A stretch of 64,000 bases of DNA from Flammula alnicola (taxonomy: Eukaryota; Basidiomycota; Agaricomycetes; Agaricales; Strophariaceae). Under the pieces are notes generated by a model. That model had not been told where the DNA came from. It saw only the letters and a program-made list of their open reading frames with translations, and searched no databases. The position numbers were made by a program, and so were the translations under genes. The stretch spans positions 25,706 through 89,705 of the forward strand of contig JADNRV010000199.1 in NCBI GenBank assembly GCA_015499995.1, in the 5' to 3' direction. The first letter of the stretch is position 1. Each line of letters opens with the position of its first letter. Positions 1-64,000 of the stretch are shown here, one piece after another.

Positions 1-120
1 CTGTGGAGTACAGCACACTACATATTTCTGAAGCTAGTAGAGCGTCGCTCGACCTAGTTAGGATCTCGCTCCGCAGTTGTGTGTGTTGTTTAGGTCGTTG
101 AGCGCATAGCGGGTCTCTCA
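1..120 (+). repeat. 3' end of GypA 5' LTR (partial)
   Basis: Matches 41791-41910 at about 115 of 120 positions and ends in TCTCA, giving the CA terminus expected of an LTR. The rest of the LTR lies outside the window. The PBS starts two bases after it, which fixes this as the 5' LTR. Confidence 0.85.
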
Positions 121-122
121 TC

Positions 123-140
123 TGGAGCCCACCGCGAGGG
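123..140 (+). promoter_or_regulatory. Primer binding site of GypA
   Basis: TGGAGCCCACCGCGAGGG begins two bases after the LTR end. TGG complements the CCA end of a tRNA, and the reverse complement resembles a tRNA acceptor and T-arm 3' strand. Minus-strand DNA synthesis would be primed here. I cannot name the tRNA from the sequence alone. Confidence 0.6.
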
Positions 141-264
141 GTGGTTCAGAAACATATTTTATTGGAACTTTGAAATTCGTAGCATTACACAAAACCGGTA
201 CAATTGAGCGAGGACGTTTGTAAAAGCGAAATCAATCGACAAATACCACATCTAGTCAGTGAAA

Positions 265-1202
265 ATGGCGCCTAAGCCAAGCAATCCGCCGTTGTCATTG
301 GCGAGACCCACACAGCCAGCTAGTGGACCTTCACAAAGTGGGCCACAACCCAGAGGTACGCGTAACTCGCAAGCCACTGGTCAAATACCGGGACTACCTA
401 ACGAAAACCCGGGAAAGAAAAGAAGAAGAAGAAGGAGTAACACACCGAAATCGAGCACGATTGCGGAACAAAACGAGCCAGTTGGAGAAACTAGTGAAAA
501 CTGAGCGTCTGTAGAGCCTCAAATGGAAGAATTCCATTCAGCAAAATCAGAACCTCTGTCACCTAGCCTCTCAATAAGCTCGAAAGAAACTAGCTTGCTA
601 AAAGAGAAAATACCCGAAGATTGGGACCAAGCTAGTGAAGAAGAACTAGGAAAGGAGTTACTAAAGGAAATTCCGCTAGGACGAGATTTAGGACTAGACA
701 AAGAGGAGGAGAGCCGTCCATCCACTAGCAAAGAAAAACAGAGACAAAAATCTCAACCAGAAAGCAGGAGACATACTCAGCGGTTTTTGTGAGATTTCTA
801 GTAGAGCTAGCTAAAAAGAAACTAGGAAGACGCGATACTACGCCCATCATGCCGATGCCAGCTAGGAATCAGAAGGAGGCACCTCAGTTTGAAGATAGCA
901 GGCCGGAAGAGTTGTTGAGATATTTCGACGACTTAGAGGAGTGTTTCAAAGGGAATACGGGATTGACGGACGTCGATAAAAAGAAATATGTTGGACGATA
1001 CATATCGCCCAGAATAGAGGCGCAATGGCAATCCTTTGACTCATATGCGGGTGCAGGAAAAACCTACGTCGACTACAAGAAAGATATCATTAAGGACTAC
1101 CCCGAAGCTATAGGTCTATCTACTGGATCTCTGAAGTGCCTTAAACAAGTGTGCAAAGAAAATCAGAGAATCGGAGAATCAGATCTCTCGGAGCTGTTAA
1201 CA

Positions 1203-1205
<3 letters not shown>
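265..1205 (+). pseudogene. gag: GypA gag, N-terminal part (broken)
   Basis: The first ATG after the PBS leader is at 265. The product starts with a proline/serine-rich and basic tail (KKRRRRR near residue 54). A TGA at 502-504 interrupts the frame, and the frame changes near 785. After that an acidic/aromatic capsid-like region follows, with RPEELLRYFDDLEECF and WQSFDSYAG, as seen in gag of Agaricomycete Gypsy elements. The reading ends inside codons for SELLTF, where LINE-A1 is inserted, and resumes at 7902 with KRAFKVESKK. Gag would form the virus-like particle. Function is inferred from position and from the knuckle in the second half. Confidence 0.75.
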
Positions 1206-1238
<33 letters not shown>

Positions 1239-1784
1239 ACAATTTTATACCGGTGCGCGAAAGCAGTCCGGTCTCTAACTAATACAAACGAAGGCGGTAT
1301 ACTACGCGTGCAAAAGAAAGAAGTTGGCTCGACGGCGAGCATGCGACGCGCGCGAGCGCGGCGCGGGTGAGACGGCGCAGCCGCCTGAAACCCAGATAGG
1401 TAGTCTCGCAACTACAGATTGTCCGTCGTTGCGGCGTTGTTAACGCTACCGCACGAACGGCAGATAGGAATATTGGGATGGACAGGGGGGTCATCCAGAT
1501 GTGAGAAGAGCCTGCCAGGCCCTCCCCGATTCACCGGTAAAATCAACGTGGTCATAGCTAAGCAGGGGCCAAAGCCCCCACCGCTGTCAACCAGGTCGGG
1601 TCCTCTGCAAGTGATGCACGAAGCCAACTCAGGGAGTCGACCCCGCCAGGACTGGAACGACCAGCCCTCTCGCCTCTCGCGAAGTCCGCCATCACTGTGA
1701 CTCAATGCAGAAACACCTGTGGGCAACAGGCCGCTTTGACCGCGGCGACGCTCGCACCCAGAATTGCCCCCCGCCCAGAGTCCC

Positions 1785-4700
1785 TCATCCGACTCCAGCG
1801 GGGTGCCGGGAGAAGGAGAACGCCGTAGGGTGCTCCAACAAATAAGTCGCCAGCTCCGAAACGAGTTTCGGCTTCCGGCGAGTCCAAGGCTGTTTCTTGC
1901 ACTTGAATATATGATCGCGAGTCTGAGGATAAACCCCACACTCACAACCGAGGGCCCTAGGGTCATCGATTTTGAACCGCTCGTAGTACGAGCCGATCGG
2001 AGCATGATTCGTGATTAAACGGCACATGCGGGCAAAGAGCGAAACGCTCTGACTGCCGGCCTCAAGCCAAGGTCCCCCGCGAGTGGGACTAGGCTGGACA
2101 GGGTCCCCGTTCAACCCTTGCAGCTCCATGAAGTTGGAGCCAAGCAGAAAAGGCTGATCGGAAACTCTTTGTTTCCAATCTGCGCGTGCCGATCTGTCCA
2201 CAAAGTCGCGGACATACTGGAGGGAGAGTTTGGTGGTAGGAACAACGGCGACGCCGCGCATACCAGCAACGAGATCGTGTGCTTCATTTTGAATATCCCA
2301 CTCCATATCGGAGGGAGACTCGATAAAAGTTACCTTGTGGTCAGGCGAACACCTGAACCACGGCTCAAGTAAACGACACACCATCAGTGACTGAGACTGA
2401 AAAGAGTGCGGAGAGGGATCCACTGAGAGGCGCGCAGCATGCATCGCATCAGTGAAAATAGTAATGCGTTTGACATCCCCAAAGCCCACGGCATTGGAGA
2501 TGGCAACGCGAATGGCAAAGAGCTCTGCGTCCGTAGACGAGGCCCTCCCGGCAGCATGACACCCAGAATAAACCTGTGCGCCCTGCCGCTTGATAACAAC
2601 ACCAGTGGCGGCTTGCCACCCCGGAGGGCAGGAGCCGTCAACACCAGCATACGCAGCATCTGGATCGTCCTCGAGGGACTCGAGGGACGCATCCAATATG
2701 AGCTTCCAAGCCGCTTCAGGATCTGGGACCTGCTAAAGCGTGGCTTGGAAAGCCACTTGAACCGATCGGCATAGCGATCGAGGACTCGATAACCCGGACG
2801 AGCCTCAGGAGCAAAAGGCTCCGTAGACTCAACAGGGACACTGGAATAATTTACATTATCCATAAGAGCACCCGTCACCTTACGGCGGTGGGCGGCAGGC
2901 ATGCGTTCGACTGACATGGGATGAGGGGTCGCGCGCTTAAGTGATGACCCAGCCATGAATGACCGAATCGGGTGAGTGTCTGAAAGAGTGGCGACCCGCA
3001 CCGCAGAGCGGTCGCGCAATCTTTCGAGAAGTATAGGGATGGGTAGGAGGCCCGCAAGGGCCTCCACCCCTCCCGAGGGCGAAGTACGGAATGCACCCGT
3101 AATCCAGAGAGCAGCCTTGCGCTGAACTTGCGTAAGCTGTTTAATGAGGCCCTTGTTACGGGCACCCTTGAAGAACCACATGCGATACCCATACGTGAAT
3201 ATGGGGACTACACAGGTGTGGTACAGGAGTCGCTTCTGCATAGGCAGAAGCCCCCGAGTAGAGGAACCAAGCATCTTCATCGAAACAACCGATGTGAACC
3301 CCTTGGTGGAGTAATAACGCACATGCTCATTGAAGGTGAGCTTGCGGTCAAAGTAAAAGCCCAAGTACCGCCAAAAGGCTTGGGCTTGAGGTAGTTAGCA
3401 CGACCTCCGGTGTAGGGTGCATACCCGAGATCGATACTAGGATTATAGCTAGAGTGAGATCTATCAAAATGAAAGATCTCAGACTTGTCGTGCTCGAGCG
3501 CCAAAGCAAATGCCTTGAAAAGCTCGAAGATAACAGCGTATGCCTTCTTCAGCATCGCAATATTAGTATCCAGCCACTCATCTTGCACGATGAGTGTGCC
3601 ATCATCAACATACGAGAGGAGGTCAACCCTCAACCCAAGGTCGAGGCACCGCTTCTCGAACAGGCGCATGATAGGCGCCAGGTAGATAGCCGATAAGACA
3701 GGGGACAAGGCCGATCCCTGGCCCACCCCCACATCTGCCTGTAGCGGGTCTGATAAGAAGGAGTTCCACGCATACCGCGTCTTCCTCTCTACCAGATAAG
3801 ATGCGAAAAACTTGACCACCAACGGAGGGAAGCCAAGTTTCCGTAGAATAATCACAAGCGCGTCGTGATTAAGTGAAGGGAAAAACTGAGCGAGGTCAAA
3901 GGCGACCACGCTAGTCTTTAAACCCTTAGCCCAGCCTGCGCGCACAATGTGTGTCAGGAAGAGCCCAGCATCCTCAGTGGAGCGCTGACGCACTCCACCC
4001 ACCTGGTTAGGATGGAAAATATCCAGCCCGACAGCGTCGAACTGAATGCGATTTGAGATCATTTTCTCAATTAATTTACCAACGGTATTCAGGAGAACAA
4101 TAGGCCTGAATGCCTTAGGTGCGGAGTAGGATGGCTTATTCGGCTTAGGTATGATTACCGAAAGCGAATCCTTAAATACAGATGGCCAATAGCCCACACG
4201 CATGCAGGCATTGGCAATCGAAAGGAGGACCTCAATGGAATGAGGGTCACGACGTACTATCCCCTTCAGGTGGGACCAATTGACATGATCCGGACCCGGA
4301 GCGGATAGACCAGAACACGCAGAGAGAGCCTCCGTGAGTTCCAGCGCAGAAAACGAACCCACTCCCTAACAGGAAGCGTAGGGAGAGAATTCAACACATT
4401 GGCATCAAACACTCTGTCAGAGGCAGAGTTGTAGGTACCGTGTAGCGCGCCCCAGAGGGCGGGCATGTCGTTGCAAGGCTCGCCACGATAATGGAGAGCC
4501 TCACAAGGAGGAAGTTTGCCTGTTGGACCCAGTTCATGAGGTCCCACGGGCGCTTGTTAGCAGACGCGATTTCATGGATCGTTGATCAAAGAACTCGCGC
4601 TTGACATCTCGGATGGTTTTCCGAAAGGATTTCCAGTCCTCGGGCAGGCGACTGCGCCGGAACGTGTCAGGGCGCTGAGCACTCCTGGGTCCACCAGGGC

Positions 4701-5660
4701 TTAGATCGCCGGGTAACAAAGGACTCTTTAGCATGGGACTCCCATGCAGAAGAGAAGACTAAGCCACCGCTTGCGCAGCAGCCTCGATCTGTTCCTCGGA
4801 GTTCAGAGGGGCAGTCGGGTCAATGGCCCGGAGCCCAGAACTGATAGAATTGATGAATGCCGGAACATCATCAGTAGGAAGAGACATCCGAACTGCCCCG
4901 TTAGGGGCGGGAGAGATGTCCAGTGTAATCGAGATCGGAATATGATCCGATTTGAGTTGAATGTCCGGGCATCGGACAACAGTACCGTCAATCACCTGGT
5001 TGGGTGGGACGAAAGCGAGGTCAATCACCGTTTTGCGCTTGGTGGGATCTCTTGGTATGTGCGTGGGCCCTGGGTTGCCAAAGGCAGCCAGTTCAAGCCC
5101 AAGAATAGCAGCGGACTGCTGCAGTGAGATAGCGCATCCCTCCCGACCACTGTGACCTTCGTCCCAGTCCTCGGAGTGTGCGTTAAAGTCCCCGCCCATG
5201 AAATGGAAGCGAGGAAGTGCAGTGTCGTGGGCCTTGAGCCAGTTAATGGCCCCATGGTCCGCGTCAGAGTAGACGTTCATCAAAAAGAAGGTCTCGGCAC
5301 TTGTTGAGAGTGACAGGACCTGTATATCGGGGTGATCGATCACATCCCTTCGTATAGACGGACGATACCGGGCTAACCTAGTCGAAACGTAGGTCATAAC
5401 CCAGGGGTCGCTCATCAGCAGTAGTGGGCGCACGGACCATTGCCAGCCAATCTGGGTGGTTAGGTGCGCCTATGACATCCTCGCCCTTTCTGGTTTTAGC
5501 AGACGGGGCGGTCCTTATGTGTTGCCAAGGGGGTTCTTGCACGAAATAATATCATATATGTTGTTACATGTAGATAGAATTACATCCAGGGACATCCCAT
5601 CCCTGGCCACGTTCCAACTCAACACCCGCACCTCATCCAGCATGGGTTGTACTGGCATTA
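1785..5660 (-). pseudogene. LINE-A1 ORF2: APE endonuclease, RT, RNase H (frameshifted)
   Basis: The start ATG at 5656-5658 overlaps the ORF1 stop as TAATG. Endonuclease motifs GDFNAH and SDH are at about 5433-4900, with DLAFVPP before SDH. RT follows at about 4360-2900, with VAFDLAQFFPSLN (motif A), GQGSALSP (motif B) and SYVDDGT (catalytic YVDD). RNase H at about 2690-2250 shows GVDGS, TDAELFAI, FTDAMHA and NEAHD, the DEDD pattern. The end carries a CXC-X7-H-X4-C zinc motif (CECGVYPQTRDHIFKC) and the protein stops at RHPAGVG. At least five frame changes (for example near 4750, 4540, 4300, 3300 and 2500-2700) break it. The intact protein would nick target DNA and copy the RNA in place. Confidence 0.9.
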
Positions 5661-7765
5661 AGCTACGTTATGTGAGCGATGGGTGGGACGACGATTTAAC
5701 CAAAAATCACGTACCTCAGCATATTTAGCCTCGATCCAGGACGGACAAAGCGGTGTCGCCAAAACGAGCAGTGGCTCGAAGTGGCCCAGTGATCCTTGCG
5801 GCACGAAGGGCACCGCGCAGTGTGGGGGCAGTCCGTACCACGCGGAGTGCCTTTGGTCGGGGGCTTAGCCTCCGGGTGAGGTTTGCAGCACGAGGCGGCG
5901 ATGCGATGCACCTCCACCTCGTGTGGGCCAGAGCAGCGCGCACAGATAGGCTGGCGCGCTTTGCAGGATTCCTCGGGTGGCCCCACCTCCAGCATCTAGT
6001 GCAGAGGGGGACTCCAGGGCTAACAGTGGTTGGGCGAATGAGAATCACCCTTCCACGGAACATGAAGGTCTTGTTGATAAGACGCTTCGCGCGTTGACCC
6101 GATTGGAGTCGTAATTTCGAAGAAGGCGTGAGCGGTAGAGCTCGCCTTCGAGTTGCGGATGACGCGAGGGGGCCCGCGAGCATGATATCCATGGACAGAG
6201 GAGAGGCGAGCATCGCCATCTTCACCTCCGTCGCATTGGTGGGGTCCTAGTGTTGTAATCACTGAACGCAGGTAGATGAGGCCTTGAGATAAGACTTCGA
6301 GGTGGGGAGCCCAACCCACACGTCAAGGGTGTCGGATGTGGGGGTGATAGCATGGACGAATCCACGGATACGTTGAGGTCGGCCTCGTTGGCCACACCAG
6401 AGGTAGCGAGGGAAATGCCCTCGTACGCACGAGAGGCAGACAGGACCCGAAGGGTCCTGGCTGCATCTCGGAGTCCTTTGTCGATCTTATCGCGAAGCTC
6501 GACGATTTTGCTGTCCTTGGGGCGCTCCCCAGGGCCAGAGTATTGGATCAGGACCTGCTTGCGAGTAGGTCCAGACGAAGTAAACGACGGGGTAGTCTTC
6601 TGCTTCTTCGCAGAGGCCGGCCCTATCGGAGACGACAGGAATCGTTTATTGCCCCTGAGCTCTGCCTGCATGGCAGGAACTCGAGGCGCGGGTGGATAGC
6701 GAGGGGGTCCACCACCAAGGGCACTAGGGCCCATGGCGGGGTCCCTCTGGGACAACGGGTTGGCCGCAGCCATCTGAGCATAGCTCTGACGGGTGGACGG
6801 ATAACCGGCTGGCCGGGGGGGAATAGGAGGCGGGGGCCTCAAGTAGGAGTCCGCCGGCCTCTTGCGAGGCTGATGGGGGGCAGGGGCACCCTTTGAAGGC
6901 GCAGCCGAAGGCTGCGACTTCGGAGGTGCCGCTGCACCAGATGGCGCTGTGAACGCCGGCGCCCTAGCCTTCCCAGTCGGCTTCCTAGTCGTGGGGGCGG
7001 GGGTGGCAGATGACATCCCAGTGTCCGTGTCAGTGTCCATAGGACCCGACCTGGAAGCACCAGGGAGGATGGGGGCCGTGGAGGCATGAATCGTCTCCTC
7101 ATGAGAGGAGACCGAGGCCACAACCGTCGAAGTAAGTTCGTGGACGGTGCGATTACCGTCCACATTGAGTGTAGTGGCTTCCCACCACGAAGATGAGTAC
7201 ACCGCTGAGATAAACCCAACGATGGACGATGCGAGAGGTCGAGAGACCTCCGAGCCAGCAGTATCAAAGGCCTCGCCGCCGGAACAACGAAACCAGGACG
7301 ATGCCATCCGGAGAGACTCAGAAAGTCGATGCATCACCTCGTCGTCTGTCTCCGGAGGTGCGGTGGTGCTATCGCGGGTAGAAGGACCTGCAGGGGGGGC
7401 TTCCCCCCATACATGTCCTCGTCTTCGTCGCCAGGATTGCCCTCTTCGCCGTAGGGCACCTCACTGTCGTCGTGGATGATCGAAGACCGCGATCGAGGGC
7501 GATCGGGTTTCGGTGTGAGTTGCCTCGTCTGCTGAGGAACTGGAGATGCGTACACCTGCCTCTGGGGAGAGGGAGATGCAGTAGACTGCGCTCCCTGGAC
7601 AGACGCAGTGGTAGAGGGGGCCAGCCTTGCGAGGGCGGCCTGCTGAACAGCGAGCCTCTCCGCCGGGGTTAAACCAGCCAGCGGATCGGCTAGAGCAGGT
7701 GTGGCGGGCAATCGGGTAGATCGATCGCCACCACCTTTGGGATTCGGATTGGATTTAGGCGGCAT
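5656..7765 (-). pseudogene. LINE-A1 ORF1, nucleic-acid-binding gag-like protein (frameshifted)
   Basis: Starts MPPKSNPNPKG at 7765. The first two thirds are rich in proline, alanine and serine and of low complexity, with LTPAERLAVQQAALARL near residue 32. The C-terminal third holds knuckles CTRCWRWGH and CARCSGPH, then CPSCRKDHWATSSHC. The reading shifts frame near 7335, 6225 and 5995. The end, HNVA then TAA, matches the ORF1 end of LINE-B and of the LINE-A copy at the right edge. By analogy with other LINE ORF1 proteins it would coat the element RNA. Confidence 0.85.
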
Positions 7766-7901
7766 TGCTTGCTAGTAACAGAGCGCCCGAGAGCGCTCGA
7801 CGGTGTGAAGCTGTGGGGGACGATGTTGCTGGTTGCTGTACTTGTTCCCATGGTCGACCGTAGTAGTTACTGGAAAAGGAGAGATGGAGCTGTTAACATT
7901 C

Positions 7902-9023
7902 AAAAGAGCATTTAAAGTCGAGTCCAAGAAGCTAGCGGAAGCACCGACGTTGCTAGCGAATCATACGCTAGTAGCCTACTTTGCGGGGTGCCTCACCCCA
8001 GAATTCCGAAACCAAGTATATGCCGAGCTAGATCTGCAGGCAACTCAGTCAAAGGATATGCTGGATTTCTTAATCAGCAATAATGTGGGAGGACTCACCA
8101 TGTCGACTGCACCACCAGCTCGGGCGGAAGACAGGTACAAGCTAGACGAGTTTATCCGAGTGGCAGAAGACCTAGCTCGGGCACTAAATCCTGGTGCCAC
8201 AGGAGTGGAAAGGGAGGAGTTACCACTGGTTCCTCCGGTCAGAATAAAAACGGAGAGCATGGTGCTAGCTCCAGTACAACGAGAGCTAGAGAGTATCAAG
8301 CAGGAGTTTTCCATCTTCAAAGATTGGATAACAACTAGTGAGAGAAATCAGAAGCAGTTGTTGGATGAATTCAAAAATAGCATTCATCAGCAGACAAGGA
8401 TGGCGCAGCAAATGCCTCCACCCCAGCCGGCGCCTATGAGGATGTATCAGCCTCCACCGCCGCCAATGATGCGCTATCAGCCACCAGAAGCGCCTAGGAA
8501 CTGTTTCTATTGTCATATGACAGGTCATATGTATCGAGACTGTCCCGTGCACCAAGCTCATCTGAATACTGGCAAAGTGAATCTAGGAGAAGGAGGGAAG
8601 CTATATTTCCCCGACGGTAGAATGATCTCGTTTGACCCAACTAGGCCTGTCAAGGATCGAGTAGATGAGTGGCACGCGAAGCAGAAAACTGACGTCGTGT
8701 TCCAATCATGGGAGACCGAGAGCGTACCGGGGATGTATCATCTCCAAGCGCATCAAGGTTCCATGTCGCTCTACACGAACCAGCAGAGAGATCAGAGGGA
8801 CGAGGTGATAGAAAAATTGAGACAAGAGTTGCAAGGGAGGCCAGGTCCGTCCTACCAGTTGAGGCCTAGCACGGTCTATCAGCAGCAGCGACGAGACGAG
8901 ATGGATAAGTATAGAGAGACGTATGAGGAGATGCTAGCTGCGGAAAAACAGGGGACCATCCTAGCATTAACTAGGTCGGGGCAGCCACCTAGGGGAGAAG
9001 TCGAGGATCTGGGTTTCGATTGA
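7902..9023 (+). CDS. gag: GypA gag, C-terminal part with CCHC knuckle (interrupted gene)
   Basis: Continues the gag frame after the LINE-A1 insertion (SELLTF then KRAFKVESKK) and stays open to the TGA at 9021-9023. It contains a coiled-coil-like acidic stretch, a PPPQPAPMRMYQPPPPP low-complexity stretch, and one zinc knuckle CFYCHMTGHMYRDC (C-X2-C-X4-H-X4-C) at about 8500-8545, which would bind genomic RNA. A basic/polar tail follows with many Gln. Leucine is often CTA followed by G, giving a high CTAG content unlike the LINEs. The gene as a whole is split, but this segment has no internal stop. Confidence 0.85.
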   Translation, partial: KRAFKVESKKLAEAPTLLANHTLVAYFAGCLTPEFRNQVYAELDLQATQSKDMLDFLISNNVGGLTMSTAPPARAEDRYKLDEFIRVAEDLARALNPGATGVEREELPLVPPVRIKTESMVLAPVQRELESIKQEFSIFKDWITTSERNQKQLLDEFKNSIHQQTRMAQQMPPPQPAPMRMYQPPPPPMMRYQPPEAPRNCFYCHMTGHMYRDCPVHQAHLNTGKVNLGEGGKLYFPDGRMISFDPTRPVKDRVDEWHAKQKTDVVFQSWETESVPGMYHLQAHQGSMSLYTNQQRDQRDEVIEKLRQELQGRPGPSYQLRPSTVYQQQRRDEMDKYRETYEEMLAAEKQGTILALTRSGQPPRGEVEDLGFD

Positions 9024-9028
9024 GTTCG

Positions 9029-9442
9029 ATGAAGGCAAAAGCGGGTACTAGGAGACAGAAAGCGACTGCTCCTAGACTGACAGCGCCGGAGGATGTAAAT
9101 AAAAAGAAACACGTAGAGGAAATAGAGAGTAGTGATGAGGAGGAAGAGGAGCTAGCGCCGCGACAGAGAACAGCGGCCCCGAAATCGAAGCAGAAACGGG
9201 TGGACTTCGAGATCGCCGAGGTTAATCCTGAGACTGTGGCGCATCCGAAGCCAAAGATGATGCCGTACATTGACGTACCGCCCCTGTCGACGGTTGTCAA
9301 AATGAGACCGAAGCCCAGGGAAGAGCCAATTCCCAATATAGAAAAGAAGGGGCCGGCATATAAACACCGGGCGCCTATTGAAGATGAAGTCGATATTGGT
9401 GAATTAGTGGAGCAACTAAAGCAGTTGAAAGTGGAAGTCACT
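9029..9442 (+). pseudogene. pol: GypA pol, N-terminal linker segment
   Basis: An ATG six bases after the gag stop opens MKAKAGTRRQK. The segment is charged, with runs of Glu (SSDEEEEEL) and Lys, and has no recognised fold. It ends at KVEVT, where an S1 SINE is inserted, and resumes at 10572 with QAQLMGVAN. I treat it as the unstructured start of pol ahead of the protease. A separate small ORF is possible. Confidence 0.6.
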
Positions 9443-10556
9443 GGGGGCCACAGTAGCCCAGTGGTTTCGATCACTAAAGACCTGTTGAGGTGGCTGTGCA
9501 GCTGCTGGAAAGGTTGTGGGTTCAATTCCCGCTCATCCCTTCTACCTGATTACAAAGGAAGGAGTTTGTGACAAACAGTTGGTTACTGTCACAATCGGTA
9601 CTGTACGCCGGTAAACGGATACAGGACTAGGCTGGATGTCATGATCCTCCGGCCGAGTGGGATGCGGATCTCTGGGCCTGGCAAGCCCGCGGCATATCGG
9701 GGGGGAACATTCACCGTACCCCAAATTGGCTGGCCTGATACACCAGTCGTACCCATTACGGGAGCGAAAGCACAGGGGGCAGTAAGCGGGGGTAGTTTAT
9801 ATAGAACAAGCCGAACGTCCTGAGAAGGGCCAGGCCACCCTCCACCACGAACGCCCGGTCCAGCTGCTTACTGGCATAAACCGGATTAGTAAGGGTTGTT
9901 AGTCGGCAATTTGATGGCAGGGGCCTAACAGACTCGGGCTTGGTCCTGTAGACTGTGCCCAAAGGGGTCCCCACCAGGGATCTTCGGCGGGTGGTTGTAA
10001 TTCGGACCTAGGTTACCCGGTCCCATACTGGGAGCTTGTAGGGGGTTCGCCCCGGGGCGTTAGTTGACACTCTGGGAGGGAGGCCGTCTGTTCTAAGAAA
10101 TGGAGGGCGGAAGAGTTCCTGGACCGATGCGCACCAATATGGGAAACCAAGCTGGAAATAACTCCGTGCTGAGATCTGTCTGTCGGATCGATTCTCGGAC
10201 GCACGACACGGTTGGTTGCTGGCAAGGCAGAGAGTGGGGACAGATGGGGATCCGCGCCGGTTGGCTTCAGCGAACCATCTGCCCTGCAACGGGAAACCGA
10301 GTAGCTGGGGCTCTATAATAACTCCCTGGCGAGACGCGAGCCGTAGTGGGCCAAGGCAGTCCCTTGCGACCCAGCTCGAGAGCACTAAATCCTCTGTCGG
10401 TTCACTCGGCTGATTAGGCCGGGTATTGAATCTAAGTTGATTCCAAGTGGCAGCGCAAGCTGCTGTCTGCCCCGCAAGGGCGCAAGGCATAGGGTCTCTC
10501 TTCGGAGGGGCCCTACATTTGAAATTGTTGAATTAAAAAAAAAAAAAAAAAAAAAA
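9443..10556 (+). mobile_element. S1 SINE, tRNA-headed, about 1.1 kb
   Basis: Flanked by AAGTGGAAGTCACT (9429-9442 and 10558-10571). The 5' end is tRNA-like: box A TAGCCCAGTGG at 9454-9464 and box B GGTTCAATTCC at 9519-9529, with spacing that suggests a long variable arm (Ser/Leu-like). The body has no long ORF of its own. The 3' end is GAAATTGTTGAATT followed by about 25 A, close to the LINE 3' terminus. Length is far above the usual 100-500 bp for SINEs. A second copy lies inverted at 23647-24768. It would be transcribed by Pol III from the internal boxes and mobilised by a LINE enzyme. Confidence 0.85.
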
Positions 10557-10571
10557 AAAGTGGAAGTCACT

Positions 10572-11935
10572 CAAGCGCAGCTAATGGGAGTTGCGAACAG
10601 CCAAATGCAGAAGAAATTCATAAAATAATTCTCAGCTAGGCGTGTACCAACCAATATTGAGGTGCGCAAGGTGACAATGATTGAAGAAGAAGAAGAAGAG
10701 GAAGTGGGACCGACTATGAGAAGGAGGAACCATTACCACAATATATGCTAGCAGAAGATTTACCGCCGCCTAAGTATCGAGTGCTTGCAATGGATTGCGA
10801 TGGCTTACCGAAGGGAGCCATTGTTATAGAAGATCCCTTTGTGCAGTATTTGAACGAGCTAGCTCTGGGTGAAGAACCTAGGAAGCTGCTAGTGGCAAAG
10901 GAATCGCACCCTTTAAAGGCGGTACATCCTGTGATCAACGGGGTGGCCACCGAGGAAGCATTATTGGATGGTGGTTCGCAAATCATCTCAATGGGAAAGG
11001 ATACGGCAGTCAAACTCAGACTTAATTGGGACCCTGCAATTATTATACATATGCAGAGCGCCAATAAGCAAATTGAGAAGACATTGGGACTAGCTAGGAA
11101 TGTGCCATTTGTGTTTGGAGACATAACTTTATATTTCCAAGTACATGTAATGGTGAACCTGGCGTACAAGGTGCTACTAGGACGACCGTTTGAATGTCTA
11201 ACATCTAGCAAGGTGAAGAATGCCCCAGACGGCACGCAGCTCCTCACTATCACAGACCCAAACACGTCTAGAAAAATTACTATGCCCACGTATGATAGAG
11301 GACAACCACCGGGCATTCTAAAGAAGCAGCCCGACAGTTCTTTTCAACCCTCGATGAGTTGATGAGTTATCAAGGAGAGGTCGCACTAATGATTGAAAGA
11401 GATGATCAAGACGGGAGTATCCAAATCATAGGATACACAACCCCGCTCGATAGCAAAAGTTTTAAAAAGAAAGAGTTGAGGAATGCATACCTAGCTCAAG
11501 GAATATTAGAGTCGGCAGTAGAGGACAACGACCAGGAGAAAGTGCATAAGTACTTGTATCAGACGGTCTATCAGCAGGGAACGGAACCAAGTATTCCTCA
11601 ACCTAGGGGAGTGTTTGGGCAAGAAATATTCCCAATAAACAGAGGGCCAGATGTAAAAGAATACGAACTAGGGGAAGAAACTGAGATGGCTAGTGTGCTA
11701 GCAGGAAAGAAATATAAACCTGTGGCCACTAAAGTGCGACCAGTGTACCAAGAGCTTCCAGATAAATTCCGAATTATACGGGACATCAAGGGAGACCCGC
11801 TAGCTGATATGCCACAGTTGAGTCCCAATCCCCCGGAGTTTACACCCACAGGGAGGTACACCGAGGAGAGGAAAAAGATAATTGACAAGGCGCATGCAGG
11901 GGACTTTCTCTGGCCAGAAGAAAAGAAGCTAGTTC
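10572..11935 (+). pseudogene. pol: GypA pol, aspartic protease region and RT lead-in
   Basis: Resumes pol after S1. A stop occurs at 10626 and the frame changes before 10715. From 10745 a 205-residue reading holds a retropepsin-like fold: ALLDGGSQIISM near residue 77 (active site DGG where most retropepsins have DSG or DTG) and VLLGRPFE near 145, the usual second motif. A TGA at 11360 ends this reading, but a frame at 11359 continues with an acidic linker up to EEKKLV, where a LINE fragment is inserted. The protease would process Gag and Pol. Confidence 0.8.
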
Positions 11936-12680
11936 TTTTTTTTTTTTTTTTTTTTTTTTTATATCAACAATTTTATACCGGTGCACGAAAGCAGTCCGGT
12001 CTCTAACTAATACAAACGAAGGCGGTATACTACGCGTGCAAAAGAAAGAAGTTGGCTCGACGGCGAGCATGCGACGCGCGCGAGCGCGGCGCGGGTGAGA
12101 CGGCGCAGCCGCCTGAAACCCAGATAGGTAGTCTCGCAACTACAGATTGTCCGTCGTTGCAGCGTTGTTAACGCTACCGCACGAACGGCAGATAGGAGTG
12201 TTGGGATGGGAAGAGGGGTCACCCGAAAGCGAAGAGAGCCTGCCAGACCTCCCCGGTTCAACGGTAAAATTCACGTTGTAATAGCTAAGCAGGAGCCGAA
12301 GCCCCCACCGCCGTCCACCGAACTGGGTCCTCCGTCAGCGGCGCATGACACCGGCTCAGAGAGTCGACGCCACCGGCCCTGGGACGACCAGAGCCCTAGG
12401 CACTTGCGGAACTTCGCCGCCGCCAAACGGAAACACATCACGGGTAGTCGAGTAGATTTGACTGCGGCCCACTCCGCGATCAGGATCGCCCCCCTCCCAG
12501 AGTCCCTCATCCGACTCCAGCTGGGTGCCGGGAGAAGGAGAACGCCGTAGGGTGCTCCAACAAATAAGTCGCCAGCTCCGAAACGAGTTTCGGCTTCCGG
12601 CGAGTCCAAGGCTGCTTTTTGCACTTGAAAATATGATCGCAAGTGTGAGGATAAACCCCACACTCACAACCGAGGGCCCT
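11936..12680 (-). mobile_element. LINE-A2, 5'-truncated fragment
   Basis: Flanked by AAAGAAGCTAGTTC (11922-11935 and 12681-12694). The poly(A) tail is at the left as T. Read on minus it holds the last codons of LINE-A ORF2 (the zinc motif region and RHPAGVG end) and the whole LINE-A 3' UTR, closely matching 1206-1950 and 59462-60200. The truncation point is inside ORF2, as is normal for incomplete target-primed reverse transcription. The pol frame resumes across it. Confidence 0.92.
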
Positions 12681-12694
12681 AAAGAAGCTAGTTC

Positions 12695-14330
12695 ACCAAT
12701 TAATGATGGAACAAAATGAAGGATTCGCCTGGGATGACACGGAAAAAGGGAGGTTCAAATCTGAATTCTTCCCGCCGGTAGAGATTCCTACAATAGAGCA
12801 TAAACCCTGGGTATTGAAGAATATTCCAATACCACCGGGAATGCACAAAGAGGTCTGCGACTTTATTTGGACAAAGATTCAAGCCAAGACCTATGAACCA
12901 TCTAGCTCATCATACAGATCGAGATGGTTCACCGTCATGAAGAAAGATGGTGTAACCTTTAGAATTGTACATAGTCTCGAGCCGTTAAACGCCGTGACTA
13001 TCGCGCATTCAGGTTTACCACCAGCGGCTGATGCGCTAGCTGAACATTTTTCAGGACGGTCATGCGGCGGAATCTTGGACTTATATGTTGGATATGATGA
13101 GCGGCTCCTAGCTGAATGTCGAGAGATCTGACAACATTCCAGACACCCTTTGGAGCCCTTCGTTTAGTTTCTCTGCCAATGGGATGGACGAACTCTGTGC
13201 CAATCTTTCATGAAGATGTCACATATATTTTGAGAGAAGAAATACCGGACTACACCGAACCGTACATAGATGATGTACCGATTCGAGGGCCTAAGACGAG
13301 ATATGAGCTAGCTAAAGGAGGGTATGGGTTATCAAAGAAAACGCGGGAATCCGACGCTTCATCTGGGAACACATGCAGAATGTAAATCGCATTGTCCAGA
13401 GGATGAAATATAGCGGAGGAACGTTTTCTGGATATAAATCGACCTTATGCGTGGCCGAAATAGTCGTCGTGGGTCACCTCTGCTCCTATGAGGGATGAAA
13501 GCCGTCACCAGACAAACTGCTAGCTATCACGAACTGAGGTCCGTGCAAAACTATCAGCGATGTGCGCTCATTCATTGGCACCATTGGTTTGTTAAGAATA
13601 TATATTACAGACTATGCTAGCCGCGCGGAGCACATACAAAAGCTGTTGAGAGGAAAAATGCCCTTTGAATGGGGGCCGAAACAAGAAGAAAGTATGCAGT
13701 TGTTGAAAGAAGGAGCAAAAGAAGCCAAATGTATTAAACCACTAGACTACTCTCTACCAGGAGACATAGTCCTAGCTGTCGATACATCATGGCACGCAGT
13801 TGGGTTCTATATTTATCAAGAGGACCTGACGGACAAAAAGAAGAAAGCTTATGCCCGGTTCTGATCAATTTTATTAACAGATCGAGAACAAAGATTCTCG
13901 CAGCCAAGCGAGAGTTGTTTGGCCTTTTGAGAGGTCTGCACGCTTGCTATTATTGGTTGATTGGTGTAAGAAAGCTAGTTGTCAAACAGATGCCAAATAT
14001 CTAAAGGGAATGCTTGACAATCCAGGGCTCGGTCCCAATGCTACTATAAATAGATGGATAGATCATATTATGATGTTCCATTTCACCTTGCGGCATGTAG
14101 CAGGAAAGACCTTTGGGCAGATGGATTATCTCGCAGAGAAGGGCAACCAGGAGATGAAGTCTTTGAGAACCCGGAGGCAGACGAGGATGAACCCTCAGGT
14201 CCTCCGGTGTTCGTGAAGAAATATGAGTCTGACCCGGATCCCTTGGAATTTGATGAGTTCAAAGATACCATCGACACTAGAGGAGGATATATATATGAGG
14301 TGAAAGAGGAAGAGCGTATGATAACCTAGC
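12695..14330 (+). pseudogene. pol: GypA pol, reverse transcriptase and RNase H (frameshifted)
   Basis: RT motifs are in order: RSRWFTVMKKDG, RIVHSLEPLN, GGILDLYVGYDER (motif A), TPFGALRLVSLPMGW (motif B) and YIDDVPIRGP (motif C, catalytic YIDD at about 13264). RNase H starts near VLAVDTSWHAVGFYI at 13770 and runs through the region with DAKYLKGMLDNPGLGPNATI and HFTLRHVAGKTFG. Frames change at about 13120, 13330-13560, 13860 and 14100, and in-frame stops occur, so it is dead. It would copy element RNA to DNA. Family assignment to Ty3/Gypsy rests on the RT, RNase H, integrase order. Confidence 0.85.
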
Positions 14331-14411
14331 TACGTCACTGGAAAGTTCCAGATCGAAATAGACCGAGCTAGGAGAGAAAATAGAGTCGAAAGAGAGCTAG
14401 CTGCGAAATTC

Positions 14412-16055
14412 ATGAGTGAAGATGCCGTCCCAGAACCTCAGAAACAATTCCTACAGCAGTTTATGCTAGGAACTAAGATTCCGGATGGTCAAATCTCAGC
14501 GGAGGACGCAGCTAGTGAGGAATATGACGAGAGAAATCGGACGCCAGCTGGAAAAGCTATGGACGAGAAATTACCTCTCATCCGTCGCTGGTTAGAGAAC
14601 CCGATGCGACGCCCACCAGGCATGACAGAAAAAGAATATTATAGTTTCACTCGCACAGCAAGGAACTTCTTCTTAAATAAAGAAGGGCGCATGTATCGAA
14701 GAGATATTAATCAAGCGCACAAGCTAGTTGTGGAAAAGGAACATAGAACTCATATGATGCACTCAGCTCATGATAGCTTGGGACATCGAGGTTCTTATGC
14801 AACTAGGACCTTGTTAATGGAAAGATTTTGGTGGCCAGAAATTGAACGCGATGTTCACTGGTACGTCAAGACCTGCCATATGTGTCAGGAGAGACAAAAG
14901 ACTATGATATTAATTCCTAGGACTGAGACGCATACGCCGTCAATCTTCCAGCAACTACATGTGGACACCATGCATATGACGCCAAAGTCGCAGGGTTGTG
15001 GACAAATAGTACACGGAAGATGCGCGTTGACTTCTTGGGTAGAAGGGAGACCTTTAAGAGCAGAAACAGCTAGGAATATCGCACTTTGGTTGTTCGAAGA
15101 TATTATCTGTAGATGGGGATGTCTTCAAGAGATTATTTCAGATAACGGAGCACCATTTATAAAAGCGATCAAATATCTAGAAGAGAAGTATGGTATAAAA
15201 GGGATTAGTATCTCTGCCTACAACTCTCGCGCAAATGGAAAAATAGAAAGACCACATTGGGATATCCGACAGATGCTGTATAAAGCGACGGGAGGATTAA
15301 CCAACAAGTGGTTCGCATTCTTTCACCACGTACTATGGGCGGATAGGATCACCATCCGAAAAGGAATGGGATGTTCACCATTCTTCCTAGTAACGGGCGC
15401 GCATCCGGTAATACCGCTAGATATACAAGAGGCGACATGGCTTGTAGAATTACCCGACAGGGTTCTCACAACCGAGGAGCTAGTTGGTTATAGGGCGAGA
15501 GCTCTGGCCAAACATAAAGTTCATATAGATGAAATGCGTGAGCGTATTTCGAAAATAAAGCGAGACGCGCTAGCTAAGTTTGAGGAAAAGCAGTCCGCAA
15601 AAATAAGAGACTTTATCTTCAAACCAGGAGATTTGGTCCTAGTTAGAAACACACAAGTGGAGTCCTCTTTGAATCGTAAAATGCAGCCGCGATATCTCGG
15701 ACCAATGATAGTCATGGCTAGAAACCTAGGAGGAGCCTATATAGTTGCAGAAATGGATGGCTCGGTTTCACACAATAAAGTGGCAGCCTTTAGAGTCATT
15801 CCTTATTTCGCTAGGCGACATATAAAGCTTCCAGACAACTTAGAAGACGTGATTGATCATAATCTAGAGACTTTGAGGAAGCTAGCTGAGCGACCAGAGG
15901 ATGATGATGAAGCCTTAGGCCCGGACCTCATATTCAGTGATGCACCGGTTCGAAGAAAAGCGAGCAGAAGGCACGAGCCTGAGCCCGAGCCTGAGCACGA
16001 ACTAGAACCTGAGGAAGAGTTCGAGGACGAAGACTTATGGTGGGATGAAGAGTAA
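14412..16055 (+). CDS. pol: GypA integrase, intact 547-residue reading
   Basis: An HHCC zinc domain lies at about residues 115-165 (HMMHSAHDSLGH, then CHMCQER). The DDE catalytic core follows: QLHVDTMHM, IISDNGAPF and ANGKIERPH supply D, D and E. A GPY-like module, YLGPMIVMARNLGGAY, is near residue 433. The C-terminus is an acidic repeat of EPEPEPEHELEPEEE ending in DLWWDEE. No chromodomain is obvious. The frame is open throughout, unlike the rest of pol. It ends 130 bases before the stop codon of the convergent antisense gene asORF1. CTAG is very frequent here. Confidence 0.9.
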   Translation: MSEDAVPEPQKQFLQQFMLGTKIPDGQISAEDAASEEYDERNRTPAGKAMDEKLPLIRRWLENPMRRPPGMTEKEYYSFTRTARNFFLNKEGRMYRRDINQAHKLVVEKEHRTHMMHSAHDSLGHRGSYATRTLLMERFWWPEIERDVHWYVKTCHMCQERQKTMILIPRTETHTPSIFQQLHVDTMHMTPKSQGCGQIVHGRCALTSWVEGRPLRAETARNIALWLFEDIICRWGCLQEIISDNGAPFIKAIKYLEEKYGIKGISISAYNSRANGKIERPHWDIRQMLYKATGGLTNKWFAFFHHVLWADRITIRKGMGCSPFFLVTGAHPVIPLDIQEATWLVELPDRVLTTEELVGYRARALAKHKVHIDEMRERISKIKRDALAKFEEKQSAKIRDFIFKPGDLVLVRNTQVESSLNRKMQPRYLGPMIVMARNLGGAYIVAEMDGSVSHNKVAAFRVIPYFARRHIKLPDNLEDVIDHNLETLRKLAERPEDDDEALGPDLIFSDAPVRRKASRRHEPEPEPEHELEPEEEFEDEDLWWDEE

Positions 16056-16184
16056 AAAGGCGCAAAAGAGAGAACGATGTATTCCAGCCCACGCGAGCAA
16101 ACCAGGCTACATAAAACAAGCTAAAGAGAGATCTATAAAGCCACTTTGAGGCTATGAAACGAGCTAGTTGTAACAACGAAGTAG

Positions 16185-17526
16185 CTAGGCAAGGTCGAGG
16201 TTATTCTGCATGCGTTTAAGCTCCTTGAGAAGGAGCTCGCGATGCTGCAAATGGAACTCGATGCGGTGCAAACCGACAACGAGCTCGGCCTGGATCTCAC
16301 CAATAACCTTGCGATGAGCTAGCTCGTCGCCGGACGAAGAAGTCTTCTTGCTGACAAGGGCAGAAGCCTTCGCCAAGACCTCTTGAGAGTGCGCGTTGTT
16401 GACAGCGAGGTCAGAAGCTGTTGAAAAGAAAAATTAGAAACAAATGTCGAATATAAAAGACACAAAACGACGTACCCTCGACAAGAACAGCCGAGTGCCG
16501 AAAACATAGCTATCCTCAGTGCGCGCATGCTTAGAGGAGTCGCTATCGGCCGGGCCGGGACTTGTCAGAGCTATGAGCCAAGGCCTTGGAAGCCTTGAGA
16601 TAAGCAAGACTGTCAACATCCATGTTGGGAACTAGCGCGTATGGGAGACGTACCACCTCCGCGTTAGCAGAAAACTGGAGAGAGCGTCAGCTAAAAATAG
16701 AAAGATAAAAATAGATGCGTACCTGGCACTAGGTTCAGCACTAGGAGGCGAGCGTCTCTTGCGAGAGTTAGGATGCTCAAGCTCCTCGGAAACCTTAGAA
16801 GGAGACGTGCCGGGTCGGTAGCAGTGTCTGAGAACGATACGGTCGCCATCGACCTTCATCTGTTTAAAAACGCGCAGGAAGTCTTTAGATCAATAGAGGC
16901 TAGAAGGTAGATGGGATAAAATAAGCACCAAGTCGTCATCGTCGTCGACAATGATATCGGAAGGAGACGCACAAGCACCAGGAGCGGAGGCCGTCTCGAA
17001 ATCATCGGTCGCGCCCTTGCCGCGAGAACCGCGAGTGAAACGCTTCTGCAGAGAAAATCAAAAAGTCATCAGCTAGCTGAGACAGAATAGACAAATGGAA
17101 AACGCACGGAAGAGCTAGTGGCAGCAGCGGCCTTGGGACCAGTCGGAATATCGCCTTTGAGGGCACGCGGCTGAATGCTCAAGTGCAACGCGCAGACTGC
17201 AGCAGCCTTCTCGCTCAGCTTGTAGGGTTTGTGAGTATCCTGGAGCTCAGCAAAGATGTTGGCGACATGGGTGACAGCCTGAGCAGCGCCAGGGTTACTA
17301 GCGACAGTACTAGTGTGCGAGGACCATTTGGACTAAAGAAAAAGAAGTTAGAAAAGAAACAAAGAGAGAGAAGAAAAGCGCACCATAAGATACGCGGTTT
17401 CCTCAAGAGGTTGGGCATAGTTGGCCAACGTCGCACCGGGCCGCCACGAATAACATCGAGAAGTTTAACCTTCTGCATGATATCCGGGTAGCTAGGAAGG
17501 TTGCGTTGATGGTCAACAGAAGCCAT
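16185..17526 (-). pseudogene. asORF1 copy 1: antisense spliced gene of unknown function
   Basis: Starts MASVDHQRNLPSYPD at 17526. I read seven exons with GT-AG introns of about 45-70 nt: 17526-17384, 17332-17108, 17045-16929, 16859-16723, 16674-16654, 16609-16476, 16417-16185. The final exon ends LKRMQNNLDLA. A TATA-like box (TATAAAG) lies at 17603-17609. Exon 1 lost one base near 17445 relative to the copy at 25 kb (GGGCCGCC versus GGGCACGCC), and exon 6 does not read through, so this copy is probably dead. The predicted protein is about 335 residues, has an acidic patch (VDDDDD) and a basic KRRSPP stretch, and matches no family I know. Convergent with integrase. Confidence 0.6.
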
Positions 17527-17602
17527 TGAGAGGTAGAGGAGAAGAGGTGTGCAGAAAAGTAGAAAAGAAACTACTGGAGAACAAGAGCGAAACAGCTAGC
17601 CT

Positions 17603-17609
17603 CTTTATA
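17603..17609 (-). promoter_or_regulatory. TATA-like box of asORF1 (copy 1)
   Basis: Reads TATAAAG on minus, about 78 bases upstream of the asORF1 ATG and followed by a CT-rich leader. The same arrangement recurs upstream of the second copy at about 25309. It suggests a promoter separate from the LTR. Confidence 0.45.
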
Positions 17610-17859
17610 CCAAAGCTAGCTGCTGTTTTCAGACGACATGAGGCGATAGAGATAACGCCCTAGCTCAAGAAACAGTCTCAGAAGGGAAAACTCGAACCAA
17701 TCACATTGAAATGCGCATAGAGTACAGATTAATTGCAAATATCTACTCTAAAAGGCGTAGGAGGTCGGTTAAGAAGACATCGCGGCATTTGTGGTTGGAA
17801 TTGAAAAGAATAGGGTCGCGTTCAAAAGGAGTAACCTGTCATGCAGAGCGTATGGTCGA

Positions 17860-19606
17860 AGGGGCATGGTGGCTTAGCGGTTACTGTGTTGCCCTTAAGG
17901 GTGGCTGTGTACCATCCGAGACGTTGGGGGTTCAATTCCCCCAGATTCACATACGATAATTGTGGTCCGTGGGACTGTTCCGCGGGTCGCTGATGTAAGT
18001 CGCGCTCCATGTTGGGTTCGCTGTTGGCTGCTCGTTGGGCGGGACCCTCGGCAATCCACTGTAGTCCCGTTTAGGGCTTGTGGCGCCGCCTTGTAGGACC
18101 CTTTGTGTAAATCGTCTGCCATGTTGTGGGCGTGTCGGGGACTGCAGGCCGTTCCGTGCCTTAGGGCGCAAGGGCGCGATGCCGCTACAGGGGACGGGCA
18201 CAATGACCACCTCGCAGGCCTACGTCGGGGGCTGGGAGTGTCCGGGGTCCAACCAATTCCGCGGAATGTTGACGTAAGTCGACCGATGCAAAGCCGTATG
18301 ACCGATGTAAGCCGACCCTGGCCCTCGGGCAAAGCCGCTACGGTTCTGTAAATCGACCCTGGCTGAGGCTCGCTGTCGGCCTGTGGGAACCCCGCAAGGG
18401 GCCGAAAGGATAGGACACGATAAGATTGGGGGAATCGGGCGAAAACCATCCGACCATGGGAGTTCCGGGGTGATTCCCAGATCAATGATCCAGCCCGGGT
18501 TTCAACAACCCGGGGCAGTGACAGGATACCCAACACGGCAAGTAGATGTGGGTGCCGTCGTTAGTCGTCTGAAACGTACTCCCGGCTCCATGGCTGGGTA
18601 GAGTTTCACGGCAAGACAGTGACTCTGGACAGGATTGGGGATCCGCGCCCTTCTGGGCTTAAGCGAACCACCTGCCGGGGACGGGAAGTTCGGCCTGGAG
18701 TAACACGCCTAGGATTCACCGGATGGGCCGTGGCATGGTCGGGGCAGTCCCCTTACCTTGGCCCGAGAGATCAAATCCACTGTCGGTTCACACGGGCATA
18801 ATAGACTCCTGTGGGCTTAAGTTGTAGCCGGGGTGTTGGTGGGCTTACGTCGGCATGCCGACTGATGGATTGGGGACGGAATATATCGAACTCGAAAATG
18901 AACAGACCTAATAGGAAGGCGGGAAGAATGGCCGGTGCAGCCGACCTCCCCTGCCGTGTAAGCCGGAGGTGACTAGTATCCGCGGCACCTACTAGGCAGG
19001 TCCCCAAAGTGGGGCCGTTGATGGACCCCGAGTTCCGATTCGTCCGATGGTTGAGTAGGTGGGGTAATAACTCCCTACCGAAATCCCGAAGTAGCCCGCC
19101 AATAGGCCTCTCCGCAAGGAGGGGCCTAAACTTCGGCAGGTGTTTCCATTATGGTGCGATAAATCCCGCGAGGGCCGCAGCCGTGTTCGTTGCATGGCTT
19201 CGCTTGTGACTCTCTGAGTCTATTGCACGCGTCATTTGGAGGACCCGCCATGGTGTAACGATAACGTCGAGTTTGCCAACGAAGTGGGGAGAGCCGGGCA
19301 AGCTCTGACTTCATCTGGGTGACCCCCCCGTCCACCCTTTTAATCCATATCTACCTTACGTTCGGTAGCGTTAACAACGCCGCGCGTTTGTATTTCCTGG
19401 GCTGCGAGGTCTGCTATTTGGGTTTCAGGCTGCAGTGCAGTCTCGCCCGCGTCGCGCTCGCGCGCGCCGCATGCTCCCCTGCGAGCGACCAATTTCTTTC
19501 TTTTGCATTGGGTATTGTAGCGTACTCGTTTGTATTAGTTAGAGTCCGAGCTGCGATCGAGCTTCGGAATAAAAATTGTTGATATAAAAAAAAAAAAAAA
19601 AAAAAA
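17860..19606 (+). mobile_element. S2 SINE, tRNA-headed with LINE-B tail, about 1.75 kb
   Basis: Flanked by AGAGCGTATGGTCGA (17845-17859 and 19607-19621). The unoccupied site is seen at 25545-25562. The tRNA-like head has box A TGGCTTAGCGG (17870-17880) and box B GGTTCAATTCC (17929-17939). The body shares a core with S1 (near 18605-18800) and ends at GGGGCCTAAACTTCG. From about 19135 the sequence matches the LINE-B 3' UTR (57930-58384) to the poly(A). It is inserted in the last codons of antisense gene asORF2. Confidence 0.88.
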
Positions 19607-20114
19607 AGAGCGTATGGTCGATGCCTCAGCCACACCCTGTAAATGAGAAAAACGAGGCATGATTAGCAAAAACAGCTAGTACTCAAGAACACTGAGTTTA
19701 TACCTCAGCATAAAAATCCGCGATCTCATCCTTGGATAAGCCTAGAAGGTGTACATAATGATGCACCAAAAAGCGGTGAAGCTTGTTGAATAAAGCAGCA
19801 TTAGCTAGCTGGCGAGCGACGTTCTGCAAGTGGACTAGTTGCTTCAAGAGATCAAGAAAGCGAGCGTCAGGGTCAGGAGTCAGATGGAGAACGAGGATAG
19901 GCTCCTAAAAGAAAATGGGGTAATTAAGCGAGAATCAAAAAGGGATTCAAACAATGAGGCGTACGCAAAGGAGGCCTGCATGAAAGACCTCGCGTGCGAA
20001 GTCATTAATGTTGAGTGGACTTTGTTCCAAGGTATACTCGGAAAAATACAAAGCACCTGCCAAAGCATCGAGGGAAGCAGTAGGAATGGGTCGGAAGGTT
20101 GCAGGTGAAGCCAT
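19607..20114 (-). CDS. asORF2 copy 1: small antisense spliced gene, unknown function
   Basis: Starts MASPATFRPIPTASL at 20114. Exon 1 ends at HAGLLC, then an intron GTACGC...TTTTAG. Exon 2 is EPILVLHLTPDPDARF...FYAE, then an intron GTATAA...TTACAG. Exon 3 reads GVAEASTIRSA and stops. The total is 128 residues, but the S2 SINE cuts the last few codons from the rest. Exon 2 is helical and leucine-rich (LDLLKQLVHLQNVARQL), with no membrane segment. The second copy at 35049-35530 is nearly identical. No known family is recognised. It is one of four genes all reading against gag-pol. Confidence 0.6.
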
Positions 20115-20453
20115 CTGAATATTCAAGGACTGCTGCTAAAAACGCGTTCAAATCTGCATTAAATAACCAGAAAGCGCGGAGCGCCTTTGCCGAATAAGGA
20201 AATAGCTAGCGCCTGCCCAAAGGGATCAAAAAGGGTCGCATGATGGCAGTGCAAGCCAAAAATGGCAACTAGCTTGATTGGCGATCAACGGAAACACATA
20301 ACTTCGGCGCGATAATCAGGAGGTGCATGAACAAAAGACAAAGTCTTTAGGCACGAGGCATGGTGAAATTGCAAAAAGCAAGGCCTCAAGGCAAAAATGC
20401 ACATGTTATAATATAGCTAGCTAAACGAAAATCGAGCTAGTTGTAAGATTAAC

Positions 20454-20965
20454 TACATGGCATTTAAGAGAGATTCAGCCTAAAAAGCGAATTGAGAAAA
20501 AGCTAGGAGAGAAGGAGAAGAAAAATAACGAACTTGGCGGCCGTTTCAACGTCGACTGAAGCCTTACAAAGGTGGAATAATGTCGCGGATGACCGGCTGA
20601 GATGATAAGATACGCGATCTCCGGGAAAACAAAAAGCAAGAAGCTCTTGTTCGGACTCCGCAATCGACGATAATATGAAATATACGTCGGGATGTGCGGC
20701 GATATATTCCGGAGAAAGGTGAAGAGCGCACTAGGCAATAAAGTTAGACAAAGAGCGACGAAAGGTACAGCTAGGAAACAAAATGTACAGCGTCAGCAGC
20801 TAGCTGCCTAATGATGTCCACACCAGTGGAATGACAAGCGCTAGGGCGTAAATAGTCCGCATCAAATTGCAGAGTTGCGTCCTTGAGGCGTGCCAAAGTC
20901 GTGTCGATCAAGGAACGACGGGAGATCGTCGTAGAATGATCAGAGTCAGCTGAGAGAGTGGCCAT
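20454..20965 (-). CDS. asORF3 copy 1: small antisense spliced gene, unknown function
   Basis: Starts MATLSADSDHSTTIS at 20965. Exon 1 ends at QLAADA, and an intron GTACAT...GCCTAG follows. Exon 2 reads CALHLSPEYIAAHPD and on to ETAAK. A second intron ends TTTTTAG, and exon 3 adds AESLLNAM and stop at 20454. All exons stay in frame, giving 133 residues. A TATAAAAG box lies about 50 bases upstream (near 21013-21021). A copy at 35852-37328 is split by an inverted-repeat element. No known domain is seen. Confidence 0.62.
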
Positions 20966-21012
20966 GAAGAAAAGAACAAGAAATAGTTCGAAAAGAGCAC
21001 AACTAGTGGTAC

Positions 21013-21021
21013 CCTTTTATA
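21013..21021 (-). promoter_or_regulatory. TATA-like box of asORF3 (copy 1)
   Basis: TATAAAAGG on minus about 50 bases before the ATG. The same box is kept in copy 2 at about 37375-37384. The region further upstream on minus (21180-21310) repeats ACTTAG/AGTCTTAG-type motifs, also kept in copy 2. Confidence 0.5.
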
Positions 21022-21075
21022 AGCGAGATCAATCAGACGACACCCAGAATGCAACTGGGGACAGTTGATTTCTCG

Positions 21076-21090
21076 TGGGGGGGAGATAGG
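21076..21090 (+). other. PPT-like G-run inside the antisense module (copy 1)
   Basis: TGGGGGGGAGATAGG, preceded by GGACAGTTGATTTCTCG, resembles the true polypurine tract at 40441-40451 and the bases before it. It lies between asORF3 and asORF4, not next to an obvious LTR start. It could be an internal (central) tract or the scar of an older LTR junction. Confidence 0.4.
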
Positions 21091-21351
21091 AATAGCTAGC
21101 CGCATTCCTAGCGATGCTCCGGACTTACAAAGACAAAAACTGCGAACTAGCTGACTGTCAAGCAGCAAGTAAGCAGCTAGGACTTTAAATAAACTAAGTC
21201 TTAGTGAAATCAAGACATAACCTAGACTTAGAAGAAAACCAGTCACTATAAAGTCAATTGCAGACTTGACTTGGGACTTAGAAACTTAGGTTATAAACTT
21301 AGGGTCACACCAGAAAGACACAGGACAAGAAAAAATTATATTTAAAACAAG

Positions 21352-21472
21352 TAGTGAGACTGTAAAGTCTCACTACTAACAAGAGATATCGAGGGGACGA
21401 CGATCTAAAAAGATCGCCGCCCCAAAGCAAAAGTAATTGAAGGGGACGATGATCTAAAAAGACCATCGCCCC
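21352..21472. other. Three consecutive stem-loops between asORF3 and asORF4 (copy 1)
   Basis: Hairpin 1 at 21352-21375 has a perfect 10 bp stem (TAGTGAGACT, loop GTAA). Hairpin 2 at 21393-21423 and hairpin 3 at 21442-21472 have GGGG...CCCC-closed stems around CTAAAAAGA loops. All three recur at 37717-37838. They lie just past the asORF4 stop, so they could act in its 3' UTR or in the element RNA. Confidence 0.6.
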
Positions 21473-21630
21473 TGCAGCATGCAACGTCTGAATTTTATAT
21501 ACACGACGTAAAATAAAGGCCCCCAAGGCCGCCCAAGACACCAGCTACAACCCACAGACCAAGAAAAGTAACAGATTTCTATATACATTAAAAGAGGAAG
21601 AGAGGGAAAGGTCGGTCAAGTAGAAATCCA

Positions 21631-23601
21631 CTAATTGTCGGTCTGCATGAGAGCATCGTCGAGTTCGTCGAGCTCGTCAGCCTCGCGAGAATCGTCTGGC
21701 TCATTGGGGTCGTGAGAGCCGGCAAGCGCGTCGTCGTTGAAAAGGTCGTCAGCTGCAATTTGAGTGGCAGCAACCGAGGACGAGGTAGACGGGGCTTGGC
21801 GAGAAGAACTGGCGATGGGAGTATCGGCAGACTGGTACGACTTGAAGGCGGTATCGGCGGCGGCATAAGCCAGGGCAGTCGACGCATCGTTGCTCGGGAG
21901 CTTGGCAAGAAACCCATTAGAAGTGGTCATGGGCGGAAAGCCAGGCTGGTTGGCCGATTCGTCGAGATAGGAGTCGAGGAGGGAATAGTCGCCGTTCAAC
22001 AAAGTATCCAAAACATCCATCCCTTCGAAGCGAGGGCCAACGATATGGCCAGGAGGGAAGTTGGTTTTGAGATAGCGGGCATGTTCCATCAGCTGCGCGA
22101 GGGAGAGTGCCGCCTGTCGATTGGCGCAGGCAGAAAGCTGGGCAAAGAGAGTAGCATCCTGAAGGAACTGGTTGATCTGGGCCACAAGGACTTGAAGCTC
22201 TGAAAGGAACATCTTAGAAATAAAATCAGGAAAGAAAAGGGTATAAAACGGACGGTGGCGCGAGGAAGAGACAAGAGGCGAGATAGACGCCAGCACTTGG
22301 TCGAGCTCCTGAGGGTTGAGCTCGAATGTGCAACGCGACTTGCCACCTCTCTGGCAAGGTCCACAGCGACGACCCCAGCCGATAAATTTACACTCATGAG
22401 GCTCTCCGGTAAAGAGATGAGTGGTACAGGCGAGGCAACGACCAGGATTCTGAAAAAAAAGGTCAGAAATCAAATAGGCGAGGAAACTAGTAGGACAAAC
22501 GCACCTGCAGACGTTCTGGTATATTGAAAACAATCTGGGAAGGGGAAACAGCATCCGGGTGGGCAGGACCAGGAGCCGACAAGATTTGTTGAGCGATGAC
22601 TTCGCGAGGCAGGATGGGGGGTTTGCCTTTGGCTTTGGCTTTGCCCTTCGCAATCTTGGGCGCGGGTTCTGGGTCATCCGCAAGCTCGTCGATTTGTTCA
22701 CCGTCAGAATCCGGAGGGGCAACGACAGAAGCAGTCTTGCGAGCCTGGGACCCAGACGGAGCCACTTTAGTGATAGGAGCTAGCAGTTAAAAAGTTAGAA
22801 AAGAAATCAAATAGGGAGACAAAAAACTCACAAGTAGCCCGCGCAGAAGCCTTGCGAGGTTTCGAAGAAGAAGTGATACCAGATGGAACTGGTGTCACTT
22901 TGGAGGGCAGAGTTCCCTGAGGCGGGGGAGCGGTCTTGAGTTGCGAGCGGGAATGAGTAGAGATGGAAGGAGCCGGGGAAGGAGCGGTTTGATGAGAAAT
23001 AGTCGGGGCCGGAGGATCTAAATAGAAGTTAGAAAGAAGAAAGGGAAGGAAGGTTAGAGACGGAAGGACGTACTGACTCTCTTACACTTTTTAGGGGGAC
23101 CAGTCTTAATGGAAGGAAGAGGTACTTCAGGCGGGGAATCAGACTCCTCGCTAGCCTCGGCGTCCTCCTCGCTATCCTCGACAGGGGTGCCGCGATACTC
23201 GTAGGAAGCTAGGAGACGGGTCGACAGGAGAAAATGATTGTCCGGCTAGAAAAACAAAGGGATAAGGGAATGGAAAGTAGGAAGACGCAGGAAGAACTTA
23301 CGTTAAAGTCCTCTGGAGACTTGCGAATCAGCCAGGTGTTCCACGCGGGGGGACGACTACCGAGCTCATGAGCGGCCACTGAGAGAGAGGTGGCAAATGC
23401 GCGAAGAGCATCGCACTCTAATAAGTCGTTGGGATAACGCGCTAGGTGCTTAGACAGAGGACCGTGGATATTGTTGATAGTATTGAGGATATCAGACGCA
23501 GGGGGGTGCCGGCCAGAAGCCCGATGTGAACTAAAGATCCTGGAAGTAGGCCTGATCAGATCACGAATGAAGGCAAAATGGTCGGGGGATGTCGAAGCCA
23601 T
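21631..23601 (-). CDS. asORF4 copy 1: antisense spliced gene with Zn2Cys6-like cysteine cluster
   Basis: Starts MASTSPDHFAFIRDL at 23601. Exon 1 runs to 23302 (100 codons) and about five more exons follow, separated by short GT-AG introns. The middle is rich in Pro/Ser/Lys with acidic patches (DSGGEQIDEL-like) and a KGKAKAKGK basic stretch. Near 22400 lies a cysteine cluster with C-X2-C-X11-C-X8-C-X2-C-X7-C spacing around GWGRRCGPC, reminiscent of fungal Zn2Cys6 DNA-binding domains but with a longer first loop. A helical segment (LVAQINQFLQDATLFAQL) and an acidic tail ending ALMQTDN follow. It may be a nuclear DNA-binding protein; this is inference. Exons looked open by eye. Confidence 0.58.
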
Positions 23602-23646
23602 GGGGAAAATGAAAGAAGAGAAGAGAATGGTGGAAAAAGTTGAACA

Positions 23647-23680
<34 letters not shown>

Positions 23681-24768
23681 ACAATTTCAAATGTAGGGCC
23701 CCTCCGAAGAGAGACCCTATGCCTTGCGCCCTTGCGGGGCAGACAGCAGCTTGCGCTGCCACTTGGAATCAACTTAGATTCAATACCCGGCCTAATCAGC
23801 CGAGTGAACCGACAGAGGATTTAGTGCTCTCAAGCTGGGTCACAAGGGACTGCCTTGGCCCACTACGGCTCGCGTCTCACCGGGGAGTTATTATAGAGCC
23901 CCAGCTACTCGGTTTCCCGTTGCAGGGCAGATGGTTCGCTGAAGCCAACCGGCGCGGATCCCCATCTGTCCCCACTCTCTGCCTTGCCAGCAACCAACCG
24001 TGTTGTGCATCCGAGAATCGATCCGACAGACAGATCTCAGCACGGAGTTATTTCCAGCTTGGTTTCCCATATTGGTGCGCATCGGTCCAGGAACTCTTCC
24101 GCCCTCCATTTCTTAGAACAGACGGCCTCCCTCCCAGAGTGTCAACTAACGCCTCGGGGCAAACCCCCTACAAGCTCCCAGTATGGGACTGGGTAACCCA
24201 GGTCCGAATTACAACCACCCGCCGAAGATCCCTGGTGGGGACCCCTTTGGGCACAGTCTACAGGTCCAAGCCTGAGTCTGTTGGGCCCCTGCCGTCAAAT
24301 TGCCGACTAACAACCCTTACTAATCCGGTTTATGCCAGCAAGCAGCTGGACCGGGAGTTCGTGGTGGAGGGTGGCCTGGCCCTTCTCAGGACGTTCGGCT
24401 TGTTCTATATAAACTACCCCCGCTTACTGCCCCCTGTGCTTTCGCTCCCGTAATGGGTACGACTGGTGTATCAAGCCAGCCAATTTGGGGTACGGTGAAT
24501 GTTCCCCCCCGATATGCCGCGGGCTTGCCAGGCCCAGAGATCCGCATCCCACTCGGCCGGAGGATCATGACATCCAGCCTTAGTCCTACAGCCGTTTACC
24601 GGCATGCAGTACCGATTGTGACTGTAACCAACTGTTTGTCACAAACTCCTTCCTTTGTAATCAGGTAGAAGGGATGAATGGGAATCGAACCCACAACCTT
24701 TCCAGCAGCTGCACAGCCACCTCAACAGGTCTTTAGTGATCGAAACCACTGGGCTACTGTGGCCCCCC
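23647..24768 (-). mobile_element. S1 SINE, second copy, at the junction of two antisense modules
   Basis: The inverted copy of 9443-10556 with poly(A) as T at 23647-23674 and the tRNA-like head at the right (box B complement at about 24686, box A complement at about 24750). The flanks do not match as a target-site duplication. The left side is the asORF4 leader (AAAGTTGAACA, as at 40010-40020) and the right side is asORF1 intron 2 (GTCATCAGCTAGC, as at 17065). This points to recombination between two S1 copies or to loss of one flank. Confidence 0.85.
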
Positions 24769-25232
24769 GTCATCAGCTAGCTGAGACAGAATAGACAAAT
24801 GGAAAACACACGGAAGAGCTAGTGGCAGCAGCGGCCTTGGGACCAGTCAGAATATCGCCTTTGAGGGCACGCGGCTGAATGCTCAAGTGCAACGCGCAGA
24901 CTGCAGCAGCCTTCTCGCTCAGCTTGTAGGGTTTGTGAGTATCCTGGAGCTCAGCAAAGATGTTGGCGACATGGGTGACAGCCTGAGCAGCGCCAGGGTT
25001 ACTAGCGACAGTACTAGTGTGCGAGGACCATTTGGACTAAAGAAAAATGAAGTTAGAAAAGAAACAAAGAGAGAGAAGAAAAGCGCACCATAAGATACGT
25101 GGTTTCCTCAAGAGGTTGGGCATAGTTGGCCAACGTCGCACCGGGCACGCCACAAATAACATCGAGAAGTTTAACCTTCTGCATGATATCCAGGTAGCTA
25201 GGAAGGTTGCGTTGATGGTCAACAGAAGCCAT
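24769..25232 (-). pseudogene. asORF1 copy 2: 5' part only, undamaged frame
   Basis: Starts MASVDHQRNLPSYLD at 25232. Exon 1 reads through CGVPGATLANYAQPLEE to LM, showing the frame lost in copy 1. The intron GTGCGC...TTTAG follows, and exon 2 reads SKWSSHTSTVASNPG to TSSS. The copy is cut at 24769 in intron 2 by the S1 junction, so exons 3-7 are missing. Identity with copy 1 is very high by eye (about 98%). The upstream TATA-like box is kept. It cannot make the full protein. Confidence 0.65.
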
Positions 25233-25589
25233 TGAGAGGTAGAGGAGAAGAGGTGTGCAGAAAAGTAGAAAAGAAACTACTGGAGAACAAGAGCGAAACA
25301 GCTAGCCTCTTTATACCAAAGCTAGCTGCTGTTTTCAGACGACATGAGGTGATAGAGATAACGCCCTAGCTCAAGAAACAGTCTCAGAAGGGAAAACTCG
25401 AACCAATCACATTGAAATGCGCATAGAGTACAGATTAATTGCAAATATCTACTCTAAAAGGCGTAGGAGGTCGGTTAAGAAGACATCGCGGCATTTGTGG
25501 TTGGAATTGAAAAGAATAGGGTCGCGTTCAAAAGGAGTAACCTGTCATGCAGAGCGTATGGTCGATGCCTCAGCCACATGTCGGAGATT

Positions 25590-25775
25590 TAAATTTGGCG
25601 TTACAACACATTTGGCATTGTAACGGCCGTTGAAGCCGAGATCCAGCCTTCCTAATTTAGCTGTAACTGCCGAGCTTGCCGGCGTGACCATTGTGACGAT
25701 AGCTGTAATCGGCATTGCCGTTGTGACGATAGGATGTAATCGGCATTGCCGTTGTAATGCCCTGTAACACCCGAG
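25590..25775 (+). repeat. Subterminal repeats of the Plavaka element, left side
   Basis: GTAATCGGCATTGCCGTTGT is repeated (near 25708 and 25738) together with GTGACGATAG and GTTACAACAC/GTAACGGCCG variants. Such clustered short repeats near the ends are where CACTA-like transposases bind. The right end has related GTTACAATGCG and GTGACA motifs (34970-35030). Confidence 0.6.
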
Positions 25776-25901
25776 CGCCTCTTGATCGATGTTGATTGCT
25801 TGCACACATCCACAATATACCCTCTTCCTCGACGTTTCTTGAACAAGGAACCCACACATTCATTTCCTGTACCACTACTTCTGTTGTTGTACACTTTTCC
25901 C

Positions 25902-28900
25902 ATGTCCTCCGGCAAAAAACCATCCAGAAATCCTGCTGTCGAGCAGGTTCAATGCACTATCTGTCTGGGATCTTTTGAGCGCAAAGGATTCGGACGCCAT
26001 CACAAAGCATGCGAAGAGAGGCATCAACTAGAGGTTCAAGAAAAGAAATTTGCAAGACGAACTAAAGCATCCACCATCCCACCTGGTATGTCATTGTTTC
26101 TGGTACGAGTTGGTGAATATAGCCTGATACATTTTAGCAGCCGCCCGTGTTGGTTCTGGTCGTTCAGTCTCGAAACCTTGGGAGCAATTAGGACGCTTGG
26201 GTGAGGAATATTTTGTCTCCTTGTATTTTGGACAGTGGCTAACGTCTTATCAGAGCTCGATCCCGAGGATGATAAGGTTTCTGCAGCTGCTTCAAGTCGA
26301 GAATCCATTGAGACAGGTCGGTATCAATCAAGCTTGTATATTGCTGCTGCTGATCACCATCGCTGTATGTAGAAATGGATGCCAATGATCCTAGTGAACA
26401 AGAAAGCGGTCCCTCTATGGACGATGTCAAGATCGAGTATCACCCACATACCAAACGGCGCCCTGATATCTTTCCCCTCAAGACGTACCAAGCAAATAAA
26501 CGCAAGGCTAAGACCATCAACTCAACACGTCCCCGCCCCAAGCGGCCGTGGAAACCATTTGGAAGCCGTGCCGAGTTCGAATTTGCGGAGGTCGCTATCA
26601 AGGCCTCACTCACCAAGAATCAAGTTAACGCCCTGATTGATGTTATGCGGCGCTGTGTCGATGGTAAAGATGAGTTCGCCATCCGCGATCATGCGCACCT
26701 CTGTGAGATCTGGAATACAAGTGCCGTTCTTCATGCAACGGTTGGTTATTCCTAATATCTGCTGACAGGCTTACCCATTCGCTGATAAGACATCCTAGCC
26801 TCAAAAACACTTGATATCTGTTGAATACAAGCCGGACGACATACGAACATTTGATTTTTGGTCACGTTCAATTTGGGACTGGGCTCTAGAGTGCATCAAG
26901 GATCCTATCCTTTCCGCGCATATTCAGTGGGATGCGCAGCGGTTGTTCAAGTTTAATGGGACTAGATATGTACGCTTTATTCACGAACCATATACTGCTG
27001 ACCGCTTCTGGAACATACAAGTATGTATACATTTCTCATTTATATATGTTTATGATGTAATAGATCTTTGATACTAGTCTCGCCTTCCTCCTGGTGGCAA
27101 ACCTTTGTGCTTCATACTTTATGCCGATAAAACAAAACTCTCTTCGTTTGGAACAGTTATGGGATATCCGGTCTATGCACGCATTGGGAATTTCGACGTT
27201 CACATTCGAAATGGCACTGGTGTCGGTGGCGGTGAGCTTGTGGGCTGGTTGCCAATCGTAGGCCAATAAATGGGATATTGTGTATCAGAGCTGACCAATA
27301 TCTACATGTACAGGTCCCAGAAGATGAAGCTGAGAAAGGGAAAAAAGACTACGTTGATTTTAAACGTATTGTCTGGCATAAATCATTCTTCAAACTCCTC
27401 GAGACAATAGCACCACATTCTGTAACTGGTTGCTGGGTGAAATGTGGCGACAATGTTGACCGCCATTTGTTCCCGATAGTGCTTATATTCTCCGCTGATT
27501 ATGAAGAGCAGTGAGTTCAGCTATTAATCATATATGCCAACATTAATTTCTATCTAGATGTGTCATGGGCCTGAATCGTGGCTTCATGGGTTTGGAACCA
27601 TGTCCAATCTGCCACGTTCCAAAGGATGCACTTCATGATTGCGGAAAGGTTTGGCAGCTTCGTTCAGGTGCTGAAACAGAGAAAATTATTGCCGAATCTC
27701 GAGTGCTCAATGCAAAAGAAGGAGAGGAATTGCTTAAAGCTAATGGTCTTCGCGCAATTGACGTAAGTTAAATATCTCTATTTTCAAATGTGAAATTTGA
27801 CACCGAGTTAAAGAATGCATTCATGAGTGTTGCGTGGTCAGACCCGCATGAAATCCTATCATATGATCATATGCATAACGATTCACATGGGCTAGGCGGA
27901 AAACACCTTTATTCAAGTGTCCTTACTTATCTGAAAGCTTCTGGACGTGACGAGTTGGCTGAGCTTGATAGGAGGTCTGTTTCTTAGCTTCAAGTTTGCT
28001 TTGGTGCTGTCTTGCTAATTGCCTCTGCCAGGTTCAAGGCTATGCCTTCATGGCGTGGTCTGACTCATTTTGATCAGGTTGTAAGTCTGGATTTTACAGA
28101 TGCAACAAAACTTGAGCATCTGGTCAAGGTGTGTTTCTAATTCATGGAATGCCATGTAACATTAATTAATTATTTACCTAGATTTTGCTCTTCACGAGCC
28201 ACAATCTAATCAAGAAGAAATATAAAGAGGGCGCTCTTCTTATTTCTTGCCTTCGCGCCTACTTGAACATGATTACATATATTGGCTTACAAGTCTGTAC
28301 AGACGAAACAATTGCCGCTGGTCGAGACGCTGTGAGAAAATTTTCTGAACTGATGAAAGTACGTTGCTTGGAAATATAATGTTTTCTCGGGTCGACAGAT
28401 TAGCTGACCAAATGCGTACTCACAGGAATATAAGAATCAATCGACGCTCCAGGCTGACAAGAACTGGGATATCCCTAAAATGCACCTTCGCGTGCACGCC
28501 TTCGATGACATCATAGCCAAGGGAGCCACTCGTAACTATAATACAAAGATCAATGAGGGTCTTCACCCGCCCATCAAGGAGTTCTACGAGCAGATAGGAA
28601 ATGGTAAAGATGTTGATGAACAGGTATGATAAATATCATTGCTCCATTTTTCCTATCACTCTAAATGTTTTGAACAGATTATGCATCTTGACCATCAGTC
28701 ACGAATAGCAAAATCAATTCGATTCCAGATTGACCTCTATGATGGAAAATTTGACGCTGACCCCGAAGTCGAAATGGAAGACTCACGTCCAGATACACTG
28801 AAACCCGGAGGCTCATTCAAATCTGGCCATATCATTTTTGGATCAGTACAGAAATCCTGTTCGCTCAAAGACATTTCAGCCGCGCATGCAGGCGATTCTG

Positions 28901-29514
28901 CATTTACACGATTCCAGAGTAAATTCCATCGCTTTCTGCGAGACAATTTCTCTGCGGAATTTAGCGCTGCCGATTTCGGCAAGATTCTTGATGCAAATTC
29001 AGAGGTGTGTTCGCAAAATTTGAGCAGAAATTTTCAAGACATGAACTCACCACTTCTGCAGATACTCGAATATCGCTATCTCAAAGTGTCTTTCATATCG
29101 AAGGTCACTTGGGAGGCAGAAACAAACCATCTGCGCTGCAATCCAAACTTTATGAGCAAGCCCCGCTATGACTATATTCTCGTCGCTACACCAGATGGTG
29201 GTGTCATGTTTGCGAAGCTCATCTTTATGTTTACCACCGCAACAAATGATAGGATAGACCCATGGGTATTGATTCAACCCTATGATGCTCATATTGGACA
29301 ACCTACCACTTGCGAAAAGGACTTTCAACTTTACCGAGTTCGCACCAAAGTCCGCTCATCATCCTGCTTTATTTCGGCCAAATCAATTATTCGAGGTGTT
29401 GTGGTTCTTCCGAGCTACGTGAAAGACGAAGATTATTATGTTTTCGATGTTCTTGATGATGACCTATTCTTACGCGTACAGGATCTCTGGAAAGTGCGGT
29501 TGGGGCAGCAATAG
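25902..29514 (+). CDS. Plavaka-type transposase, about 13 exons
   Basis: Starts MSSGKKPSRNPAVEQ. The N-terminal zinc-finger-like motif is CTICLGSFERKGFGRHHKAC. The conserved Plavaka blocks follow in order: RPWKPFGSRAEFEFAEVA, ISVEYKPDDIRTFDFW, SIWDWALECIKDP, YADKTKLSSFGTVMGYPV, GWLPIVPEDEAEKGKK, FPIVLIFSADYEEQCVM, PCPICHVPKDALHD and HNDSHGLGGKHLY. The end is LWKVRLGQQ. Introns are 45-80 nt with GT-AG ends, and every exon I checked is open across the joins, so the protein (roughly 850-900 residues) may be intact. It would cut and join the element ends. Catalytic acids cannot be assigned with certainty by eye. Confidence 0.88.
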
Positions 29515-29642
29515 TAGAGTCGTCTGCAGATTATTAGCCGAGTATGTAATAATCGATAATCGTTCGGAACTTGGTATCTTTGAACATCTCTCTTGCTTCG
29601 CTGTGATCCTCCACACCTACACAACCTTCTTCTCTTCTCAGT

Positions 29643-31488
29643 CATGCCACGCAAGAAAACAACACCTGAAAGCGAGGGCGAGAAATTCAGTGATCCCAGC
29701 TCTGGCAGTGACGACACGAGCAGTGAAGAAGAGGTGGTTGAAGACACCTGGGTCTTCCCTCTTATTCCAGATGATGCAAAGCGTTCTGTATTCAAAGCAG
29801 TATGTGGAAGTTTACCTCCCAAATATTCAAACCAGACAATGATCTTCCTTTATAGGTACTCAAAGAGGCCCAGCTCAAAGTAAGCGAGCTCCAGTTCACC
29901 AACCGTAAACTCCTTATGCGCAATGCGGAGCTCGTGGCGCGACTCAAGAAGTCTAATGGGTCTCAACGTCAAAAGTCTGGAAATAAGGAGTCGCTTTCGG
30001 ATGCAGAACTTCGTATTTCACGCTTCGCAAAACTCTTTGGAGTCATGCATGAGCCCTTCGTGCTTCCACCAGCGCTTACTGCACGGCCATCTATGGATAG
30101 TACAGATCCCAGAAGATACCAGTCTGACCTCTCGAAGCTACAAGGTATCACAGCAGAGCTTTATGAGGTATTGCCAGACGACATGCACGAGCAGATTCAG
30201 TTTAGTTCATCCTTTCGCAAGCTGGTACGTGGTCAAGGTCTGCTCTGCAAATTCCTGTCGCATGTGACTGAATTCAAAAGTAGTTTCTAGCCCAGCTGAG
30301 TAGTGGCCGTCGAACCATGATGCACCAGCTTCGTTCAAAAACTGCCACCAAAATTTTCCACCAACTAGCTGAATATTATGAAGTTGACTTCGAGCGCGAA
30401 ACTATACCCAAATTCCAAGCAAAACTGAAGTTCCCCAACGAGAAGGAGTACTCAAAATTTGCACCAATTCTCTTTCCAGAAGGGAAGCGCAACATGGCAA
30501 AGCTTTTTCGCTCTGTCGAGCTTACAGCTGTAATGTACATTTCATTAGTTGTCGAGACGTTGAGGCTCATAGAAAGTGCTCTTCAAAATTAGATGTTAAA
30601 GTCCATTCTCTTCGGCCCCACATCTTTGACTTCCAAAAAACCGCCTTCATCTATTACGCAGGGAAGAGTCTGGGGATTAACGTTCACCACGCCTGGTGCT
30701 ATTGCGCTCATGGCCACTCTCGTGAGTTACTTAATTCACAATGCAATCATCTCGTTAATGAGTATTTATTTGTAAGGCAATCTTTTTACATTCTCCGGAC
30801 AAAGAATTTGCACAAACTGGTGCGCAGTCCAAGATCCCTTACCAGAAGTGGTTTGACCACTACAAGAGCTTCTTAATGAAGAACGCGGAAAAGCAGGAAA
30901 TCACGGAGCTATTCATGTGGTGGAATGCGCGCGTCTTTTCATTCAATTCAGCTACACAGGATGACGAGGGGAGTGAGGAGGAAAGTAGTGGCATGGATGA
31001 AGCCGAGCGTGTTCTCAATGCGGGTAATTCTGACTCGGGAACATCTGCGATGGACCGAGAACGTGATGTTTGGGCCAACAATTACCAAACCCATGGCGGC
31101 GGCGACGATGAAGACTTTGTTGATCAGTTCAACAACCTCGCAGTCGACATGCCAGAGAAATCAGCCCAGCCAAAATCATCAAGCAGGGCCCGCTCCTCCT
31201 CGTCTACTGGTGTTTTATCTTTAGATACTGCTGCTCCCGATCCATCAAGCTCCAAGTCCCAACCAGAGGTTACCGCAAATCAGGAGCCCGCCCAAGATCA
31301 GATTGCGCTGCCCAAATCCAAACATACGTCAAGTCAAAAGCCGAAACGTGGCCCGTCGAACACCAAGGGGAAGCAAAAGGCAGTAGCTGTCAACGTTGAA
31401 GGTGATTTGGTAGGAGAAGATCCTCAGGCTATTGAGAACAGAGGTGCTGGGAGGACACGGAGTCTGAGATCCAGGAAGGAATTTTAGT
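29643..31488 (+). CDS. Accessory gene of the Plavaka element (possibly DUF6698-like)
   Basis: Starts MPRKKTTPESEGEKF. Five exons: the first ends at KRSVFKA, then VLKEAQLKVSELQF (coiled coil) to SSFRKL, AQLSSGRRTMMHQLR to VELTA, MLKSILFGPTSLT to ALMATL, and AIFLHSPDKEFAQTG to the end. The central part (QGRVWGLTFTTPGAIA, WFDHYKSFLMKN, LFMWWNARVF) resembles the DUF6698 pattern of basidiomycete proteins, though I cannot confirm it. The C-terminus is a long acidic and Ser/Pro/Lys-rich tail. All five exons read in one frame. It lies 128 bases downstream of the transposase in the same direction. Function unknown. Confidence 0.65.
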
Positions 31489-31639
31489 AGTCGACGGTCG
31501 TATACCTGCCTCAACGCAGCTGCAGCTTTTTCTCTATTCTGTCGTAACACAGATATCATGTAATTAGATTGATGCTCTCTGCATATTAACGTGAACAGCG
31601 GCATGATGCAGACCGATCGTGGGTTCAACATTCAACAGT

Positions 31640-32146
31640 CATCAACTCTGATCTTAACCTTGCAGCACCCTCTCTCTCTGAAGCAGAAGAGAACGGATAC
31701 CAAGGCGCATACTACTTCACCTCTCCATCTGCCCATCCAGAAAATAGAGAAGCATTTCCTCCAGCTCGCCTATCGACACCCGAAAGTCAGCAATTACGCA
31801 ACCCAATGTTCCGTCTCTCCCAGAGACTGACGGAGAAACCGAGACTGAACCGAGGGTTTCACGACCGAGCCAGAACACGAAATTCCACGCACCTCAGAGG
31901 TCGTTTTCTTTGGGCTGGAGGAACAACAGGAGAAGAATATCCTCGAAGACATCGAGAAAGCAGGCATCATGAAGCAAAAGATCGACGAAAGCGATTGGGA
32001 GATTAAATTTACTGTATGTCATTCTGGAGTCTCACCCTTATCCCGTATATTAAAATCTTGCCGCAGCACGACCCACACATCGCGTATCCGCGCATATACA
32101 ATGATTTATTCAGTGAGTCTTTCTAACCGTCTAGTTTCGATGACCA
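31640..32146 (+). pseudogene. Unidentified host-like exon fragments in the Plavaka element
   Basis: A reading with ENGYQGAYYFTSPSAH, then after a frame change EVVFFGLEEQQEKNILED and MKQKIDESDWEIKF, is followed by an intron GTATGT...CCGCAG, a short exon HDPHIAYPRIYNDLF and another donor GTGAGT. It looks like real coding sequence with splice sites but in broken frame. I do not recognise the gene. It lies between the accessory gene and the VPS10-like piece. Confidence 0.4.
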
Positions 32147-32280
32147 TAACAATGCCTCTTAGCGCTCAAATCTCGTTCCCACCTCCTCAACTCTCTATCG
32201 CTCACGCCCTCACCCAATCAACCCCTCTCACACGTTACGAGACGAAAGCCCAACGCATCCTCTCTTCGCCACTTACGATG

Positions 32281-32408
32281 TCCATACCCAAACAGCTCGC
32301 AGCGTCAGGCGGCGTGGACAGCGTTGGCGAATACTTGCGGAACTACAAGAAGAGCGACACTTTCTTGAGCACGGATGCTGGTTTGACATGGCGAATGATC
32401 ACGCAAGG
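32281..32408 (+). pseudogene. VPS10/sortilin-like exon fragment
   Basis: Reads GGVDSVGEYLRNYKKSDTFL then STDAGLTWRMITQG and ends at a GTACGC donor. The pattern VGEYL...Y...DTFLSTDAGLTWRM is the beta-propeller repeat region of fungal VPS10, the vacuolar sorting receptor. Only about 40 residues remain, with no rest of the gene nearby. I infer capture by the transposon. Confidence 0.55.
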
Positions 32409-32462
32409 TACGCAGATATTCTTTTGAATGACATTTGAGCTGCTGTCTGAAAAGTTTCTTCT

Positions 32463-33057
32463 AGTACCCAAGCGCTCGAGGACGTCGGGAAGCATACTTC
32501 AAGCCGCCCTGTGCTATCTGGAAGCAATGGATGACGCCCATCTTGACCAATCGACGACCGGCGACGACCTGAAGACTGTCCGAGTTACCGACAATGAAGC
32601 CGACGATTCAGATTCCATGCAGCAGCTTGGAGATGGAGACAATGTTTCTCTCTCCAGCCTGCTCGTAGAGCCTTCAACTTCGTCCGACTCCGCACCGACG
32701 ATGATATCATCGTCGCCTTCGTTGCCCTCCCCTCTTCTCTGCCCTCGAAACACCTTTCTAGCATCCCTCATTTTGGCATCGAAGTTTTTTCAGGATAAAT
32801 GCTACTCTAATCGTCCTTGGGCTAAGTTGTCCGTTCTACCCCCACGAGAAATCGGCCGTTGCGAACGCGCCCTTGGCCAAGCCTTGGAATGGTCCTTCTG
32901 GGTCGGAAAAGGTCCCATTCAGAAGCAGACCAGCTCGCCACCTACTCGCGCCATCATCAGATCTCAGAGCGAAAGCTTCGTACTCGCGACTCCAGTCGGC
33001 AACATCTCCGCTCCTTCTGTCAACAAATCACTGCGCGAATGCGCGACATTATGTTAA
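32463..33057 (+). pseudogene. PHO80-like cyclin fragment
   Basis: Reads VPKRSRTSGSILQAALCYLE, an acidic loop of about 50 residues, then LLCPRNTFLASLILASKFFQ, NRPWAKLSVLPPREIGRCER and LGQALEWSFWVGKG, ending SVNKSLRECATLC. This is the cyclin box of fungal PHO80/Pcl-type cyclins with its usual Ser-rich tail. It begins at a splice-acceptor-like TTCTAG, so the first exons are absent. One open reading of about 195 residues remains. A full gene would bind a Pho85-type kinase; this piece lacks the N-terminus. Confidence 0.7.
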
Positions 33058-33099
33058 ATGTGCATGCACCAGCTGCACCGCCCCCAGCACCACCACCGT

Positions 33100-34540
33100 C
33101 GATCGTCATCAGGGGACATTGAAAAAATTAGCGCGACGTATGACGCCCTGTTGAAGCAATACCCGAATAACGTATGTCGTGTTGTCGCCTCCGCTTTTGG
33201 TGGTTTTCCATTGTCGTTTCGTCGTCCTTAACAAAGCGATATGCATCTATCTCTCTCAGGCTACGACGCAAATTCAATATATCAGCCATTTCGTGAATGG
33301 ATCCGTCTACATTTGAGCGTGCCACGGATCTCTTCAAGAAGTTTTTGATTCGATCTCCGTGTGTTGAACTTTGGATTTACTACCTGAATTACGTGCGGTA
33401 CGCCGAACCGAATTTATAGTCTCGCCCTTTATCTAACACGAACACGTAGACGTATCAATGTCGAATCTACTCAGCGAGATGATGTCCGGATGTCGTACGA
33501 GTTCGCCTTGAATCACGTCGGGCAGGATAAGGACAGCGGGCAGATCTGGGGCGACTATATCCAATTCCTTAAGAGTGGCCAGGTACGTCAGTGGCACACC
33601 TCTATTTTCCATCCTCTAACGAATGCTTATAGGCTACAACGACATGGGAAGAACAGCAAAAATGGACGCGTTACGCAAAGTCTACCACCGCGCTGTACAG
33701 ATCCCGTTGGACAACGTTGAGCGTTTATGGCAAGAACTCGAGACCTTCGAAACCAATCTAAACAAAATCACCGCCAAAAAGTTCATGGCGGACCTCTCTC
33801 CGGCACACATGCAGGCCCGCACCGTCCTCCGCCAACTCATCAACCACGTCACCCCGCTTTACGCTTCAAACTCGCAAGAACTCTTCCTCCCGTCGCTGCC
33901 CAAATTCGATGCGTCCGAGCGGGCTCTCGTAGGAAAATGGAAAGCCTACTTGAAGTGGGAAGAGAGCAATCCGTTAGAGATCGAGGACAAGGACAAGGCT
34001 ACGCTAATCACAAGGATACAAGGAGTGTATAGGAAGGCCGTGATTCGAATGAGATATTACACCGAAATTTGGTATGAGATTGCTCTTTCTTTCATTCCAT
34101 GTGTGCTTATCGTAACTTTACGCCCTCATTTCCTCTTCCCTTTCGCGATTCTTACTTGATCATACCTCCAGTTTCCTCTTAACATTCGCCTACGCCGAAG
34201 CCATGCAAATAAAAAAAAGATTTCGCCGATGTGCACGCCACGTACGAAAAATTCCTCGGCATCCTACAAGCAAACCTCGAGACCCTCCAACAGACAACAA
34301 ATTCCGCTAACACATCCTTTTCCTCAAACGTCCCAGGGCAAAATAACGGTGCCGGCAACGGCAACGCACCTGCCAATATGTCTGGAGGCGAGCCTGGGTC
34401 GAATAACTCCTCTTTCAACACACAAGCGTCGGACGAGAGGCCGAAAAAGACGACAGAGCTGCAGCGAGATTGCCAGATGTGGAGGGAGAGGATGAAGAAG
34501 AACTCGAGGAGGGCTGGGATCACATTGTATTGTAGCTTTT
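33100..34540 (+). pseudogene. RNA14/CstF77-like fragment (HAT repeats), broken
   Basis: Reads GDIEKISATYDALLKQYPNN, ATTQIQYISHFVNG, then after a one-base shift STFERATDLFKKFLIRSP and ELWIYYLNYVR, RINVESTQRDDVRMSYEFAL, GQDKDSGQIWGDYIQFLKSG, KVYHRAVQIPLDNVERLW and KWKAYLKWEESNPLEIED. These are HAT repeats of the mRNA 3'-end processing factor RNA14. Short introns are kept. A second shift lies at an A-run near 34210, and the match fades at TELQRDCQMW. The C-terminal part of the gene is missing. With introns kept, it is a DNA-level copy. Confidence 0.72.
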
Positions 34541-35046
34541 TTATATATAATGTTGTTATCATTTCATTTAGCCAACTTGCAGTAAAACCCGTCGCATACC
34601 CGTTACCCATGCACCCGTGGTGGTTCAACCCATGGGTATGTGGGTATGGGTTTTGACGGGTAAGGGTACGGGTATGCGGCCCAAGGTATGCCTCGGGGCA
34701 CCCGAGGGTTACCCGTGCATTTGCCTACAAATCTCACCCAGATCTGGATCCGTCGCCGTAGCTCTCTCAAATCAAGTGGAAGATGTGTATTTAGCCTGGT
34801 ATTGGCCATCTATCTATGCAGTATACTCTATGTAGGCCAGCTGGATCGGCACCACCGCCTGCCGGCTCAACACCGTTGCAACGGTGGTCATTTGCCTTAA
34901 CGGGTGTTATACCGGTCCGGCTGCTTGCTATAGCATCTGTTACAAACATTCTCGTTCTTATAGAAACCCGTTGTCACACCCCCTGACCGTTAAGGGGGTT
35001 ACAATGCGTGACACCGCGTGACAACTAAAAATGAACTTTTGGGACA
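34541..35046. repeat. Right arm of the Plavaka element
   Basis: Holds an imperfect palindrome of CCCGT/ACGGG units (about 34588-34690, centre near AACCCATGGGT) starting with CAGTAAAACCC, which could be a small hAT-like relic. It is followed by subterminal motifs GTTACAATGCG and GTGACA. No gene is seen in it. Confidence 0.5.
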
Positions 35047-35048
35047 GT

Positions 35049-35530
35049 CACCCTGTAAATGAGAAAAACGAGGCATGATTAGCAAAAACAGCTTGTACTC
35101 AAGAACACTGAGTTTATACCTCAGCATAAAAATCCGCGATCTCATCCTTGGATAAGCCTAGAAGGTGTACATAATGATGCACCAAAAAGCGGTGAAGCTT
35201 GTTGAATAAAGCAGCATTAGCTAGCTGGCGAGCGACGTTCTGCAAGTGGACTAGTTGCTTCAAGAGATCAAGAAAGCGAGCGTCAGGGTCAGGAGTCAGA
35301 TGGAGAACGAGGATAGGCTCCTAAAAGAAAATGGGGTAATTAAGCGAGAATCAAAAAGGGATTCAAACAATGAGGCGTACGCAAAGGAGGCCTGCATGAA
35401 AGACCTCGCGTGCGAAGTCATTAATGTTGAGTGGACTTTGTTCCAAGGTATACTCGGAAAAATACAAAGCACCTGCCAAAGCATCGAGGGAAGCGGTAGG
35501 AATGGGTCGGAAGGTTGCAGGTGAAGCCAT
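35049..35530 (-). CDS. asORF2 copy 2
   Basis: Starts MASPATFRPIPTASL at 35530 and matches copy 1 almost base for base over exons 1 and 2, including both introns. The Plavaka transposon is inserted at the first bases of exon 3. The few remaining codons and the stop lie on the far side (25560-25578). Loss of the last 11 residues could be tolerated only if a new end is read. Unknown function. Confidence 0.58.
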
Positions 35531-36255
35531 CTGAATATTCAAGGACTGCTGCTCAAAACGCGTTCAAATCTGCATTAAATAACCAGAAGCGTAGAGCGCC
35601 TTGGCCGAATAAGGAAATAGCTAGTGCCTGCCCAAAGGGATCAAAAAGGGTCGCATGATGGCAGTGCAAGCCAAAAATGGCAACTAGTTTGATTGGCGAT
35701 CAACGGAAACATATAACTCCGGCGCGATAATCAGAAGGCGCATGAACAAAAGACAAAGTCTTTAGGCACGAGGCATGGTGAAATTGCAAAAAGCAAGGCC
35801 TCAAGACAAAAATGCATGAGTTATGATATAGCTAGCTAAACAAATTTCGAGCTAGTTGTAAAGAGTAACTACAGTAGCATTTAAGAAAGATCCAGCCTAA
35901 AAAGCGAATTGAGAAAAAGCTAGGAGAGAAGGAGAGGAAAAATAACGAACTTGACAGCAGTTTCAATGTTGACTGACGCCTTACAAAGGTGGAATAAGGT
36001 CGCGGATGATCGACTGAGATGATAAGATACGCGATCTCCGGGAAAACAAAAAGCAAGAAGCTCTTGTTCGGACTCCGCAATCGATGATAATATGAAATAT
36101 ACGTCAGGATGCGCGGCAACATATTCCGGAGAAAGGTGAAGGACGCACTAGGCAATAAAGTTAGACAAAGAGCGACGAAGTGTACAGCTAGGAGGCAAAA
36201 ACGTACAGCGTCAGCAGCTAGCTGCCTAATAACATCCAAACCAACGGAATGAGCA

Positions 36256-37190
36256 ATACTTTTCATTCCTCCACTGATTCCTCCCAGAATGACCGGATTC
36301 CAGAGGAATGGACCGGAATCCACAGGAATGGACTCAATTCCGCAGGAATCCTGACCGGAATCCACAGGAATGACCAAAATTCCGGTTAGGACTTCAACTT
36401 GGTGGACTTAGACAGAACTCAGAGAAAAATATCACTCAAAGATTTTGCATCTTTCAGGAATTGAACCCAGAGCCTCGGAAGAAATCCAGTAGCTAATATC
36501 CCAGACCATTTAACCATTAGACCAGAGAACTGTTGCCAATCTGCCAAAAACATCGGACTACATACCCTATCTATCTATAATATATTTGTAGATTGCGTAA
36601 CCAATTCTGAGAGATTCAGGGTCAATGGGGTACCATTGGATTCAGAATTTTAAGGAGATTACAAATATGTATATGTCATCTCACTCGGGTAACTGAAATC
36701 ACCTTATTTGGTCTGTTTTTGGGACCGTGGGAACTTTTTGCCAAAAAAAGTAACTGTAGAGCATGCTTCCAGAATCACAAATATATCAAAATCATGTGAC
36801 TAGCTGCTTTCATCATCGAGAAAAACGCAAAAAACTCGCCCAAAGCCGGCGGTTTTGAAAATTGCACTTGCTAAATATGAAATATCTTGATTAGAAATAG
36901 GTCCCACAGTCTTATTTTGATGTCATTTTATGTAATAGTGTGATATTTTCACATTGTTGCTAAAAATAACCATATTTCCTTTTTTGGAAAAACCGGATTC
37001 CGGTGGCCATTCCGTTCCGGCCATTCCTGTTGGGTATTCCGGTTGCAGCTTATTCCGGTCTGCATTCCTCCGGAATGAAATTTCGCATTTTGGCTGGCCT
37101 CTCAGCCAAAATGACCCAAAAATTATTCCTCCGGAATGACCGGATTCCGCAGGATTCTGGTAGGAATCAGTGGAGGACAATAAAGACCTC
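36256..37190. mobile_element. Non-coding inverted-repeat element with 10 bp target duplication
   Basis: Flanked by GGAATGAGCA at 36246-36255 and 37191-37200. The ends share CCTCCACTGATTCCT followed by CCAGAAT in inverted orientation, set about 10 bases in from each edge. The arms are built from many GGAATCC/GGATTCC and CCGGAAT units that can fold back, plus a perfect 11 bp hairpin (CATTTTGGCTG) near 37090. The middle holds a tRNA-like stretch. There is no ORF. The duplication length suggests a MULE-like non-autonomous element, but this is uncertain. Confidence 0.65.
36455..36533 (-). other. tRNA-like sequence inside the inverted-repeat element
   Basis: On minus it has a box-A-like TGGTCTAATGGTTAAATGG and box B GGGTTCAATTCC, spaced as in a tRNA. 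The T-arm pairs imperfectly and I cannot fold a convincing acceptor stem, so it is more likely a relic or internal Pol III promoter than a working tRNA gene. Confidence 0.4.
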
Positions 37191-37438
37191 GGAATGAGCA
37201 GCGCCAGGGCGTAAATAGTCTGCATCAAATTGCAGAGTCGCGTCTTTGAGGCGTGATAAAGTCGTGCCAATCAAGGAACAAGAAGAGATCGTCGTAGAAT
37301 GATCAGAGTCAGCTGAGATAGTCGCCATGAGGGAAAGAACAAGAAATAGTGCGATTAAAAGCACAACTAGTTGCACCCTTTTATAAGCGAGATAATCAGA
37401 CGACGCCCAGAATGCAACTGGGGACAGTTGATTTCTCG

Positions 37439-37453
37439 TGGGGGGGAGATAGG
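37439..37453 (+). other. PPT-like G-run (copy 2)
   Basis: TGGGGGGGAGATAGG in the same context as 21076-21090, upstream on minus of asORF3. Its conservation in both modules and its likeness to the true polypurine tract at 40441 suggest a role or a shared origin. Confidence 0.4.
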
Positions 37454-37716
37454 AATGGCTAGCCGCAATTCCTAGCGATACTCCGGACTTACAAAGATAA
37501 AAACTGCGAACTAGCTGACTCCTAAGCAGCAAGTAAGCAGCTAGGACTTTGAAATAAACTAGGTCTTAGTAAAACAAAGACACAGTATGGACTTAGAAAG
37601 AAAAACTAGTCTACTATAAAGTCAAATCTTAGACTTGACTTAAGGTGTTAGAGACTTAGGTTTTGTGCTTAGGGTCACACCAGAGAATACAGCACAAGAA
37701 AATTTATATTAACAAG

Positions 37717-37838
37717 TAGTGAGACTGTAAAGTCTCACTACTGACAAAAAGATATAAGGGGGACGACGATCTAAAAAGATCGCCGCCCCCAAGGCAAAAG
37801 TATCGAAGGGGACGATGATCTAAAAAGACCACCGCCCC
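37717..37838. other. Three stem-loops between asORF3 and asORF4 (copy 2)
   Basis: Same three hairpins as 21352-21472. Stem 1 (TAGTGAGACT) is identical. Stems 2 and 3 keep pairing although flanking bases and G/C run lengths differ. They sit directly downstream of asORF4. Confidence 0.6.
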
Positions 37839-38002
37839 CGCAGCGTGCAACGTCCAAAAACTATATACGTGACGTTAAAAATAAAAGGCCCCCGTGAGCC
37901 GCCCAAGACACCCGCTACCGACCAATGAACGCAAGACAACGACAGAGATTTCTATATACAAATAAAAGAGGTATGAGGGAAAAGTCGGTATCGAGTAGAA
38001 AT

Positions 38003-39985
38003 CTACTGGTCGTCGGTCTCCATGTCATCGGGAGGGTCCTCGTGGTCGCTGCTCTGATCGCAAGGCTCCGTGTCTGGAAGCTGGCTCTCGACGTTGTGGG
38101 GAGAAGTGACGGCACGAGAAGAGGAATGCTCCTCGGCGACCGAAGACTCGACGGTGTGGAAGGCTTCAACCACGGCGTTGACAGCGTCAAAAGCGTCGAC
38201 CGTAGACGAAGGATCCGCGGTAGGGCTGGCAAAGACGCGCTTGAGAGTTGACATAGGAGGGAAGCCACGTTCGGTGGCCGATTCATCGAAATAAGACTCG
38301 GGAATGGAGGGGTCGCAGGAAAGCAACATGTCCAAAACGTCCATGTCCTGGAAACGGGGACCAATGATATGGCCGGGGGAAAGTGCGTCTTGAGGAAGGT
38401 GGCGTGGTCCAGCAGCTGCAGGATAAGCGCAGCAGCATTGCAGTTGGCACGGTCGGCCAACTGAGCAAACAAGGCGCCGTCCTGGAGAAGTCGATCGATC
38501 TGGATAACGAGCACACGAAGCTCTAAAATAAAAATAAAAAAGAGAGAAGTTAAATAGAAAAATCGAGTTAGAGAAAATAAACAACAACATACGATCGCGT
38601 GAAGAGGTCGTGAGGGGAGAGATAGAGTGCAAGACCTCATCAAGCTCCTCAGGCTTGAGCTCGAAGGTGCAACGCCGCTTGCCCCCTCTCTGGCACGGTT
38701 CGCAACGACGACCCCAACCGAGGAACTTGCAGATGTGAGGCTCACCCTTGAAAGTATGGGTGGCACAGGCCAAGCAACGACCAGGATTCTATAAAAAGGG
38801 ATCAGGAAAAAGAAAGAAATATATAGAGCAGATACGATATACGTACCTGCTCAGGGGCTGGGACCGAAAGATTGACCAAAGAGGCGGGGATAGCCTCCTT
38901 GTGGGCAGGTCCCGGGGCTGACAAAGTCTTCTGGGCAGCGACTTCACGAGGAAGGAGCCCTTTTGGGGTTTTCGCCTTAGCTTTGCCCTTCGAGGCCTTA
39001 GGCGCAGGTTCGAAAGCTTGGTCATCCTCGAGCTCATCAACCTGCTCCTCCTCAGAGTCTTCAAGATCAATAACAGAAGAAGCTGGAAGACCACGAGGAG
39101 CGGACGAGGTAGAAGGAACCGCTTTAGCCACAGGAGCTACAATGGAAAGATGTTAGAAAATAAAAATAATAAAATGGAGGAACGAAACTTACAAGTAGCA
39201 CGCACAGAGGTAGTGCGAACCTTGGAAGAAGAAGGCTGAGCGGCCACCTTAAGAGCTAGGGTTGGCTTCGGAGGAATGACTGCCTGGGAACGAGCAGAGG
39301 TTTTGGTCTGGCAAGGGCGCAAACGTGTAGAAACGGAAGGAACAGGCGAGAGAGCAGCGTGACGACGAGAAGCGGCAGGAGGTTCTAAAAAAAAAAAAAA
39401 AAAAAAAATGGAGGTTAGTAAAAACAATAGAGGAGTAGAGAGTGGGGGAATACGTACCAACACGTTGACGTTTGGAAGGAGGCCCAGTACGCAAAACAGA
39501 GACTGCGGGGGCCTCAGGTGAGGAATCGGAATCGTTGGACCCATTGGCGTCTTCGTCGGAGTACTCGCCAGGTTCCCCAACATAAACGTAACTGGCGGGA
39601 AGGATGGTAGTGCGAAAGAATTGGTTGTCGACCTGAAGAAGCTGTGGTTAGACAAGTAGTAGGGGAAGGGACAGGATAAACTTACCTGAAGGTTGTTAGG
39701 GGTGTTCTGGATCAACCAGACGTTCCAAGAAGAGGGACGAAAAGGAAGCTGGTACGCCGCCAATGACAAAGAGGTCAGAAATGAACGGAAGGGCTCGCTC
39801 TCAATAGGATCATCGGGAAAATGCCACAAATGCTGGAGGAGGGGATCCTGAATAGCCTTGAGGGCTGCGCGGATTTCGTCGGCAGGAGGGTGGGTGTTAG
39901 AAGAGCGACAAGAGATGAAGACCTTAGCTGTCTGTTTGATGAAAGCGCGGATAAGCGCGAAGTGATCAGCAGAAGTCGAGGTCAT
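38003..39985 (-). pseudogene. asORF4 copy 2, diverged, with one frameshift
   Basis: Starts MTSTSADHFALIRAF at 39985 and has the same exon plan as copy 1. The cysteine cluster at about 38660-38770 keeps the exact C-X2-C-X11-C-X8-C-X2-C-X7-C spacing (GWGRRCEPCQRGGKRRC). The acidic DLEDSEEEQVDELED patch and KGKAKAKTPKG stretch match in position. One base is missing near 38386, after LLDHATFLKT. Protein identity to copy 1 is only about 50-60% by eye, much lower than for asORF1-3. One intron has a 24-base T run (39385-39408, as A) before its acceptor. The tail is MDTDDQ-like and acidic. Confidence 0.58.
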
Positions 39986-40440
39986 GGTTGGGAAATGAAA
40001 GAAGGAGAGAAAGAAAAAGTTGAACTTTTTCGAAGTTAAAAAGGCAGGGGACACGTGAACGGCCGGGAGCGACCGAACCCCAAAGAATGTGAAAGAAAAT
40101 AAAAGAAAATGGTGGAAAGCGAGCAAGGGAGGGCGATCGCGAAAGCCTGAGGTTAACAATTCCCTAGAGGGAAGGAGCGGTGCTAGAGATACAGAGCAGG
40201 CTAAAAATAGATCTGTGTTCGGGGATGGGCGCTTGTGCCATGCAACTTATCCAATCGGGAAGTACGCATCAAAAGTCAAAGAACAGGAGACGCCGAGAGC
40301 TAGCAGCAAAGCTGCAACTCGCCTAGCAGCACTAGAAAACAAAGCGATAAAACAGAATGTCAACTAGTAGGAAATACAGAGCAGACCACTAGTGGTGCTC
40401 AAGGGACGAGTCCAGTTGACTGAGGACAGTCAAGATTTCA
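39986..40440. other. Region between asORF4 and the polypurine tract
   Basis: Upstream region of asORF4 on minus. I see no clear TATA box and no convincing gene. A plus-strand open reading of 92 codons at 40089-40367 has no recognisable content. Several GAGCTAGC motifs typical of GypA occur. Confidence 0.4.
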
Positions 40441-40451
40441 TGGGGGGGAGA
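40441..40451 (+). promoter_or_regulatory. Polypurine tract of GypA
   Basis: TGGGGGGGAGA sits immediately before the TGATAGGG start of the LTR. It would prime plus-strand DNA synthesis. Confidence 0.75.
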
Positions 40452-41910
40452 TGATAGGGCTGCAAACCGGCCACGCGTGAATTTCGCGATATATCATCTT
40501 TTACCTATAGAATATAACCGAGATAGAGAGACTATAACGCACCCAAGTTAGTAGTCTAAGGCCTAGCTATGCGACTACTAGCTATCATATAACCTGTGAC
40601 AATGGTAATCAGACGCGGTTCAGAGCTAGCTGAGTCCGTATGATAAGCCGGGAGACAGTTAAAAGTTAGAAAACAGTGAAATATAGAACGCATAAGTCAT
40701 AAACGACTAGCGAGGCATAAAACGCACCATGGGGAATAAATTAAAAGACTTCTGGATACTTTGGAATTAGTGCGCGGCGAATTCAGTACAATCAGAGTAT
40801 TGCTGAATAGCTAGCTACGAAATACTACAACTAGGAGAGCGAGACACAGCTAGTGAAAGCAAGACGCGAGTGCGTCGACTACTAGCGGGTGTATCTTGTG
40901 ACTTACCGGGAGACGCACGGGACGTGGACGCGTTAGTTAGACGCACGCTCTACCCTCTACCCGCGGGAGTACCAAAAGTAGTAATAGGACGAGAAAGGAA
41001 AGAGGAAACCGGCATCAATGATGGCCGCAGATCCAGAATAAAGCGGCACCGCTAGCCGAGACGCACACATGATGCGCATGGTACGCGGAAGTCAGGAGCA
41101 TCCTAGCGCGCTAAAATGGGATGAATTTCCAAATCCTTGACCTCTATCTGGTCACCTGGAATACCCAACCCTATACCCATTGCCTGCAGGCATTATTTAC
41201 ATGAGATAAGAATGTTTTACTCTATTTTATTCGCATACCAGAACCACACATAGCTGTAGTATAAAAGATGTACTTCTGTAGCTAGTTACCTTAAGCAATC
41301 TCTTCCCTGTTTTATTTCGAGCTAAGACACAGTGTCTAGTAAGAAAGAAGACAAATAAAGGATCAGTTTGACTTCATAGAGTTCGTTTGAAGCCAGAGAA
41401 GGCTTAGTTAAATAAAGAGAAAAGTTCTTGAGGACAAGGTCCAAGAATTTAGAAGCCAGAGTGTGCTTAGAGGCCAAGAGAGCACCTAGAGAGTCAGAAA
41501 CAGAGTCCACAGTGGGCTAGCAGATCGTTCAGAAGGTAGCGCACAGTGCGGCCTTAGTTTCAGACCAGTTCCCAAAGCTTCAGAGCAGCTAGTGGCTTCG
41601 AAATTCGAGCTAGCAGCGTCCTAGAGAGTTCCTCTCAAATAAAAACCATAAAATCAATAAAACCGTTCATCTCTGTGATAAAACGAGGCTTGAAACTACA
41701 ATAAAACGTGTATTTGAATAATCTCTCATACCCACTTTAAACGAACCGCGAGGCGCTGTCTACAAGTCAGCTAGCTAAACAAAACAAACACCGTGGAGTA
41801 CAGCACACTACATATTTCTGAAGCTAGTAGAGCGTCGCTCAACCTAGTTAGGATCTCGCTCCGCAGTTGTGTGTGTGGTTTAGGTCGCTGAGCGCGTAGC
41901 GGGTCTCTCA
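40452..41910 (+). repeat. GypA 3' LTR, about 1.46 kb
   Basis: Begins TGATAGGG right after the polypurine tract and ends TCTCA. Its last 120 bases match 1-120. A TATA box TATAAAAG lies at 41260-41267 as a likely start site. It contains many CTAG tetranucleotides like the coding part. No long ORF of note. To its right, sequence unrelated to GypA begins. Confidence 0.82.
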
Positions 41911-42007
41911 CCAGGCCAATCCGGTACTCATTCCACCGGACTGACATCTGGTATTTTGGCTGGCCCCTCTGCCAAACCCATTCCACCGGAATCACCCGGA
42001 ATCCATG
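41911..42007. repeat. Relic of an inverted-repeat element beside the GypA LTR
   Basis: Contains CATTCCACCGG, ATTTTGGCTGGCC, CTGCCAAACC and CCGGAATC units in the same order as 37070-37150 of the element at 36256-37190. Only one arm is present, cut off exactly at the LTR end, so GypA appears to have landed in or next to such an element. Confidence 0.5.
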
Positions 42008-42009
42008 GG

Positions 42010-45000
42010 GGACGCATAAGAACTCCTGAAAACCCGAAACCACTGAAGCGTTCCAGAGCAGAAATTCAAGTGGCTGCGGCAGAGAAAAGGGCTGTGACCA
42101 TAGCCAAGAAGAAGGAGCTTGCAGGTCTCTGTGCAGCTGCGGAACTCGAGGAGCAGCAAAAGCGATAAAAGGCTTTGAAGGAGGTTGCAGCTATAGAAGA
42201 CACTGTTCAACGCCAACAAAGGCAACATCAATTACAAGTTTTTTTTTTTTTTTTTTTTTTAAATCAACAATTTATATTCCGAAGCACGATCGCAGCTCGG
42301 ACTCTAACTAATACAAACGAGTACGCTACAATACCCATCGCAAAAGAAAGAAATTGGTTGCTCGCAGGAGAGCATGTGGCGTGCGCGAGCGCGACACGGG
42401 CGAGACTGCGCAGCAGCCTGAAACCCAAATAACGGACCTCGCAGCCCAGGAAATACAAACGCGCGGCGTTGTTAACGCTACCGAGCATAAGGTAGATATG
42501 GATTAAAAGGGTGGACAGGGGGGTCACCCAGATGAAGTCAGAGCTTGCCCGGCTCTCCCCACTTATTCGGCAAACTCGACGTTCTCGTTACACCAAGGCG
42601 GGTCCTCCACGGGATATCACGCCGAAAGCCGCCCCAGAGGGCCGACAATCGAGGCCTGCAACGAACAGGCCCCTCGCCCTTGCAGGTCCGGAACGGTCCA
42701 ACATGGAAACACCTGCGGGCACTAGGTCTTGGGCCACGGCCCTAACCACACCCAGGATCGCCCCCCATCCAGAAGCAATTTAGGCCCCCCCTTGCGGGGA
42801 GACCGATTGGAGGGGGCTCATCGAGTCCCTGCCCCCCAACATTGCCGCTTCAACTTAACCCGAAATGGAACTTATTATGCCCAATCGAGCAACAGTGGAT
42901 ATAGATCTGTCGAGCCAGTACAAGGGGACTATCCGAGTACCGCTATGGCTCAGTCTTACCAGGGCGCGACACCCGGCTTAACCTTCCCGTCCCCCGGCAG
43001 GTGGTTCGCTTATGCCTTGCGGCGCGGATCCCCAATCCTGTCCAGAGTCACTGTCTTGCCGAAAGCCCCCTACCCAGCCATGCAGCCAGGAGCTCGACCT
43101 ATTACGACTAACAACGGCACTCACTACTCTATTGTGCCGTGCCGGGTGCCCTGTCCTAGCCCTCGAGAAGGGTGGGTCTGCGACCGAAACCCGGATCGAT
43201 GCCGGTGGTCTCCCCAAGGTCGGGTTGTTATCAGACCGATTCCCGGTTCTTACCGTGCCCTATCCTTTCAGACCCTTTACGGGCTGCTATCCGAGGTGCC
43301 CCAAAGCGGCTTTGCACGAGCCTGGCCGACTTACCGACCTATAAGGCTGAGCGACGATCCCAAATGTGCCAGGGTCGACTTACATCAGCATTCCGAGGAA
43401 TCACTTGGACCCCAGACACTCCCACCACCCGACGTAGGCCTATGACAGTGGTCATTGTGCCCGCCCCCTGTAGCGACCATACGGCCCTTGCACCCTACAG
43501 CGAGGAGCGCATGCTCGGCAACAACTGCTGCGCCCTGCAACATGGCAGACAACTTACGGTACAGCACTCCCGTGCACCCCACGTCGCCCAAAGAGGACTA
43601 CAGTGGGTTGCCGAAGGCCCTCAAAGAACGACAGCACCGACAGCGCGCCCAACGGCAGACGACTTACATTCCGGCACCGCGGCGAGGAGCCCACGGTCAC
43701 AAGCTTATGGTACTTGCTATGTGCAGGAATCGAACCCACAACCTCTCAGATGGTGCACAGCCACCCTTAAAGGCAACACAGTAACCGCTAAGCCACCACG
43801 CCCCGGTCAATTACAAGCTGAGCGTCCTGATTTACAGACGATGCAGACTTACCGAACTATCATTGAGGCTCGCACCCCTCTCGAAGCTGCAAAGGATAGC
43901 AGCACTGGTACCACACCTGCTAGAGAAACTGAACAGGATGGAGACGAGTTGAGTGAGGCCGAAATGCCTCCTCGGTCTGCCGTCGACACCAACTCTGATA
44001 GTGGGCTACTTGGAATGGACACTTTCAACTTTGAGCCAGAATCTGGAATTGAAAGTGATCCATACGCACCAGCTGCAGATGAGGACGATGAGGAAGAAGG
44101 AGATCCTGGGTTCTCTGATGCATCTGTTGAACAGGACAAGGCCTTGAAGAAAAAGCAACGCAAAAAGGACAAGGTAAGGATTCAAGCGATAAACAGATCA
44201 ATTGATAATGTACTCACTAGTGACTACTCACAAATGGCCCAAGCAGCAAAAGGACAAGCTACGTGCAGACATTCAAGCACACCGAAAGATTGTTACACCT
44301 TCATACGCTCCAGCAAATGCACAAGGTAGGATGCAGGAAGTAAAAGGGAGGTGAGTGCAGTTTAACACGTTGAAATTTCTCACAACTTACCTCTTCTTGA
44401 AATCAAGTGGGAAATCGGCGGAGATCAGCGGCTTACAGAAGAATTGGAAGGAGCGAGTTCAACCTCCTCTTCCAAGCTCTTCCATCAAGCCGTCCGCATC
44501 AACGAAAGGCAGTCAACAACGACCTGAAACTCATACCTCACATCCGAATGCTGGCGGTGATTTCAACAACCAGAATGACTCTGAGGGATCTCAAGATCAA
44601 GCGCCGGCTCCAAAGAAACAGCAATCTTCGAGCAAGGCGAAAACTCAAGTTAATCATCAAGAAGGGACAACGATGGTATTATTCATATACTGTCCTTATC
44701 TGTGAGCGGTGAACACTGACCAGAAATTTAGTCAGGAATAAAGCTCTACAGCGCAAACAACAAAAAGGTCTTCTCAAAACCTGGACGCTGATTAGCAAAG
44801 CCACATTACAATAACGGCCACCTTCCCTTCAAAAATTACAGCCGTGATATAAGAACCTGGCGTGAGTCTGTTGTACCGCCAATTATTGACTGGTCTGGCA
44901 TGTTAGAAGATGGTTTTGGTGTCAACGCCCACCCAGACCTACCTTTCGTCGTACAAGATAGCTGGAATGATGAATTTCCAGCCATAGAATGCAATGATGC

Positions 45001-45762
45001 TGTTCTTTCTGTGGTGAGTAAATTTCTCGCTCTTTGATCTGAATCATATGTTCAGTTCTTAATCTTTTATAGGCAAGCTCTGCCATACAGAACTGGCGCA
45101 GTTCTCTTGGTAAGTATGCATTTAAACGGCTCACAAAACTATTGTCAGAGAACAATCCGTACAAAAATTCGAGAGAGCAACGGAAGGAGTACATTGCAGA
45201 TCAACTTTGAAACTTAAGATATATCTATCGGGATCCTGACACCAAGGTAAATTACTTTCCTTCATTTTCATTTGTATCTTGATTCATTGACCTTTGCTTT
45301 TAGTCTGGTGCATACTGCTCATCCGCAATCATCGAGATCCTCGCAGTCCATCAGCAGCTTGTATCAAAAATGGACAAGTTCTACGGTTTTCCAGTGGGGC
45401 ATTATCTCTCTGTGCTGCTGTGGTATGCTTTTCTGTTAGTTATGAACTCTTTTCCTTCACTAACATAGAATCATCTATCATTCTAGCATGAACGTGCGCT
45501 TAAGCTTTGGCGATTGGGTGACCCTCCTGATAAGGATACCAAGAGCAGCTTTGTCTGCAAACCGTGGGCTACTCGAGCTGCCGCCCACTTCCAGACTATC
45601 AAGAAACTCTCGGAGGGTAAATGGGATGAAATTCTAGAGGCCGCAGCTGCAGTGGTGGGCTCACGCAATGACGAGTTAGACCCTACTGGTGACAATGAGA
45701 GTGAACTTGATGATCCTGATGAAGTACTTATTTCCGAGGACGAGGCAGCTACCAGTGACTAG
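42010..45762 (+). pseudogene. Decayed accessory gene of a second Plavaka-like transposon
   Basis: Reads EIQVAAAEKRAVTIAKKKEL, has a nonsense codon at about 42166, is split by an S2 SINE at 42239-43806, and resumes AERPDLQTMQTYRTII with an acidic stretch (PDEDDEEEGDPG-like). Later exons read RDIRTWRESVVPPIIDW, NPYKNSREQRKEYIADQL (stop), KMDKFYGFPVGALSLCAAVV and HERALKLWRLGDPPD, ending SEDEAATSD. Proteins with a GALxLxxxAVERAL pattern occur beside such transposases in Agaricomycetes, but I cannot name a domain. Several introns are visible and frames are broken. Confidence 0.5.
42239..43806 (-). mobile_element. S2 SINE with longer LINE-B tail, about 1.57 kb
   Basis: Flanked by TCAATTACAAG (42228-42238 and 43807-43817). 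The tRNA-like head at the right has box A at 43785-43795 and box B at 43726-43736 (complement). Body and core match the S2 at 17860. The LINE-derived tail begins earlier than in that copy, right after CCTAAATTGC, and matches LINE-B from about 57879. The host frame reads through once the element is removed. Confidence 0.88.
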
Positions 45763-46078
45763 GTTACCATACAGCTGTTGTTTGTAATCATGAAATCTCT
45801 TTGGTTGCTCAATGTAGTCTGCGCTCCGAAACCTAACCTATTAGTACATTAATGGTAGCAGAGTTGGTCATGATATCAGAAATAAATTCTGACAGAGCTG
45901 GCACTACATTGAGAATTCTGATGAGATACACATTTATGATGCCAATACCGACTTATGACAGAAGAACCAATTTGTGATACCAGAAGTAAATTATAGGAGT
46001 AGAAACATAAACTAGAAATGTGCAGGTCATTATGTTGCCATACAAATTCTGATCGTCTGGAATGGTCTGGCTTGTCTG
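45763..46078. other. AT-rich spacer between two decayed transposon genes
   Basis: No ORF, repeat or RNA gene seen. Probably the 3' UTR of the accessory gene and the leader of the transposase. Confidence 0.4.
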
Positions 46079-48794
46079 GTGCCAGACCAGCCAGACCGGA
46101 AGACTTTTCCTGATGCTTGTGTACATTATCTCAAGAGCTGCACAAAATCACAGAAAATCAATGTGGAGCAGGGCAATGATGCCTTTCCAATCTCCTTGAC
46201 TCGGCAGCAGAGGTTAATGGTGAGTAAATTATTCTATCCTCTAGTTGTGATACTTACTGACTACTTATGCTTGCAGGCTTCATTCCAAGCTATAGACCAT
46301 CCAGCACCGGAATTGACGATGTCAGCTGCCACTCCAGTTGAACCAACAGCTATGGATATCAATACAGAACCACTCGCACCACCTTCGCCCGACCATCCAG
46401 TGCCCGAATGCACAATGTCAGCTGCCACTCCACTTGAACCAACGGCTATGGATATCGATACGGAACCCACTCACACCACCTTCGCCCATCCACGATGTCA
46501 CTCCACTTGAACTAGAACCTCTGAAACCACCTTTGCCAGCATTGACGGCCTCCGGACGGCCTCATCGCGCATACCGAGTTCCTTTGCATTTCGTGGATAC
46601 TCCACCTAAGCCGCTAGCTCTGGCTCCAGTGGAATCACCCCAACCTGAGGCCGGACCCATCCAGCGTGTTCTGCTCATCATGTAGAATCATCTTGTCACT
46701 GCTACTAATTTCTTTGGCATCTGGCGAGATTATCCCCGCCATCCCACCATTGATCCCGACAGCTCACTTTCCCTCGAAGAACTTTCCAACCCACACTGAG
46801 TCAATTTAGATTCCTCGCCACTTCCACCTGACCCCGAATCAGATCACCCATTTTACTGGCCCTTTGCCAATGCTACCATCTTTCGTATCATGTCATGGAT
46901 GAATAATGGAAACACTGCAAAGTCCGAGGCAGAAATCACAGCATTTGTCCAAAAGGTCATCTAATCACCGGATTTCAAGAAAGAAGATCTTGACAGCTTT
47001 GATGCTCATCGCGAAAATTAGCGGTTCAACAAGGCAGTCTCTCAATCAAATCTCAAAAGCCAGTTCATGGAATTGTCTGTCAACATTCTTGTTCCTTCAG
47101 GAAATGCCGCGGTACCACCCCAACCATTTACTGTTCCCGGGCTGCTCCACCGAGACCTGACTGCCACCATCGTGGATGCTTTTAGTGACCCCCTTGCCCA
47201 TCTCCTTCATTTTTTGCCCTTCAAATTATTCCATCATGATGCCACAAAACAAAAAGATGATTGGGTCCACAGAGAGCTCTACATCTCCGACGCGTTTTTG
47301 GCAGAACAGGAAAAAGTCCAGAGATACGGAAAGCTTCCTGTGGATGATCTCGATTGCAAGCGAGAGAAGGTTGTCACTGCCCTCATGTTCTCATCGGATG
47401 CTACACATCTCACAGACTTTGGGAATGCAAAAGCATGGCCAATTTACCTGATGCTTAGGAATCTTTCCAAGTACTTTCGCTCTCAGCCGAATTCGGGGGC
47501 AATGCATCATCTTGCATACATTCCATCGGTAAGTTTCTCTGTGTAGCTTCTCTGTTCATAAATGATTGATTCTTTTGTTTAGCTACCCAACTCATTTCAA
47601 GACTTTGCCTCCAATTTTCACACAAAATGGCACACGCAAAAGCAGGAAATCTTAACGCACTGCCACCGTGAACTTATGCACGCAGTCTGGAAAGCAATCC
47701 TCGATGACGACTTCATCAATGCCTACCATTACGGAATTGTTATCAAGTGTATCAACGGTGTTGAACGCCGCATTTACCCCCAGTTTTTTACATATTCTGT
47801 GGATTATCCAGAAAAGTAGGCTCTATTTTGTTTACGGTTATGAGTCTGGTCTGATTTTTCTGGCAGGGTTCTACTTGCTACAATCCGAGACAAAGGCCTA
47901 TGCCCATGTCCTCGATGCTGTGTATTAAAGTCAAAGCTGGATGCTCTAGGACTGCGGCGAGACATGTCTGTTCGGATAAACCAAGTCCAAAAATTTATGG
48001 TCGAGCAAGTCACAATCGCCCGAGATGCAATCTATCGATTAGCAAATGGAATCTGTAGCAAACCTGTTGAGGACTTACTGAAACACTTTTCAGGTGTTCC
48101 AACCTTGGCGAGTACTCAGGCCTTGTATGAGTGAGAGTTAAGCTTACATCCACCTTTTAGAATGCATTTGTTGACTGCCTAGGACCCAAATTCAATCCAT
48201 CTCAAATGCTCGTCATCGATCTTTTACACGAGTTTGAACTTGGTGTTTGGAAAGCCCTTTTCACGCATCTTATTCACCTCCTTCACGCTGCTGGACGTGG
48301 CTCAGATGATCTTGTTGTTCAACTTGATCGAAGGTAAGCACGATTGCAAGACCTATCATTCAGGTGTCTTATTCAGGCTTGCTTGTTTTTAGATATAGAG
48401 ATATATCAACTTTCGGGCATGGCACAATCTGCAAATTTGCTGTGAATTCATCGGAAATAAAGAAGTTAGCAGCACGAGACTTTGAGGACCTGCTTCAGGT
48501 GTGTATCTTTCTTTGCTTCTAATCATAATCCAATCACCTGTTAATTCTTCCATTGTATAGTGCGCTCTACCAGCATTTGAAGGTCTGCTTGCAGAGCCTC
48601 ACAACAAATGATTGATGAAATTGCTTTATTGAACGGCGGAATGGCATGCGCTCGCAAAGCTACGCATGCACACAGACACCACATTGGATTTACTTGAGTA
48701 GCTCACAACTGAGTTCGGGATGCTAATGCGACAATTTTGTGATCTAACATGCTCCCAATTCGAAACGGCGGAGCTTCCTAGGGAGATCGCTGCC

Positions 48795-49188
48795 TTTTTT
48801 TTTTTTTTTTTTTTTAAATCAACAATTTATACACCGGTGCACGTTCGCAGTCCGGACCCTATCTAATACAAGCGAGTACGCTACAATACCCAAAGCAAAA
48901 GAAAGGAATTGGTTGCTCGCAGGGGAGCATGCGGCGCGCGCGAGCGCGACGCGGGCGAGACTGCGCTGCAGCCTGAAACCCAAATAGTGGACCTCGCAGC
49001 CCAGGAAATACAAACGTGCGGCGTTGTTAACGCTACCGAACGTAAGGTAGATATGGATTAAAAGGGTGGACAGGGGGGTCACCCAGATGAAGTCAGAGCT
49101 TGCCCGGCTCTCCCCACTTCGTTGGCAAACTCGACGTTATCGTTACACCATGGCGGGTCCTCCAAATGATGCGTGCCATAGACTCAGA
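48795..49188 (-). mobile_element. Truncated retro-insertion with LINE-B-type tail
   Basis: Flanked by GGGAGATCGCTGCC (48781-48794 and 49189-49202). The 394 bp insert contains only the LINE-B-type 3' tail from TCTGAGTCTATGG to poly(A), so it could be a truncated LINE-B or a truncated S2. Confidence 0.88.
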
Positions 49189-49461
49189 GGGAGATCGCTG
49201 CCTGCAATCGAAGGCAAACATCACAGCAAGCTGCTATGTCATCAGCTATTCCCCGCTCTATGTCAACTGCCACTTCCAATGTCCCACCACCATCCAATGT
49301 CCTACCACCAACACCATCCTTACCACCTATTGCTGCGACTCCACCTGTACCATTACCAACAGCTGCTGCTTCAATGAGTATCCCTGAGGGTCAACCACCA
49401 GCTGCTTCAACTCCAGCTTCTGGAACCAATCGCAAATGCAAAGGACTCAATCTATTCATAG

Positions 49462-49528
49462 TTTTTTTTTTTTTTTTTTTTTTTAAATCAACAGTTTGTA
49501 TTCCGGGGCACGAAAGCAGTCCGGTCTA
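49462..49528 (-). mobile_element. 67 bp extreme 5'-truncated retro-insertion
   Basis: Flanked by AATCTATTCATAG (49449-49461 and 49529-49541). It consists of a poly(A) of about 21 and only some 45 bases of the LINE 3' terminus (GACCGGACTGCTTTCGTGCC on minus). It shows how little of the tail is kept in the shortest event. Confidence 0.85.
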
Positions 49529-49913
49529 AATCTATTCATAGTCAAGTTCCACTTTCTCAGTGATTATGTATGGCATATACGTTTATTTGGGATGACAGAC
49601 TCTTACTCGACTCAACTGGTACGTATACTTTTTCTTAATTCATGAGTGTGATACTTATGCTCTTTCACTTAAATCAGGGAGAACTTGCACACCAACTTGT
49701 GAAGCAGCTTTACAGCCTTACAAACAAGAAAGAAGCCATCAAGCAGATAAGCAAGAAGTACACCTGGCAGCGAGTATTTCGTCAGGCAGAAAAGAAGGAA
49801 GAAGAGGAAGCAGATCAACCGGAGCATCTGAGTGAACACCATATCATCTCACATTCTCGAAACTCTCCTCTTAATGTCTTCACTTTTGCACAAGATGGAG
49901 ATCCAGCTAAAAG

Positions 49914-50381
49914 TGTTACGGTCCATCCCCAACACATCTATTTTTCTCTTTCTTTTCTATCTTTGTACTAGTACCAGGACTATTACCTTATTTGGTCATC
50001 CTATCTTTAGTATGTTCTATTTCACTATAAATAGCCTTGACGACTTTAACATCATCGAGATGACTTTCTTTTCATTCCTGACTCCTCTCAATCATAGTAG
50101 GAGTCATACATTATTGGTCTGTGCGTGCTCTCCACTAGTATATATACAGTAGACACACAATCCTGTACTTTAGCTAGTTCTTGAGAATCTAGACTTCATT
50201 GTCTTGCCTCTCTCCTCGCCATGAACGTCTAAGCTCGTCGAGCCTCTAGACATGATCACTTAAGCTCGTCTGAGCCTCTAAGTGTGAACGATCTGATCTA
50301 GGCACCTCTCGACATGACTTTGGAATCACTGGTTGCTTGACTTCGACGTCGCAATCACGTTGTTTCTTGCTAGTCATAACA
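49914..50381 (+). repeat. 5' LTR of a second Ty3/Gypsy element (GypB)
   Basis: Begins TGTTACGG, directly where the transposase reading is lost, and ends CATAACA, giving matching inverted ends TGTTA/TAACA. TATA-like boxes TATAAATAG (about 50028) and TATATATACA (about 50138) lie inside. Inner repeats of TAAGCTCGTC(T)GAGCCTCTA occur twice (50230-50285). The 3' limit is inferred from the terminal match, with no second LTR in the window. Confidence 0.5.
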
Positions 50382-50484
50382 AAAGGACTATCTCCTACTC
50401 CTTTCCACCACTATCTAGTGGTCGACTACCCCTTGAACCCCAACACTCGCCGCAGTAGGACTCCTTGGAGTCTGAGCCTGCACA

Positions 50485-51768
50485 ATGCCTCCGAAACCCT
50501 CAGTAACTCGACCGAAAGTAGCTTCACAAGCTAGGTCATGAGTAACTCGATCAGCCACATAAGAACAACTTCTTGTTGCAGCCACCCCTGAACCATCCTC
50601 CCCCAGCGTCCCATCCCGCGAGCCTACCGAGACCCTAGAAGAAGCAGCAGATCCATTATCTGCTAGCCTTTTTTCCACCTCTTCCAGAGCCAGAACTCCT
50701 GTCCAACTTCCCTCATTCACAGATCTCGAAGACGAAGGTCTCTACGATCACCACGCACCTTCCAAACCTCCTCCTAACCCTCCTAGTTCTTCGGAAGAAC
50801 TCTCCCCACCACCAGGGCAACAACCTTTGAGACAACCATGAGGTCCACCTCCACCTCCACCTTCACCTCCCCCGAACCCCCCAGGTCAACAGACCGCTCC
50901 TCCCATGGCTAATCCTACCCTGAAAGAAATAAACTTGAACCGACCCCAGGACTTTGATGACGATATTGAAAAATATGCCTCTTGGAAGAAGACGGTGATG
51001 CTTTACCTAAAGATCAATTCCACCGTCTACAACACCTAAAGATCAATTCCACCGTTCTACAACACAGATGAGAAGAAGATCGTCTTCATTCTCTCCTTCA
51101 TGTGAGAGGAAGCTGCATCTGATTGGGCCGAAGAGTTCTATGACTCCCACTACACTCCCGCCGCTCCCGCGGTTGGAACGACTCCAGCGACTAATGCAGT
51201 GCTGGACCTTGGAACTTGGGACACCTTTATTGACCAACTCGACAAAGACTACGAGATCACCGACTTGAAGGGTAACTCCCTCAAACAGTTATATGTGATT
51301 AGACAAGGAAAAGCACCCTTAGAAGAACACATCACGAATTTCAAGATCCTGGTAAAGAAGACCGGGATCTCTGACCCATCGATCTTGATCGACCTATTCC
51401 AAAAGTCCCTTCGAACAGAACTGTTAAGAGAAGTCATGTGACTCGAAACCTGACCTACCATGCTCCAAGGCTGGTACGACAAAGCCAAAGACAGAGAAAT
51501 GAACATGAAGATCTCTGACACAATCAAACGAAGATATGCCAGACAGAACACTGGGTATCAGAAACCAAAACCCGAGACCAGACCCGCGAGATGCCCATTC
51601 TCATATAAACCACGCGACCCCGACGCCATGGACGTTGACATGATGACTACCAAAGAACGAAATGAACTCCTTAGGACAGGATCGTGTTTCTTCTGCAGGG
51701 AACCCGGCCATATGGTGCGTGACTGCCCAAAGAAGAAGAAGAAACAGAACATGATGAATTATCAATGA
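50485..51768 (+). pseudogene. gag: GypB gag with CCHC knuckle (multiple stops)
   Basis: Starts MPPKPSVTRPKVASQ. A Pro/Ser-rich N-terminus with PPPPPPSPPPNPP leads into EINLNRPQDFDDDIEKYASW (capsid start), SFM-stop-EEAASDWAEEFYDSHY, LDLGTWDTFIDQLDKDYE and FKILVKKTGISDPSILIDLF. The knuckle CFFCREPGHMVRDC is near 51685 and a KKKKKQ tail follows. At least five in-frame stops occur, one made by a 29 bp tandem duplication at about 51006-51063. Domain order matches gag of Tf-like Gypsy elements of Agaricomycetes. Confidence 0.82.
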
Positions 51769-51904
51769 CGATCTGAACTGCCAAAGAAGAAACTCACTGG
51801 AAAACAAACTAGCGCACACATTCGTTCGCTCATTGAGGTTCGCTTATTGAGGAATTGGATCTAGAAGAGAAGACTGCCTGCTTGGACGATTTGAATGAGG
51901 ATTT

Positions 51905-52412
51905 TTGATAGGGAGATGCCGCCCAATGTCAGTCTCTCCCTACCTTTCTATTCACTCTGTATTAGTAGTCGAGATCGAGAATCAAACTATGCATTTGCTG
52001 TGTTCTCTCTCGTGCAAAAATCAGACTGGTAGAAAAATTGTTGGAACCACCGCTCTCCTAGACTCCGGTGCTGGTGGACAGTTCATCCATCAGCAGTTCA
52101 CACAATCCCTTGGACTTGACCTTCACCAGCTTCCGAGACCAATCAAAGCCAAGAACATCGACGGAACACCTAATAAGGAGGAAATGATATTATACTATGT
52201 CGTCATTGATCTCACCATCAATGGAAGAACAGACCCGACCAAACTTATAGTCACCAGCCTCGGAAAGCAGAAAATTATTCTAGGTTTCCCATGGCTCCAG
52301 AAATGAAACCCAAACATCGATTGGAAACTCGGGACCCTAACCTGGAGAGAGAAACTTTGGAAATCTCTCAGCAAGTTCAAGAACACCTTCATCAGGCTCC
52401 TCAAGACCAGGA
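51905..52412 (+). pseudogene. pol: GypB protease segment of pol
   Basis: Retropepsin motifs ALLDSGAGGQFIHQQF (active site DSGA) and IILGFPWLQK are in correct spacing. The reading continues with NPNIDWKLGTL-like sequence in another frame and is cut at 52425 by LINE-B, then resumes at 58421. It is followed by RT on the far side. Confidence 0.82.
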
Positions 52413-52425
52413 CTGCAAGGGAGCC

Positions 52426-52785
52426 TCCGGCGTCCCTCTTTGCAATAGATGCTGGAGGTGGGGCCATCCATCTAACGTGTGCAGGGCTCCCCAGCCCCGC
52501 TGCGCTCATTGCTCCGGGCCACACGGGGAGGAGGTACATCGTATCGCCGCTTCGTGTTGCAAGGGAAATCCCAAGGCAACTCCACCTATCCCACCTACTC
52601 CGGGTGGGGTGGACTGCCCTCATGCCCCGTGCTGCCCTAATTGTAAGGGCGCGCATAAACCTTACGACAGAAAGTGTCATTTCTGGCACAACCGGTACGA
52701 TCGCGAATGGATCGATGCCAAATATGCCCAGGTACGTGATTATTGGAATCAACGTCGTGCACTCTACTCACAGAACGTAGCTTAA
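52426..52785 (+). pseudogene. LINE-B ORF1, C-terminal knuckle part
   Basis: Reads GVPLCNRCWRWGHPSNVC, CAHCSGPHGEEVHRIAASC, then CPNCKGAHKPYDRKCHFW and ends WNQRRALYSQNVA with TAA. These are three CCHC-like knuckles as in LINE-A ORF1. The N-terminal two thirds are absent because of 5' truncation. The stop TAA overlaps the ORF2 ATG (TAATG at 52783-52787). Confidence 0.85.
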
Positions 52786-53601
52786 TGCAGGCACAACCGC
52801 TTGATGAGATACGGGTTTTGAGTTGGAACGTGGCGAGGGACGGGATGTCCCTCGATGTAATCCTTAGCACTTGTACAAATATATATGACGTGTTATTCAT
52901 CCAAGAGCCTCCCTGGAGGCACATAAGAACCGCCCCATCTGTGAAGAGCAGGAAGGGTGAAGATGTAGTTGGCGCTCCCAACCACCCAGACTGGCTGGCC
53001 ATGGTGCGCCCCACCACCCCTGACGAGCGACCCCGGGTCATGACCTATGTTTCGACTAGGCTGGCCCGGTATCACCCGGCTCAACGAAGGGATATTATTG
53101 ATCATCCCGACATCATGGTACTCTCGCTCTCATCGGGTGAGAGCTCCTTCTATCTTCTGAACGTGTATTCAGATTCCGATCATGGAGCTATTAACTGGCT
53201 CCGGGATCACGATCGAGATCTTCCTCGCTGTCATCTGATGATGGGAGATTTTAATGCACACTCTCCAGATTGGGACCCTGGTTCCGCTCGGGAGGGATGT
53301 GCCTTATCGCTGCAACAATCGGCGGCTATCCTTGGGCTCGAGCTTGCCACCTTTGGCAACCCTGGGCCCACACACATTCCAAGAGATCGCACCAAGCGCA
53401 GCACGGTGATCGATCTGGCTTTTGTTCCCCCCGGTCAGGTGGTGAACGAATCTACTGTCTGATGCCCGGACATCCAGCTTAAATCGGACCACATTCCGAT
53501 TTATACTACACTGGACATCCTTCCCGCCCCTGACGGGGCGGTTCGGATGTCTCTTCCTACGGAGTCTGTTGAGGCCTTCGTTAAATCTATCACTTCGGGA
53601 C
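52785..53601 (+). pseudogene. LINE-B ORF2, endonuclease part
   Basis: Starts MQAQPLDEIRVLSWNVARDG. APE-type motifs are FIQEPPW, MMGDFNAHSPDW, STVIDLAFVPP and, after a TGA at 53460, SDHIPIYTTL. It is cut at 53601 after SITSG by the nested insertion. The TGA alone would inactivate it. Confidence 0.87.
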
Positions 53602-55072
53602 TTTTTTTTTTTTTTTTTAAATCAACAATTTTATACCGGTGCACGAAAGCAGTCCGGTCTCTAACTAATACAAACGAAGGCGGTATACTACGCGTGCAAA
53701 AGAAAGAAGTTGGCTCGACGGCGAGCATGCGACGCGTGCGAGCGCGGCGCGGGTGAGACGGCGCAGCTGCCTGAAACCCAGATAGGTAGTCTCGCAACTA
53801 CAGATTGTCCGTCGTTGCGGCGTTGTTAACGCTACCGCACGAACGGCAGATAGGAATATTGGGATGGACGGGGGGGTCATCCAGATGTGACAAGAGCCTG
53901 CCAGGCCCTCCCCGATTCACCAGTAAAATCAACGTGGTCATAGCTAAGCAGGCGCAATTTAGGCCCCCCCTTGTGGGGAGACCGATTGGAGGCGATCTTA
54001 ATGCCACTCCCCCAACATTGCCGCTTCAACTTAACCTGAATTGGAACTTATTATGCCCAATCGAGCGACAGTGGATATAGATCTGTCAAGCCAGTACAAG
54101 GGGACTATCCGAGTACTGCTACGGCCCAGCCGACACCAGGGCGCTACCCCCAGCTGTACATTCCCGTCCCCTGGCAGGTGGTTTGCTAATGCCTTTCGGC
54201 GCGGATCCCCAATCCTGTCCAGAGTCACTGTCTTGCCGCGATCCAAACCCAGTTGTGCTTCACATGCCACAGCCCACATAGCCTCCCACATGGCAACCGG
54301 GAGATAAGCCATTTAGACTCGCGACTAACGACGCCGCTCACTACTCTATTGCGACGTGCCGGGTGCCCTGTCCTTGCCGAACGGCGCCCCACCTGGACAG
54401 CCCACAGGCCTCCCACATCCAAGCAGTGCGTTATCCGCTGGTGGGTATGCAACCGAAACCCGGATCACAATGCCGGTGGTCTACCCATGGTCGGGTTGTT
54501 ATCAGCCCAATTCCCGGTTCTTACCGTGTCCTATCCTTTCGGACCCTTTACAGGCTGTTATCCGAGGTGCCCCAATACGGCTTTGCACGAGCCTGGCCGA
54601 CTTACCGACCTATAAGGCCAAGCGACGATCCCAAATGGGCCAGGGTCGATTTTACATCAGCATTCCGCGGAATCGCTTGGACCCTGGACACTCTGCACTG
54701 TCGACGTAGGCCTACACAGCGCTCATCGTGCCCAACCCCTGCGGCGGCCCTTAGGCCATTGCTCACTACAGCGAGGAGACCGTCCCACGGTGCACCTGCT
54801 ACGCCCCACAACATGGCGGACGATTTATGCCAGCTCCAAAGTATGCCCCCATGTCGCCCAAAGGTGACCGCAGTGGTCCGCCGAAGCCCTTAGACCACGA
54901 TACACTGACAACGCGCCCAACGGCAGACGAATTACATCAGCATTCCACGGAATGGAACCCCGGTCACAAGCTTATGGTACTTGCTATGTGCAGGAATCGA
55001 ACCCACAACCTCTCGGATGGTGCACAGCCACCCTTAAAGGCAACGCAGTAACCGCTAAGCCACCACGCCCCT
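53602..55072 (-). mobile_element. S2 SINE with LINE-A tail (part of a chimeric insertion)
   Basis: Poly(A) is at 53602-53618 as T, followed by about 330 bases closely matching the LINE-A 3' UTR (to GCTAAGCAGG at 53951), then the S2 body from CGCAATTTAGGCC and the tRNA-like head ending at 55072 (CACGCCCC). The joint in the body is the same CCTAAATTGC seen in the S2 at 42239, but here the tail is from LINE-A instead of LINE-B. No target-site duplication pairs the two sides. Confidence 0.85.
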
Positions 55073-55743
55073 CCCACATGCGGTACCCATACGTGAATAT
55101 GGGGACCACACATGTGCGGTAAAGGAGGCGCTTCTGCATAGGCAAAAGCCCCCGAGTGGAGGAGCCAAGCATCTTCATCGACACAACCAATGTGAATCCT
55201 TTGGTGGAGTAATAACGCACATGCTCACTGAAGGTGAGCTTGCGGTCGAAGTAAAAGCCCAGGTACCGCCAAAACGGCTTAGGCTTGAGGTGGTTGGCAC
55301 GATCCCCGGTGTAAGGTGCATACCCGAGATTGATGCTAGGATTAAAATAAGCGTGAGACCGATCGAAATGAAAGATCTCAGACTTGTCGTGCTCGAGCGC
55401 CAAAGCAAAAGCCTTGAACAACTCGAAGATAACAGCGTAAGCCTTCTTGAGCTTCGCAACGTTGTGGATCAGCCATTCATCTTGCACGACGAGTGTGCCA
55501 TCATCAACATAAGAGAGAAGGTCGACCCTCAACCCAAGGTCAAGGCACCGCCTCTCGAACAGGCGCATGATAGGCGCCAAGTAGATAGCCGACAAGGCAG
55601 GGGACAAGGCCGATCCCTGGCCCACCCCCACGTCTGCCTGTAGTGGGTCTGACAGGAAGGAATTCCACGCATACCGCGTCTTCCTCTCTACCAGATAAGA
55701 TGCGAAAAACTTGACCACCAAAGGAGGGAAGCCAAGTTTCCGA
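55073..55743 (-). mobile_element. LINE-A RT fragment fused to the S2 head
   Basis: On minus it reads the LINE-A RT from KLGFPPLVVKFFASYL through SYVDDGTLVVQDEW to CVVPIFTYGYRMW, then passes directly into the S2 5' end. It is LINE-A, not the surrounding LINE-B, and duplicates the RT segment present on plus just to the right. Best explained by template switching during reverse transcription of the S2 RNA. Confidence 0.8.
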
Positions 55744-57873
55744 AGCGTCCTTGCCTTTGACCTTGCTCAGTTCTTTCCTTCTCTTAATCACGAGGTTCTC
55801 GTGATCATTCTCCGGAAGCTTGGCTTTCCACCGCTGGTGGTCAAGTTTTTCAGTTCTTATCTGGTAGAAAGGAAGACGCAGTATGCGTGGAATTCCTTCC
55901 TGTCAGACCCTCTGCAGGCAGATGTGGGTGTGGGACAGCGCTCTGCCCTGTCCCCTGTCTTGTCGGCTATTTACTTGGCGCCTATCATGCGTCTTTTCTA
56001 CAAGAGATGCCGCGAGATTCATCTTGCGGTTGACCTTCTGTCATATGTTGACGATGGCACCCTGATTTCTCAGGAGACCGGACTCGATCCCAATGTTGTA
56101 AACCTTCGTAAGGCTTACAAGATTATATTTGAGCTGTTTACTAAGTTCGCTCTCGCTCTGGAGCACGGGAAGTCGGAGATTTTTCACTTCGACAACACGT
56201 CTTCAGTTTATAATCCTGCCATTGACTTGGGTGAAGAACCCTACACTGCAGGCAAGTGGCTCAAGCCGAAGCCTTTTTGGCCGTATCTTGGGTTTTATTT
56301 TGATCGCAAGCTCACTTTCAAGGAGCATGTGCGATACTACTCCACCAAAGGATTTACATCGGTCGTATCGATGAAAATGCTTGGGTCTTCTACCAGAGGG
56401 CTGCCGCCGCATCTTAAGCGCCTCCTCTACCGCACGTGCATTATCCCCATAATTACTTATGGTTACCGCATGTGGTATTTCCGCAAGGCCCGGAACAAGG
56501 GTCTTATTGCGCAGCTCACCAATGTCCAGTGTAAGGCTGGGCTTTGGATTACTGGGTGCTTCCGCACTTCTCCCTCGTATGGCGTCGAGGCCCTTGCCGG
56601 CCTTCTGCCCATGCCTCTACTCTTGGACAGGTTGAACTCTCGGGCGGTTGCTCGGATCTCTCTCTTGTCTGATACACACCCGGTTCGGTCATTTATGGCT
56701 GGGCCCTTACTTAAGAAAGCCACCCCTCACAAGATAGCGATCGCGAACTTTACCGAGCGTCAACGAGAAAAGTTGCGCGGCGGACTTGTGGGCAATGCAT
56801 TGTTCCACCCCGCTGGTCTGGAAGACCTGGAGCCTTTTGCTCCAGACGCCAGGCCTGGATATCGTCTAATGGATCAGCATGCGAGCCGGTTTACATGGAT
56901 GGCTAAACCCCGTATCAGCAGGGCCGAAGACCCTGATGCTGCGTGGAAAATCATACTGGACAAACTCATCGAAAAGTGTGACGATGAGCCAGGTACCGCA
57001 TATGCTGGTGTCGACGGCTCGGTCCCTCCGGGGCCCTGGCAGGCCGCCAACAGCATTGTTATTAAACAGCAGGGTGCCCTGGTTTTGGCCAGATGCCACT
57101 CGTCCGGGCGGGCAATAAGCACTGACGCTGAGCTCGATGCCATCTCGGTGGCCATCTCCGCAATGGTTGCATTCGGAGACGTCACCAGGATAGTCATTTT
57201 CACGGATTCGATGCATGCTGCTCGAATGGCCGTTGATCCCTCCCCGCATTCTCATCAGGGTTCCTCTCTGATAGTATGTCGGACACTTGAACGGTGGTTC
57301 CAAGGTGGTGGTAACCGAAAAGTCGTTTTTGCAGAGTCCCCCTCCGATATGGAGTGGGACATCCATCAAGAGGCTCACGACCTCGTCCTGGGGTTTCCTG
57401 GAGTACCTGTTACACCGAATACCCCTCTATCTATCGCTTGGCTTAAGAATAAAGCCGACACTGTAGCGCGGGACGCCTGGTCGACAGAGGTTGACGAGGT
57501 TCCCAATTTACTTGGCTCCAACTTCTTGGAGTTAGAGGATCTAAAGGGTAATCCTCTCCGTCCGACCCCCGTTTGTGGTGGGCCGTGGCTTGAAGTCGGC
57601 GGCCGCAACTCTCAGTTGTTCGCCCGCATGTGCCGTGCCATCACGAATCATGCTCCGATCGGCTCGTACTACGAGCGGTTCAAAATCGATGATCCATTGG
57701 CTCTCGGTTGTACGTGTGGGGTTTATCCTCAGACGCGCGATCATCTCTTTGGGTGCCCTAAGCTCCCGATGCTACCTCACAGGGCCCCGCACCTAGTGTG
57801 GGGTCTTGAGAAATTTTTGACTGACAACGTTACGGCGTTTGCTTTCAACCGGCCCCCAGCCGGAGTCGGATGA
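55744..57873 (+). CDS. LINE-B ORF2, RT and RNase H part, uninterrupted
   Basis: About 710 codons without a stop. RT begins at motif A (LAFDLAQFFPSLN), with GQRSALSPVLSA (motif B, Q-R where LINE-A has Q-G) and SYVDDGT (catalytic). RNase H has GVDGSVPPG, TDAELDAI, FTDSMHA and QEAHDLV. The C-terminal zinc motif is CTCGVYPQTRDHLFGC and the end is RPPAGVG. The N-terminal endonuclease is separated by the nested insertion and part of the RT N-terminus is deleted, so the protein as a whole is not made. Confidence 0.88.
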   Translation, partial: SVLAFDLAQFFPSLNHEVLVIILRKLGFPPLVVKFFSSYLVERKTQYAWNSFLSDPLQADVGVGQRSALSPVLSAIYLAPIMRLFYKRCREIHLAVDLLSYVDDGTLISQETGLDPNVVNLRKAYKIIFELFTKFALALEHGKSEIFHFDNTSSVYNPAIDLGEEPYTAGKWLKPKPFWPYLGFYFDRKLTFKEHVRYYSTKGFTSVVSMKMLGSSTRGLPPHLKRLLYRTCIIPIITYGYRMWYFRKARNKGLIAQLTNVQCKAGLWITGCFRTSPSYGVEALAGLLPMPLLLDRLNSRAVARISLLSDTHPVRSFMAGPLLKKATPHKIAIANFTERQREKLRGGLVGNALFHPAGLEDLEPFAPDARPGYRLMDQHASRFTWMAKPRISRAEDPDAAWKIILDKLIEKCDDEPGTAYAGVDGSVPPGPWQAANSIVIKQQGALVLARCHSSGRAISTDAELDAISVAISAMVAFGDVTRIVIFTDSMHAARMAVDPSPHSHQGSSLIVCRTLERWFQGGGNRKVVFAESPSDMEWDIHQEAHDLVLGFPGVPVTPNTPLSIAWLKNKADTVARDAWSTEVDEVPNLLGSNFLELEDLKGNPLRPTPVCGGPWLEVGGRNSQLFARMCRAITNHAPIGSYYERFKIDDPLALGCTCGVYPQTRDHLFGCPKLPMLPHRAPHLVWGLEKFLTDNVTAFAFNRPPAGVG

Positions 57874-58407
57874 GGGACTCTGGATGGGGGGTGATCCTGG
57901 GCGTCGTCGGGGCCTTGGCTCAAGACCTAGTGCCCGCAGGTGTTTCCATTATGGTGCGATAAATCCCGCGAGGGCCGCAGCCGTGTTCGTTGCATGGCTT
58001 CGCTTGTGACTCTCTGAGTCTATGGCACGCATCATTTGGAGGACCCGCCATGGTGTAACGAGAACGTCGAGTTTGCCAACGAAGTGGGGAGAGCCGGGCA
58101 AGCTCTGACTTCATCTGGGTGACCCCACTGTCCACCCTCTTAATCCATATCTACCTTACATTCGGTAGCGTTAACAACGCCGCGCGTTTGTATTTCCTGG
58201 GCTGCGAGGTCCGTTATTTGGGTTTCAGGCTGCTGTGCAGTCTCGCCCGCGTCGCGCTCGCGCGCGCCGCATGCTCCCCTGTGAGTGACCAACTTCTTTC
58301 TTTTGCGATGGGTATTGTAGCGTACTCGTTTGTATTAGTTAGAGTCCAAGCTGCGTTCGAGTTTCAGAATATAAACTGTTGATTTAAAAAAAAAAAAAAA
58401 AAAAAAA
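57874..58407 (+). other. LINE-B 3' UTR and poly(A)
   Basis: The stretch from GCAGGTGTTTCCATTATGG (about 57934) to poly(A) is the tail found on the S2 copies at 17860 and 42239 and on the 48795 fragment. It includes a CGCGCGC-rich palindromic block (about 58250-58275) shared with LINE-A and ends AACTGTTGATTT before the A run. Likely the part recognised by the RT. Confidence 0.75.
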
Positions 58408-58420
58408 CTGCAAGGGAGCC

Positions 58421-59457
58421 ATAATGGAGTATCACTCCCTCATCAAACGAAATGGACCTACATCTTGACGAGCTATCCGTGGGTTCAAAACTTGACAGGA
58501 GCCCCACGTATGAGGAGTTTACTCCCATATTGAAGAGGACTGTTGAGAAAACCCTGGAAGAATCCCACCTGGATACGGACACCATGGATGACCTAGTAAT
58601 TTCTTTTATCCATGGGGAACTTACCGAAGAAGTGAAGGAGACTTGGATCAACACCAAAACAACCCAAGCTCAGACCTTTGCCTTCGCTCAAGAAAAGCCC
58701 AAGGAAGAGAAAACCCTGGAAGAAATGATACCGGCAGAATACCACAAATACTTGGACATCTTTGACAAACAAGCAGCAGCTCGCTTCCCTGAATCTCGAC
58801 CTTGGGACCACAAGATCGAGATGAAGGAAGGCTTCGAGCCAAAATCGTTCAAGACCTACACCTTGTCACCAGTCGAAGAAGTAAAGCTGGATGAATTCCT
58901 AAAGAAAAACTTCAACAAAGGCTATATCTGACCCTCAATCTTGCCCATGGCGTCACCCTTCTTTTTCACCTCAAAGAAGGACAGATCCCTGAGGCCCTGT
59001 CAAGACTATCGATTCCTAAATGACTGGACAATCAAAAATGCCTATCTGCTACCCCTCATTCCTGAGCTTATGGACAAGCTCAAAGGGGCCAAATACTTCA
59101 CGAAACTAGATGTGCATTGGGGCTACAACAACATTCGGATCCGAGATGGAGACTAATGGAAAGCGGCATTCAAGATGAACAAAGGACTATTCGAACCCAC
59201 TGTTATGTTCTTTGGGATGTGCAACTCGCTGGCGACCTTCCAATCCATGATGGATGACATGTTCAAAGATATGACCACTGACACCCAAGTTGAACACTGG
59301 ATAATTATCTACATGGATGACATCCTGCTTTTTTCTAACAGCAAAGAACGGCTCAAAGAATACACCAGACGAGTCTTACAAAGGCTTCGAGAGAACAACC
59401 TCTTTTTGAAACCCGAGAAATGCTTCTTTGAACGGTTTTCCGACCATATGAGTGGGT

Positions 59458-59461
<4 letters not shown>
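58421..59461 (+). pseudogene. pol: GypB pol, reverse transcriptase segment (stops)
   Basis: Resumes GypB after LINE-B. It reads IPAEYHKYLDIFDKQAAARF, a classic lead-in of Ty3/Gypsy RT, [22 protein letters not shown] (the usual GYIRPS motif, so the TGA probably came from CGA), [35 protein letters not shown] (motif A), a TAA at 59154, FGMCNSLATFQSMMDDMF (motif B) and IIYMDDILLFS (YMDD). It is cut at 59461 by LINE-A3, and the remainder of pol is outside the window. Confidence 0.85.
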
Positions 59462-59490
<29 letters not shown>

Positions 59491-60034
59491 TCAACAATTT
59501 TATACCGGTGCGCGAAAGCAGTCCGGTCTCTAACTAATACAAATGAAGGCGGTATACTACGCGTGCAAAAGAAAGAAGTTAGCTCGACGGCGAGCATGCG
59601 ATGCGCGCGAGCGCGGCGCGGGTGAGACAGCGCAGCCGCCTGAAACCTAGATAGGTAGTCTCGCAACTACAGATTGTCCGACGTTGCGGCGTTGTTAACG
59701 CTACCGCACAAACGGCAGATAGGAGTATTGGGATGGGAAGAGGGGTCACCCGAAAGCGAAGAGAGCCTGCCAGACCCTCCCCGGTTCAACGGTAAAATTC
59801 ACGTTGTAATAGCTAAGCAGGAGCCGAAGCCCCCACCGCCGTCCACCGAACTGGGTCCTCCGTCAGCGGCGCATGACACCGGCTCAGAGAGTCGACGCCA
59901 CCGGCCCTGGGACGACCAGGGCCCTAGGCACTTGCGGAACTTCGCCGCCGCCAAACGGAAACACATCACGGGTAGTCGAGTAGATTTGACCGCGGCCCAC
60001 TCCGCGATCAGGATTGCCCCCCTCCCAGAGTCCC

Positions 60035-63000
60035 TCATCCGACTCCAGCTGGGTGCCGGGAGAAGGAGAACGCCGTAGGGTGCTCCAACAGATAAGTCGC
60101 CAGCTCCGAAACGAGTTTCGGCTTCCGACGAGTCCAAGGCTGTTTCTTGCACTTGAATATATGATCGCGAGTCTGAGGATAAACCCCACACTCACAACCG
60201 AGGGCCCTAGGGTCATCGATTTTGAACCGCTCGTAGTACGAGCCGATCGGAGCATGATTCGTAATTAAACGGCACATGCGGGCAAAGAGCGAAACACTCT
60301 GACTGCCAGCTTCAAGCCAAGGTCCCCCACGAGTGGGACTAGGCTGGACAGGGTCTCCGTTCAACCCTTGCAGCTCCATAAAATTGGAGCCTAATAAGAA
60401 AGGCTGATCGGAAACTCTTTGTTTCCAATCTGCGCGTGCCGATTTGTCCACGAAGTCGTGGACATACTGGAGGAGAGTTTGGTGGTAGGAACGACGGCAA
60501 CGCCGCGCATACCAGCAACGAGATCGTGTGCTTCATTTTGAATGCCCCACTCCATATCAGAGGGAGACTCGATAAAAGTAACCTTGTGGTCAGACGAACG
60601 CCTGAACCACGGCTCAAGTATGCGACACACCATCAGTGACTGAGACTGAAAGGAGTGCGGAGAAGGATCCACTGAGAGGCGCGCAGCATGCAGCGCATCA
60701 GTGAAGATAGTAACGCGTTTGACATCCCCAAAGCCAACGGCATTGGAGATGGCTACACGAATAGCAAAGAGCTCCGCATCCGTAGACGAGGCCCTCCCGG
60801 CAGCATGACACCCAGAATAAACCTGTGCGCCCTGCCGTTTGATAACGACGCCAGTGGCGGCTTGCCACCCCGGAGGGCAGGAGCCGTCAACACCAGCGTA
60901 TGCAGCGTCTGGATCATCCTCGAGGACTCGAGAGATGCATCCAAAATAAGCTTCCAAGCTGCTTCAGGATCTTCGGACCTGCTAAAGCGTGGCTTGGAAA
61001 GCCATTTGAACCGATCGGCATACTGATCAAGGATTCGATAACCCGGCCGAGCCTCAGGAGCAAAGGGCTCCGTAGACTCAACAGGGACATTGGAATAACT
61101 GACGTTATCCATAAGAGCACCCGTCACCTTACGGCGATGGGCAGCAGGCATGCGTTCAACCGACATAGGGTGGGGGTAGCGCGCTTAAGTGATGATCCGG
61201 ACATAAATGACCGGACCGGATGAGTGTCGAGAGAGTGGCGACCCACACAGTGGAGTGGTCGCGCAGTCTCTCGAGAAGTATAGGGATGGGTAGGAGGCCC
61301 GCAAGGGCCTCCACCCCTCCCGAAGGCGAAGTACGGAATGCACCCGTAATCCAAAGAGCGGCCTTATGCTGTACCTGCGTAAGCTGTTTGATGAGGCCCT
61401 TGTTGCGGGCACCCTTGAAAAACCACATGCAATACCCATACGTGAATATGGGGACTACACAGGTGCGGTACAGGAGTCGCTTCTGCATAGGCAGAAGCCC
61501 CCGAGTAGAGGAACCAAGCATCTTCATCGACACAACCGATGTGAACCCCTTGGTGGAGTAGTAACGCACATGCTCATTGAAGGTGAGCTTGCGGTCAAAG
61601 TAAAAGCCCAAGTACCGCCAAAACGGCTTGGGCTTGAGGTAGTTAGCACGACCTCCGGTGTAAGGTGCATACCCGAGGTCAATACTAGGATTATAATAAG
61701 CATGAGATCTATCAAAATGATAGATCTCAGACTTATCGTGCTCGAGCGCCAAAGCGAATGCCTTGAACAATTCGAAGATAACAGCGTATGCCTTCTTCAG
61801 CATCGCAATATTGTGATCCAGCCACTCATCTTGGACTATGAGTGTGCCATCATAACATAAGAGAGGAGGTCGACCCTCAACCCAAGGTCGAGGCACCGCT
61901 TCTCGAACAGGCGCATGATAGGCGCCAAGTAGATAGCCGACAAGACAGGGGATAAGGCCGAACCTTGGCCCACCCCCACGTCCGCCTGTAATGGGTCCGA
62001 TAAGAAGGAGTTCCACGCATACCGCGTCTTCCTCTCTACCAGATAAGATGCGAAAAACTTGACCACCAATGGAGGGAAGCCAAGTTTCCGAAGAATAATC
62101 ACAAGCGCATCGTGATTAAGCGAAGGGAAAAACTGAGCAAGATCAAAGGCGACCACGCTAGTCTTTAAACCCTTAGCCCAGCCTGCACGCACAATGTGCG
62201 TGAGGAAGAGCCCAGCATCCTCAGTGGAGCGCTGACGCACACCCACCTGGTTAGGATGGAAAATGTCCAGCCCGACAGCATCGAACTGGATGCGGTTTGA
62301 GATGATCTTCTCATTAATTTACCAACGGTATTCAGGAGGACAATAGGCCTGAATGCCTTAGGTGCAGAGTAGGATGGCTTATTCGGTTTAGGTATAATCA
62401 CCGACAGCGAATCCTTAAATACAGATGGCCAATAGCCCACACGCATGCAGGCATTGGCAATCGAGAGGAGGACCTCAACGGAATGAGAGTCGCGACGTAC
62501 TATCCCCTTCAGGTGGGACCAATTGACATGATCCGGACCCGAGCAGATAGACCAGAACACGCAGAGAGAGCCTCCGTGAGTTCCAGCGCAGAGAAGCGAA
62601 CCCACTCCCTAACAGGAAGCGTAGGGAGAGAGTTCAACAAATTAGCATCAAACACTCTGTAAGACGCAGAGTTGTAGGTACCGTGTAGCGCGCCCCAGAG
62701 GGCGGGCATGTCGTTGCAAGGCTCGCCACGATAATGGAGAGCCTCACAAGGAGGAAGTTTGCGCTGTTGGACCCAGTTCATGAGGTCCCACGGGCGCTTG
62801 TTAGCAGACGCGATTTCATGGGTACGTTGATCAAAGAACTCGCGCTTGACATCTCGGATGGTTTTCCGAAAGGATTTCCAGTCCTCGGGCAGGCGACTGC
62901 GCCGGAACGTGTCAAGGGCGTCTGAGCACTCCTGGGTCCACCAGGGCTTAGATCGCCGGGTAACAAAGGACTCTTTAGCATGGGAATCCCATGCAGAAGA

Positions 63001-63897
63001 GAAGACCAACGCCACCGCTTGCGCAGCAGCCTCGATCTGTTCCTCAGTGTCCAGAGGGGCAGTCGGGTCGATGGCCGGAGCCCAGAACTGATAGAATTGA
63101 TGATGCCGGAACATCATCAGTAGGAAGAGACATCCGAACTGCCCCGTTAGGGGCGGAGAGATGTCCAGTGTGGTCGAAATCGGAATGTGGTCCGATTGAG
63201 TTGAATGTCCGGGCAGCAGACAGTAGTTTGGTCGATCACCTGGTTGGGTGGGACGAAAGCCAGATCGATCACCGTTTTGCGCTTGGTGGGATCTCTTGGT
63301 ATGTGCGTGGGCCCTGGGTTGCCAAAGCAGCCAGTTCAAGCCCAAGAATAGCAGCAGACTGCTGCAATGAGATAGCGCATCCCTCCCGACCACTGTGACC
63401 TTCGTCCCAGTCCTCGGAGTGTGCGTTGAAGTCCCCGCCCATGAAATGGAACGAGGAAGGTAGTGTCGTGGGCCTTGAGCCAGTTAATGGCCCCATGGTC
63501 CGCGTCAGAATAGACGTTCATCAAAAAGAAGGTCTCGGCACTTGTTGAGAGTGACAGGACCTGTATATCGGGGTGATCGATCACATCCCTTCGTATAGAC
63601 GGACGATACCGGGCAACCTAGTCGAAACGTAGGTCATAACCCGGGGTCGCTCATCAGCAGTAGTGGGCGCACGGACCATTGCCAGCCAATCTGGGTGGTT
63701 CGGTGCGCCTATGACATCCTCGCCCTTTCTGGTTTTAGCAGACGGGGCGGTCCTTATGTGTCGCCAAGGGGGTTCTTGAACGAATATGATATCATATATG
63801 TTGTTACATGTAGATAGAATTACATCCAGGGACATCCCGTCCCTGGCCACGTTCCAACTCACACCCGCACCTCATCCAGCATGGGTTGTACTGGCAT
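60035..63897 (-). pseudogene. LINE-A3 ORF2 (frameshifted)
   Basis: Starts at the TAATG of 63895-63899. Endonuclease (FVQEPPWRHIRTAPS, GGDFNAH) is at about 63860-63000, RT (VAFDLAQFFPSLN, GQGSALSP; the YVDD region loses a base near 61850) at about 62600-61200, RNase H (GVDGSCPPG, TDAELFAI, FTDALHA) at about 60930-60500, and the zinc motif with RHPAGVG end at 60035. Frame changes occur near 63600, 63440, 62560, 62240, 61850, 61170 and 60450. Confidence 0.88.
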
Positions 63898-64000
63898 TAA
63901 GCTACGTTATGTGAGCGATGGGTGGGACGACGATTTAACCAAAAATCACGTACCTCAGCATATTTAGCCTCGATCCAAGGACGGACGAAGCGGTGACGCC
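63895..64000 (-). pseudogene. LINE-A3 ORF1, last codons
   Basis: Reads AKYAEVRDFW to HNVA and TAA, the same end as ORF1 of LINE-A1 and close to LINE-B. The rest lies beyond the window edge. Confidence 0.75.

Follow-up and report, generated by a model that had tools for sequence, protein, structure and literature searches.

The window analysed here, a stretch of 64,000 nucleotides of Flammula alnicola DNA (contig JADNRV010000199.1, positions 25,706 to 89,705), lies within nested copies of an LTR retrotransposon family of the Ty3/Gypsy type hosted by this fungus. In the family the gene order is gag-pol on the plus strand, then asORF4, asORF3, asORF2 and asORF1, all on the minus strand, and then the 3' LTR; asORF4 lies tail-to-tail with pol, and some 470 bp separate the start of asORF1 from the 3' LTR. 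The window contains no intact element: copy A is interrupted by insertions, copy B is missing its 5' half and contains two inserts, and both are broken and composite. The features, in window coordinates, are as follows.

1-120, plus strand: copy A, 3' end of its 5' LTR (whole LTR, C111:24367-25825), with 95.6% identity to the 3' LTR at 40452
123-140, plus strand: primer-binding-site-like stretch, 2 bases past the LTR, by eye
12681-16055, plus strand: pol (RT fragment, RNase H, integrase), stop at 16055
16185-17526, minus strand: asORF4, copy A, frameshifted; exons 17384-17526, 17108-17332, 16929-17045, 16723-16859, 16476-16674 and 16185-16417
17603-17609, minus strand: TATAAAG, 83 bp 5' of the asORF4 ATG, kept in 10 of 10 copies
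17743-17845, minus strand: end of the last asORF3 exon, copy A, separated by an insertion; early stop
17860-19607, no strand assigned: polyA-tailed insertion in asORF3, with a 14-bp target duplication (17846-17859 and 19608-19621)
19608-20114, minus strand: asORF3, copy A; exons 19965-20114 and 19704-19904, start of last exon 19608-19636
20159-20165, minus strand: TATTTAA, 51 bp 5' of the asORF3 ATG, kept in 10 of 10 covering copies (one of 11 rows is too short)
20503-20965, minus strand: asORF2, copy A, 134 aa; exons 20789-20965 and 20506-20730 plus stop
21013-21021, minus strand: TATAAAAGG, 56 bp 5' of the asORF2 ATG, kept in 11 of 11 copies
21631-23601, minus strand: asORF1, copy A, 565 aa; exons 23302-23601, 23074-23245, 22832-23017, 22505-22779, 22254-22449 and 21631-22199
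23649-24768, no strand assigned: polyT/polyA-tailed insert 5' of asORF1 of copy A, abutting copy B, no target duplication seen
24769-25578, minus strand: copy B, pieces of asORF4 and the last asORF3 exon
35049-36252, minus strand: asORF3 and a portion of asORF2 from copy B, with 95% identity to copy A
37191-39985, minus strand: copy B, remaining asORF2 (37191 to about 37.5k) and asORF1 (38003-39985; GenBank model P0012, 548 aa)
40442-40451, plus strand: polypurine tract just before the 3' LTR
40452-41910, plus strand: 3' LTR, 1459 bp, with TG...CA ends

Two repeats of 795 bp that are 99% identical (17065-17859 and 24769-25565) were considered as LTRs and rejected; they are gene segments, since 17859/17860 is the edge of the polyA-tailed insertion and other copies continue straight through it. 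The LTRs, primer-binding site, polypurine tract and pol together fix the sense strand of the element. One family copy measures 16.45 kb from end to end with LTRs of 1459 bp. By eye, a primer-binding site after the 5' LTR and a polypurine tract before the 3' LTR are both present in the window and in C12, and the primer-binding-site-like start also follows the 5' LTRs of C235, C740 and C12. The LTR pair of C12 is 97.0% identical and its flanking bases differ at one of four positions. Flanks read by eye gave a 4-bp target duplication in seven of eight solo LTRs and a mismatch in the eighth; a scripted scan of LTR flanks found a 5-bp duplication in none of ten.

Pfam matches in the window pol comprise Integrase_H2C2 (E = 3.4e-16) and, below the cut-off, RT_RNaseH_2 (E = 1.9e-5); RVT_1 was found neither in this broken copy nor in nine frames of C12. 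RNase H precedes the H2C2 integrase both here and in L067, which is the Ty3-like order. The integrase resembles those of PFV (4.3e-12) and Ty3 (3e-7), and the best PDB match of the RT fragment, a weak one, is Ty3 RT (E = 0.16). Read from these landmarks, the family is an ambisense Ty3/Gypsy lineage with gag-pol on one strand and a predicted four-gene accessory module on the other, between pol and the 3' LTR. A first-pass annotation of the window had placed four genes against gag-pol in this interval, and that placement holds: the stop end of asORF4 falls at position 16185, and the second asORF1 begins with its start codon at 39985.

The gene models predict 13 introns, five each in asORF1 and asORF4, two in asORF3 and one in asORF2, so that several GT-AG introns per gene, as first annotated, fits asORF1 and asORF4 but overstates the number in asORF3 and asORF2. 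The six-exon asORF1 model of copy A is identical to a GenBank protein of 565 aa (P0001). Most copies are degenerate; with exon bounds set in this analysis, three of 11 asORF1 copies translate cleanly, and asORF4 is open (354 aa) in four of ten copies (C237, C461, C516 and C645). In these seven copies all introns are GT-AG and 48-70 bp long. Across all 11 aligned asORF1 copies GT-AG ends occur at 48 of 55 intron intervals, and the copies that hold the seven deviating intervals (C212, C77, C81 and C468) are all degenerate or incomplete. TATA-like boxes had been noted for at least two genes; asORF2, asORF3 and asORF4 each have one, conserved in every covering copy, against a chance expectation of 0.079 per 90 bp, while none was seen within 200 bp of asORF1. 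These are thus minus-strand genes with predicted short spliceosomal introns, three of them with a TATA-type box.

The two window copies had been taken as a sign that the genes belong to the element family. The copies themselves proved to be fragments, but the genome bears out the larger claim: asORF1 occurs at a minimum of 28 loci, with pol or an LTR at the expected place in 20, and asORF4 occurs on 25 contigs, directly facing pol on 22. Other copies with the genes between integrase and LTR, whose absence would have spoken against a family trait, are therefore present in number. An alternative takes the antisense genes for ordinary genes of the host that happen to lie beside Gypsy elements or were captured once by a few copies. 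GenBank labels their products as ordinary hypothetical proteins, and six of the 28 asORF1 loci show no tie to pol or LTR (the second asORF1 place of both C12 and C102, plus C159, C73, C601 and C205). Against this stand the contexts just given, a distance from the asORF1 ATG to the LTR that stays at 467-471 bp at ten loci, and a gene order that recurs in two diverged subfamilies; this alternative is largely refuted and we regard it as highly improbable. The asORF genes are, on their genomic distribution, a property of the element family.

Many asORF loci lie close to contig ends because the assembly breaks at repeats. A subtelomeric gene family was rejected, the telomere-repeat places, among those listed, being on other contigs. 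C545, which resembled an element with asORFs in sense orientation, is two adjacent elements.

Diverged asORF4-like genes also occur in two further Gypsy subfamilies of this genome, where they lie tail-to-tail with pol at 11 of 14 and 14 of 17 loci. An exon with an asORF1-like Cys motif lies at the module position in both (one locus examined in each), which is weaker evidence than the asORF4-like genes. The L067 exon has an E value of 0.057, and the L069 version lacks one Cys. These genes at the equivalent place, chiefly the asORF4-like ones, mark the module as old and selected. It might also be what is left of another mobile element or of a virus that became inserted in antisense orientation long ago and was then kept. 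Possession of its own TATA boxes gives the block a transplanted look, and a distant element, C8 (integrase identity 38-39%), has no trace of the module in the 6.5 kb downstream; this is, however, a single outgroup locus, and Pfam shows no similarity of the module to a transposon or virus family. Such an origin, which we hold to be somewhat unlikely, would be compatible with the main explanation.

Selection was gauged from dN/dS. For asORF1 the ratio is 0.13-0.26 in eight diverged pairs and 0.32-0.41 in three very close ones; for asORF4 it is 0.09-0.24 in six pairs, with 1.41 for the pair L014/A, a value resting on 11 differences. asORF3 gave 0.25 against C81, and asORF2 0.30-0.55 in nine close pairs. 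By this measure asORF1, asORF3 and asORF4 are under selection at the protein level. Between copy A and C237, asORF1 is 71% identical in exons and 54% in introns. These figures bear on the proposal that antisense RNA is the main product, with convergent transcripts pairing with element RNA and feeding silencing while the proteins are minor. The tail-to-tail convergence of pol and the antisense genes would suit it (in the C45 subfamily 69-71 bp lie between them at 11 of 14 loci), as would the dsRNA-based regulation discussed for plant aORFs in the accessible text of PMC7264820. Protein-level selection and the better preservation of exons than introns count against it, and although it could coexist with a protein role, we judge it quite improbable as the main function.

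In asORF1 a helical stretch comes after the Cys motif C-x2-C-x11-C-x8-C-x2-C-x6-C, and the protein also has basic patches and an acidic tail. Zn2Cys6 transcription factors have a CX2CX6C spacing. The six Cys of asORF1 (C-x2-C ... C-x2-C-x6-C), its basic patches and its acidic tail resemble the fungal Zn2Cys6 (Zn_clus) factors; unlike them, asORF1 has a spacing of 9-11 between the second and third Cys, gives no Zn_clus profile match at E = 0.1 and, in L069, is one Cys short. That the proteins match no known family, as first annotated, is sustained by Pfam: among 18 asORF1 members no match is better than E = 0.097 (DUF2016, in a single member), asORF2 and asORF4 have none, and asORF3 has one sub-threshold match (AbiJ_NTD3, E = 0.021, 14.7 bits versus a cut-off of 32.5). 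Searches with whole asORF1, an 18-row profile and region 300-470 returned 18, 18 and 15 proteins, all from Flammula and none from outside it; these searches require shared five-residue words and may miss distant relatives. Two matches from a PDB profile search of asORF1 (E = 0.57-0.59) were dismissed as chance. The AlphaFold model of asORF1 is unusable (mean pLDDT 39.7) and so lends no structural support to a regulator reading. The Cys motif followed by a helical stretch could also suggest that the asORF products serve the particle, as structural or nucleic-acid chaperone factors such as a nucleocapsid-like Cys protein. A TATA-driven antisense mRNA would nevertheless be a roundabout route to a particle protein, and the acidic tail and basic patches in our reading suit a nuclear protein better; we consider this proposal unlikely.

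Gypsy elements bearing antisense genes are already known. Maize Grande, rice RIRE2, Silene Retand and Boty are each described as having a single antisense gene in the interval from pol to the 3' LTR, and the plant aORF-3R genes occur in most copies of a family; gene23 of Grande is driven by a promoter of its own and its product is nuclear, and the Retand antisense ORF has a TRP28 domain (PMC7264820, PMC11963269; accessible text). The main text of PMC11963269 does not contain the word 'intron'. The Flammula genes share with Grande, RIRE2 and Retand their position and their retention across the family. Unlike those of plants, they belong to a basidiomycete and form a four-gene module that has 13 introns, three TATA boxes and no Pfam domain; TRP28 (PF04195), the Retand domain, was not found by Pfam in the asORF products. 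Boty/BcGypsy1 of Botrytis cinerea, known here by description alone, is likewise a fungal Gypsy element with an extra antisense gene, brtn, between pol and the 3' LTR (Zhao et al. 2011, as described in PMC7264820 and PMC8365987; accessible text), but it has one such gene and an ascomycete host. HBZ of HTLV-1 is named as a parallel for plant aORFs in the available part of PMC11963269; it too is an antisense accessory gene near the 3' LTR, and its product is a nuclear regulator. HBZ is, in contrast, one protein of an animal retrovirus, and the likeness is one of working principle with no homology claimed. A literature search that covered few subscription papers, the fungal aORF papers cited in PMC12786077 lying outside its scope, found no such module reported from a basidiomycete. 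The four-gene intron-bearing block looks like a new form of this known arrangement.

When a retrotransposon copies itself, introns antisense to its genomic RNA should stay. They should not be removed by splicing, so intron-bearing genes can ride along. In Flammula the minus-strand genes may be transcribed from their own TATA-type promoters, while the genomic sense RNA would keep the antisense introns unspliced through copying and the module would travel with the element. asORF1 and asORF4 might then be nuclear proteins that influence how their element is transcribed, silenced or integrated. By analogy with HBZ and GENE23, nuclear regulation of their own element by these two proteins is a tentative proposal, somewhat short of an even chance. 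A fuller and slightly more doubtful version is that four separately promoted, intron-bearing genes stayed together while at least three Gypsy subfamilies diverged, that the choice of strand permits the introns, and that the products include at least one nuclear regulator of a new type, a fungal counterpart of HBZ in working principle, controlling the element from the 3' LTR side. Taken as a whole, an ambisense family with an old, selected module, for which nuclear self-regulation is the likeliest role, is probably the best explanation.

This case bears on the role of antisense genes in LTR retrotransposons. With four clear gene models, at least 28 main-family loci and two further subfamilies in one genome, the selection, age and function of the module are measurable, and the mushroom order of the host includes a laboratory model species. 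The module further suggests that a retrotransposon can retain introns over time, provided that these are placed on its unpackaged strand.

Across the 74.4-Mb genome, which we analysed by self-comparison of the window at C111:25706–89705, genome-wide searches and gene modelling, the genes asORF1–4 travel with GypA, a Ty3/Gypsy-type LTR retrotransposon family. Among the 77 of 110 candidates scored, asORF1 was recognized at at least 28 loci on 25 contigs, with pol or an LTR (or part of one) in place at 20 of the 28:

C111 (copies A and B of the window), C545, C82, C56, C77, C468, C237, C12, C102
C860, C347, C212, C224, C630, C689, C81, C66, C461, C516

Contigs C556 and C779 carry asORF1 and end beside the pol end; the six loci not linked to pol or an LTR comprise an additional place each on C12 and C102 plus places on C159, C73, C601 and C205. 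The asORF4 stretch occurs on 25 contigs and is immediately preceded by pol in 22, the exceptions being C779 and C556, which begin there, and C224, which lacks that end. The proposal of the first-pass annotation that the asORFs are a property of the element family is thus borne out, and further copies with asORFs between integrase and LTR, whose absence would by its own account have spoken against it, are numerous. On C73, asORF1-like and pol pieces (108295–109668 and 111712–113658) lie on the same strand within 4 kb, unlike the usual arrangement, and perhaps represent two nested elements.

The orientation of the element is set by its termini and by pol.

40452–41910, + strand, GypA LTR, 3′ copy in the window (1459 bp, TG...CA)

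A polypurine tract precedes this LTR and a PBS-like stretch follows the 5′ LTRs; since both, together with pol, place the sense direction on the + strand, the asORFs are antisense. The integrase ORF matches H2C2, PFV integrase and Ty3 integrase, with an RNase H match under the Pfam cut-off upstream; the RT fragment of the window pol gave no Pfam match and a weak match to Ty3 RT. The C12 element keeps both LTRs (97.0% identical) and measures 16.45 kb end to end; downstream of its 5′ LTR lie a 690-aa frame without a Pfam match and then a frame whose match to DUF4100 stays below threshold. Thirty-seven matches span the LTR whole (40 of 474 candidates scored). Flanks were fetched for ten LTRs, two of them 5′ LTRs: of the eight others, read by eye, seven show a 4-bp duplication that is exact and has CG at its centre and the eighth shows a mismatch, and a scripted test found no 5-bp target duplication at the ten. 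One of the four flank bases differs for the C12 pair, and the window pair (95.6% identical) is flanked by CCGG versus CCAG. At C111:22905–24366, nested fragments of this LTR run in opposite directions, and every one of them is interrupted at the same CCGG, roughly 200 bp from the LTR end. The family may insert repeatedly at a single site within its own LTR, a reading that fits the NCGN target duplications.

The repeat 17065–17859/24769–25565 was considered as an LTR pair and rejected, its right edge in copy A being the edge of a polyA-tailed insertion (17860–19607, with a 14-bp duplication). Against the LTR reading, the sequence of another copy continues unbroken past this point, and on C545 and C82 the repeat stretch is contiguous with the asORFs. 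Related polyA-tailed repeats lie at 17860–19607, where a tRNA-like head was seen by eye at the start, 23649–24768, 42239–43804, 48795–49189 and 57699–58407. Copy A spans the stretch between its 5′ LTR and 23601 and is interrupted by at least four insertions (from 1204, 11936, 17860 and 23649); copy B begins at 24769 inside asORF4, ends with the 3′ LTR and carries inserts at about 25579–35047 and 36253–37190. No target duplication was seen at the A/B junction, so the two appear to be parts of two elements, most simply joined by recombination. Within the first insert of copy B, 31849–34159 contains host-type gene fragments (a frame fusing a DUF155 piece with a Vps10 piece, then a piece of Suf, an mRNA 3′-end factor), which seem to have been captured by another mobile element. 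The second, a 0.94-kb insert in asORF2, has imperfect inverted ends that are ATTCC/GGAAT-rich, and it has close copies on C77 and C274. A 720-aa frame at 55711–57873 matches RVT_1 (E 6.9e-10), amid repeats unlike GypA pol.

In copy A, asORF1 comprises six exons separated by introns of 52–56 bp, and its predicted 565-aa protein is identical to GenBank BDZ97DRAFT_1927820; all 18 homologs found in the protein search are from Flammula alnicola. With the exon bounds of this model, three of 11 aligned copies (A, C545, C237) translate cleanly, the rest having frameshifts, stops or absent parts. GT-AG borders 48 of the 55 intron intervals; the other seven are on C212 (two), C77 (one), C81 (one) and C468 (three, two of them without sequence). 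No clean intron-only loss was found among these 11 copies. The asORF4 gene has six exons (introns 49–70 bp; 354 aa on C237), is also open in C461, C516 and C645, and is broken in six of ten copies compared, including A. Several short introns, initially ascribed to every gene, therefore hold for asORF1 and asORF4; asORF3 has three exons, of which the last is interrupted in copy A and contains an early stop there, and asORF2 encodes 134 aa in two exons.

Substitution patterns point to constraint on the antisense proteins.

asORF1 (11 pairs), dN/dS: A/C545 0.26, A/C237 0.14, C545/C237 0.16, A/C77 0.20, A/C347 0.19, C347/C237 0.13, C77/C237 0.21, C77/C347 0.21; three very close pairs, A/C82 0.40, A/C56 0.41, C102/C237 0.32
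asORF2 (nine pairs): 0.30–0.55, the weakest case of the four genes
asORF3: 0.25 against C81 (121 differences over 117 codons, both open); five closer pairs, 0.18–0.42
asORF4 (six pairs): 0.09–0.24; locus L014/A, 1.41 from 11 differences; C81/C12 too alike for dN/dS

Between A and C237, asORF1 exons are 70.9% identical versus 54.0% for introns. In exon 6 the frames in the sense of pol contain stops in most copies, but one is open in A and C468. The antisense reading stands despite that open frame because of the GenBank match and the dN/dS values.

TATA-type boxes, expected by chance at 0.079 per 90 bp on the asORF strand, lie at −56 (asORF2), −51 (asORF3) and −83 (asORF4) and are conserved, respectively, in all 11 copies, in all 10 copies that cover the site and in all 10 copies, so that three genes have the box that had been claimed for at least two. 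None was found within 200 bp upstream of asORF1 in copies A and B; in A the upstream part is replaced by an insertion. The distance from the asORF1 ATG (39985 in copy B) to the LTR is 467–471 bp at ten loci, so that its promoter may be located in this leader or in the LTR.

Weak asORF4 matches (E 5e-6 to 1.4e-5) pointed to a related element on C45 (locus L067), whose pol is 54–58% identical to that of GypA over the longer matches. Its pol is opposed by antisense genes; among them are one that is asORF4-like (E 5e-9) and, behind a 3′ splice site, a Cys exon of the pattern C-x2-C-x9-C-x8-C-x2-C-x6-C (asORF1 profile E 0.057). The C45-type asORF4-like gene occurs at 14 loci, and at 11 of them a pol match starts 69–71 bp off, tail-to-tail; of the other three, C519 and C66 begin where their contigs do, and for C10 no pol is listed. 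A third subfamily, read at one locus (L069), is 63–65% identical to C45. It has a Cys exon (E 6e-5) from which one Cys is missing, together with an asORF4-like stretch (E 0.004); these E-values were computed over 2091 frames, the best unrelated frame scoring 0.3. The C-terminal exon of this subfamily was found at 17 loci, facing pol at 14; of the remaining three, C47 begins where its contig does, while no pol is listed for C163 or for one place on C545. One more distant element, on C8, gave no trace of the module in 6.5 kb.

Single antisense genes between pol and the 3′ LTR have been described in plant Ty3/Gypsy elements (maize Grande, rice RIRE2, Silene Retand; PMC7264820, PMC11963269) and in Boty of the ascomycete Botrytis cinerea (PMC7264820, PMC8365987). 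In the literature searched we found no antisense module of several genes with introns, nor one in any basidiomycete; the word 'intron' is absent from the main text of PMC11963269 and PMC5408684. The asORF1 protein combines a Cys cluster and a long central part of low complexity, whose basic patches we read as NLS-like, with a predicted helical stretch (from a low-confidence structure model) and an acidic tail. By analogy with GENE23, the antisense product of maize Grande, and HBZ, the antisense protein of HTLV-1 (PMC7264820, PMC11963269), a nuclear regulatory role is the most plausible, though still tentative, proposal for asORF1.
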